A stretch of 37,745 nt of DNA from Fulvitalea axinellae (lineage in GTDB: Bacteria > Bacteroidota > Bacteroidia > Cytophagales > Cyclobacteriaceae): positions 1 to 37,745 of the forward strand of contig NZ_AP025327.1 of the NCBI RefSeq assembly GCF_036492835.1. The letters run 5' to 3'. A model generated the notes under the pieces. The model was not told the DNA's origin. It searched no databases and was given only the letters and a program-made list of their open reading frames with translations. Below, piece after piece: positions 1 to 37,745 of the stretch. A program made the position numbers and the translations under genes. The first letter of the stretch is position 1. Each line of letters opens with the position of its first letter.

Positions 1-1273
1 TCATGACTCGATGGCTATAAAAAGCCATAAAGAGAATCATCCTGACTGCGATCATTACAATGAGGATATCGTCGATATGGATATATCGATATTGTCAAAG
101 GTTCATATTCTGTGGGCTTCGTTAGAATGTACGCATTTCTCAAACGCTAAGGGAGGGCAAAGTCGTGACGCTGATTCCAGAATGCTTGCGGAACAAATGT
201 ATCGATACGCCGAGCATTGCCAACCAGCTTACATCATGATTGAAAATGTACGAGAATTCTTAACATGGGGGCCACTCACCCAAAAAAAGGACAAGAAAGG
301 AGATCTTGTGTATAAGACAGATGGAACACCTCATATGATTCCAGATACTGACCCGAATAAATTAGGATCTTATTATCGCCAATGGGTATGCAAGCTAAAG
401 AGTATGGGGTATGTTAATTATAGTTACAAACTTCTCAATAGCGCGGACTTTGGAGCGTACACAAAGCGTATCCGTTATTTTGGGGTTTTCTCTAAATCAG
501 GATATCCGATACGATTCCCATCACAGACACACACAGAACGTTTAGCGGTTGGGTATTCACAATGGAAGCCGGTAAGGGAATGCCTTGATTTTCGTGATCG
601 AGGACGTTCGATTTTTGGCAGAAAAAGAAAACTATCCGAAAACACACTTAAGCGAATCTTCGCGGGAATCCAAAAGTTTGGACCTGAAGGGAGAACTAAC
701 TCCTTTTTGGCCAAGTACTACGGAAACGGCGAAAACTTGGAGTCGGTGGAAGGTCCGGCGGGTACTATCACGACTAAAGACCGGTTTGCGTTTATCTCGA
801 AGTATTTCTCTGGTCACCCTTCAAGCAAAAACAAATCTATTGATTCTCCGCTTGGAACAATCACCTGTATTGACCACCACGCAAAAGTTGAGTTTCTCGC
901 AAACCCGCAACAATTCGGATCGGTTGGATCCAAACTGGACGAACCACACCCAACAATCGTCGCCTCAAAGCGATACACTTCATTAGTTAGCGAATCTGGA
1001 GATCCTGTTAGTCTGGGCCACGATGACTCGGAAATGGAAAGGAAAATTAAGCTCTACATGATAAAACATGGGATAACGGATATCCTTATGCGGATGTTGA
1101 AAGTTGATGAACTACTGAAGATACAAGGGTTCCCTCCAGGTTATAAGCTTCTTGGTACTCAAGAAAAACAAAAGAAATATATTGGGAACTCTGTGGTCCC
1201 TGCAGTAGCAGAGAAATTAATCAACGCTAATGTGAATCAAGAATTTTTTAAGGCGCTGAGAAAAGCATCATGA
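1..1273 (+). CDS. DNA (cytosine-5) methyltransferase, C-terminal part (gene begins at 37630)
   Basis: C5-cytosine DNA methyltransferase, probably an orphan enzyme protecting phage DNA from host nucleases, since no restriction endonuclease lies beside it. The frame enters from the window edge and joins the segment at 37630-37745, giving 462 residues in all. Numbered on the joined protein, the catalytic cysteine is about C82 in WASLECTHFSNAKGG, a variant of the usual PCQ motif IV. Motif VI is ENVREF and motif VIII is RIRYFGVF. The target-recognition region lies in the middle. Motifs IX-X are seen as LLKIQGFPPG and GNSVVPAVAEKL near the C-terminus. Base composition is more AT-rich than the structural genes, hinting at separate acquisition. 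A strong terminator follows. The family is certain; the target sequence cannot be read from the protein. Confidence 0.93.
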   Translation, partial: HDSMAIKSHKENHPDCDHYNEDIVDMDISILSKVHILWASLECTHFSNAKGGQSRDADSRMLAEQMYRYAEHCQPAYIMIENVREFLTWGPLTQKKDKKGDLVYKTDGTPHMIPDTDPNKLGSYYRQWVCKLKSMGYVNYSYKLLNSADFGAYTKRIRYFGVFSKSGYPIRFPSQTHTERLAVGYSQWKPVRECLDFRDRGRSIFGRKRKLSENTLKRIFAGIQKFGPEGRTNSFLAKYYGNGENLESVEGPAGTITTKDRFAFISKYFSGHPSSKNKSIDSPLGTITCIDHHAKVEFLANPQQFGSVGSKLDEPHPTIVASKRYTSLVSESGDPVSLGHDDSEMERKIKLYMIKHGITDILMRMLKVDELLKIQGFPPGYKLLGTQEKQKKYIGNSVVPAVAEKLINANVNQEFFKALRKAS

Positions 1274-1294
1274 ATTATGAAAGGTTAAGAGTTT

Positions 1295-1324
1295 AAGCCT
1301 TCCCAAGTTGGGAAGGCTTTTTTT
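1295..1324 (+). terminator. Rho-independent terminator after the cytosine methyltransferase
   Basis: A ten-pair stem AAGCCTTCCC / GGGAAGGCTT with loop AAGTT is followed by a run of T. It lies 21 nt after the methyltransferase stop and separates that gene from the next unit. Confidence 0.9.
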
Positions 1325-1359
1325 GTCCCTTTACCCGAAGTTTTGCCGGGATATTTTCG
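1325..1359 (+). promoter_or_regulatory. Candidate phage promoter module GTCC-N23-TATTTTCG
   Basis: TTTTGTCC (GTCC at 1325-1328) is followed after exactly 23 nt by TATTTTCG (1352-1359), and the start codon of the next gene follows after 3 nt. The same module recurs upstream of several other operons in this window. An 8-bp inverted repeat TACCCGAA / TTCGGGTA (1332-1339 and 1356-1363) overlaps its downstream box and the start codon. Confidence 0.6.
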
Positions 1360-1362
1360 GGT

Positions 1363-1569
1363 ATGGAAAACAACGAACGAATACAAATTAATAGAATTCC
1401 GAAATTTTCAGACATTATGCGGATTGGTAACGAGTACGGGATTGCCTTGGAAGGAAATTTTGAGACGCTCCAACTCTGCGGAATAATAATGGCGCTGGAA
1501 GACAAGATCGGAAAGCAGTCGGACCTGATCAAAGCGCTTAATACGGACTTGGGAGGGCTGACCGAATGA
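1363..1569 (+). CDS. Small hypothetical phage protein
   Basis: A 68-residue protein of unknown function. It has no membrane segment and no recognisable motif; the middle (residues about 18-60) looks amphipathic helical. It opens a transcription unit right after a terminator and a candidate promoter. Its stop overlaps the start of the P-loop kinase in an ATGA, so the two are probably translationally coupled. The start is fixed by being the first ATG after the terminator. Confidence 0.7.
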   Translation: MENNERIQINRIPKFSDIMRIGNEYGIALEGNFETLQLCGIIMALEDKIGKQSDLIKALNTDLGGLTE

Positions 1570-2081
1570 AAGTGGCGATAATAATAATCGGGGCGATGGG
1601 ATCGGGGAAAAGTTCCTTGGCCGAATCGCTCGCCTTGCGTACGGATCTGCCGGTGATCAGCCTCGACACTTGCCGGATCGATGCGTGGAAAGAGGATCCG
1701 CAAGCGATGCCGATGAGGCGGGAAAAGACAGCGGAATTGAAATGCCTTGACCTGATCAGGAATTCGGACCAACTTATTTTCGAGAGTTCGGGGGTGTCGA
1801 GGTTCCACACACGGGCTTTATCGGAGATCGCGCGAAAGGACGCGAGGGTAAAGGTTATCAAGCTCACGGCGCCGGACTGGGTACTGCGAAAACGGGTAGA
1901 GGCTCGGAGCCGGGAAAAGATACACGTTCCTTTTCCTTACAAAACGGGGACGGTCGGGGAGTCGATAAGCTATATGAAAGAGAAACTTAAGAACGTTAAT
2001 TCCGACTATAAGTTTAACACCGGAAAAATGACCGCCGAGGAGATAGCGGAACGCCTGTTGTCCTTCGCTGATTTTCCGTAG
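1566..2081 (+). CDS. P-loop kinase-like ATPase (AAA_33/polynucleotide-kinase type)
   Basis: A 171-residue nucleotide-binding protein, probably a small kinase. A Walker A motif GAMGSGKSS lies at residues 9-17 straight after a hydrophobic strand. There is an aspartate in VISLDTCRIDAW (a position often used in substrate binding or Walker B) and an arginine-rich lid-like stretch (LRKRVEARSREK) in the second half. Size and arrangement fit small phage kinases acting on nucleotides or nucleic-acid ends. The substrate cannot be named. It is coupled by ATGA to the preceding small gene and lies directly before the terminase genes, and the terS promoter module starts inside its 3' end. Confidence 0.75.
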   Translation: MKVAIIIIGAMGSGKSSLAESLALRTDLPVISLDTCRIDAWKEDPQAMPMRREKTAELKCLDLIRNSDQLIFESSGVSRFHTRALSEIARKDARVKVIKLTAPDWVLRKRVEARSREKIHVPFPYKTGTVGESISYMKEKLKNVNSDYKFNTGKMTAEEIAERLLSFADFP

Positions 2082-2094
2082 AGGCGCATATTCG
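2060..2094 (+). promoter_or_regulatory. Candidate late promoter GTCC-N23-CATATTCG before terS
   Basis: TTGTCC (GTCC 2060-2063), a 23-nt spacer containing ATTTTCCG, then CATATTCG (2087-2094). The terS start follows after 4 nt. The upstream box is inside the 3' end of the kinase gene. It would start transcription of the main head operon. Confidence 0.6.
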
Positions 2095-2098
2095 CAAT

Positions 2099-2752
2099 AT
2101 GAGAAAATCGATGCGCGACGAAGTAAAGGCTTTGGCCCGGCGGGTAAAGAAAGACGGATTGCTGGAGGACCGGATCCGTCTGCATTACCTTTCCGAAGAC
2201 TATCAATTGTCTAAATCCGACAATGATATTCTGCAACGGATCATAGCGATCCGGGAGCTACAGAAATCGGGGTACGAGACCCGAGAAATAGCCGTTATTC
2301 TGGCTAATGATTTCGGCGTTTCGCAATCGACCATATACCGGGATTGCAAGCGGGCACAATCGATTTTCGGCGACATGCTAAAAGCCTCGGCGGAGGCGGA
2401 AATATTGAGCACGGCGGAACTGATGAAGAGGATCGCGCGGAAGTCGTACGAGTGTGGCGACATGAAATCTGCGGTAAGAGCTTCGGCTAATTATGTCAAA
2501 ATACTACGGCCTTACGCCGAGGATAATCATATCGACGATGATGATCCGAAGACTTTTGTAATCGAAATAAAAACGGAAGGCCAGCGGAAAAAGAAAACGG
2601 TTGATATGTCGAATTTCCATAAGGTTGAGGACGCCGAGTTTGAGGAGATAGCGGACACGGTATTGGGGAAACATATCGGCCCTGACAGAATGCTCGACAT
2701 AATGGATTCCGAAGATTCGGATAAAGAGGAGGAGGATGAAGAAGAAGATTAA
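2099..2752 (+). CDS. terS: Terminase small subunit-like protein
   Basis: A 217-residue protein that probably recognises phage DNA for packaging. Residues about 58-82 form a helix-turn-helix (GYETREIAVILANDFGVSQS followed by TIYRDCKR). A helical middle part suits oligomerisation, and the C-terminus is very acidic (a run of E and D over the last 15 residues). The assignment rests on this HTH plus its position: the gene overlaps the large terminase by 17 nt, the usual terS-terL order. The start ATG lies 4 nt after a candidate promoter box. A general DNA-binding regulator is the alternative, but less likely. Confidence 0.78.
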   Translation: MRKSMRDEVKALARRVKKDGLLEDRIRLHYLSEDYQLSKSDNDILQRIIAIRELQKSGYETREIAVILANDFGVSQSTIYRDCKRAQSIFGDMLKASAEAEILSTAELMKRIARKSYECGDMKSAVRASANYVKILRPYAEDNHIDDDDPKTFVIEIKTEGQRKKKTVDMSNFHKVEDAEFEEIADTVLGKHIGPDRMLDIMDSEDSDKEEEDEEED

Positions 2753-4403
2753 TTTTATCGCGCCTCAGCTAATTTTTGTAATCAACCTACTAAAGAACCT
2801 GATCAACGATGCAACGCTGATTTGGGGAAGGGGTACGGGCAAATCGTTTATTATAGCGTGGCTGATGCACACGATTATCCGCTTTCTGCCCCGTAGCACT
2901 TGGCTGATCGTAGGGGAAACGCTTAAACAACTGCTTACCGTTACGCTTCCGGGAACCTTCGAAGCGCTTATGTATTTGGGCTATCGCGAACACCGGGACG
3001 ATAAACATCCGGGGGACTTCGTGATAAGGAAAAAGCCTCCAGCTTATTTTGAAAGCCCTATTCGCCCTTGTCTTGACTACAACAACATGATAACGTTTCG
3101 TAACGGCACCAGCTTTTACTTGGTGAGTTTGGACGGTGGCGCCGGTAGTCCGCGGGGGTTTAACAGTGACGGCATACTGGAAGACGAAGCTCTGTTGAAC
3201 AATAAGGATAAGCTTGATTCCGAAGTCTATTCGACCAACCGGGGGAACCTGGGCAAGTTTAAATCGCCGTTGCATCACGGAGTTTTACGATTTTCCTCCA
3301 TGCCACACGGCGAGCAAGGGGCACATCTTTTAAAACAGGCGGATTATTATCGGGATGATAAGTTTGATTTCGAGAAGATCACGAACGAGATAGCCGTTTT
3401 ACAGGTCGAATTTATACGGACATCCGACCGATCGGAGAGGAAACGGCTGTGGAAAGAGATCTATGAGTTAAACAAAAAACTTCGCTGGTACGCCAAGGGC
3501 AAACGCTTCTACAGCCAAGCCAACACATTCGATAATATCGAAAACCTCGGAATTAAGTTTATCGAGAAGCTATATCGGGAAATGTCGGATTTCGCCTTCC
3601 AGATCGAGGTTCTGAACATTCGGCAAAAGAAGCTTGAAGGCGGTTTTTATCCGCTGTTAAAAGAGTCCGTTCACGGATACCGACTAAAGTCGGATAATGA
3701 TTATCTCGATAGTCTTGACTATGATTTCCGGACAGTATCGGAGAATAGCCGTATGGACGCCGATTGCGACCCGGACATACCTCTCCGCTTGGCGGTGGAC
3801 TGGGGGAGCCGGATCAACTGTTTGTCGGTGGCACAGCAGATCAACGGCGAGTACCGCATGCTAAAGGACTTCTATGTGAAAGAGGTTGAGGATATGACAC
3901 AGCTGGAGAAGTTAGCGCAAGACTTCTGCGAGTATTACGCTGAGCATAGGTACCGAGGCATAAGGTTTATAAAGGATGTAGCATATGGCAACAGAAGACA
4001 ACCGAACTCAACACTCACATTCAACCAACAATTTGTAAAGATATTGCGGGCCAACGGCTGGCAGGTTACGGAGATAGATCTCGGCGTACCGAAAGCGGAC
4101 CCGTTACGATATCTGTTGTGGCAGATAATCCTTTCCGAAAATGAGCGGTCAAAGTGGCGCTTCCGGATCAATCTGGACAACTGCAAACACACCTTCTATT
4201 CCATGTCAAACACTCCGGTAATCGACGGAAAGAACGGCATAGAGAAAGACAAATCATCCGAGAAGTCAAAAGTTATCCCGCAAGAAGACGCATCACACTT
4301 TAGCGACGTGGTTGATCAGCATGTCTTAAGCATAGCGAAAGACCTGCTTAACGGGCAAGCCTCAGCCTCATCATGGCGCCCTTGGATGATGTCCGGAGCC
4401 TGA
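2736..4403 (+). CDS. terL: Terminase large subunit (packaging ATPase/nuclease)
   Basis: A 555-residue DNA-packaging motor. Walker A GRGTGKS is at residues 31-37 and a Walker B-like DGILEDEA at about 145-152. The C-terminal RNase H-fold nuclease shows acidic residues in RLAVDWGS (about 351-358), KDVAYGN (about 413) and HFSDVVDQH (about 520). The length is normal for the family. It overlaps terS and is followed by a terminator and a 310-nt spacer before the next unit. The start is the ATG inside the terS 3' end; it leaves a short N-terminus before the P-loop, as is common in Bacteroidota phage terminases. Confidence 0.92.
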   Translation: MKKKINFIAPQLIFVINLLKNLINDATLIWGRGTGKSFIIAWLMHTIIRFLPRSTWLIVGETLKQLLTVTLPGTFEALMYLGYREHRDDKHPGDFVIRKKPPAYFESPIRPCLDYNNMITFRNGTSFYLVSLDGGAGSPRGFNSDGILEDEALLNNKDKLDSEVYSTNRGNLGKFKSPLHHGVLRFSSMPHGEQGAHLLKQADYYRDDKFDFEKITNEIAVLQVEFIRTSDRSERKRLWKEIYELNKKLRWYAKGKRFYSQANTFDNIENLGIKFIEKLYREMSDFAFQIEVLNIRQKKLEGGFYPLLKESVHGYRLKSDNDYLDSLDYDFRTVSENSRMDADCDPDIPLRLAVDWGSRINCLSVAQQINGEYRMLKDFYVKEVEDMTQLEKLAQDFCEYYAEHRYRGIRFIKDVAYGNRRQPNSTLTFNQQFVKILRANGWQVTEIDLGVPKADPLRYLLWQIILSENERSKWRFRINLDNCKHTFYSMSNTPVIDGKNGIEKDKSSEKSKVIPQEDASHFSDVVDQHVLSIAKDLLNGQASASSWRPWMMSGA

Positions 4404-4430
4404 TCTCCAACTCATTTCATTGCAATTGCA

Positions 4431-4461
4431 AGCCCGTCACGGCCTCGTGACGGGCTATTTT
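4431..4461 (+). terminator. Terminator after terL
   Basis: A perfect 11-bp stem AGCCCGTCACG / CGTGACGGGCT with a 4-nt loop is followed by ATTTTG. It lies 27 nt after the terL stop. Confidence 0.8.
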
Positions 4462-4652
4462 GTGCCATCATATTTCAACAAATTTGTCCGTGTGCAATTG
4501 CAATTTTGGGACAGGGCGGCAAGGACTTTCCTTTGATTCGTGCGAAAAACGGGGGTGATTTCGGGTGTTCAGATCGTTGTTAGTCAGGTTGTTATGTGTT
4601 TTTTCGTGCGAAAAAAGGCCGATTATTCATTTTTTGGACCTCGTTTTTTAAT

Positions 4653-4688
4653 GTCCTTCCCGGATTTTCCGCGTTTTCGCACCTTTCG
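4653..4688 (+). promoter_or_regulatory. Candidate promoter module GTCC-N24-ACCTTTCG
   Basis: AATGTCC (GTCC 4653-4656), then a 24-nt spacer with ATTTTCCG at the same offset as in the terS copy, then ACCTTTCG (4681-4688). It lies 25 nt before the next start codon. It would drive the portal operon. Confidence 0.5.
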
Positions 4689-4713
4689 GTCAGAAACAAG
4701 CAGAATTATTCGC

Positions 4714-5016
4714 ATGGCTATTAAGCTAAAAGAGGCGCTTAAACGGTGTGACGGCAAGGAGCAAATACAGTCGCTTACGTTCGTCACGTTCGACTCGAAG
4801 CGCAAGACCGGAGGCGTTATTAAGACGATAAAGGAAGTTGTCCAGACTGGGACTAGATACATGCCTTCCGACCCGAAAAAAAAGACGGGTACGGCGGGCA
4901 AAACGGACCACTGGGCCAGCCGGACACGGAACTTTTCACACGCGCAATCCACGGCGACCACCAAAGTCCATATCGATTTGATTCTGTATTTCAACGGCGA
5001 AAAAGTGATCTGGTAA
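4714..5016 (+). CDS. Small phage protein between terminase and portal
   Basis: A 100-residue basic protein of unknown function. I start it at the ATG at 4714 (MAIKLKEALKRCDG) because the upstream in-frame sequence overlaps palindromes and promoter-like DNA and has unprotein-like composition. Residues 16-40 (QSLTFVTFDSKRKTGG, IKTIKEV) look like beta strands. A lysine-rich linker follows around residue 52. The gene sits 1 nt before the portal gene in the same operon, which suggests a head-assembly or packaging accessory role; this is inference only. Confidence 0.72.
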   Translation: MAIKLKEALKRCDGKEQIQSLTFVTFDSKRKTGGVIKTIKEVVQTGTRYMPSDPKKKTGTAGKTDHWASRTRNFSHAQSTATTKVHIDLILYFNGEKVIW

Positions 5017-5017
5017 T

Positions 5018-6328
5018 ATGAGCGTTTTTAAAGGCCCGGACGGGCAAGTTTACGGGGTTACGGGAAGCGGAGTTGTCAGGCTCGGGGCTGTTGGCGCACG
5101 GGGCGGATCCGCTTCGGCGCGGACTAATACGGACCGGGGCGCCGTACAAAAAAAGACGGATTCGGATATCGCTTCTTGGGGTGATGACAACCTTTTCCCC
5201 CAACGGAGGAAAAAGCTGTTTAAGGCCAATACGATTATCCCGACTACGCTTTACAAGTTAGCGAATATACTTGTGGCCGGAGGGATAGCTTACGGACGGA
5301 TCGACCGGGAAGGCGATCAGGAAACATTCATTGCCGAGCACATCCCGGAAGTGGAAAACTTCCTTCAGCGTTCACTGATCAGGGAACATTATCTACCCGA
5401 AACGGCGCTTGATTGGTATACGTGGAAGAACATCTTCCCGATGGTCAAAACGTCACGCAACGGCGACAAGATAACCCAACTGATCCGCCAAGCCTCGCCG
5501 AATTGCCGGTGGGGAAAGATGGACAATAGCGGGGTTATAAAAGACCTGCACATATCGTCGGAATGGGAAGACTCGGAGACGCCACAGCTTACGCTACCGG
5601 TAATCGACAAGTGGAATGATGACCGGGGAGAGCTGGAACCGGGGAACTACATCTACCCCATGAATTCGCCCTATTCCGATACGCCTTTTTACAATTTGGC
5701 GGAATGGGATTCCGTGTTTTCGTCGGGATGGTTTGACGTGGCGCAAGCCATACCCGAATTCAAAAAGGCGTTGATGGCCAACCAGATGACAATCAAATAT
5801 GAAATTGTAGTCGCTACATGGTACTGGGAAGAAAAATATAAGGACTGGCACACGAAGTCGGAAGGGGAGCAGATCGAGCTTATGAAAGCCGAGCTTGACA
5901 ACTTCGAGAAGGTAATGAAAGGGGAGGAAAACGCCGGTAAATCGGTGATGACCTTCAAGAAGGAGATCAACGGCAAGGAAGAGGCGGCTTGGGAGATCAA
6001 CCCCATCGACGACAAGATCCAGAACGGCGTTTATGTCGAGGATTCGCAGGAGGCGAGTTCCCAGATTTTTTACGGAATGGGCGCCGATCCGGCGCTGTTC
6101 GGTACCGCTCCGGGTTCCAAGAAAGAGGGGTCGGGATCGGACAAAAACAACGCTTACCATCTCCACATGATTTTCTCGAAGCCTGATCAGGACAAGATAC
6201 TTGAACCGCTGAATAACCTTGTTTCCCCTCACAACGGATGGAAGTCCGAAGGGGATAAGCCTTTGCGGTTCTGGTTCCGGGACTATCAGATAGCCCGATT
6301 GGAGACTGTTTCACCTTCAGACAGATAG
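5018..6328 (+). CDS. Portal protein
   Basis: A 436-residue protein, best read as the portal, the dodecameric ring through which DNA enters the capsid. It has the N-terminal SWGDDNLFP and LYKLANILVAGG regions seen in Bacteroidota phage portals. The C-terminal stretch QIFYGMGADPALFGTAPGSK, before KNNAYHLH, matches the usual portal pattern of a helix, a P-x-x-L-G turn and a gap leading to the long clip/wing helices. The position after terL and before other head genes agrees. Residues 1-40 are glycine-rich and probably disordered. The next gene begins 2 nt after the stop. The function is assigned by pattern and context, not by a catalytic motif. Confidence 0.8.
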   Translation: MSVFKGPDGQVYGVTGSGVVRLGAVGARGGSASARTNTDRGAVQKKTDSDIASWGDDNLFPQRRKKLFKANTIIPTTLYKLANILVAGGIAYGRIDREGDQETFIAEHIPEVENFLQRSLIREHYLPETALDWYTWKNIFPMVKTSRNGDKITQLIRQASPNCRWGKMDNSGVIKDLHISSEWEDSETPQLTLPVIDKWNDDRGELEPGNYIYPMNSPYSDTPFYNLAEWDSVFSSGWFDVAQAIPEFKKALMANQMTIKYEIVVATWYWEEKYKDWHTKSEGEQIELMKAELDNFEKVMKGEENAGKSVMTFKKEINGKEEAAWEINPIDDKIQNGVYVEDSQEASSQIFYGMGADPALFGTAPGSKKEGSGSDKNNAYHLHMIFSKPDQDKILEPLNNLVSPHNGWKSEGDKPLRFWFRDYQIARLETVSPSDR

Positions 6329-6330
6329 AT

Positions 6331-7080
6331 ATGTTTTTCAATAGTATAGAAGAAGTAAACACGTATTTGCCGGTCGGGGTAAATATCGCTTTCGAGTCGA
6401 TCAGCCCGGACTTGGGCGTGGAATATCTGCTTCCGCTTTTGGGTTATGAGCTTATAGTCGAGCTGGAACAGGCATACAAGGATGATGACATTAACAAGAA
6501 ACTGTTAAAGCACTTGCAAGCATCCGAGATCAATAACGCTTACGCCCAAAACTTGCCCGTCGCTCAGGTGAACATTAGCGATTCTGGCGTGCGGATCGAG
6601 ACGGAAGACGGAAAGAAAACCGCTTTCAAACACCAGATTGTCGGGTTGCGGGATGATTATTTCCTTCCCAAACGGGACATAGCCACGGAGATGATTTTAC
6701 GCTTTTTGGAGCGTAACCAAGCCGACTATTTAAAGTGGAACAAGTCGTGTGTAAAGCCCGACTTATGGATTCCGGACGCTACGACTTTCGACGGATATTA
6801 CGATATCGGCGAAAGCCGGACGAAATACGCGGGCATGGTAAGGGAGATCCGCCGTATCCAAGCGGATTTGGAGCGACAGGGCGGATCGGACACGGACACG
6901 ACCCGGAGACTTTTAGCGCTTCACACTATTTATTCGAATAAGCTTTACCACGAAGCGGAATACAAGAAAGTAAAGGCTTTGGTATTGAAAGCCTGGGCTG
7001 ACTTTCAGGAGGAAACGAAGGGGAAACGGAATCACACAATCGAAACCAAAGAGGACAATGCAACTTTCAGAGCTTTCTAA
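6331..7080 (+). CDS. Conserved phage protein, possible head-tail connector (DUF6712-like)
   Basis: A 249-residue soluble protein rich in aromatic and charged residues. The opening FNSIEEVNTYLPVG, the motif GVEYLLPLLGYELIVEL and the WIPDATTFDGYYDIGES segment look like a family found next to portal genes of Bacteroidota phages; from memory this is DUF6712, which I cannot verify here. The location right after the portal suggests a head completion or connector protein. The 3' end overlaps the following small membrane-protein gene by 23 nt. Structural rather than enzymatic, with moderate certainty. Confidence 0.62.
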   Translation: MFFNSIEEVNTYLPVGVNIAFESISPDLGVEYLLPLLGYELIVELEQAYKDDDINKKLLKHLQASEINNAYAQNLPVAQVNISDSGVRIETEDGKKTAFKHQIVGLRDDYFLPKRDIATEMILRFLERNQADYLKWNKSCVKPDLWIPDATTFDGYYDIGESRTKYAGMVREIRRIQADLERQGGSDTDTTRRLLALHTIYSNKLYHEAEYKKVKALVLKAWADFQEETKGKRNHTIETKEDNATFRAF

Positions 7081-7270
7081 AATATTCGAGGCCACCGGGA
7101 AAAACCTCGGCTCGGTAATCGGTTCGGGTTTTGGCCTTATGGTCAGCTTTACGACGGACGAGCGGTTGTTTATGAAGGACGTTTTGCTCCTTTTGGGCCT
7201 GTTATCGACTAGCCTTACAATCCTAAAAATCTCAATTGACTTGTATAAATCAACGAAGAAAACGCCATGA
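7058..7270 (+). CDS. Small membrane protein, holin candidate
   Basis: A 70-residue protein with one clear membrane segment at residues about 38-60 (KDVLLLLGLLSTSLTILKIS), preceded by a weaker glycine-rich hydrophobic patch (GSVIGSGFGLMVSF). The tail is basic (YKSTKKTP). It overlaps the preceding gene by 23 nt and its stop overlaps the amidase start (ATGA). This places it in a lysis cassette, where it could form the holin or pinholin pore. The other membrane protein at 7692 competes for that role. Confidence 0.62.
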   Translation: MQLSELSKIFEATGKNLGSVIGSGFGLMVSFTTDERLFMKDVLLLLGLLSTSLTILKISIDLYKSTKKTP

Positions 7271-7692
7271 GGAACATTAGGAAAATCGTGGTTCATTGTA
7301 GCGCTACGCCCGCCACAATGGATATCGGTCGGGATGAGATCGACCGATGGCACAGGGAACGGAAGTTTAACGGGATCGGCTACCATTTAGTGATCCGTCG
7401 CAACGGAAGGCTGGAAAGGGGGCGTGCTATGGAAAAATCCGGAGCGCACGCCAAAGGGTACAATTCCGAAAGCGTCGGGGTGTGTCTGGTAGGCGGAACC
7501 GATTCGGCGGGAAAGGCCGAAAGAAACTTTACCCCTCGGCAATACGCCAGACTGGCGGAGGTTTTAAAAGGTCTTCAGCTTGTTTTTCCTGACGCTGAGG
7601 TTTTGGGGCACCGGGATTTGCCGGGCGTGGCGAAAGCGTGCCCTTGCTTTGACGTAAAGGAATGGTGGAAATCTAAAAAAGAGGAAGCGTAA
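7267..7692 (+). CDS. N-acetylmuramoyl-L-alanine amidase (endolysin)
   Basis: A 141-residue zinc amidase of the Amidase_2/T7 lysozyme type that cuts the bond between N-acetylmuramic acid and L-alanine to lyse the host. Visible residues are the zinc ligands H10 (VHCS), H115 (GHRDLPG) and C125 (KACP), with Y39 (GIGYH) and K124 at positions matching the T7 lysozyme catalytic tyrosine and lysine. There is no signal peptide, so export would depend on a holin. The size equals a bare catalytic domain with no cell-wall-binding part. Its neighbours are small membrane proteins on both sides with overlapping ends. Confidence 0.93.
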   Translation: MRNIRKIVVHCSATPATMDIGRDEIDRWHRERKFNGIGYHLVIRRNGRLERGRAMEKSGAHAKGYNSESVGVCLVGGTDSAGKAERNFTPRQYARLAEVLKGLQLVFPDAEVLGHRDLPGVAKACPCFDVKEWWKSKKEEA

Positions 7693-7874
7693 TGTTTCTA
7701 GTCACAAGAGTTTTCAAAAACTGGAAGACCAGCCTTTTGGGCTTGGTTATTCTAACCGGTGCCTTGGGCGCCGTGTACACGGGAAAGGCGTCGCTGACGG
7801 AGGCGGGGCTTTTCATCGCCGGCGGTATCGGTCTGTTTTTTACGCGGGACGGAAAGGGGGTAAAAAATGGATGA
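7692..7874 (+). CDS. Small two-segment membrane protein, holin candidate
   Basis: A 60-residue protein with two hydrophobic segments: residues about 14-29 (SLLGLVILTGALGAVY) and 38-51 (GLFIAGGIGLFF). A charged N-terminus (RVFKNWK) and basic C-terminus flank them, a typical class II holin layout. The start shares a nucleotide with the amidase stop, and the end overlaps the next gene by 8 nt. With the protein at 7058 this gives two small membrane proteins around one endolysin, possibly a holin and antiholin pair. Confidence 0.65.
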   Translation: MFLVTRVFKNWKTSLLGLVILTGALGAVYTGKASLTEAGLFIAGGIGLFFTRDGKGVKNG

Positions 7875-8430
7875 TCGCTATCCGCTTGCTATTCCGGGAC
7901 TGCTGTTTTTTGTCGTGGTCTTTATCTGCTTCTTTAACATGGACCGATTCCCTTGGGAGGAACAACCTCCGAGCGTAACGGTAACACATGACACCGTAGA
8001 GGTGGTAAAGACTGTAACGGACACCGTGTTTTCCGAAGAGGTGGTAAATGTTCCCGTACTGGTTTCCGTAGTCGATTCCGTACGGGTTCCGGATACGGTT
8101 CGGGTTTGTAGCCGTTGCGCTGTCTGGGGCGAGTACGCGGGCACGGTTCCAGTAGACGAGGGAATCGTGAAATACCGGGCCGAGGTAGCCGGAAGGTTTC
8201 GGAATATAAGCCTGAGCTTCGCCGATCTGAGGCCCGTTACAACCAAGTACATAACCAAACATGTATTGGAGAAGGAGGCCTTCAGGAGCGGTTTTTACGC
8301 CGGTGGATTTGCCGGGTTTAAAGCGTTCGGGCCGTCGTTCTCATATGTCCGGCCACGGGATGCCATTACGGCAAGTTGGGACGCCGGGGGAGGCGGTTTT
8401 TCGGTCGGTTATCAGCGCCGTTTATTCTAA
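7867..8430 (+). CDS. Membrane-anchored envelope protein of the lysis cassette (spanin-like role possible)
   Basis: A 187-residue protein with an N-terminal membrane anchor (residues 8-24, AIPGLLFFVVVFICFF). A valine/threonine-rich extended region follows (residues 40-85), then CSRC at about 79-82. The C-terminal part is rich in glycine and aromatics and ends in a phenylalanine (GGGFSVGYQRRLF), resembling outer-membrane beta strands. The layout could link inner and outer membranes, the job of spanins in Gram-negative lysis. It directly follows the amidase and holin candidates. Spanin function is inference; no homologue is recognised. Confidence 0.6.
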   Translation: MDDRYPLAIPGLLFFVVVFICFFNMDRFPWEEQPPSVTVTHDTVEVVKTVTDTVFSEEVVNVPVLVSVVDSVRVPDTVRVCSRCAVWGEYAGTVPVDEGIVKYRAEVAGRFRNISLSFADLRPVTTKYITKHVLEKEAFRSGFYAGGFAGFKAFGPSFSYVRPRDAITASWDAGGGGFSVGYQRRLF

Positions 8431-8510
8431 AAAACGCAACCCAAAATCACTGGATTTTTTCCGTAAATATCTGTATATTAATACTTTATGGAATTAAAAA
8501 CAGTAGAAAA

Positions 8511-8969
8511 ATGGCTCTGCAAAACATCACCGTCCCGCTAAGTCCTTCCGCTAAAAAATATATGATCCGGATGTACGGAAAAACACCCCGTATGACCCGG
8601 CATGACCATATCGGAAAGAAGTTCTTCGAGCTGATCGAGCGGAAGAGCTGGGACGGTCGTTACATTTATCGTTTTGACGAATCGAAGTCGCTTAAGTTCT
8701 TCGCGGATCTCCGTATCGACCGGCGACATCCGCCTCACTTCGGGCACAAATCGGCAGCGGAATTCTCCGCGCATATCGAAAACCATGTGGCGGATATAGC
8801 GAATTGGTTTATCTATGGAAACCTGCACCACACGAACAGCATAAAAGAGGCAATCTTATTGTTTATGGACAAGTTTAATTTCGAAGAATCGGAACTGCCG
8901 TATGAAACCATAAAAAAACGGTTTTATCGCTGGGAAAAGAGCATGGGATACGGAAAAAAATTTGCATAA
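8511..8969 (+). CDS. Hypothetical phage protein
   Basis: A 152-residue protein of unknown function. The start is set at the ATG at 8511 (MALQNITVPLSPSAKK) because the 81 nt before it are AT-rich and non-coding in character (TATATTAATACTTTATGG). It is basic and histidine-rich, with a C-terminal helical part (SIKEAILLFMDKFNFEESEL, then YETIKKRFYRWEK) that could bind nucleic acid. It lies between the lysis cassette and the next gene, with its own upstream spacer and a likely terminator after it, so it may be transcribed separately. A regulatory role is possible but unproven. Confidence 0.62.
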   Translation: MALQNITVPLSPSAKKYMIRMYGKTPRMTRHDHIGKKFFELIERKSWDGRYIYRFDESKSLKFFADLRIDRRHPPHFGHKSAAEFSAHIENHVADIANWFIYGNLHHTNSIKEAILLFMDKFNFEESELPYETIKKRFYRWEKSMGYGKKFA

Positions 8970-9052
8970 ATTTTCAGAAAAAAACGTCCTTTTCGGTAGT
9001 GGTTTTGTCCCTCTTATTGACTTGGAATAACACAATAAAAATAGCCGTTTCA

Positions 9053-9073
9053 AGCCTTTAAAGGCTGTTTTTA
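9053..9073 (+). terminator. Probable weak terminator
   Basis: The palindrome AGCCTTTAAAGGCT is followed by GTTTTTAT. The stem is only about five pairs. It lies about 80 nt after the gene ending at 8969, in a 174-nt gap that otherwise holds no gene. Confidence 0.45.
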
Positions 9074-9143
9074 TCGTAAACATTATATATGTATAGGCAT
9101 AACGCTGTATACTGTCCCTCGGCGTTAAAATAGTACGCAAAAA

Positions 9144-9617
9144 ATGGAATATAATATAAGCGGAATCGAAGCCGTGTTTTTGGCCTTGGCATCCGATCTG
9201 GCGGCTGAAATAAACGACCGGAAGCCGGTTGTTACGGAGTTGGTCGAGTTTCGGCAAGGGACCAAATTCCTTATGGCCGACGCCATTCCCGGAACGATAA
9301 AGTTTACGGAAAAACCGAAATCGTCAGGCAAGGGCGTTTTGTACCAGCCACGGCTGAGCTTTACGCTTAACCGAAACGACAGCGACAGCGAGGCGTTCCT
9401 CTCCAGATATTTTAAGAAAAATATTTTGGTCTTGCTGATAGACAATAACGGGCACGCTTGGATCGCAGGGGACCAGAACAACGGGCTGGAGCTTAGCTAT
9501 GTTTCCGACTTCGGGCAAGCGTCCGGAAAGCGGAACCAAGTCCGCGTAACGGTAAAGGCCGATACGCGAAACAAGACCAGAAGATACACTGGGCAGGATA
9601 TCCGCACACTTTTATAG
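9144..9617 (+). CDS. Hypothetical phage structural-region protein
   Basis: A 157-residue soluble protein. Sequence such as GTIKFTEKPKSSGKGVLYQP and the alternating strands LSFTLNRND, ILVLLIDNNGHAWIAGDQNN and VRVTVKAD suggest a beta-sandwich. The ending RYTGQDIRTLL is compact. The family is not recognised. It sits just before the prohead protease, and its stop TAG abuts the GTCC box of the next promoter module. Likely a minor virion or connector protein; no enzyme motif is seen. Confidence 0.65.
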   Translation: MEYNISGIEAVFLALASDLAAEINDRKPVVTELVEFRQGTKFLMADAIPGTIKFTEKPKSSGKGVLYQPRLSFTLNRNDSDSEAFLSRYFKKNILVLLIDNNGHAWIAGDQNNGLELSYVSDFGQASGKRNQVRVTVKADTRNKTRRYTGQDIRTLL

Positions 9618-9651
9618 TCCTTCCCGACCATTTTTTCAGCTCTTACATTGC
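9617..9651 (+). promoter_or_regulatory. Candidate promoter module GTCC-N23-TACATTGC before the protease gene
   Basis: ATAGTCC (GTCC 9617-9620), a 23-nt spacer with ATTTTTTCAG, then TACATTGC (9644-9651). It lies 35 nt before the GTG start of the capsid protease. Confidence 0.5.
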
Positions 9652-9686
9652 TTCCGAAATAATTCGAACCCCTAACAGGAAGCGAT

Positions 9687-11048
9687 GTGATACAAAATTT
9701 TCAGCTTCTCTCATCCATTTTCCGCCAACCTTGGGCGATCTCTCCAGAGTTCGCCCAGTCCTATTTCCCTCTTATCTCTCGCCTTGCCGAAGGCGCCGAT
9801 ATGGGCGGGGATATGGATTTGGACATGGACAGGAAAACGGAACATGAGAAAGAGATTATCGCCAGCCAAAACCTGCCGATGGCCGGATCTGGCGGGGAAA
9901 GCGAGGAATTCGATTGGTGGCTTCGGGGATACAACCCCAAGACCGGAAGGGTACAGACGAAAGTAAACCGTTTCTCTGACTTGCCGGACGGATCGGTAGC
10001 CATTATCCGTAATGTCGGAGCCATGATGAAGGCCGACCAATGGTGCGGACCGATGGGATCGGAGACCAAAGAGCGAATCCTTATGTCGGCTGTAGGTTCC
10101 GACAATATCGTCGGGATCGTGTGGGAATGCGATTCGGGCGGCGGTATGGTGGCCGGTACGGAAAGCCTCGCCGGTACGCTGGAATACGCCGACAAAATCA
10201 AGCCCACGATTACGTTCGTAAACGGAATGACTTGCTCGGCCTGTTACTGGACAGCCTCCAAAACCCGACATATCATGATGGGTGGCAAGACTTCGGAGGT
10301 CGGAAGCATCGGCACTATGATTAGCTGGTGGGACATGCAAGGCTATTACGAAGAGCAGGGCTACAAACTCCACACGATACGGGCATCCAAATCCACGGAC
10401 AAAAACGAGGACTTTTACCAAGCCCAAAAAGGGAATTACGAGCCGATCATAAAGGAGACGCTGGACCCGATAAACGAGGAGTTTCACGCGTCCGTGAAAG
10501 CTTCCCGGCCGGGGATAGACAAGGATTGCTTTTCGGGGAAAGTCTATTTCACGGCCAAAGCGCTGGAAAACGGACTTGCGGACAGCGAAGGTACTCTTCA
10601 GGACGCCATCGATTTTGTACTGGCCGAAGCGGAAAACAAGACAGGATCAAACAGTAGTAACGATAACGAAACAGAGATGTCAACAGAAAAAAAATCTCTA
10701 AAGCAGTCCGTCGCTGACGCCGTAGCAAGCGCTTTGGGCGCTGACGACATGGCGTCGAAAGTAACGGCGCTCGAAGGGGAAAGAGACTCCGCACAAGCGT
10801 CGCTTGCGACGGCGGAAAAGGAAAGGGACGACGCCCAAACCGCCAAAACAAAAGCGGAAGGCGATCTGGCCACGGCGAAAACCCGTATTTCGGAACTCGA
10901 AGCCGAGGTGACAAGGCTCGGAGGACTTACGAACACGAACAAAGACCGTGTTCAGAATAAAAATACCGAGACCGAAAACGAGGAGGATCAGAGCGGGATT
11001 AACGCGCAGATCAAAGCCATGCGACAAGAGCAAGGGATCGAAGACTAA
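9687..11048 (+). CDS. Prohead protease (S49/SppA-like) fused to a scaffold-like coiled coil
   Basis: A 453-residue capsid maturation protease. The N-terminus (SIFRQPWAISPEFAQSYFPL) is typical of phage S49 proteases and supports the GTG start at 9687. The core shows DSGGGMVAGT (about 149-158) and the nucleophile Ser184 in TCSACYWTAS, aligning with the SppA pattern AASGGYYLAS. A lysine in IRASKSTDKN (K235 or K239) may be the general base. From about residue 310 the protein becomes an alanine/glutamate/lysine-rich coiled coil (to about 405) with a polar tail, resembling an internal scaffolding domain that would be cleaved off during maturation. The capsid gene follows 25 nt later. Confidence 0.85.
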   Translation: MIQNFQLLSSIFRQPWAISPEFAQSYFPLISRLAEGADMGGDMDLDMDRKTEHEKEIIASQNLPMAGSGGESEEFDWWLRGYNPKTGRVQTKVNRFSDLPDGSVAIIRNVGAMMKADQWCGPMGSETKERILMSAVGSDNIVGIVWECDSGGGMVAGTESLAGTLEYADKIKPTITFVNGMTCSACYWTASKTRHIMMGGKTSEVGSIGTMISWWDMQGYYEEQGYKLHTIRASKSTDKNEDFYQAQKGNYEPIIKETLDPINEEFHASVKASRPGIDKDCFSGKVYFTAKALENGLADSEGTLQDAIDFVLAEAENKTGSNSSNDNETEMSTEKKSLKQSVADAVASALGADDMASKVTALEGERDSAQASLATAEKERDDAQTAKTKAEGDLATAKTRISELEAEVTRLGGLTNTNKDRVQNKNTETENEEDQSGINAQIKAMRQEQGIED

Positions 11049-11073
11049 ACATTAACCGTCTAATTGCACAGAA

Positions 11074-12162
11074 GTGGAAGAACTACAATTGACAACAAAC
11101 GACATCGAAAAGATCAGGGGCTATTTTGGTAAGCACTACAAGACTCTTTTCGGGAATAAGTTGCTGATGATGATCAGCTTCTTTTCGAACCCCTATTATC
11201 TGGTGATCAACAATCTCCGCAAGCCTCAAAACCTCATAAAGATGGTTCCGGGCCGAGGTATGAGACCGTTGGACCTGAACGTTGAAAAAGCGATTTCGGG
11301 AAGGGAATGGTCAGGCAGGGAGATAGCGCCAAAAAAGGGAATGAAAATAATCGAGGTGAAGCCGGAAGAGTTGCTTGATACTTTCCAGTCGGAAATGTTA
11401 AGTGCGGACTCTAAACGGGAGCCTTTTGAGGCTTGGTGCTGGGCCGAAGAGTTTGCCGTGATAGGTGACGAAATCGAATCGGGCGCTTACAATTCGAAGG
11501 ACCGGTCCAAAGCCGAAATATACGATTCAACCAAATCGTACGAGGCAGGCGAATTCGTTAAGTTCGGACCCGACAGGCTGATCTTTGAAGCTTTGTCGAA
11601 CACTAGCGCCGGGGAATCTCCGGAATCCGCTTCGGCTAAATGGGAGGACGTGACACTTTCCTCTATCTGTGACGGGTGGGGAACCATATTCAAGGATCTT
11701 ATCGCTTCCGGAGAGGTGGTTCCTGTAGTTACGGGCGAAATCGACGCAACGAACGCGAAAGAAAGCATCCAGAAGGTGTATAACGCTATGCCTACGAAGA
11801 TGAAAAGCAAAGTAAAGAACGGCCGGATTGAGGTTTCTTATAGCGTGTTCGAATTTTACCTGCAACAACGCAACAACGAGCACAAAGAGAAATTCGGCGC
11901 CGAAGCTCCGGAACTGGACCACTACTACGTCCCAACGTCTAATCGCAAATGGGAAATCGTTCCGGTACTCCATAACGGGGACTCGCAACGTATTGTAGCC
12001 ACATTGCCGAAAAACCTTGTCGTGGGCACGGACAAAGTGACTGATTACGGCAAAAAGTCAAAAGTCTTGGAGACCCTGCACGGGTACAAGGGAAAAGTAA
12101 CGGCGACACTAGCCTTTCAGGTTCAGGATCCGTCCGTGTTGTTCATCAACGATCGTCCGTAA
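11074..12162 (+). CDS. Major capsid protein with inserted carbohydrate-binding-like module
   Basis: A 362-residue protein, most likely the HK97-fold major capsid protein because it directly follows the protease/scaffold gene. The opening helical part, the middle KVYNAMPTKMKSKVKNGRIE region (like the A-domain 'sample a subunit copy' segment) and the C-terminal TATLAFQVQDPSVLFIND strands fit. Residues about 149-193 form an inserted block (IYDSTKSYEAGEFVKFGPDR onward, ending with AKWEDV). Its Y-x4-Y-x-x-G-x-x-V and P...W spacing matches small chitin/cellulose-binding CBM5/12 modules. That would be a surface decoration on the capsid. No cleavage site is evident near the N-terminus. Confidence 0.75.
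   Translation: MEELQLTTNDIEKIRGYFGKHYKTLFGNKLLMMISFFSNPYYLVINNLRKPQNLIKMVPGRGMRPLDLNVEKAISGREWSGREIAPKKGMKIIEVKPEELLDTFQSEMLSADSKREPFEAWCWAEEFAVIGDEIESGAYNSKDRSKAEIYDSTKSYEAGEFVKFGPDRLIFEALSNTSAGESPESASAKWEDVTLSSICDGWGTIFKDLIASGEVVPVVTGEIDATNAKESIQKVYNAMPTKMKSKVKNGRIEVSYSVFEFYLQQRNNEHKEKFGAEAPELDHYYVPTSNRKWEIVPVLHNGDSQRIVATLPKNLVVGTDKVTDYGKKSKVLETLHGYKGKVTATLAFQVQDPSVLFINDRP
11518..11652 (+). other. CBM5/12-like module inside the capsid gene
   Basis: This encodes residues about 149-193 of the capsid protein. Key positions: Y150, Y156, G159, V162, F164, G165, a hydrophobic pair L169-I170 with F171, G180, P183 and W190. The order tyrosine, glycine, valine, aromatic, then P and W is the signature of short carbohydrate-binding domains often found at the ends of chitinases. 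Confidence 0.55.
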
Positions 12163-12223
12163 GCTCGGCCGGATGCCGTAGGCTAGGGTTAAGATCCGCA
12201 ATTGTAGGATAAATAATCGTACT

Positions 12224-12547
12224 ATGTCTGAGACTAAAGAAAATACAAAAGAACTTACTCCCGAAGAGATGAAAGCGAAAATCATCCAGCTGGAGAAGGA
12301 GAAGGGCAACGCTTTGAAAACGGTCGAAAATCTCACGAAGGCGGCCGAAGAAAGCGTAAAAGATGAGGCGGGAAAGTACCCTGTCTTTACTTTCGCTAAG
12401 AAAAAATACGAGCTGGTAATCCCGAAAGCCAAGCATACTTTCAAGGGCAAGGCCATTATCGTAGACAAGGCTTCGCTGACAAGCGAAAAAGGTCTTTTGG
12501 GCGATCTTATTTCAATCGGATACGCAGGACTCAAGGAGGTTAAGTAA
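12224..12547 (+). CDS. Small head-region protein
   Basis: A 107-residue protein with a charged coiled-coil N-terminus (residues 5-50, rich in E and K), then a compact beta part (KYPVFTFAKKKYELVIPKAK). It lies between the capsid and the tail-tube-like gene and overlaps the latter by one nucleotide (TAATG). It may be a head decoration or head-tail joining accessory. No family is recognised. The start is the first ATG after a 61-nt spacer. Confidence 0.68.
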   Translation: MSETKENTKELTPEEMKAKIIQLEKEKGNALKTVENLTKAAEESVKDEAGKYPVFTFAKKKYELVIPKAKHTFKGKAIIVDKASLTSEKGLLGDLISIGYAGLKEVK

Positions 12548-13089
12548 TGGGATACGCGTATAAAGCAATTGACCGCAACCGGGGCGTTGAGAACGCTCCG
12601 GGCGGTGAGCAGGCCGTCTTTGTGGCGAGCGTCGATGATTTCGAGGAGATCAAGAAAACGAAGACGACAACGGAGCCGGGCGATTCCTGCACCATCGACG
12701 GGGACCACACTTTCAAAACCGGAAAGGGGTTCGCCAAAATCTATATGTCCGATGAAGTCATGCAGGCTCTAATGGAATCGATTTCCGAGGCGGGGTCTAA
12801 GCAGTACAACATCAAAGCGATGGGGTATCTTCCGGGCTTGAATCCCGTCAATTCGGAATTTGCCACAGCGATCCAAAACGACGACGTGATCCTCCTTGTT
12901 CCGTTACGCAATGGACATGTTCTCCAGTTGGGTTATATGGGCACTGTTGTCGCTTCGGGCGCCAAATGCGCGTCTTCCGGCGATTCCGGAATAGCTTCCG
13001 GGGGCAAAGCCGGACATTCGTTCGAATTCTCCAGCTATCAGCGTCCGCTGTATTATGAAGGAGCGATCACGGAAGTCCCGACAGCCTAA
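12547..13089 (+). CDS. Probable major tail tube or head-decoration protein
   Basis: A 180-residue beta-rich protein. Features are a central KGFAKIYMSDEVMQALMESI segment, VILLVPLRNGHVLQLGYMG strands, a glycine/serine-rich flexible stretch (ASGAKCASSGDSGIASGGK) and a closing AGHSFEFSSYQRPLYYEGAI strand. The last part is like the final strand of phage tail tube proteins, where a G-x-x-F-x-F precedes an aromatic-rich end. Position after the capsid gene and before tail assembly genes fits. The alternative is a capsid decoration protein. Confidence 0.6.
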   Translation: MGYAYKAIDRNRGVENAPGGEQAVFVASVDDFEEIKKTKTTTEPGDSCTIDGDHTFKTGKGFAKIYMSDEVMQALMESISEAGSKQYNIKAMGYLPGLNPVNSEFATAIQNDDVILLVPLRNGHVLQLGYMGTVVASGAKCASSGDSGIASGGKAGHSFEFSSYQRPLYYEGAITEVPTA

Positions 13090-13264
13090 GTACCGGTGCC
13101 TGATCAGCCAGACGACGGTCACGACCCGAAAGCCATTTCGAAGACGCTTACACCTCCATGATCTTACGGACAGGGAGATCGGGCAAGGGCTTAAGACCGG
13201 GGAGCTGATTGGGCTGTTCGAAGAGATACCGGCCGAGGATGAGGATACGCAACAGGAACAATAA
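13055..13264 (+). CDS. Small hypothetical protein overlapping the tail-tube-like gene
   Basis: A 69-residue protein. The C-terminal half (KPFRRRLHLHDLTDREIGQG, then ELIGLFEEI and a terminal glutamate/glutamine-rich tail) has real protein character and amphipathic helices. The first 20 residues are basic and overlap the previous gene by 35 nt, so the true start is uncertain; the only in-frame alternative before residue 20 would be a CTG. A strong terminator begins 8 nt after the stop. It is possibly the last gene of the head operon. Confidence 0.5.
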   Translation: MKERSRKSRQPKYRCLISQTTVTTRKPFRRRLHLHDLTDREIGQGLKTGELIGLFEEIPAEDEDTQQEQ

Positions 13265-13272
13265 AAAAACAG

Positions 13273-13307
13273 AAAGACCGACGGGGTTTCCCGCCGGTCT
13301 TTTTTTG
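13273..13307 (+). terminator. Rho-independent terminator closing the head operon
   Basis: The stem AAAGACCG-A-CGGG / CCCG-C-CGGTCTTT (one A/C mismatch) with loop GTTT is followed by a T run. The GTCC box of the next promoter module begins at the end of the T run. Confidence 0.88.
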
Positions 13308-13341
13308 TCCTCCCCAAAGCGATTCCGGCCAGCTACATTCG
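13307..13341 (+). promoter_or_regulatory. Candidate promoter module GTCC-N23-TACATTCG
   Basis: TTTTGTCC (GTCC 13307-13310), a 23-nt spacer containing GATTCCGG, then TACATTCG (13334-13341). The start codon is 3 nt later. It opens the tail operon immediately after a terminator. Confidence 0.62.
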
Positions 13342-13344
13342 GAT

Positions 13345-14010
13345 ATGCTTACGATCGGGGACTTCTATAACGACAACATATTCGACTATGAAAAAGCGCT
13401 TGAATATCTCGAAAAACACTCCGGGAACGAAACGCTTGTCGCCACGGCCAGACGGCTGGCGGGAACTCGTGTCGGGGATACCTTCACCGAAAATGCCGTT
13501 AGCGAAATCTTGGGAAGGCGGGAGCCTACCGGAGAAGAAGAGCGAGAGACGGAAAATCCGGTAAAAACTCCCGCCCAGGAGGAAGGTGAAAAGCGAGGCA
13601 ACGGACTGCCGTCCGGCTTCGAGCTGGAGGTTTTCGAAGAGCTGAAGCGGGATTTGTCCGTAGCGGTATCCGAGGCCTCGCGACTCCACGCATCGCTTTT
13701 CGAAGCGGGATCGGACGACGAAAGAAAAGAGATAGCGGGGAATATCCTCAAGATAACGCGCGATGACCTGCCGAAGTTCCGGGAACGGATAGACCACTAC
13801 CGCAACACCGCCGAAAAGCTTCCGCATCCATGCGTAATTGTCCGGGCGCCTTCGCGGGACTTCGGGAAAGTGGAATTGCTGGAGCTGATAAAAATAAAAG
13901 GGAACCTGACTTCATACATTTCCAGAAATACGGACAAGGAAAAGCGGGCGCAATGGCGGGCCGATTTGGAGGCGATAGAGAACGAAATAAAAAGATTCAA
14001 AAGGATATGA
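13345..14010 (+). CDS. Hypothetical tail-region protein
   Basis: A 221-residue soluble protein. The N-terminus (MLTIGDFYNDNIFDYEKALE) is compact. Residues 55-85 are a polar glutamate-rich linker. The rest is helical (ELKRDLSVAVSEASRLHASL; the C-terminal RADLEAIENEIKRFKRI looks like a coiled coil). It starts the tail operon and is coupled by ATGA to the next gene. Helical proteins at this place are often tail assembly chaperones, but I see no specific signature, so that is a guess. Confidence 0.65.
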   Translation: MLTIGDFYNDNIFDYEKALEYLEKHSGNETLVATARRLAGTRVGDTFTENAVSEILGRREPTGEEERETENPVKTPAQEEGEKRGNGLPSGFELEVFEELKRDLSVAVSEASRLHASLFEAGSDDERKEIAGNILKITRDDLPKFRERIDHYRNTAEKLPHPCVIVRAPSRDFGKVELLELIKIKGNLTSYISRNTDKEKRAQWRADLEAIENEIKRFKRI

Positions 14011-14783
14011 AAGCGATCACATACACCAAACCTTTTCTTTTTTTCTGGACCCGAACGGTCCGTGTTCCGGTGCCGGACAGCTTCGGGGAACTGTCGGCGG
14101 ACCAGCTCCGGATTATCCTCAACATTCTGCACAACGGGACATCCAAGAGGCAAATCCAGCTTTGCGTTTTGGCGGTTTTGCTCCGCAAAAAGTCGCTTTT
14201 CGCCATTACGCCTTTTACCGAGTCGCTTTCCGCGAAATGCATGCTCGGGGGGAAAGTGAAACGACAGATAGAGCATCTGACGGACTGGATAATAAAATCG
14301 AAATGGGAGCTTGAAAGAAACCCTTATCCGCAGTTGGCCGGGCTGTACGCCAGTGATCTGGAGCGGGTTTCCGCTTCGGAGTTTATGGAAATCATGGGGC
14401 ATTTCCAAGCCTATCACGCAAAGCGGGAAGAGGCGGATTTAAACAAGCTTCTGGGAAGCTTGTACAGGACCGAAGGAACGGATTTCGATCAGGAAAAGGT
14501 ATCGGAATACGCCGACAGGTTTTCGCGCGTATCGATGGATTACAAACGTCTTGTGGTCATTTGGCTGGAAACGGAAATGGACTGCTGGGCCAAAACCTTT
14601 CCGAGCGTCTTCGGGGGAGGATCAAAAGGCAAATCGAAATTCGGTTGGTTCGACACGATAAAGTCGATCAGCGCCGACGATTTCGGCACCATCGAGCAGA
14701 AAGAAAATACGCCGATGTCCAAACTGCTTATGAGCTTGGAAATCGATATGGCCAACGCAAAAAAAGCGAAAGCAAATGTTTAG
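14007..14783 (+). CDS. Hypothetical tail-region protein
   Basis: A 258-residue protein. I start it at the ATG overlapping the previous stop (ATGA at 14007-14010), giving MKAITYTKPFLFFWTRTVRV. The in-frame sequence upstream is just the shadow of the previous gene. It is largely helical, with tryptophan- and tyrosine-rich middle helices, and ends in a lysine/alanine-rich tail. It overlaps the next gene by 8 nt. The function is unknown. The small block 13345-15297 occupies the place of tail assembly chaperone and tail completion genes. Confidence 0.65.
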   Translation: MKAITYTKPFLFFWTRTVRVPVPDSFGELSADQLRIILNILHNGTSKRQIQLCVLAVLLRKKSLFAITPFTESLSAKCMLGGKVKRQIEHLTDWIIKSKWELERNPYPQLAGLYASDLERVSASEFMEIMGHFQAYHAKREEADLNKLLGSLYRTEGTDFDQEKVSEYADRFSRVSMDYKRLVVIWLETEMDCWAKTFPSVFGGGSKGKSKFGWFDTIKSISADDFGTIEQKENTPMSKLLMSLEIDMANAKKAKANV

Positions 14784-15297
14784 CCACAGCGACTATATCA
14801 GTCTGTTTGAGGGCATCGCCGAAAAGCATGTCGATATCCGGCACAAGGACGGCGGGGAAGCTTTCGCCGTTATCCAGATCGAGCCGAACAGCCTTTTCGA
14901 CTCTATCGACTTAAGTGACTACAAGAACGCCAAGAAACGGATCAAGGCGCCATTTATGATCCTTCAGGCAGAGGACTCGGAGTATGACAAGAAGTTCGAC
15001 CAAAAACGCTCGTACGTAAACGGCGCTTTTATAATCGCCGACAAGGTGAACGACCGTAGCGACAAGACGGAGATCAGGGAACGGACCAAGCGGATCGGGG
15101 AGGAGATAATCGGATATCTCGGGGAAAAGATAAACCACGGACGCCTTTACGGAGCCGATGTCCGTTTCTTGGAACCGAAAGCAAAGTCGGAATTCGTCGG
15201 GCCTTTCGACGGGTTTCTGGGCGCCCGTTTTTTGGTTACGTTCGAGCTTCTCGCTAACCGCAATTTGGAGTACAAACCAGAACGTTTCGGGGAATGA
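14776..15297 (+). CDS. Hypothetical protein, possible tail completion/terminator protein
   Basis: A 173-residue alpha/beta protein. Alternating strands and helices (AFAVIQIEPNSLFDSIDL, APFMILQAED, NGAFIIADKV, FLGARFLVTFELLANRNLEY) with an ordered C-terminal strand are compatible with a tail terminator-like fold, but no family is recognised. It overlaps both neighbours by a few bases, so the gene is clearly part of a tightly packed operon leading into the large SprB-repeat protein. Confidence 0.62.
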   Translation: MFSHSDYISLFEGIAEKHVDIRHKDGGEAFAVIQIEPNSLFDSIDLSDYKNAKKRIKAPFMILQAEDSEYDKKFDQKRSYVNGAFIIADKVNDRSDKTEIRERTKRIGEEIIGYLGEKINHGRLYGADVRFLEPKAKSEFVGPFDGFLGARFLVTFELLANRNLEYKPERFGE

Positions 15298-17474
15298 GAG
15301 TCAAAGCGAGAGTAATCATATCGTTCACGGGACCGATCCAAACGAATGACGCCTACGATATCGCGTACGGGTCGAACCATTTCGAAATCTCGGAATTGGG
15401 AGCCACTTTCGATACCCGCACGGCGGCGAAGGTTGTACGAAATGCGATCGTTAGCGAAGCGCCGTCGGCTTTTCTTCAGGATTACACTGTCTATGACGAC
15501 GGTAGCGATGTCGTGATCGAGGCGAAAAATTACGGCGTACAGTATCAACTTTACGTTCTGTACAATCCTGATCAGGACGCCGAGGTAATGACCCGGCTCC
15601 CGATTGACAACACGGTCCAAATCACGGACGAGACGGTCACGAACGTGAAAGTGAAGGGAGAGGCTACCGGAGCCATTTCCATAACGCTAAGCTGGGCCAC
15701 AAGCCCGACATTCAAATGGTGGAAAGTAAACGACACCAATTTTAGCGCAGTAACGAAAAACGTCACCGGTCTGACGGCGGGAACTTACGGGGTAAAGGTT
15801 ACTGACGGTCCATCTTCCGTTACGAAGCTCTATACGGTAACGGAACCCGAAAGGAAGCTCGGGATTAACGTAAACGCCCACAACGCCAAAATACACGGAG
15901 CCTCGGACGGGAGTATCACCATAGCCGGAACGGGCGGAATCCCGCCGTATGACTATTCGTGGGATACGAATCTGGGCAACCCGACACACGACAACGTGAC
16001 GCGTTACAATCTTCCCGCGGGCGTTTATACCGCCACGGTTACGGACGCCGGGGGAGGGTCGGTTTCGAAAAAGATTATCCTCGAACAGCCGGATCCGCTG
16101 TTGATCACTTATCAACGGCTTGGCCGTAACGTAACCGTTTTTCCGGCCGGGGGCGTATCGCCTTACCGGATCACATGGCCGGACGGATCAACGCGGGAAA
16201 GCCGGGAAAACTTGCCTCCGGGCGAGTATACGGTAAACGTGGAAGACAAGAACGGGGCGACGGCCAGCACGTCCTTTACGATCGACTCGATCGACCGTTT
16301 TTACTTCGCCGAAAACCCGGTATCGCTGGAGCTTTCGGCGGACAATCCAGACACGAAGCAGAACCTCCGGTTTGTGGCCGAGGTGAAGGTCGAAAAGGAA
16401 TATATGTCGGACAATTTCGAAAGCGTACTTTCCCGACCTCTGGAGCAACCAGCGAACAAGCACGGGGAAACGGCTTTCGACTTCTCGGCGTTGCTTACTA
16501 CGGTGGTAGGAACTCACGTTCCCGCATTCGGGCAGGTGGATATAGAGAGGGCGGACAGCCTTTTCCGCCGGTTCCAGCTTAGTTATTCGGAAAAGCACGG
16601 CACGCCACCGGTGGCCGGGCAGTTCGTGGCGCGGGAAATAAACTACATCCTCGCCGGCGGACTGGAGACCGAAGAGCAGTCGAGCCTGTTTTTCAAAGAT
16701 TACTTGTCTGGCCAGCCTTTTCTGGATTGGGAACCTAGCCGGAAGCGCCTCTTCCGTAACCAGCATGACTACCTCTATTTTCTCAACAATCGGGACGATA
16801 CGGAAAAACTGGTCGTTATGGCCAAATTCGTCATGAAGGACGAGAGCGTAGTCGAAAAGATTATACACGAGTTCGAGGGCACGCTAAACCGCTACGAGGT
16901 GTATTGCGTGCCGGTGGGTTACGGACAGATCCGGGCGGTGAAGGTGGCGAACCTCTCCGGGGAGATAGACCGGTACGAGATATGGGTGCAGGATCAGGCT
17001 GGCGTCCATGTCTCGCAGAAGCGGACCTTCTACATTTTGGACGATGACGAGAACGCCAGATTTTTTCTTTACCGCAATTCCCTTGGCACCGTTTCCAGCA
17101 TTCATCTTACGGGGGCGGGACAACTGACATACAAGACCAAACAGCGCACAAACGGCACGGACCAGCTCAGGACCGGACAACGCACCCATAGCCGGTATAC
17201 GGGCTATATGGTGAATAACGACCACGCCAAAGCCTTGCAGGACTTTCTGCTTAGCCGGAACGTCTGGCTTCAGGAACGAACGAAATACGTTCCCGTAGAG
17301 GTTTCGACAGGAAGCAAGAAGCTCGTCGACGAGTCCAAAAATTTGCAGTCGGTACAGATAAAATATACGGAAGCGGAGAGCGCCCTTTACACACCGTATT
17401 TCGGTAAAAAAATCGATAGCGAGGCGGAGGGAATCGGCGCAATGATTATCGAAAAAGACTTTAACGTGTACTAA
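15294..17474 (+). CDS. Large tail protein with SprB-type repeats
   Basis: A 726-residue virion protein. Residues about 113-183, 190-263 and 270-331 are three consecutive Ig-like beta repeats. The last two match the SprB repeat pattern: DGSITI, GG-x-PPY-x-Y-W (or SPYRITW), L-P-x-G-x-Y-x-x-x-V-x-D, then a short linker strand. Such repeats are known from SprB, the huge gliding-motility adhesin, and other secreted Bacteroidota adhesins. The N-terminal about 110 and C-terminal about 390 residues are of unknown type and probably anchor it to the tail. It overlaps its neighbours by 1-4 nt. Adhesion to host surface is inferred. Confidence 0.8.
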   Translation: MRVKARVIISFTGPIQTNDAYDIAYGSNHFEISELGATFDTRTAAKVVRNAIVSEAPSAFLQDYTVYDDGSDVVIEAKNYGVQYQLYVLYNPDQDAEVMTRLPIDNTVQITDETVTNVKVKGEATGAISITLSWATSPTFKWWKVNDTNFSAVTKNVTGLTAGTYGVKVTDGPSSVTKLYTVTEPERKLGINVNAHNAKIHGASDGSITIAGTGGIPPYDYSWDTNLGNPTHDNVTRYNLPAGVYTATVTDAGGGSVSKKIILEQPDPLLITYQRLGRNVTVFPAGGVSPYRITWPDGSTRESRENLPPGEYTVNVEDKNGATASTSFTIDSIDRFYFAENPVSLELSADNPDTKQNLRFVAEVKVEKEYMSDNFESVLSRPLEQPANKHGETAFDFSALLTTVVGTHVPAFGQVDIERADSLFRRFQLSYSEKHGTPPVAGQFVAREINYILAGGLETEEQSSLFFKDYLSGQPFLDWEPSRKRLFRNQHDYLYFLNNRDDTEKLVVMAKFVMKDESVVEKIIHEFEGTLNRYEVYCVPVGYGQIRAVKVANLSGEIDRYEIWVQDQAGVHVSQKRTFYILDDDENARFFLYRNSLGTVSSIHLTGAGQLTYKTKQRTNGTDQLRTGQRTHSRYTGYMVNNDHAKALQDFLLSRNVWLQERTKYVPVEVSTGSKKLVDESKNLQSVQIKYTEAESALYTPYFGKKIDSEAEGIGAMIIEKDFNVY

Positions 17475-18220
17475 TGAGCGTACAGAAACGGTTGACACTA
17501 AAACAAAGATTCGAAACTGGGGATCAGCCTACGGAAAAGGATTTTTCCGACTTGCTGGACTCTGTGTTTTTGAAAGACGACGACCAAATTTCGTCGTTTT
17601 CCCCGGAGCAAGAAGCCCGGCTGAAGGAGTTTATCTATCAAAACGCCACAGCATCGCTAAGCTTAAACAAGACATCTTTTGAGTTCGGAACTGAAGCCCA
17701 AACAGTCATAACGCTGACGTGGGCAACAAATCCCAAGGACGATAAGATCACCGCCGTAACAGTTACGGACGTAAGCAACCCGGCGCAATCCGGATCAGCG
17801 GACGTGGGCATACGGGAAACGACATCTTTTACGCTTCGCGTCAAGCGGACAAAATCGGACGGATCGGCGGTCGGTGACATAATCATAACGAGAACCGCTT
17901 ACGGTTACGTACCCGTTTTTTACGGAGTAAGTTCGGAAAATACTTATGCGGATATAGATCCGTACGGCGCCGGATTCACTAAGCTAGTACAGGCTTCGCG
18001 GAAGATTTCCCAAAAGAGTTTTTCGCCAACGGACCAATACGTCTGGTTTATTTCCACGGACGGGAATCTTTCCGTTTACGACCAAAGCGGGTTTAAACAA
18101 GGCGACTTTACGAAAACACAGATCCAACTCACATTACCCGACGGGCAGAAAACGACGGCGTTTACGTATGTCAGTGACGACAAAAAAACATTAAGCAACT
18201 TCGGATACAAACTAGCGTAA
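17474..18220 (+). CDS. Tail fibre-base-like protein with Ig-like middle
   Basis: A 248-residue protein. The opening KQRFETGDQPTEKDFSDLLD, followed by SVFLKDDD, is a motif I associate with short tail fibre or baseplate proteins of Bacteroidota phages. Residues about 58-140 look like an Ig-like beta domain (ASLSLNKTSFEFG, VITLTWATNPKDDKITAVTV). It carries the same ITLTWATNP wording as the first repeat of the preceding protein (ITLSWATSP), which suggests shared ancestry. The C-terminus is beta-rich. The start overlaps the previous stop (TAATG). Confidence 0.65.
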   Translation: MSVQKRLTLKQRFETGDQPTEKDFSDLLDSVFLKDDDQISSFSPEQEARLKEFIYQNATASLSLNKTSFEFGTEAQTVITLTWATNPKDDKITAVTVTDVSNPAQSGSADVGIRETTSFTLRVKRTKSDGSAVGDIIITRTAYGYVPVFYGVSSENTYADIDPYGAGFTKLVQASRKISQKSFSPTDQYVWFISTDGNLSVYDQSGFKQGDFTKTQIQLTLPDGQKTTAFTYVSDDKKTLSNFGYKLA

Positions 18221-18221
18221 T

Positions 18222-18704
18222 ATGGGGACTTTCGGACCGGGAATAGATATGGCTTCCGGCTTCAGCATGAAAGTGGCGAAGCCGGTTGATCAGGATCGGG
18301 ACCAAGTGGCCACGTTCGACGACTTGCTCACCTTGCCGAAGTGTTTCCTCGGAATCGAGGTGAAGGTAGCCGACCAAGAATTTAAAAAATACGTCTGGTT
18401 CCAAGGCGAACAGAACAACCCCGACAACTGGAAAGTGGCCAGCGGAGGCGGGGCCGAGGATTTCCATATCCCGTTCCAGTTTGTCGCAACCAACATGGAC
18501 GGGGAATATCTGGCGGAGTTCGATTTTTCCGTTACCGGAAGCTCTTTTTCCGAAAAGGTTACGGAAGTAAGGGTGTATATAAACGACGTGAAGGTAACGG
18601 CGTTTCCCGCTCCCGTCACCGCCGGGCAGGTGGTGCGGGTTGGAATGTCTTCTTTGGCGCAGGACAAAATCAATTTGGTAAACCTTAAATGCAAGCGGTC
18701 ATGA
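18222..18704 (+). CDS. Hypothetical fibre-region protein
   Basis: A 160-residue protein, short and beta-rich, beginning one base after the previous gene. The N-terminal half (MGTFGPGIDMASGFSMKVAK, then KKYVWFQGEQNNPDNWKV) resembles the small linker domains at the base of tail fibres. The C-terminal half carries strands such as VRVYINDVKVTAFPAPVTAG. No enzyme motif is seen. The 3' end overlaps the next small gene. Assigned to the host-recognition block from context. Confidence 0.6.
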   Translation: MGTFGPGIDMASGFSMKVAKPVDQDRDQVATFDDLLTLPKCFLGIEVKVADQEFKKYVWFQGEQNNPDNWKVASGGGAEDFHIPFQFVATNMDGEYLAEFDFSVTGSSFSEKVTEVRVYINDVKVTAFPAPVTAGQVVRVGMSSLAQDKINLVNLKCKRS

Positions 18705-18901
18705 CACTCGAAGAAATACAGGATTATATAGCCGAACACCCGGCGGACCGGGTGGAGAAATGCCCGGTAAGCGGGCGTTGGGAGCGCCGGGAATGGGATC
18801 TGGAAGACGGACGGAAAATCGTAGAGGAAAACACGTACGATTATCCGCCGGAGCACGAGGACGCTTATTTGGGCAAGAAAACAAACTACACCGTGTCATG
18901 A
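18701..18901 (+). CDS. Small acidic hypothetical protein
   Basis: A 66-residue protein (MTLEEIQDYIAEHPADRVEK). The ATG at 18701 is preferred over one 12 nt upstream because it makes an ATGA overlap with the previous stop, as elsewhere in this operon. It is rich in glutamate, arginine and tyrosine, with CPVSGRWERREWD in the middle. Its stop again overlaps the next start (ATGA). Its size and place suggest a fibre assembly or chaperone-like factor; this is inference. Confidence 0.58.
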   Translation: MTLEEIQDYIAEHPADRVEKCPVSGRWERREWDLEDGRKIVEENTYDYPPEHEDAYLGKKTNYTVS

Positions 18902-20202
18902 GAAAGTGGACCAAAAAAATAACGGATTACGGCACGTCCGGCTATTACGTGTCGGCAAGATACGGGCGGGATTTGCCGGAAGATCCCACTTACCATCCGA
19001 CGGACAATCCCGACCCAGTGGCTTACGGCGGACCGGCGAATCCGCTGAAGAGCTTCGAGAAGTTTTACCAATCGTCTACCAGCCATAGCGTATGCGTACT
19101 GGACTCGGCCCGAATCGAGCTTTCTTCCGACTACAACCACCGCACAATTGTCGGTGACGGCTATGTGATCGTAAAGACAAGCGAATATATCTTGGCGTCG
19201 AAATTCCATAATATTTTAGCCATAAATTGCAGGTCCAGCCACGGCAACACCGGTAACTATTTCTACGGTTGTTTTTGCATTAACGTAAACTCGAAAGGCA
19301 TTTATGATTCCGTTATCATCAAATCGAGTTTAACCAGCACGTCCGGCGCAAACCACCTTATAATGAGAAACGTAACGGCTGTCGAATGTGCCATTTTCGA
19401 CCGTTCGGCGGATGTGCGGGACTGTATTTTTGTTGACCTGAAAGAATCGTCTTACATGTATTCGGACGTGTACGCGTATGATTACTCGCTATTTGTAAAC
19501 ACGAAGCTAAACCGTAACGGGGAGCTGAAAAGTTTGGCGGAGCTGAAAGCGGGCGGAGAGTGGCTAAAATCGTTTGATATGGATGATATTGGAGCGACAA
19601 CCGTTTCCGATATCTTTAACAACCCGATAGACGTTACGGAATCAAATTTTATGTTCGCGGACTTTTCGCTTCTCCCAAACGTGTCCGACAAAGTTAAGTT
19701 CGGTGGCGAAAAGGGCGGTTATCTGGGCGCCCACTACATTGCGTTTCGCCTCACCGCCGCGACTCTGTGGAACAACCACAAAGCCTCGGCCACCAATCTG
19801 GCGCTGGAATCCGGCTTTTTCGTGACGCTGGACAACAGCCAAGACGGGGATTACGAATCCACGGCGATCACATTGCCCACCCCGATGGACATAGACGTTA
19901 TCGATTTCGCTTCCGAAACCGCTTACCACGCCGAAGGATGGGCCAACGCCCGGATGGACGACACGCCGTACGAGACCGCCGACCCGGCGACAGAACAGCG
20001 GAGCGCTTTCGTGTTCAGGGCCGACTTCTTCACCGACGGCGCTTGGACGGGCTGGAAAAAGATGGAGCCGGGCGTCGGTTTGGTGGACTCAAACGGCAAC
20101 GGGAATATGGATACCGGCTATGACCCGGCCACCGCCCAGATAGTCCGGAACGTTACGCAAATCAAAATCGGTTTCACTTTGCGCAAGGAGGTAACGGCGT
20201 GA
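18898..20202 (+). CDS. Tail spike/fibre-like protein with probable beta-helix
   Basis: A 434-residue protein. After a short N-terminus (MRKWTKKITDYGTSGYYVSA), residues about 60-190 show short repeating strands with asparagine, cysteine and valine at regular spacing (IVGDGYVIVKTSEY, NILAINCRSS, YFYGCFCINVNSKG, NVTAVECAIFDRSADVRDCI). This is the look of a right-handed parallel beta-helix as in phage tailspikes. The C-terminal part holds VDSNGNGNMDTGYD, a calcium-loop-like stretch. No catalytic site can be named. The start is the ATGA overlap with the previous gene. Likely receptor binding or depolymerising. Confidence 0.62.
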   Translation: MRKWTKKITDYGTSGYYVSARYGRDLPEDPTYHPTDNPDPVAYGGPANPLKSFEKFYQSSTSHSVCVLDSARIELSSDYNHRTIVGDGYVIVKTSEYILASKFHNILAINCRSSHGNTGNYFYGCFCINVNSKGIYDSVIIKSSLTSTSGANHLIMRNVTAVECAIFDRSADVRDCIFVDLKESSYMYSDVYAYDYSLFVNTKLNRNGELKSLAELKAGGEWLKSFDMDDIGATTVSDIFNNPIDVTESNFMFADFSLLPNVSDKVKFGGEKGGYLGAHYIAFRLTAATLWNNHKASATNLALESGFFVTLDNSQDGDYESTAITLPTPMDIDVIDFASETAYHAEGWANARMDDTPYETADPATEQRSAFVFRADFFTDGAWTGWKKMEPGVGLVDSNGNGNMDTGYDPATAQIVRNVTQIKIGFTLRKEVTA

Positions 20203-21167
20203 GTTCGGCGAAAGTAGAGGCGGTAAGCGTACGGGCCGAGCCGAAAACCTCGGAACGGTTCCGGAACACGCGGATCGGGGCGGTGTCCATACGGGGCACG
20301 TCCGTTCCGGATCTGGACGTGGTCCGGAACAAACCTTACTTTTTGGCGCTCGGCCTGCGCCAGCACCGACCCGAACCGGAAGTGAAGGTGGGCGCTCCGG
20401 TGTTCGGGGAGCCGGAGGATTGGGGCATGGCCGATTTCCTTAATGTCCCGGAGAACCCGAGAGCGATAGGCGACAACATCGGGGACGCCTCTTTGGAAGA
20501 AAACCCGAAAATAAGTTACGCCTTTACCGTTTCCCCCGTAAACGGAAAACTTCCGGAGGTTAACGGAAAAACGGTTTTGACACGGTACCCGGAGGGCGTC
20601 TACTTTACCGGAGATTATCTGGTATACCGAATAACCCTGCAACACAGGTACATCGACTTGAATACAGCGGAAATAGATGTCGATTACGACGGCGACGGAG
20701 GCGAATTGGGCTTCCAACTTTCCGATCTCAGGTATCTGGAAGAGTACGGGAAAATGTTCGGCGTTTTCGGTTACGAGTTCGAACACCCGCCGGCCGTCTT
20801 CCGGGAGATGTACGAGGACAGCTTTACCGACGAACAGCGAACCGTCCTGAACAACTTTATGAAGAACATTCCGGGGTTCGGCGACAGGACATATCCGGAG
20901 ATCTACGAGCTTATAAAGCCCGAAAAAAAGACTTACGATCCCCTCACCAATACGCAAAGCCTTATCCGCGACCTGTTCAGATCGAGGCTGGAACCGCTCC
21001 GAAAAATCGGCAAAGAACCCCTTTACCGGGAAGCTTTTTCCGACCCGGAACCGTTCCCCCCGATCACCAAGTTCTCAAGCCTGAATTTCTACATCGGGGA
21101 TTCCCGGTCAGGCCTGATAAGGCGTTTGCGGATGGGACCGCATTATCTTTTCCGGGAGCCGTTTTAG
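20199..21167 (+). CDS. Hypothetical virion protein of the fibre block
   Basis: A 322-residue protein starting with GTG. The start is supported by a strong Shine-Dalgarno sequence AAGGAGGT at 20184-20191, unusual in this genome where most starts lack one, and by a GTGA overlap with the previous stop. The first 130 residues are basic and proline-rich. A middle IDVDYDGDGGELGF looks like a calcium-binding loop. The rest is helical with many aromatic and acidic residues. No family is recognised. It is probably a baseplate or fibre-associated protein. Confidence 0.6.
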   Translation: MSSAKVEAVSVRAEPKTSERFRNTRIGAVSIRGTSVPDLDVVRNKPYFLALGLRQHRPEPEVKVGAPVFGEPEDWGMADFLNVPENPRAIGDNIGDASLEENPKISYAFTVSPVNGKLPEVNGKTVLTRYPEGVYFTGDYLVYRITLQHRYIDLNTAEIDVDYDGDGGELGFQLSDLRYLEEYGKMFGVFGYEFEHPPAVFREMYEDSFTDEQRTVLNNFMKNIPGFGDRTYPEIYELIKPEKKTYDPLTNTQSLIRDLFRSRLEPLRKIGKEPLYREAFSDPEPFPPITKFSSLNFYIGDSRSGLIRRLRMGPHYLFREPF

Positions 21168-21225
21168 AACAGCCGTCCTTTCCCCGCCCCTTCCCCGTTT
21201 TTTAATTGCCCCCTCAATATTCGAT

Positions 21226-22563
21226 ATGATAAACCGATTCTCCATAACTCTGCAAAACCCGGCCTTCGCACGAAACAGCCTTCCCGGCTTGCTCACTATG
21301 CCAGTGAAGCTGGCCAACGACGCCGAAGCTAAACGCCTTTTCGAGCACCCGCAGATCAGCGCCAATACGGGGGCGGTTTCCGAGGTACCTTGGTCGCTTG
21401 AGGTCGGGGGGCTGGTTTGGCGGGTGGGTAAGCTGAAGCTTCTTTCGGGTAACGAAAAAGAGCTTAGCGTCCAGTTTGTCAGCGAGGCGGGGGCGGTGAA
21501 AAAATTACTGGAGGGGACTTCGCTCCGGGATTTGGATTTGGGCGAACCGGCTTTTTCGGACGCTTGCGTTTCGGGCGATCTGGTATATGTGGCGCCGGAG
21601 TACGGCAATCCGAAAGCTTACGGCGACGACAAGGAGAATAATCCGGATTACGCGGGCACGGTGAACAAGTACGAAAACGGGGCTTACCTCCGCACCTCGG
21701 CGACATGCCAGACGCCTTGGGTTCGGCTTCAGCCTGTGCTGGAGCAGATCGCCGGGCTGATCGGGTACAGGTTGACGGGGAGCTTCGTCGATGATCCGCT
21801 ATTCCCGAAACTGGCGATCTACTCGAACGTAAGTTTGGACGGCGAAGCTGATTTCGAACCGGCGAAGCTGTTACCGGACGTGAAGCTTTCGAAATTCCTT
21901 ATCGAGCTGAAGAAGCTCTTCGGGATCCATTACCATTTCGACACTACCGCCGGGACTCTGGAGCTTATGGGCTGGAAAGAGATCTTGCGGGCGGATTTCG
22001 AGGACTGGAGCGACAAGGTTGTCAAGCGGAGCAAGTTCGGGGCGTACGATTACGCCGGGGTCCGATTTCACCAAGTGTTCGACAGTTCCGATGATATGTA
22101 CGGGCGGGCCGTCTCGGACTTCCGCACGCTGGAGGTGGACGGCGGGGCCGAGCCGTACGATACCCGATTCAGCACACTGGCCGAGGTGGACGGACGGATA
22201 ACCGTGTCGCAGGAAGTTTACAGCGTCCCCAAGGAGCAGGAAAACCGTACGGACAGTTTGCGCTTGGCGGTGTACGGGGGCTTGGCAAACGGCAAGCCCA
22301 CGGCGAGCACGGAGGCGCTTCGCTGGAGAGGAACGGCCGGACTGGCGAATACCCGCTTCGCCGAATGGCTGGAGTTTCGGAGACAGAGCCGTACGGAGGT
22401 TTTCGAGATGTCGCTTACGGTAGCGGACCTCTTTAACTGGAGGCCGGATAAGCGGGTGATGATCAACCATAATATTTATGTTCTGGAAAAGATCCGGAGC
22501 AAGATAGAGCCGGGGCTAACCAAATTCCCGGCCACGGTAACGGCCAGAAAGGCGAACGTATAG
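21226..22563 (+). CDS. Probable tail hub/baseplate protein
   Basis: A 445-residue beta-rich protein. The N-terminus (ITLQNPAFARNSLPGLLTMP) is followed by strands, then WVRLQPVLEQIAGLIGYRLT and LSKFLIELKKLFGIHYHFDT. This is like the helix-plus-strand units of tail hub proteins that build a peptide-like fold around a cavity. The C-terminus has INHNIYVLEKIRSKIEPGLT, an ending often seen in hub proteins. It is one of two genes leading to the tape measure gene. The start ATG comes 2 nt after AATATTCG, similar to the promoter boxes elsewhere, but without a clean GTCC box. The stop lies inside the loop of a terminator. Confidence 0.6.
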   Translation: MINRFSITLQNPAFARNSLPGLLTMPVKLANDAEAKRLFEHPQISANTGAVSEVPWSLEVGGLVWRVGKLKLLSGNEKELSVQFVSEAGAVKKLLEGTSLRDLDLGEPAFSDACVSGDLVYVAPEYGNPKAYGDDKENNPDYAGTVNKYENGAYLRTSATCQTPWVRLQPVLEQIAGLIGYRLTGSFVDDPLFPKLAIYSNVSLDGEADFEPAKLLPDVKLSKFLIELKKLFGIHYHFDTTAGTLELMGWKEILRADFEDWSDKVVKRSKFGAYDYAGVRFHQVFDSSDDMYGRAVSDFRTLEVDGGAEPYDTRFSTLAEVDGRITVSQEVYSVPKEQENRTDSLRLAVYGGLANGKPTASTEALRWRGTAGLANTRFAEWLEFRRQSRTEVFEMSLTVADLFNWRPDKRVMINHNIYVLEKIRSKIEPGLTKFPATVTARKANV

Positions 22564-22579
22564 CGTTCGCCTTTTTTTT
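22551..22579 (+). terminator. Terminator overlapping the stop codon of the hub-like gene
   Basis: The perfect 8-bp stem GGCGAACG / CGTTCGCC has loop TATAG, then eight T. The TAG stop is in the loop, so termination starts within the coding sequence. Confidence 0.88.
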
Positions 22580-22614
22580 GTCCTTCGACATTTTTTCCGG
22601 CTTGTCGAGATTCG
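22580..22614 (+). promoter_or_regulatory. Candidate promoter module GTCC-N23-GAGATTCG
   Basis: TTTTGTCC (GTCC 22580-22583), a 23-nt spacer with ATTTTTTCCG, then GAGATTCG (22607-22614). The start codon follows after 4 nt. Same terminator-then-module arrangement as at 13307. Confidence 0.6.
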
Positions 22615-22618
22615 GAAC

Positions 22619-23023
22619 ATGGAACAATCCGAAGCGCAAAAATGGGCGGAAGAGACGATAAGACTTTTTGTCGAGGAAATCCGGAAACGAAAGATCCGGG
22701 ATACCGGCGAACTGGAGGCCAGCTTCAAGGCCGTGATCACCATGCGGGGCGTCGATCTGCATAGCGCAAAGATCAGCTACGCCATACAGGGGCTTTTCAC
22801 CAAGCTGGGCGTGGGCAAGGGGCAACGCTTCGACGAGAAGAAGGATAACGCTGTCCTCAACTCCCTCGCCGGACGGAAGACCCGGAAGGGTAAAAACTGG
22901 TCTTCGAAAGTCTGGAAAGAACAGATAACCAATCTACTCCAACAACTCTACCACGAGAACCTCAACCGGGCCAAGTCGGAAATCGACGGTTCGGTATCCC
23001 CACGTTTCGAAATGAATTTCTGA
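22619..23023 (+). CDS. Hypothetical protein before the tape measure gene
   Basis: A 134-residue helical protein with a strongly charged N-terminus (EAQKWAEETIRLFVEEIRKR) and a basic middle (GRKTRKGKNWSSKVWKEQ). The pattern 'short helix, DTGELEASFKA, VITMRG' recalls HK97-gp10-like neck/tail completion proteins, but the match is loose. It stops 1 nt before the tape measure gene in the same unit, which fits a tail completion or chaperone role. Confidence 0.62.
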   Translation: MEQSEAQKWAEETIRLFVEEIRKRKIRDTGELEASFKAVITMRGVDLHSAKISYAIQGLFTKLGVGKGQRFDEKKDNAVLNSLAGRKTRKGKNWSSKVWKEQITNLLQQLYHENLNRAKSEIDGSVSPRFEMNF

Positions 23024-23024
23024 T

Positions 23025-26000
23025 ATGTCACAGAGAGACGACCACTACAAAATAATTCTGGACGGATCACAGCCGTCCAGCACGCTGAAGCAGATGCGCG
23101 CGGCGGCTTCGGCGCTGAACAAAGAGCTGAAAGAGCTTCCGAAAAACTCGGCGGAATTCGCCAAGAAAAAGAAGAAGCTCCAAGAGCTTAACAAGGAAAT
23201 CCGGCAACAGACCAAAGAAATGCGGGGACTGAACAAGGAAACCGTAAAGGGCAACACAGCATTTAAGAAGATGGCCGGAGCGGTAAAACTTTTCGGAATA
23301 GCGATAGCGGGCATGTTGCTAATCAAGGCCGGGGAGTATTTCAACGAGGCCGCGCGGAATGCCAGGGTTTTCGAAAAAGCGCTTTCGGGGCTTTCCTCCA
23401 TAACCGGGGCGAGGGGCAGGGATCTGGAGTTTTACGCCGAACAGGCCGAGCTGATCGGGGCCACGACCACGCTTTCGGCCAAACAGGCGGTGGACGCATT
23501 CAAACTTATGGGTTCCGCCAAGCCGGAACTTCTTAAGAACAAGGAGGCGCTGGCGGAAGTGACTATGGAAGCAATCGTATTGGCCGAAGCCGCCGAAATG
23601 GAACTCGGTCCGGCTACCGAAGCGCTGGCCGGTACGCTTAACCAATACGGCGAATCCGCCAAAGAGGCGAGCCGGTACACTAACGCTTTGGCGGCGGGAT
23701 CCAAAGAAGGCGCCGCCAATATTATAGAGGAGACGGAAGCCATTGACGAATTTGGCGTGGCCGCCGATTCTTACAACGTGAAAATCGAGGAGTCGATCGG
23801 CCTTGTGCAGACTTTGGCGGAGAAAAAACTCAAAGGGGCTAAGGCGGGCACCGCCTTGCGGAATGTACTTTCGAAAATGGCCAGTGTCGAGGCGCTTCCG
23901 CCGAAGGCTTTGGAACAGCTGGAAAAATACGGGGTCAATCTGGACATCGTGAAAGACAAAACGCTTCCGTTTAACGTACGTCTTCGGGAAATGGCCAAAA
24001 TACAGAATGACGCCACCGCCTTGACAAAGGTTTTCGGACAAGAGAACAAGATCGCCGGTGAAATTATCCTTGGTAATGTCGATAAGGTCGAGCGATACAC
24101 CAAAGCCGTGACGGGCACCACCACGGCGTACGAGCAACAGGCCATAAACACCGATAACTACGACGCCGACCTGAAGGCCCGCGATTCGATGTACGAAAGC
24201 CTGTCGATCACGATCGGCAAGAAACTGCTTCCGAGCATGCGGAGCTACACCAAATGGCAAACCAAGGCGCTGAAGTTTGTAAAAGATATGGTGGACGGCC
24301 ATAAGGTGGCGGAGGAAAGCTACGAAAAGCAAAAAAAGAAGGTGGAAGGACTGGAGGGATCGCTTACCCCACTTATAAGCCGGTACAAGGAACTGAAAAA
24401 CAAATCCAAGCTTAGCGCCGAGGAACAGGAAGAGCTTAGGAAGGTGATCGAAAAGATCGGGGGAATCGTGCCGACCGCCATTACCAAGTTTGACGATTAC
24501 GGAAAGGCGATCGGTATTTCCACCGAAAAGGCCGAGGAGTTCGTGGTGGCGGAAAGGCGCATGATGGAACTGAAGCATAAGCAGGCCATCGACGAGAAAA
24601 TAAAGAATATGGAGAAGTACGAGCGGGCTATCCAGAAAGCTTCCGGCGCCCTTGAGGTCCGTGACGAGGACGGGGATTTCGCAAGGAAAGTACAACGCTC
24701 GGCTTCAAAAAATTCTCTCAGGATCAAGCTTGAGTTTGAGAAGCTGGAGCCGGAGGAGGTGGCTAAGCTTCAGGCCGATCTGGCTACCGCCCAAGGACAG
24801 CTTAACGATAACCTTAACCTTCGTTTGGAGCTGGCGGGGATGAAGCCTATCGTTGAGTCCGATTTTCCGGCGGTGATCAAAGCCGCGGCCGATATGAACA
24901 AACGTGTTTCGGAGCTTAGTCTTGACGAAATCGCTAAGCTTCAGGCGGGTTTCGCGAGCGTCACGAAGCAGACCGAAGAGGAGGGCACGGCCACCGTAAA
25001 GGCCGTAACGGAAATGACCATCGAGGAGCTTCATAAGCTGGACAACGAGGAAGCCAAAGCCGAGCTGAAACGCCGTGACCGGGCCGAGGAATCCCGCCTT
25101 GCGAGGGTAGAGGAAGAGAAAAAGGCGCAGGAGGAAATAGCGAAGCTTAAGGAGGATTTCCAAAAGCGGGATCTGGAAGCGAAGCGGGGATTCGAAGATC
25201 TTAAAATCGAGGCGATGGAAGAGGGGCTTGAGAAAGAGCTTGCGAAGATGAACACGGACTTTGACCGAAAGCTGGAGAAGCTGGCCGAAGAGGAGGACCG
25301 GATAAAGGAAATGAAGGGAATGAAGAAGCAGGAACGGGACGAGTTCCTTGACCAATTGCAAGAAGAACGGGATTTGCTGGAGGCGGAACGCAAGGCGGAA
25401 AAGGAAGAGCTGGAGGCCGAGGCCAAGGAGCTGGAGCGCGAAAAGAAAATGGAGGAAATGGACGAGGACTACGAGTTGGAGAGCGAAAAGCTGGAGGGGC
25501 ATTTTATCCGGACATTGGCCACGGAAGAGGAACGGGAGCGGGCGCTTTTGGCTCTTCGGAAAAAATATCTGGAGGAAAAACTCAAGGCGCTGGAAAGCGC
25601 CAACCTCGGCGAAACGGTAATGGCCCAAAAGCTCCGCAACGAGCTGGAGAAGATCGACGCCAAAGAACTGGCGTCAAAGAAAAAATATTCGAAGTTTCAG
25701 GAGAAGCTGAAAAGCGAGGAAATGACCTTCACCCGTGACGCGCTTAACCAGACCGTCGGGATGCTGGAAGAGGGGACGGCCGCGCGGAAAGTGGCGGGCA
25801 CGGCCATAAAGGCGATCCAAGCCGCGGAGATAACGGCGGCGGGAGTGCAAGAGGTGGCGTCGATCTGGAAAGGCGCGGCCTCGCTCGGCCCTATTCCCGG
25901 TCCGATCGTGGGCGCGGCGCAGTCGGCGCTGGCTATCGGGCGTACGCTGGTGGCGCTGAACAAGGTCCGGTCTATCCAGTACGCCGGCGGTGGCATGACC

Positions 26001-26453
26001 CGGCTGGCCGGCAATATGCTGGAGCTTACGCCGGACAGCGAGGGGCGATACCGTTACGAGGGCAACCCGCTCCGTGACGTGGGGACTTTCGCCGGGGGAG
26101 GCCCGATCGGGACGCCGAGTATTGGGGTGATAGGGGAGAAAGGGCCGGAATGGGTGGCGCCCGCTTGGCAACTTCGGGATCCGCTTTACGCTCCGCATAT
26201 CGCTTTCTTGGAACACGGGCGGAAGGCTAAGGCTTTCGAGGAAGGCGGAACCACGGCCACGGCGGAAATTCCCGAAACGGCGGAGCTTGCGGACAGCCCC
26301 GACCAGACGGCGACAATGGTTGACCTGCTTCGTGAGGTAAGCGACAAGCTGGACAGAATCCCCACCGAACTGAAAGCGTATGTGGTGGCGGAGGATGTCC
26401 GGGACGGGCTGGACGAACTGGACGAGGCGGTAAGGAACAGTTTGGTGGAGTGA
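23025..26453 (+). CDS. Tape measure protein
   Basis: A 1142-residue protein that sets tail length. Residues 15-75 are a coiled coil and about 85-105 a hydrophobic segment (LFGIAIAGMLLIKAG). Residues about 115-380 are the conserved TP901-type core (GATTTLSAKQAVDAFKLMGS, EAEMELGPATEALAGTLNQY, FGVAADSYNVKIEESIGLVQTL). Long charged coiled coils fill 690-920. A second hydrophobic alanine/glycine-rich part (about 925-985) follows, and the end has IGVIGEKGPEWVAPAWQL, the usual C-terminal tape measure signature. It is the last gene of the structural region, with its partner gene 1 nt upstream. Confidence 0.92.
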   Translation: MSQRDDHYKIILDGSQPSSTLKQMRAAASALNKELKELPKNSAEFAKKKKKLQELNKEIRQQTKEMRGLNKETVKGNTAFKKMAGAVKLFGIAIAGMLLIKAGEYFNEAARNARVFEKALSGLSSITGARGRDLEFYAEQAELIGATTTLSAKQAVDAFKLMGSAKPELLKNKEALAEVTMEAIVLAEAAEMELGPATEALAGTLNQYGESAKEASRYTNALAAGSKEGAANIIEETEAIDEFGVAADSYNVKIEESIGLVQTLAEKKLKGAKAGTALRNVLSKMASVEALPPKALEQLEKYGVNLDIVKDKTLPFNVRLREMAKIQNDATALTKVFGQENKIAGEIILGNVDKVERYTKAVTGTTTAYEQQAINTDNYDADLKARDSMYESLSITIGKKLLPSMRSYTKWQTKALKFVKDMVDGHKVAEESYEKQKKKVEGLEGSLTPLISRYKELKNKSKLSAEEQEELRKVIEKIGGIVPTAITKFDDYGKAIGISTEKAEEFVVAERRMMELKHKQAIDEKIKNMEKYERAIQKASGALEVRDEDGDFARKVQRSASKNSLRIKLEFEKLEPEEVAKLQADLATAQGQLNDNLNLRLELAGMKPIVESDFPAVIKAAADMNKRVSELSLDEIAKLQAGFASVTKQTEEEGTATVKAVTEMTIEELHKLDNEEAKAELKRRDRAEESRLARVEEEKKAQEEIAKLKEDFQKRDLEAKRGFEDLKIEAMEEGLEKELAKMNTDFDRKLEKLAEEEDRIKEMKGMKKQERDEFLDQLQEERDLLEAERKAEKEELEAEAKELEREKKMEEMDEDYELESEKLEGHFIRTLATEEERERALLALRKKYLEEKLKALESANLGETVMAQKLRNELEKIDAKELASKKKYSKFQEKLKSEEMTFTRDALNQTVGMLEEGTAARKVAGTAIKAIQAAEITAAGVQEVASIWKGAASLGPIPGPIVGAAQSALAIGRTLVALNKVRSIQYAGGGMTRLAGNMLELTPDSEGRYRYEGNPLRDVGTFAGGGPIGTPSIGVIGEKGPEWVAPAWQLRDPLYAPHIAFLEHGRKAKAFEEGGTTATAEIPETAELADSPDQTATMVDLLREVSDKLDRIPTELKAYVVAEDVRDGLDELDEAVRNSLVE

Positions 26454-26467
26454 TTTCCATTTCGTTT

Positions 26468-26509
26468 CGCAAAAGAAAAGTTAGCTTATTAGCTAACTTT
26501 TCTTTTGCG
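26468..26509. terminator. Long perfect hairpin after the tape measure gene, containing an operator
   Basis: Two 19-bp arms (26468-26486 and 26491-26509) pair perfectly around TATT, giving a strong stem with A-rich and T-rich sides. It can end transcription from either side. Its centre is the 18-bp GTTAG-N8-CTAAC site, so it is probably also bound by the repressor. Confidence 0.75.
26480..26497. promoter_or_regulatory. Operator site 1 (GTTAG-N8-CTAAC)
   Basis: GTTAG, 8 nt, CTAAC. First of four sites with identical half-sites and spacing around the XRE gene; site 2 starts 36 nt further on. Confidence 0.65.
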
Positions 26510-26513
26510 TTAC

Positions 26514-26544
26514 TTGTTAGTTAATAAACTAACTGCTATATTTG
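26514..26544 (+). promoter_or_regulatory. Host-type promoter TTG-N20-TATATTTG
   Basis: TTG (26514-26516), a spacer of 20, and TATATTTG (26537-26544), an exact match to the Bacteroidota vegetative -7 consensus TANNTTTG at normal distance. Operator site 2 fills the spacer. It drives the gene at 26576 and the XRE gene. Confidence 0.8.
26516..26533. promoter_or_regulatory. Operator site 2 (GTTAG-N8-CTAAC) inside the promoter spacer
   Basis: GTTAG-TTAATAAA-CTAAC lies between the -33 and -7 boxes, so binding would block RNA polymerase. Confidence 0.72.
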
Positions 26545-26575
26545 AGACATAATCAATCACCTAACCGACTTCGAT

Positions 26576-27001
26576 ATGAAAACGCACTTTGTAGTAAGGG
26601 ATACCGACTATCCTGAAGAAGACCTGAAGAGAGATTTCTCAAGCCCTATGGGCGGATTTTTCCGGATGGATTTTTTTGATGTTTTCGAGTCGATGGAAGC
26701 TTTCGAGGCTAGAAAAGAAGAACTTCTCGACGAAGGTTGGGACGCTCAAGTTTTAAACGATATGGACGTTCGCTTTCACCCAGCTTATGACGGGTATGTC
26801 GAAGTACATTACGAAGGGCTGGGCGCTTGGCTTCTTGAATCGGAGAATTTAGCTGACGCTAAAGAAGAAGCTGAAAATTACAGCAAACACCACTTAGGTC
26901 TTACCGATGATGCGGGAGACGGCCATTTCTACGCAAAAGACGTTGTTTCTTATCACGAAGTGAGATCGGGAAGGTATGTATTCGAAATTAAGACCACATA
27001 A
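26576..27001 (+). CDS. Acidic hypothetical protein in the repressor operon
   Basis: A 141-residue, strongly acidic protein (many D and E, for example NLADAKEEAENYSKHHLGLT and LLDEGWDAQVLNDMD). No motif or membrane segment is seen. It is transcribed from an operator-controlled promoter together with the XRE gene 5 nt downstream. Options are an antirepressor or partner of the XRE protein, a toxin-like half of a toxin-antitoxin pair, or a DNA-mimic anti-restriction protein. The sequence itself does not decide between them. Confidence 0.72.
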   Translation: MKTHFVVRDTDYPEEDLKRDFSSPMGGFFRMDFFDVFESMEAFEARKEELLDEGWDAQVLNDMDVRFHPAYDGYVEVHYEGLGAWLLESENLADAKEEAENYSKHHLGLTDDAGDGHFYAKDVVSYHEVRSGRYVFEIKTT

Positions 27002-27006
27002 CCATA

Positions 27007-27231
27007 ATGACTATGATAGAAAAAATAAGAAAGGTGATCGGGGACAGGAGAACCGAGAAAGACATGACGTATCAGGAGCTGGCGGATGCCGTTGGTGAAA
27101 AAAAAACGGACGCTTGGAACCTCATAAACGGCAAACGGAACCCTACTTTTTCGACTCTGGAAAAGTATCTTGTCGAACTGGATCTCGATATGCAGATTAC
27201 AGCGAAAAAGCCAAAAGGCAAGAAGGCGTAA
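27007..27231 (+). CDS. XRE/Cro-type HTH repressor
   Basis: A 74-residue DNA-binding protein made almost wholly of one helix-turn-helix domain: TYQELADAVGEKKTDAWNLI (about residues 22-41), then NGKRNPTFSTLEKYLVEL, the XRE family pattern, with a lysine-rich tail. It is flanked on both sides by pairs of GTTAG-N8-CTAAC sites, which makes it the obvious candidate to bind them. It would repress its own promoter and the promoter at 27278, giving a lysogeny-type or copy-number switch. An ATG 6 nt further in (MIEKIRK) is an equally good start. Confidence 0.88.
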   Translation: MTMIEKIRKVIGDRRTEKDMTYQELADAVGEKKTDAWNLINGKRNPTFSTLEKYLVELDLDMQITAKKPKGKKA

Positions 27232-27242
27232 TTTTCATATTT

Positions 27243-27266
27243 GTTAGGTTTTTATCTAACTTTTTT
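27243..27266 (+). terminator. Terminator of the repressor operon, also operator site 3
   Basis: GTTAG-GTTTTTAT-CTAAC (27243-27260) followed by TTTTTT. It is a modest stem, and the third copy of the 18-bp operator. Confidence 0.6.
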
Positions 27267-27277
27267 ACTCTGAATGC

Positions 27278-27308
27278 TTGTTAGTTTAAAGGCTAACCAA
27301 TATATTAG
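27278..27308 (+). promoter_or_regulatory. Host-type promoter TTG-N20-TATATTAG
   Basis: TTG (27278-27280), a spacer of 20, TATATTAG (27301-27308), one base off the -7 consensus. Operator site 4 fills the spacer exactly as in the promoter at 26514. It drives the 27374 gene and probably parAB. Confidence 0.7.
27280..27297. promoter_or_regulatory. Operator site 4 (GTTAG-N8-CTAAC)
   Basis: GTTAG-TTTAAAGG-CTAAC, starting 37 nt after site 3, within the promoter spacer. Confidence 0.7.
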
Positions 27309-27373
27309 AGTCATAATAATTCAACGGCGAGCCAGATGCCACTAACAAGACCCCAAGGCAGGGGCATAACAAA

Positions 27374-27598
27374 ATGCAATTTAATTTAACAGGTCTCGAT
27401 CTCAACTCAAGCAACGCTGAAATCATGCACGCTCTCGTTCCGATTCTGGAAAAAAATCCAAATGTAGTTTGCGCGGAAAGTGACGGAGACGAACTGTCCG
27501 TCGCTTATGAAAATGACGATGAGACTTATTATTTTTCGGTTGAGTCGAAACAAGAAAACACACTAAGCGGTGGAATTACCGTGACCATTTCTTGCTAA
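27374..27598 (+). CDS. Small acidic hypothetical protein upstream of parA
   Basis: A 74-residue acidic protein (MQFNLTGLDLNSSNAEIMHA, then VVCAESDGDELSVAYENDDE). It has a helix near the start and beta strands after, with no known motif. It follows an operator-controlled promoter with a 65-nt leader that contains CCCC-AAGGCA-GGGG. Its place before parA makes a role in maintenance or switching plausible but unproven. Confidence 0.68.
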   Translation: MQFNLTGLDLNSSNAEIMHALVPILEKNPNVVCAESDGDELSVAYENDDETYYFSVESKQENTLSGGITVTISC

Positions 27599-27606
27599 AA
27601 AAGTAA

Positions 27607-27668
27607 ACCGCTCCCTTGGCACGGGGAGCGGTCCTTGAATAACTTTTCACGGCGCCGTACGGGGCGCC
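27607..27668 (+). promoter_or_regulatory. Two GC-rich hairpins in the parA leader
   Basis: ACCGCTCCC / GGGAGCGGT (27607-27615 and 27624-27632), then GGCGCC / GGCGCC (27651-27656 and 27663-27668). There is no T run after either. They may act as an attenuator or a protein-binding leader that limits parA expression. Confidence 0.4.
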
Positions 27669-27683
27669 AAAACTTTTACAAAG

Positions 27684-28448
27684 ATGACAAAGATTATTTC
27701 GATTATCAACCACAAAGGCGGAGTAGGCAAAACAACGATCACCGCAAACCTCGGATCGGCTTTGGCGCGTAAAGGGTATTCCGTGCTGCTTGTCGATTTT
27801 GATCCGCAAGCGAATCTTTCCTCTCATTTCGGGATTGAAGAGGAAGAGTCCACTATCGCAGACGCTACGATAACGGGAGAAACCATCTGGGCCGTCGAGG
27901 CTGAAAAAGGTTTAAGACTGTTGCCCGGCTCGCTTCGTCTTTCGGACGCCGAGAGTCATTTTGCGGGGAAAATATCGCAGTATACCCGGTTGAAAAAAGT
28001 GCTGAAATCGCACGCCAAAGATTACGATTTCGTTTTGGTTGACTGCCCGCCTTCGCTCGGGTTCTTTACGCTTAACGCCCTTACCGCCTCAACCCACATC
28101 ATCACGCCTTGCGAGGCCTCCAAAATGGCTTCGGACGGGTTGGGATCGATAATCCAATTGGTCGATGACGTAAAGGAAGACATGAACGAAAGGCTTGAAA
28201 ATCTCGGCGTGGTGATTTCGAACCGGGAAAACCGGGTAGTGGAAAAAGATTTCGAAGCTATGATAAGGGACGAATACGACACTTTCGAATCGGTGATCAC
28301 CCGACGGAAGCATGTTAAAGAGGCCAGCGCCCGGCAAGTCTCCGTATTCGAATATGCGCCCGAGTGCGTAAGCGTTAACGAATTCAGCGATTTGGCTTCC
28401 GAGCTTGCGGGAAAACTGGAAATGAAAAAAACGGAAAGCCATGTCTAA
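27684..28448 (+). CDS. parA: ParA-type partition ATPase
   Basis: A 254-residue Walker-type ATPase that moves the plasmid form to daughter cells. The deviant Walker A is KGGVGKTT at residues 11-18, with the signature lysine K11; A' is LVDFDPQANLSSHFG (37-50) and Walker B LVDCPPS (118-124). There is no N-terminal HTH, so it is the short ParA/Soj type. It overlaps the partner gene by 8 nt, an operon typical of partition loci. Two GC hairpins precede the start. Confidence 0.93.
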   Translation: MTKIISIINHKGGVGKTTITANLGSALARKGYSVLLVDFDPQANLSSHFGIEEEESTIADATITGETIWAVEAEKGLRLLPGSLRLSDAESHFAGKISQYTRLKKVLKSHAKDYDFVLVDCPPSLGFFTLNALTASTHIITPCEASKMASDGLGSIIQLVDDVKEDMNERLENLGVVISNRENRVVEKDFEAMIRDEYDTFESVITRRKHVKEASARQVSVFEYAPECVSVNEFSDLASELAGKLEMKKTESHV

Positions 28449-29475
28449 GAAAACCAGCTTTGCCAAACCCCGGAGCGAGAAATCGAAATCCGGGGTAAAG
28501 ACCGCCACGCGGAGTATCGTTAACAGGGCAAACTTACGCTTGGAAACGATCAAGGAGCTTCCCGAACTCCGGGACTTTATCCGGAAGCATTCGGAAGAGG
28601 AATTTGATCAGCTTTTAGCCAATATCTACAGTGAAGGAGTGCGGGATCCGATCGTATACTTTGAGCTGGACGGCGAGCCTGTGCTGCTCGACGGGCACCA
28701 CCGAAAACGGGCCGTGCTCCAGATCCGGAAAGAGCTGGGCGATAATCCGGACTACAAGCTGGAGAAAATAGAGCTGGAGGGATTGGAAGAGGCCAAGGAC
28801 TGGATGATCAATAACCAGTTGGGACGCCGAAACCTGACAAAATCGGAGATCAGCTTTTTGCGGGGACTTCAGTATAACCGGGAAAAATCAAAGCGGGAGG
28901 ACAACCTTAAGCAGGGGGATTCCCCGAAGTATCAAAATGATACTTCGGGAGAATCGGGCGACACAGCCAAAAGACTGGCTAAACAACACGGGGTAGGAGT
29001 TGCCACGATAAAAAGGGATTCTCAATTTGCTGAAGGGCTGGAAAAGATCGGGGAAAAGAATCCGGAACTAAAAACCGAAATTCTTTCGGGAAAATCCAAT
29101 GTGAAAAAAGGTGAGGTTCAGGCTTTCGCCAAAGCCAAGGAAATCCCGACCGAGATCACTCCCGAAACCGTAAAGGCGGTAGCCAAGCCCAAACCAATGG
29201 AGGCTCAGGACCACCAAGCCGACAAGGAGGTGATCGACAATAACGGAAAGACTTCGGAGCCTGTAATCCCCGGACAAACCAATATTGACGGTGAGGTGGA
29301 AATAAGCGAAGAGTTCGACCGAATCAAGGCAGTAGCCAGAAAGATGAGGAAGAAGCTGGAGAGGATCGAAAACTACCCCGTTGTTGTTCTTGATGACCTT
29401 TACGACCTAAATAACGATCTCAAGGAGATGAAAGAAATCATCCTCCCTACTCCTACTCAAAATACACAGCCATAG
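28441..29475 (+). CDS. parB: ParB-type centromere-binding protein
   Basis: A 344-residue partner of ParA. Residues about 34-130 form the ParB/sulfiredoxin-type N-domain: LRLETIKELPEL, GVRDPIVYF, and the nucleotide-binding box LLDGHHRKRA at 82-91. A helix-turn-helix follows at about 174-192 (TAKRLAKQHGVGVATIKRD). The rest is a linker and a helical C-terminus (IKAVARKMRKKLERIENYP) for dimerisation. The 27-bp palindrome that may be parS lies in codons 161-170. A terminator follows. Confidence 0.88.
   Translation: MSKKTSFAKPRSEKSKSGVKTATRSIVNRANLRLETIKELPELRDFIRKHSEEEFDQLLANIYSEGVRDPIVYFELDGEPVLLDGHHRKRAVLQIRKELGDNPDYKLEKIELEGLEEAKDWMINNQLGRRNLTKSEISFLRGLQYNREKSKREDNLKQGDSPKYQNDTSGESGDTAKRLAKQHGVGVATIKRDSQFAEGLEKIGEKNPELKTEILSGKSNVKKGEVQAFAKAKEIPTEITPETVKAVAKPKPMEAQDHQADKEVIDNNGKTSEPVIPGQTNIDGEVEISEEFDRIKAVARKMRKKLERIENYPVVVLDDLYDLNNDLKEMKEIILPTPTQNTQP
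28923..28949. repeat. 27-bp palindromic repeat, copy 1 (candidate parS)
   Basis: Arms CCCGAAGTATC and GATACTTCGGG around AAAAT. It is identical over 27 bp to the copy at 36998-37024. It is inside parB. Confidence 0.75.
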
Positions 29476-29501
29476 CATATCGTGAACGAAAAATAAGATA
29501 T

Positions 29502-29531
29502 AAAAAAGCCCCTCGACCAAGGGGCTTTTTT
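29502..29531. terminator. Terminator after parB
   Basis: A perfect 12-bp stem AAAAAAGCCCCT / AGGGGCTTTTTT with a 6-nt loop. It can work in both directions. Confidence 0.9.
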
Positions 29532-29547
29532 AATGCCCGGATTTTCC

Positions 29548-29582
29548 GTCCTTTCTCATTACACGGTTCCGTGTAATATTCC
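29548..29582 (+). promoter_or_regulatory. Candidate promoter module GTCC-N23-AATATTCC with internal operator
   Basis: CCGTCC (GTCC 29548-29551), 23 nt, AATATTCC (29575-29582); the ATG follows after 3 nt. A perfect 9-bp inverted repeat ATTACACGG / CCGTGTAAT (29558-29577) lies within the spacer. Confidence 0.5.
29558..29577. repeat. Inverted repeat (operator-like) before the adenine methyltransferase
   Basis: ATTACACGG-TT-CCGTGTAAT, ending 8 nt before the start codon. It is likely a repressor or autoregulatory site. Confidence 0.6.
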
Positions 29583-29585
29583 GAC

Positions 29586-30380
29586 ATGAAAACACCGATA
29601 ACCTATTACGGGGGAAAACAGAAGCTCGCAAAACGTATCGTGGCGATGATCCCCGAACACAACCTCTACGCCGAGCCGTTTTTCGGCGGTGGCGCCGTGT
29701 TCTTCGCTAAGCCAAAAGAAATGTCCGCCGTCGAAGTAATCAACGACACCGATACAGATGCGGTGAACTTTTTCAGGCATGTCCAAAATGATTTCGTGGC
29801 GCTTGAGCAAACGATCCGCATTTCGCTCCATTCCAGAAAGATGCATTCGGACGCTTTTGTCATGCGAGAATATCCTCACCTATTCACTCCCCTTCAGCGA
29901 GCTTGGGCCTTTTGGGTTCTGACTCAGCAAGGATTCGCTGGGAAAATTAGCGGATCTTGGGGGTACGATGTTAAAAAACGGACAACTTCTACGAAGGTAA
30001 AAAACCGAAGAGAAAGCTTTACCGAGGATTTAGCGATCCGACTTGTCGACGTACAGGTCGAATGCACGGATGCCCTCCGGATCCTGATGTCGAGGGACAG
30101 GCCGGACAGCTTTTTCTATCTGGATCCGCCGTACTTCAATTCGGATTGCGGACACTACAACGAATACAAGAAATCAGATTTCGAAGAGTTGCTGAAGGAG
30201 CTGGAGAGATTGCAAGGCAAGTTCTTGCTAAGCTCCTACCCCAGCGATGTCCTTGCCGATTATACGAAGCGAAACGGCTGGCACCAGATCAAAATCGAAA
30301 TGGCCGTCTCGGTAAACCAGAAGAGCGGGAAGCCGAAAAAGAAAATCGAGGTGTTTACCGCCAATTACCCGATTAAGTGA
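29586..30380 (+). CDS. DNA N6-adenine methyltransferase (D12/Dam class)
   Basis: A 264-residue enzyme methylating adenine in DNA. The N-terminal YYGGKQKLA (7-15) and AEPFFGGGAVFF (29-40) are the SAM-binding parts. The catalytic motif is DPPY at 180-183. NDTDTDAVNFF (53-63) fits the acidic residue that holds SAM. This is the MethyltransfD12 (Dam/DpnII) arrangement at normal length. No restriction enzyme is near, so it is an orphan. The target is unknown. Between terminators on both sides, it is a one-gene unit convergent with rep. Confidence 0.93.
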   Translation: MKTPITYYGGKQKLAKRIVAMIPEHNLYAEPFFGGGAVFFAKPKEMSAVEVINDTDTDAVNFFRHVQNDFVALEQTIRISLHSRKMHSDAFVMREYPHLFTPLQRAWAFWVLTQQGFAGKISGSWGYDVKKRTTSTKVKNRRESFTEDLAIRLVDVQVECTDALRILMSRDRPDSFFYLDPPYFNSDCGHYNEYKKSDFEELLKELERLQGKFLLSSYPSDVLADYTKRNGWHQIKIEMAVSVNQKSGKPKKKIEVFTANYPIK

Positions 30381-30386
30381 AACAAA

Positions 30387-30413
30387 AAAGCCCGGCGCTT
30401 CAAGCCGGGCTTT
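30387..30413. terminator. Bidirectional terminator between the methyltransferase and rep
   Basis: A ten-bp stem AAAGCCCGGC / GCCGGGCTTT with a 7-nt loop, T- and A-rich at the ends. It serves both convergent genes. Confidence 0.85.
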
Positions 30414-30461
30414 CTCAATCAAATCTGAATAGCCCCGTTTGGGCTGTTCGGGTATCGTGTT

Positions 30462-31628
30462 TCACCAAACCATTTCGTCAGACTTTGGAGCTTCCTGCTC
30501 CGCTTTACCCGCCAGATAATCCACTACGAAATTGTCCATATTGGTCCATCGCTTTTCCTGTTCCGATCCACGCAGAAGGATCACGAAACGGGCGAAATAT
30601 TTCCAGTCTCCCAGGTCCGCTTTTTGTCCTCGAAGACGTTCGAAGACTTTTTTGTCTTCCGAACTGGCGTGTTCGCTCTGCACATGCGCTTGGAAAGCGA
30701 TCTTGTCTTCCCGTGTCACTTTCCGTAACCATTCTCTCCGGCTCTTCTCGTAATACTTTCCGAAAGCCTCTCTCGCCTCTTCTAAACGCCCCTCTTCGCT
30801 TATCTCCGTTTTTGGTAAGTCAATGTCCCAAGATGGTAATTCGGCCGTTTCTACAGGTGTTTCTGGTTGTTTTACGGGCTTTGGCTCGGGTTTTGGAGTA
30901 GGTTTGGGTTGGGTTATCGATTTCGGGGCGGATTTTATGTGGAATATCAGTAAACTAATTTTTCTGCCTGTTTTTTTTTCTTCGACCTGAACTCTTATAT
31001 CCGACAGTGAATTAATGTCTTTTAGCGCTGGAGCAATTACCCTTCTGCGAAACTGCGCAAAACTTCGTTGTTTCGACTCTGGAACGACTACATGTTTTCG
31101 AAGTAACTCAACACTAATCTTTCGCTCTCCTATTCTTTCATACTGCTTACAAAGTTCATAGATCACGAGTGAAAAAGCTGAACTAAAATGAAAGACCCAT
31201 TTCAATGCGTATGAAGTAAAGTTTGCACGCTGTTTTAGTAACAACTCTTTAACAGCTGGATGAAAATGTATAGCAACCTCTCCGCTTCCTTCCTCCCGAT
31301 TCACTCTATCGATGAAACTAATCGAATCGAAAGCACTATTCGGATCACTTGGATCTCTTATGTAGTCAATCGATGTCTTCGTCAATTGCATGACGCTTTC
31401 CCTAGTCTTTATATACTCTTTCCCTCCAATATGCGCGCCCTCATCGAGTCCCAATACATTTCGAACAGAGACATAATACGGCTTAAAATCATCATCATCG
31501 ATTTGAATCTGGCTTATAGCTAAAGCCACAGCCCTTTGCTGTATCAGAGAGAAGGGTTCTTTCCGATTTATCAGCTTGTTTGACTTTGTTACTCGGTACT
31601 CTCCGAGTTCGGAAATTAGATATTTCAT
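30462..31628 (-). CDS. rep: Plasmid replication initiator, Rep_3 (RepB-like) family
   Basis: A 388-residue iteron-binding initiator. The start is set at 31628 (MKYLISELGEYRVTKSNKLI); the longer in-frame reading to 31721 only translates iteron DNA. Family features are NKLINRKEPFSLIQQRAVAL at the N-terminus, two winged-helix parts (SVMQLTKTSIDYI; SFAQFRRRVIAPALKDINSL) and the YALKWVFHFSSAFSLVIYEL helix. From about residue 255 a proline/lysine/glutamate linker (TPKPEPKPVKQPETPVE) leads to a C-terminal domain rich in aromatic and charged residues. The first part is AT-rich, the C-terminal part matches the GC-richer phage genes. Confidence 0.88.
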   Translation of the reverse strand: MKYLISELGEYRVTKSNKLINRKEPFSLIQQRAVALAISQIQIDDDDFKPYYVSVRNVLGLDEGAHIGGKEYIKTRESVMQLTKTSIDYIRDPSDPNSAFDSISFIDRVNREEGSGEVAIHFHPAVKELLLKQRANFTSYALKWVFHFSSAFSLVIYELCKQYERIGERKISVELLRKHVVVPESKQRSFAQFRRRVIAPALKDINSLSDIRVQVEEKKTGRKISLLIFHIKSAPKSITQPKPTPKPEPKPVKQPETPVETAELPSWDIDLPKTEISEEGRLEEAREAFGKYYEKSRREWLRKVTREDKIAFQAHVQSEHASSEDKKVFERLRGQKADLGDWKYFARFVILLRGSEQEKRWTNMDNFVVDYLAGKAEQEAPKSDEMVW

Positions 31629-31643
31629 TTCAAAAGAGATGTT

Positions 31644-31681
31644 AAAGTGCCGAATACCCCGCAATGATGCCAAATTCCCCG
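31644..31681 (-). repeat. Two inverted iteron copies at the rep start
   Basis: The reverse complement of the iteron is read at 31644-31661 and 31665-31681, between the rep start and the direct array. In Rep_3 plasmids such inverted copies bind Rep dimers and shut down rep transcription. Confidence 0.78.
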
Positions 31682-31699
31682 CAAACTCCAAGCTATTTA

Positions 31700-31878
31700 C
31701 GGGGAATTTGGCACTTTTCAAAACTATTTACGGGGAATTTGGCACCTTTAACGGCATAAAGGTTAGTGTGTTTTAATAACTCATTAATGTTTATCGGGGA
31801 ATTTGGCACCTTTAACGGGGTTATTTGGCACCTTTAACGGGGAATTTGGCACTTTTAACGTGGGAATTTGGCACTTTA
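31700..31878 (+). repeat. Six direct iterons of the replication origin
   Basis: The unit is CGGGGAATTTGGCACYTTT. Copies start at 31700, 31731, 31795, 31816 (one extra base), 31838 and 31859 (CGTGGG variant). Spacing between the last four is about 21-22 nt, two helix turns, so Rep would bind on one face. Confidence 0.9.
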
Positions 31879-32192
31879 TTTCAATGTAAATATCTATGAA
31901 TTAGCAGGTTACACCCATCTAAAACATTAAAACAAAAATAAAACAAATAAAACAACAATACGCGCATGCGCGCGATGCCTGTTTTTTCTTTTTTCTTTTT
32001 TTCAAAACCATCAACCCAGACAGCTAAATAACGAGAGGGAAAATTGACATATATCATGTCAGTAAACAGTGTTACGGAAGAATGCTCTTAAACTGAAAAT
32101 TCTTTAAAAAGTCTTTTAATTATCTGTAAATGTGCTTTTTACGTTAAATATAGAGTCTTTTTATCTTGCAAAAGTCGAGTGAAATCACTTTA

Positions 32193-32221
32193 TTGTATAT
32201 ATAAAATAATAGGATATTTTG
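32193..32221 (+). promoter_or_regulatory. Host-type promoter before the 32246 gene
   Basis: TTG (32193-32195), 19 nt, TATTTTG (32215-32221), a -7 box short by one base of spacing. The start codon is 24 nt downstream. Confidence 0.45.
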
Positions 32222-32245
32222 TAGTTCACCCATTTTTGTCATTAT

Positions 32246-32497
32246 ATGGAAAATCTAAAAATCTGTGACATAAGGGCTGTTTTAGAGGACAAAGGATACC
32301 CTATAAGGGACAAACGCCTGCCCTTTAACTCGAATTTTTTTTCGGGGGATATGACAAACAGAAGACTCTGGAAATTTCTGAAAAGGGAAATTGACCCGAG
32401 GGACGTAACTCTTTACGATTTGGATTTTTTCCGCGTGAAGTTCGGGGTTGAACCCGAGCAGGTGGTCGCCGGAATAAAATCCTATATCGGTGTATGA
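32246..32497 (+). CDS. Small hypothetical protein
   Basis: An 83-residue protein. It starts with ENLKICDIRAVLEDKGYPIR and ends in EPEQVVAGIKSYIGV, a helical fold with the look of small phage DNA-associated or regulatory proteins. No known motif is seen. It is a single gene between the origin and a region rich in hairpins. Its position at the head of the early genes suggests early expression. Confidence 0.68.
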   Translation: MENLKICDIRAVLEDKGYPIRDKRLPFNSNFFSGDMTNRRLWKFLKREIDPRDVTLYDLDFFRVKFGVEPEQVVAGIKSYIGV

Positions 32498-32506
32498 AAT
32501 AAGGTG

Positions 32507-32542
32507 AAAAAAAGAGAAGGCCGGGTTTCGACCCCCGACCTT
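32507..32542 (-). terminator. Terminator for minus-strand transcription
   Basis: Read on the minus strand: AAGGTCGGG, 8-nt loop, CCCGGCCTT (one G/T pair), CTC and a run of seven T. No minus-strand gene is visible upstream of it, which suggests an untranslated transcript. Confidence 0.65.
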
Positions 32543-32690
32543 CCGGAAAAGTGCGATTGCACTTGCATATCAGACACAAGCCATAAAGGCTTGAGATTCG
32601 GCACCCTGAGCCGGCGGAACTGCAATTCCGTTGGATTCCGGACCGGATACCGAATAGCAAGATAACAATTGTACTTTTCCCGCCTTTATT
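32507..32690 (-). ncRNA. Candidate structured RNA (minus strand)
   Basis: Consecutive short hairpins: 32517-32542; AAGTGC/GCACTT (32549-32564); CAAGCC/GGCTTG (32577-32593); CGGC/GCCG (32599-32613); CGGAA/TTCCG (32615-32630). They end on the minus strand in a terminator. No convincing protein is encoded here on either strand. Promoter and extent are unknown; it could also be a DNA structure or the remnant of an element. Confidence 0.35.
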
Positions 32691-32721
32691 TTTGCGTGTA
32701 TTTTCTTACACAAGGCTTTTG
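32691..32721 (+). promoter_or_regulatory. Possible promoter before the primase operon
   Basis: TTTG (32691-32694), 19 nt, GGCTTTTG (32714-32721), with inverted repeat GTGTA/TACAC (32696-32711) in the spacer. The start codon is 11 nt after. Confidence 0.35.
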
Positions 32722-32732
32722 GACTTCGAAAA

Positions 32733-32945
32733 ATGCAAATTTCGAAAGAACAAAATTTATGCCTGAAAACGGTCTGTGATCTGGCCGTTTTGAAATCCCA
32801 GCTACTAACAGAAATCACTGAAAAAGAGAGCGTTAATCTACCGATGCCTTCGGGGATTGATTTGCTTCGATTTAAGAGGGTTTGCGAACTGCGCAAACAG
32901 CTTAATGACGTGATTAAAGAGTTGGACAGGCGAAAAGGGAATTGA
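32733..32945 (+). CDS. Small hypothetical protein before the primase
   Basis: A 70-residue helical protein (MQISKEQNLCLKTVCDLAVL; end KQLNDVIKELDRRKGN, coiled-coil-like). It has no known motif. It lies in the same unit just before the primase-helicase gene, so it may help it or load it; this is inference. Confidence 0.62.
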   Translation: MQISKEQNLCLKTVCDLAVLKSQLLTEITEKESVNLPMPSGIDLLRFKRVCELRKQLNDVIKELDRRKGN

Positions 32946-32966
32946 AATGTGCTTTCCGATAGCAAA

Positions 32967-35432
32967 ATGAGGCTATTTCGGAGGGATATAACACTGACAA
33001 ATGTTATCAGCATGCGTGAATATTTGGAAGAAAGGATGTCGGTTCTCGGACTGACTGACGAGGATATTACGCTGGTGTGCGAACGGGAGAGTGGCGGGGT
33101 GAATAGCGAACTGACGCCCGCCAAGCTCATTTTTTTCGATTCGGACGAGGAAGGCAATATCCTTATAAATTACTTTCGCCCGAACTTTTACCCGTACCGG
33201 TACCGCCCGGAGGGGAACAAGTGGGAGAAGGAATTCCAGCGGATCCGGCTAAAGAACCCGGACGGCAAGGGCAAATACCGCCAGCCGAGGAAAACGGGCG
33301 TGTTCCCGTTCTTCCCGAAAAATCTGCTGAAGAAATGGCGGGACGGGGAGACTATCGAAACCCTGTATTTCACCGAAGGCGAACTGAAAGCCTTCAAGGC
33401 GGATTTCGAAGGCTTAGACGTAGTAGGCTTCCCGAGTATCCAAGGTCCGTACAAAGTGGACGTGAGGCGTGAGCTTCACGAGGACTTGCAACGCCTTATA
33501 GTCGAATGCGGGGTAAAGAGCGTGGTGTTCCTCACCGACGCCGACACGATCAGCCTTAAGTATGAGGCGGACAAGGATCTGAGCAAACGCCCGGCGAGTT
33601 TCTTCGCCGCTATCCGAAACTTTTTCGAGAGTCTGGATACCCTGTTGCGGGACAAGCGTGTTGAGCTTGAAGAGGCTTTTTGGGCGCATATAAAAACCAA
33701 ATATTGCGAGCCTCGGGCGGTGGAGCGTGACGGCGAAGAGCTGATCCTCGACGGGAAAGGCCTCGACGACCTTTTGGTGCTGGAGGGAAAGGACAAGAGC
33801 CGGGTGATCGACCAGCTTCGGGAGCTGAAACTTAACGGCGATTATGTCGAGGGCATGAAGCTTAACGATTCGGCGCTTAAGCGGATCAGGCTGAAACTCG
33901 GGTCGGGAAATAAAGTCGAGCAGTTTTATGACGTATACGCTTCCTTTCTGGACGATAAGGTTTTCCGGTGGAAGAACCGTCGCTATCAGTTCAACGGCGA
34001 AGAGGTTACTTACCTTCGCCACGATGACGCGGATCTGTTCCTTCGTGTCGGATCAGACTGGTACAAACGGATAACAAAACTGAATAGACGGAATGAGTCC
34101 GAGGAAGAGCTGATCCCTTTCAAAATCGGGGAGATACAACGTGATTACGGAAAGAAATTTCCCGATTTCATCGATAGTATAAAGCGATATGACAGCTTCA
34201 CTATTGAGCCGGATACTGGTGATAATTACCGCCGTGTAATACATGGAGCTATCAATCTGTTCGAACCCCTTACCCACACGCCAGAGCCGGGAAGCATCAA
34301 ACTTACGCTTAAGTACCTGAAGCACGTTTTCCAAGGCAATGGATTTGTTACTGAAAAATTCGAGGACGGGCGCCATTCATGGGAAGAGCATTGCGAGCAG
34401 GGCGATCCCTTTACGGTGGCGATGGATTACCTCACGATCATGTACCGTTATCCGAAGCAAAAGCTTTGCGTTCCTATCTTGGTGTCGCCGGAAAACATTA
34501 CGGGGAAATCCACTTTTCTAAAATGGCAACAAGCCATTTGGGGAAGCGCAAACGGGACGATACTGGATAACGAACGCTTCAAAATGAAGTTCAATTCCCA
34601 TTACGCTAGCAAGTTTTTCATCGGGCTGGATGAAGGTTTTCTTGATCTGGAAAAACGATCAGAGAAAGAGCGTCTGAAGCAACTGGCTACGGCTGATGAT
34701 ATTTTCTTGGAAGACAAAGGGGTAAACGTAAAGAAGATCCCTTACCACGGGCATCTTGTTATCTGTTCCAACGATGCGGATAAGGTAATGCAGATGGATG
34801 AACAAGACACCAGATGGTTTGTCGTTCGGGTTCCGAAAATACCCAAAGGAGAGGAAGACAAGGACTTGGAAAGCAAAATAATCGATGAGATTCCCCATTG
34901 GCTTAACTATGTAAAGAATCGTGAGATCTTTCATCCGAGAGAGTCCAGGCTTTGGTTTAAACCGGAATGGTTCTTCACTCAGCAGATGCAGGAGATAATC
35001 GACAATACGAAGTCCAGAGCTGACGCCCTTATTTACAACTTTGTCCGGAATATATTTTTCGACTACTGCGTGGATTCTTTTACCGCCACGGTAAAAGCCG
35101 TTCAGCATGAAGTGAACAAGGACGCAAAGTACCGGCTGGACGAATCGGATATCCGCTACTACCTGAAGAACAAAAAGCAATTAGCTCCAAACTCACGGAC
35201 TGGCCGTTGGAAGTATCCAATCGGATATGACGATAAGTATCGGACTTTACTCTATCAAAAAGGCATTGGGCGGTTCTTCAAATTCAATATCGCCGATTGG
35301 CTAAATGAGGAAGAGATGAGGTCTGTTGCCGAATCGAAAGCTGAAATATTTGCGCCTGATCCGGATTTAATAACTACAAATAATGAAACTGTAGCCTCCG
35401 ATACATCGGAGACAGGGGATGTTCCGTTTTGA
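32967..35432 (+). CDS. Primase-helicase (TOPRIM-like plus SF3 helicase)
   Basis: An 821-residue replication enzyme. The N-terminal third has a TOPRIM-like core: the glutamate in TEGELKAFK (nt about 33370) and the aspartates in FLTDADTIS (nt about 33535). The C-terminal half is a superfamily 3 / D5-type helicase: Walker A SPENITGKSTF (nt about 34490), Walker B FFIGLDEGF (nt about 34615) and a sensor asparagine in HLVICSNDAD. The middle links the two. I use the ATG at 32967 (MRLFRRDITLTNV); a GTG at 32949 would add six residues. It probably unwinds and primes DNA in lytic replication. Confidence 0.85.
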   Translation: MRLFRRDITLTNVISMREYLEERMSVLGLTDEDITLVCERESGGVNSELTPAKLIFFDSDEEGNILINYFRPNFYPYRYRPEGNKWEKEFQRIRLKNPDGKGKYRQPRKTGVFPFFPKNLLKKWRDGETIETLYFTEGELKAFKADFEGLDVVGFPSIQGPYKVDVRRELHEDLQRLIVECGVKSVVFLTDADTISLKYEADKDLSKRPASFFAAIRNFFESLDTLLRDKRVELEEAFWAHIKTKYCEPRAVERDGEELILDGKGLDDLLVLEGKDKSRVIDQLRELKLNGDYVEGMKLNDSALKRIRLKLGSGNKVEQFYDVYASFLDDKVFRWKNRRYQFNGEEVTYLRHDDADLFLRVGSDWYKRITKLNRRNESEEELIPFKIGEIQRDYGKKFPDFIDSIKRYDSFTIEPDTGDNYRRVIHGAINLFEPLTHTPEPGSIKLTLKYLKHVFQGNGFVTEKFEDGRHSWEEHCEQGDPFTVAMDYLTIMYRYPKQKLCVPILVSPENITGKSTFLKWQQAIWGSANGTILDNERFKMKFNSHYASKFFIGLDEGFLDLEKRSEKERLKQLATADDIFLEDKGVNVKKIPYHGHLVICSNDADKVMQMDEQDTRWFVVRVPKIPKGEEDKDLESKIIDEIPHWLNYVKNREIFHPRESRLWFKPEWFFTQQMQEIIDNTKSRADALIYNFVRNIFFDYCVDSFTATVKAVQHEVNKDAKYRLDESDIRYYLKNKKQLAPNSRTGRWKYPIGYDDKYRTLLYQKGIGRFFKFNIADWLNEEEMRSVAESKAEIFAPDPDLITTNNETVASDTSETGDVPF

Positions 35433-35460
35433 CGCTCTGTTTTGTAATCCAAAAAAACAC

Positions 35461-35643
35461 GTTACAAATGTTACAATTGTTACATTTTAAAATAAGGTAT
35501 TGTGTTACAGTTGTTTAGGGTTGTGTTGAAGCGTAACAAAACATGTAACATTTTCCGCCCTTCATTCGGAGAATGTTACATGTTGCCCCGGTCATGATTT
35601 GACTCTGAAAAATGTTACAGAAAATGTTACACATTTTGTTACA
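35461..35643. repeat. GTTACA repeat cluster
   Basis: GTTACA starts at 35461, 35470, 35479 (9-nt steps), 35504, 35575, then 35614, 35626, 35638 (12-nt steps). TGTAAC on the other strand is at 35544. A related CGTAACA is at 35532. Confidence 0.8.
35541..35583. repeat. Strong hairpin in the GTTACA cluster
   Basis: ACATGTAACATT / AATGTTACATGT 12-bp arms, extended inward by TCCG/CGGA with one T/G pair, loop of 9. There is no T run, so it is not a plain terminator. Confidence 0.75.
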
Positions 35644-35775
35644 CCCTATTTAAGGTGTAAACACTTGAAATATAGTCGGTTGAAATCAATCGAAACAATT
35701 GTAACAAAAGTGCATAGTTTTTCAAAATCACGGCAGAAAGTTCAAAGTTCACGGAGGCTCATTTTCCGGGCGTCC

Positions 35776-35810
35776 GTCCTTCGCCCGTGTAGGCGGGTTT
35801 CGTAATGTTT
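35776..35810 (+). promoter_or_regulatory. Weak copy of the GTCC module
   Basis: GTCC (35776-35779), 23 nt, TAATGTTT (35803-35810). Only TANN of the downstream box fits. 24 nt before the start codon. Confidence 0.25.
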
Positions 35811-35834
35811 TTTGTGTGCTAAAAGTACAATTCA

Positions 35835-36086
35835 ATGGAACCGATAAAACTCAAAAAGAAAGTTTTGATCGAGAAGCTACCGAACGGACAATTTCGCTGT
35901 AACCTGAAATTGACGCAGGGCGCTAAGAGTGTTGCGCTCACGGCGGAAGAGGTGTGTGTTTGCTCCATACTGGACCGGATAAGGGTAACAACCGGGATAA
36001 AGGTTGTTCGCTTTACGCTTCGGGACTCTGGTAAGGACTCTTCCGAAATCGCCAACTGGCTACGGAACCTGCCTAAATGGGGATGA
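35835..36086 (+). CDS. Small hypothetical early protein
   Basis: An 83-residue protein (MEPIKLKKKVLIEKLPNGQF, then VRFTLRDSGKDSSEIANWLR). The N-terminus is basic, with strands and a final helix. No known motif is seen. It is located right after the GTTACA cluster and before ssb. It could be a DNA-binding accessory of replication. Confidence 0.65.
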   Translation: MEPIKLKKKVLIEKLPNGQFRCNLKLTQGAKSVALTAEEVCVCSILDRIRVTTGIKVVRFTLRDSGKDSSEIANWLRNLPKWG

Positions 36087-36120
36087 ATAATTAGACCAAC
36101 AAAACATAATATTTACCGAT

Positions 36121-36489
36121 ATGCTCAATCAAGTTCAGATAGTTGGTCGGCTCTGGAAAGACCCGGAAGTCGAAATGGTAGGCCAAAGCCACCGGAAAGT
36201 CAGGTTGCCTTTGGTCTGGAACGAGAAAGTTATTTCAGCTCGGGACGGTGAGAGCGGGGAACACAAAGCGTTTGTGTATCCCGAGTTTTGGAACCGTACG
36301 GCGGACTTTATCGAGCGCCACGCCGAAAAGGGCACGATGGTTTTTGTCGAAGCGGAGCTTCGGACGGAGAGCTGGGAGAAGGACGGGGAGAGGAAGAATT
36401 TTTTAAGGATGGTCGGGAAAAAGTTCCGGGTGTTGTCGGGCTGGAGAGAGAAGGCGGAGGATGATGATTCGGATGATCTGCCGTTTTAG
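36121..36489 (+). CDS. ssb: Single-stranded DNA-binding protein
   Basis: A 122-residue SSB protecting ssDNA in replication. It begins MLNQVQIVGRLWKDPEVEMV, the standard SSB OB-fold opening, continues with FVYPEFWNRTADFIERHAEK and MVFVEAELRTESWEKDG, and ends with the acidic tip DDDSDDLPF that recruits partner proteins. It is slightly shorter than bacterial SSB. The opening box TATTTACCGAT just before the ATG resembles the other start-proximal boxes. A long hairpin follows. Confidence 0.92.
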   Translation: MLNQVQIVGRLWKDPEVEMVGQSHRKVRLPLVWNEKVISARDGESGEHKAFVYPEFWNRTADFIERHAEKGTMVFVEAELRTESWEKDGERKNFLRMVGKKFRVLSGWREKAEDDDSDDLPF

Positions 36490-36494
36490 AGAGT

Positions 36495-36527
36495 TTTCCC
36501 GTGGGGACAAAATGTCCCCACGGGAAA
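36495..36527. repeat. 15-bp perfect hairpin after ssb
   Basis: TTTCCCGTGGGGACA / TGTCCCCACGGGAAA with loop AAA, 5 nt after the ssb stop. There is no T run on either strand, so regulatory or structural use is likelier than simple termination. Confidence 0.7.
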
Positions 36528-36549
36528 TTAGGTAACGAAAATATATACG
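36514..36549 (+). promoter_or_regulatory. Possible GTCC-N24-TATATACG module
   Basis: GTCC (36514-36517) is in the right arm of the hairpin above; 24 nt, TATATACG (36542-36549), the ATG after 1 nt. The fit is weaker than at other sites. Confidence 0.35.
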
Positions 36550-36550
36550 G

Positions 36551-37015
36551 ATGAATAATATACGACCAATAACATTCGCCGAAGTTCGGGGCCGTCGGGC
36601 CTTGGATCGGGCGGGGAAAAGCGATAAAGGTGCAGTTCTGATTTCGATCAGGCCGGAATATGTCAGGCGTATTTTTTCGGGAAAGAAGCGGTACGAATTC
36701 AGAAAGAAGGATTGCGGTAGAGGGGTTACGGAGTTCTTCGTTTACGAGACGGCGCCTCGGTCGGCGGTGATCGGAAAGTTCCGGTCGTTGGTGAGGCTGT
36801 CGGGATCGCCGGAATTTGTCTGGGAGCTTACGAAAGATTTCGCCGGTATCGGAAAGGATGAGTTCTTCCGGTATTTCGAAGGATGCGAAACGGCTTGGGC
36901 TTTCCGGATCGAGGGAGCGGAGCGGTTTCGGAGGCCCAGACCGCTGTCGGATTTCGGAGTTTCTTGGCCACCGCAAAATTTTCAGTATGTCGATTTTCCC
37001 GAAGTATCAAAATGA
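36551..37015 (+). CDS. ASCH-domain protein
   Basis: A 154-residue protein with an ASCH (PUA-like) fold: VLISIRPEYVRRIFSGKKRYEFRKK (positions about 29-53, key residues RPEY, GKK, EFRK), then FFVYETAPRSAVIGKF. ASCH proteins are thought to bind RNA or modified nucleotides. In phages the function is not settled; sensing modified bases or affecting translation is possible. The stop TGA lies inside the second copy of the 27-bp palindrome. Confidence 0.8.
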   Translation: MNNIRPITFAEVRGRRALDRAGKSDKGAVLISIRPEYVRRIFSGKKRYEFRKKDCGRGVTEFFVYETAPRSAVIGKFRSLVRLSGSPEFVWELTKDFAGIGKDEFFRYFEGCETAWAFRIEGAERFRRPRPLSDFGVSWPPQNFQYVDFPEVSK

Positions 37016-37024
37016 TACTTCGGG
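36998..37024. repeat. 27-bp palindromic repeat, copy 2 (candidate parS)
   Basis: Identical to 28923-28949 (arms CCCGAAGTATC / GATACTTCGGG, centre AAAAT). It spans the end of the ASCH gene. Confidence 0.75.
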
Positions 37025-37049
37025 GATTCCAACCCAAAAAACACGAATC

Positions 37050-37235
37050 ATGGAAACAAGAAAAAAGATGGATGATGTGATCTTAATGGGCGGAGGGGAG
37101 GAAGTATTTGCAATGTTTCGCCCGGTGACCGGGGCCGATATGGTTACGGTGGGGCCGGCTAATTTGGATCAGATAGCCGAAGAGATAGCCGAGAAATCGG
37201 ATTTTATATTAGGGAAAGGGGGGCGCCGTGCGTGA
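37050..37235 (+). CDS. Small hypothetical protein
   Basis: A 61-residue protein (METRKKMDDVILMGGGEEVF). The ATG at 37050 is preferred because the in-frame sequence upstream is the shadow of the ASCH gene and the palindrome. It has no motif and ends with a basic GKGGRRA. It overlaps the next gene by 8 nt. Confidence 0.6.
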   Translation: METRKKMDDVILMGGGEEVFAMFRPVTGADMVTVGPANLDQIAEEIAEKSDFILGKGGRRA

Positions 37236-37557
37236 CTACCCGAAAGCGTATAAGGTTAGCGACCGGGAATACCTGTTGTTTCAAGAGGAAACAGTCGGAA
37301 AAAAAACCGAGCTGTATATGACAAAATTCACTTGGATAGGGGACAGTAAGTCCTCTTACGATCGGAGTATTATCCGGCAGAAAATCGAGTTTAAGGAAGA
37401 GGCTAAGATCGTTAAGCGATTGGAACAAGTGAGTATGGTAACGGCGGCGGGATTCATAAAACAAATGTCGTATGACATAAAGATTTTGGCCAGTCAGGCT
37501 TACCAATATTCGGACGGCTTGTTGAGGTCGGCGCATGGGTTTGAGAATGTCAGATAA
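37228..37557 (+). CDS. Small hypothetical protein
   Basis: A 109-residue protein starting at GTG, overlapping the previous stop. Beta strands (EYLLFQEETVGKKTELYMTK) precede a helical half (EEAKIVKRLEQVSMVTAAGF). The family is not recognised. It is the last gene before the 72-nt AT-rich gap that precedes the cytosine methyltransferase. Confidence 0.6.
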   Translation: MRDYPKAYKVSDREYLLFQEETVGKKTELYMTKFTWIGDSKSSYDRSIIRQKIEFKEEAKIVKRLEQVSMVTAAGFIKQMSYDIKILASQAYQYSDGLLRSAHGFENVR

Positions 37558-37629
37558 GGGTATATATGTAAAATATAAATCATGCGTCATTTTTAATTGA
37601 CTGTTAATCAAGGTGCTAAATAAAATGAT

Positions 37630-37745
37630 ATGGAAATGGGTTTTATAGAGGGAGAATGGAAAGTCGGAGATATGTTTTGTGGGGCTGGAGGAACTTCCAC
37701 GGGGGCGATGAATGTTCCGGGAGTTAAAGTGTCATGGTGCATTAA
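37630..37745 (+). CDS. DNA (cytosine-5) methyltransferase, N-terminal part (continues at 1)
   Basis: 38 codons plus two bases, beginning MEMGFIEGEWKVGDMFCGAG. DMFCGAGGTSTGAM is motif I, the SAM-binding loop. The segment runs off the window at ...VSWCI and joins, in frame, with the sequence from position 1 (N-HDS-MAIKSHKENHPD); this junction reproduces the usual end of motif I/II of this family. Confidence 0.92.
   Translation, partial: MEMGFIEGEWKVGDMFCGAGGTSTGAMNVPGVKVSWCI

Follow-up and report, generated by a model that had tools for sequence, protein, structure and literature searches.

The window, the whole stretch of 37,745 nt analysed here, derives from a small circular phage-like element whose late gene blocks begin with a rigid two-part module, and the question it raises is what this module does and what reads it. 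A preliminary description had named nine sites in which GTCC precedes a box by 23 or 24 nt and had taken them for a phage-specific late promoter, an interpretation that is well supported by modules standing before late operons, in one orientation, with one rigid gap and in many related phages. The module, GTCCTTY-N20-NANNTTYG with exactly 23 nt from GTCC to the box, is almost certainly a promoter, and its activity very likely calls for a phage-coded factor. As judged from sequence comparisons, it is reasonably probable that the module is a phage late promoter used by the host RNA polymerase together with such a factor, for which an uncharacterised protein family, family 11, is the leading candidate. 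The promoter most likely belongs to a broad set of tailed phages of Bacteroidota.

Table 1. Modules, neighbouring signals and candidate regulator genes in the window
Feature	Position	Strand	Remarks
Terminator hairpin	1295-1319		precedes module 1325..1359
Module GTCCCTT-N20-TATTTTCG	1325..1359	+	score 16.5; box ends 3 nt 5' of ATG 1363
Module GTCCTTC-N20-CATATTCG	2060..2094	+	score 18.4, top of the window; box ends 4 nt 5' of ATG 2099; unit of the terminase small and large subunits; no T-run upstream
Module GTCCTTC-N20-CACCTTTC	4653..4687	+	score 15.6; portal unit, ATG 4714 26 nt on
Candidate late regulator, family 11, 152 aa	8511..8969	+	uncharacterised
Paired family	9144-9617 and 12547-13089		uncharacterised; among six equally universal families
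Weak module GTCCTTC-N20-TACATTGC	9617..9651	+	score 5.0, alone not above noise; S49 protease unit, GTG 9687
Module GTCCTCC-N20-TACATTCG	13307..13341	+	score 11.8; terminator-like hairpin before; ATG 13345, 3 nt after box end
Module GTCCTTC-N20-GAGATTCG	22580..22614	+	score 17.8; hairpin and T-run (by eye) upstream; tape measure unit, ATG 22619, 4 nt after box end
Ordinary Bacteroidota promoter TTG-N20-TATATTTG	26514..26544	+	repressor region; GTTAGTT/AACTAAC dyad; contrasting promoter class
Ordinary Bacteroidota-type promoter TTG-N20-TATATTAG	27278..27308	+	second copy of the operator-like repeat of 26514..26544
Module GTCCTTT-N20-AATATTCC	29548..29582	+	score 11.1; terminator-like hairpin (by eye) upstream; Dam-type methylase ATG 29586, 3 nt after box end

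The sites of the window were scored with a matrix trained on 176 modules of other phages, the window excluded and the gap fixed at 23. The five best matches on either strand are those at 2060, 22580, 1325, 4653, and 13307, and four plus-strand matches but no minus-strand match score at least 14, with 0.07 expected per strand. The sites at 13307 and 29548 come close to the best minus-strand scores (11.2, twice), and are retained for two reasons that hold at both: a terminator-like hairpin stands upstream, and an ATG follows the end of the module by 3 nt. Six of the nine named sites are thereby upheld (1325, 2060, 4653, 13307, 22580, and 29548), those at 9617 and 35776 are weak, and that at 36514 falls. 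The last lies inside a perfect hairpin with a score of -24.3, and 35776, at 6.3, was likewise rejected as noise, 3.4 matches being expected per strand at a score of at least 6; the TTGC box of site 9617 is also present in Polaribacter phage Leef_1. The box is degenerate at most of the named sites, and an exact search for GTCC-N22..26-TANNTTCG returns only two plus-strand matches and one minus-strand match across the window, against a mean of 0.49 in shuffles. A relaxed pattern (exact GTCC, gap 23 or 24, at least five of six box letters) finds six plus-strand matches in the window against 0.94 expected and five minus-strand matches; a start codon follows 37-39 nt downstream in five of the six, the rejected 36514 among those five. 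Before the gene at 21226 the box is present and GTCC at gap 23 is absent, a GTCCTT at 21175 scoring 0.4. Compared with what had been proposed, (i) a single gap of 23 takes the place of two, 4653 fitting at 23 as well; (ii) GTCC is indeed present upstream, but the conserved word is the longer GTCCTTY; and (iii) the T-rich spacer motif ATTTTTCCG lies outside the conserved module.

Close relatives of the window were found neither by megablast among phage records nor by terminase among viral contigs, the best full-length terminase relatives within the order showing 43-45% identity. A fixed-gap scan over relatives, which the preliminary description had suggested, returned 190 matches at gap 23 on the strand that carries the terminase or family-11 gene, and 6 on the opposite one, in 101 phage or prophage loci (2.71 Mb, window included), and 0-7 matches on the former strand at every other gap from 10 to 39. 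In this count identical 50-nt contexts were taken once and GTC[CT]T[TA] words were pooled; four first-fetch 20-kb loci (G059C22, G100C32, G063C1, and G021C1) and L102-L114, overlapping or partial, stand outside it, and L200-L214 came later. The spacing from GTCCTT to NANNTTYG occurs (i) 36 times on the plus and 0 on the minus strand of nine discovery carriers, in which control words at gap 23 reach at most 2 on the plus strand; (ii) 33 and 0 times in six carriers that a form of this pattern had selected; and (iii) 70 and 0 times in 44 viral contigs fetched by the family-11 protein alone, with queries built from carriers and some contigs copying genome loci already seen. For several carriers the gap counts are not independent, because the pattern itself first found them. 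Strict modules are present in 11 loci of one 20-locus set (21 plus, 1 minus), and one comparison of loci with the tested words gave seven opposite-strand matches in six loci. Nine of 20 second loci lack a module on the strand of the gene (G221:C260, G221:C12, G352:C26, G376:2.656, G059:0.848, G294:2.33, G385:C1, G385:C3, and G168:C12). In addition, family 11 is present and the module was not found in G021, and at the words tested the gap-23 module is absent in G159 and G063 despite family 11, G159 having GTCCTT at gap 24.

The clade variants GTCTTT, GTCCTA, GTCAC, and the box NANNATTG all keep gap 23, with plus/minus counts of 7/0 for GTCTTT and 10/0 for GTCCTA in ten loci, 4/0 for GTCAC in Flavobacterium phage laban6-1, and 10/0 for the box in 10 low-GC contigs, three of them later dropped as near-duplicates. 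With these variant words present, the classing of G024 and others as non-carriers was rejected, and confinement of the module to one order was dropped, overtaken by later loci. Seven genomes hold GTCCTT and GTCCTA in different prophages of one host, the GTCCTA prophage having two modules in G191, G327, G365, and G376 and one each in G059, G100, and G040 (G376:2.546 also with one GTCCTT match); the word therefore tracks the phage, not the host. Across the 79 labelled rows of the family-11 tree, 6 changes of word are counted, and 300 shuffles give 12-17, with 11 near-duplicate viral contigs dropped, 11 of 90 rows unlabelled, mixed loci labelled by majority, and viral contigs labelled GTCCTT by default except L144; one sister pair, G223 and G376:2.546, differs in its words. 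In annotated phages, laban6-1 shows four modules 49-68 nt upstream of a CDS, Leef_1 six GTCCTT words 39-69 nt upstream of a CDS with an accepted box at three, and Ingeline_1 five modules 39, 39, 41, 69, and 103 nt upstream of a CDS.

The identification of family 11 with the phage-coded factor is somewhat favoured. All 17 carriers compared have family 11, as do all 25 genomes whose visible places form a same-strand module cluster (24 plus G123). Of 57 loci, 34 have it at most 170 nt from a module; in 14 a module stands 525-649 nt behind the family-11 end, and in 9 none occurs within 1.5 kb. The annotations of Leef_1 and Ingeline_1 call the protein hypothetical, and that of laban6-1 does not make it a regulator; it has no significant match in Pfam, PHROGs or NCBIfam and no recognised DNA-binding domain. 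The alternative that survives best, unlikely as it is, assigns the trans role to a different protein of the phage (the small terminase subunit, for example, or the paired family) or to a host alternative sigma factor, family 11 being structural or unrelated. Family 11 travels with the phage core genes, and its co-occurrence is not enough to distinguish it, six other families being equally universal among carriers, including the small terminase subunit, which shows weak HTH matches. Moreover, nine high-GC contigs have a module ahead of the family-11 gene itself, so that the first synthesis of the protein there would need another promoter. Against this alternative stand the proximity of family 11 to the module, the absence of a structural annotation for it in the database records of the phages examined, and, for a host sigma factor, the two words in one host, which it would leave unexplained. 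Cluster 7, not found in G060, and cluster 27, which immediately precedes the first module of some phages and was found in 5 elements only, were rejected as regulators.

Somewhat less probable is a promoter that the host primary sigma factor reads in its unmodified form, in which case TTY would be a degenerate -33 TTTG and no phage factor would be involved. In Bacteroidota promoters, the -33 TTTG and the -7 element are 19-21 nt apart. The distance had been thought too long for a host promoter, but from the TTY of GTCCTTY to the box it measures 19-20 nt, the canonical -33/-7 register, and the window contains two canonical promoters on its plus strand. The departure from host promoters holds in other respects, namely the GTC core upstream, a gap fixed at one value, the lost T-12, and the tolerance of G at -10. 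If the box is equated in position with the Flavobacterium -7 element, as this numbering assumes, NANNTTYG spans -12 to -5 and GTCCTTY -39 to -33, with TTTG absent and GTC fixed at -39 to -37 yet outside the host consensus. PMC6847099 quotes the primary-sigma consensus elements as TTTG and TANNTTTG, with a -7 box TAHHTTTG that has A-11, TT, and G-5 in common with the module box, of which the search pattern itself prescribes A-11, T-8, T-7, and G-5; in both, an ATG or predicted start follows the box by about 4-5 nt. T-12 is near-invariant and G-10 virtually absent in the F. johnsoniae box, whereas these two free positions are T in 23% and G in 35% of 180 modules (PMC6847099). A primary-sigma promoter would also be expected at host genes, yet eight whole genomes contain 31 module matches outside prophages against 100 for a reversed control pattern, and none of 177 host upstream regions has GTCC at gap 23; in the window's own genome a narrower pattern gives 6 matches outside against 1 for the control, a small number but not nil. 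The coexistence of two words in one host genome likewise argues against host sigma acting alone.

A phage-encoded sigma factor, be it family 11 or a different small protein of the phage, that replaces the host sigma instead of assisting it is a still fainter prospect. The invariant gap, the phage-dependent words, and the loss of T-12 would fit a different sigma, and the predicted structures of family 11 show one long helix and two C-terminal helices. On the other hand, no sigma family in Pfam, PHROGs or NCBIfam matches family 11, neither of its two models has a PDB fold match at E <= 0.001, and the box still resembles the host box, which suggests that host sigma region 2 is used. The window proteins scanned, part of the full set, included none recognisable as sigma-like or as a polymerase.

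It is very improbable that the module acts at the level of RNA or termination, as an antitermination or processing site. A terminator T-run frequently precedes it in fixed phase, which would suit such a signal, but is absent before several copies (2060 and several first modules); besides, the box resembles the -7 element of the phylum and ATG lies where a start site is expected. Spacer hairpins were rejected as a general feature, since the longest spacer stem over 180 modules equals that of shuffled spacers. Dyad-like spacers are seen at many modules (29548 and several in G040), and over a wider stretch stems of at least 6 are in slight excess (17 against about 7.6 expected), the best column pair reaching z 3.9 among several hundred. 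Chance or composition, to which the degenerate boxes and similar minus-strand matches of the window alone might point, has practically no standing, already refuted across carriers by the gap-23 excess over the opposite strand and all other gaps and by the control words.

For the preferred late promoter, then, an activator or a changed polymerase would be required, as first supposed. The host RNA polymerase with its primary sigma factor would open the box, and a phage-coded protein, for which family 11 is the best candidate, would bind the GTC word in place of the usual -33 contact with TTTG and dock on the polymerase, the late operons staying silent until it is made. Since 50 of 180 modules have an ATG exactly 4 nt after the box, many late mRNAs are probably leaderless. 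More tentatively, and with a little less than an even chance, family 11 may be a promoter-specificity factor of a new class, its fold unrecognised, that binds GTC at -39, takes over the -33 contact of sigma, and has diverged in word specificity with the phage. If so, co-resident prophages would run separate late programmes in one cell (GTCCTT, GTCTTT, GTCCTA, and GTCAC), and the system would span phages of three Bacteroidota orders, which we take from the hosts Spirosoma, Polaribacter, and Porphyromonas. Should the clade words have matching factors, they would provide separate promoter/factor pairs usable with the polymerase of Bacteroidota, and would document in natural sequences how a DNA word and its reader change together. 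Full-text literature searches found no description of the late-gene switch of these phages, and in term searches the word promoter was absent from the main texts of PMC8776804 and PMC7077304. The module enables late operons to be annotated and flags an uncharacterised protein family for study; moreover, it marks late operons in cultured phages, which makes the question directly testable.

These cultured phages, Polaribacter phage Leef_1 (Helgolandviridae) and Cellulophaga phage Ingeline_1 and Flavobacterium phage laban6-1 (Duneviridae), have both family 11 and gap-23 modules. As in late promoters of the phage-activator type, a common motif stands before several late operons on one strand and varies with the phage, not with the host, as in the seven genomes whose prophages differ in word. 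T4 late promoters, recognised by the phage sigma-like gp55 through a -10 element alone, likewise form a phage-specific late class, whereas the module includes an upstream word. Mu C, P2 Ogr, and T4 MotA with AsiA serve late or middle promoters at which the host polymerase works with a phage activator, and the likeness extends to dispersed late operons with one word replacing the normal -35 contact and to the gene of a small phage protein nearby. The present system differs from these in belonging to another phylum with another sigma factor, with no sequence or fold relation found, and in a word that varies by clade at a fixed gap.

Taken by itself, the window makes a suggestive case, and no more, for the module GTCCTTY-N20-NANNTTYG, a candidate phage late promoter in which 23 nt separate GTCC, the start of the word, from the box. 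The exact pattern of the preliminary description is present but rare, with three matches, and most of the nine sites that it named (1325, 2060, 4653, 9617, 13307, 22580, 29548, 35776 and 36514) are degenerate; rescored with a matrix made without the window, five of them take the top five scores over both strands, a sixth scoring 11.1. An exact GTCC with five of the six box letters gives six matches on the plus strand of the window versus 0.94 expected, and five on the minus strand.

As far as sequence can decide, the reality of the module is settled by relatives: it also precedes genes of matching kinds in prophages with a terminase only 43-45% identical to that of the window. Counting plus-strand versus minus-strand matches, the strict pattern gives 39/0 in the window and 13 relatives, five of these without a match. 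In nine carriers (phages or prophages with modules), GTCCTT followed by NANNTTYG at gap 23 gives 36/0, and any other of the gaps 14-35 has 0-1 matches; gap 23 gives 33/0 in six further carriers and 70/0 in 44 viral contigs gathered by a protein alone, 34 of which comprise at least one module when the word is GTC[CT]T[TA] and the box NANNTTYG. Over 101 loci (2.71 Mb, window included), gap 23 accounts for 190 matches on the strand of the terminase or family-11 gene versus 6 on the other strand, and the remaining gaps from 10 to 39 for 0-7 each on the same strand.

Judged from its distribution, the module is not a host promoter. Eight whole genomes show 31 pattern matches outside prophages versus 100 for a reversed control, a narrower pattern matches the window's own genome six times outside the window versus once for the control, and none of 177 upstream regions of this host displays the gap-23 module. 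The form with a T-run is found in 68 of 390 genomes of the order, many with clusters, and in 20 of 395 genomes drawn across the phylum, 18 with a single match and two (G445 and G570) with two far-apart matches each; the latter 395 genomes contain no module clusters with the one word tested, a survey that sets no limit on range because further words, and phages from different hosts, were found later.

The variant words GTCTTT (7/0) and GTCCTA (10/0) preserve gap 23 over ten loci; in ten low-GC contigs the count with the box NANNATTG is 10/0, and the word GTCAC gives 4/0 in Flavobacterium phage laban6-1. Seven genomes comprise one prophage with GTCCTT and another with GTCCTA (G191, G327, G365, G376, G059, G100 and G040), the GTCCTA prophage being known from one module each in the last three, and the locus G376:2.546 also having one GTCCTT match. 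Since two words occur in different prophages of one genome, the word, on this comparison, belongs to the phage. Among 20 second-prophage loci, 11 have at least one module on the gene's strand and nine have none.

The candidate reader of the module is family 11, an uncharacterised phage gene family. Seven families prove universal when the genes of 17 carriers, two of which are truncated at contig ends, are compared: (i) the terminase large and small subunits, (ii) the portal, (iii) the protease, (iv) a post-protease gene, by position probably the capsid, (v) a paired unknown, and (vi) family 11. Within the order, 70 of 390 genomes carry family 11. Clusters, defined as two or more same-strand modules within 60 kb, are found among the matches listed in at least 24 genomes, plus G123; family 11 is present in 25 of 25 cluster genomes, on the cluster's contig in 24, the exception being the fragmented G221, and G068, with two matches on different contigs, has no family 11. 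With variant words and boxes allowed, 79 of 81 family-11 loci have a module on the gene's strand, the other strand showing seven matches in six loci. The gene lies at most 170 nt from a module in 34 of 57 loci: in the type represented by Spirosoma, Rudanella, Runella, Siphonobacter and Dyadobacter the module starts 98-170 nt past the end of the gene, and in nine high-GC viral contigs it starts 54-58 nt upstream of the gene. In a further 14 of the 57 the module begins 525-649 nt past the end of the gene, and in the remaining nine none is present within 1.5 kb. A pair of AlphaFold models (mean pLDDT 87.7 and 86.8) agree in topology, neither matching a solved structure at E <= 0.001; family libraries return no significant name, the best Pfam match of any member (E 0.013) being below cut-off, and among viral proteins an uncharacterised one from Leef_1 matches best (E 5.5e-7).

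In the cultured phage Leef_1 (L159), the family-11 member is annotated as Leef1_39. Six GTCCTT words of this phage precede annotated genes by 39-69 nt, and an accepted box follows three of them. A family-11 match is present in all six of Ingeline_1 (L201; modules 5/0), Microcystis phage Mea-Yong924-1 (2/0), gut phage MT835542 (4/0), genome locus G003 (4/1), laban6-1 (L202; 4/0, counted with the word particular to it) and a Porphyromonas prophage (4/1); five terminase-related loci of 15-35 kb each without detected family 11 show 0, 1, 0, 0 and 0 modules. None of the known words occurs in G021, which carries family 11. In the flavophages Leef_1, Ingeline_1 and laban6-1, a gene annotated as a LuxR-type regulator lies close to that for the primase; the window proteins scanned gave no LuxR match. 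Full-text searches of open papers brought up no description of the motif.

The window, contig C14 (37,745 bases) of a 7.39-Mb genome in 15 contigs, is probably a complete circle because its end runs on into its start, the junction lying, by eye, inside one DNA-methylase reading frame. The Rep3-type, ParA and ParB-like genes adjoin tailed-phage genes (terminase, portal, S49 head protease and tape measure), and since initiator, iteron-like repeats and partition-type genes occur together with structural genes, the window is a probable phage-plasmid of a Bacteroidota host. The operator-like repeats, the ordinary promoters beneath them and the XRE-type gene constitute a probable lysogeny switch; the CCCGAAGTATCAAAATGATACTTCGGG palindrome is possibly a site for ParB or another protein, and the TGTTACA/TGTAACA repeats a possible replication origin or operator.

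Features of the window, with positions and strand
Feature	Position	Strand	Remark
Family 11 member	8511-8969	+	
Region with box AATATTCG	21166-21226		Immediately before ATG 21226, without GTCC at gap 23; GTCCTT 51 nt upstream of this start, out of register
Operator-like repeats	26513-26559; 27277-27323		Over TTG-N20-TATATTTG type promoters
XRE-type gene	27007-27231		Flanked by the operator-like repeats
ParA and ParB-like genes	27684-29475		ParB-like call by eye
Palindromic stretch around CCCGAAGTATCAAAATGATACTTCGGG, 30 nt	28920-28949; 36995-37024		97% identical; one inside the ParB-like gene, the other spanning the end of gene 36551-37015
Rep3-type initiator	30462-31880	-	Block of iteron-like GGGGAATTTGGCAC repeats upstream
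TGTTACA/TGTAACA inverted repeats	35430-35720		Dense; before gene 35835, near primase-helicase

The anatomy of the module was derived from 180 distinct copies, all found by pattern. At the positions that the pattern leaves free, these copies show a T-run from -47 to -42 and either C or T at -40; half of them have C at -12 in the box. The phase of the T-run relative to the word is fixed (TTTTTT-N-Y-GTCC, in related loci and at window 1325, 13307 and 22580) because the module often comes after a terminator, and terminator and promoter would therefore form one compact insulated unit; the T-run is absent at some copies, such as window 2060. An ATG lies exactly 4 nt past the box in 50 of the 180 modules, and in a second group of 55 the first ATG lies at 19-24 nt. 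In F. johnsoniae, transcription starts mostly 4-5 nt past the -7 element, and predicted leaders exceed 10 nt in 87% (PMC6847099); given that start-site distance and the frequent ATG at 4 nt, many module-driven mRNAs are predicted to be leaderless.
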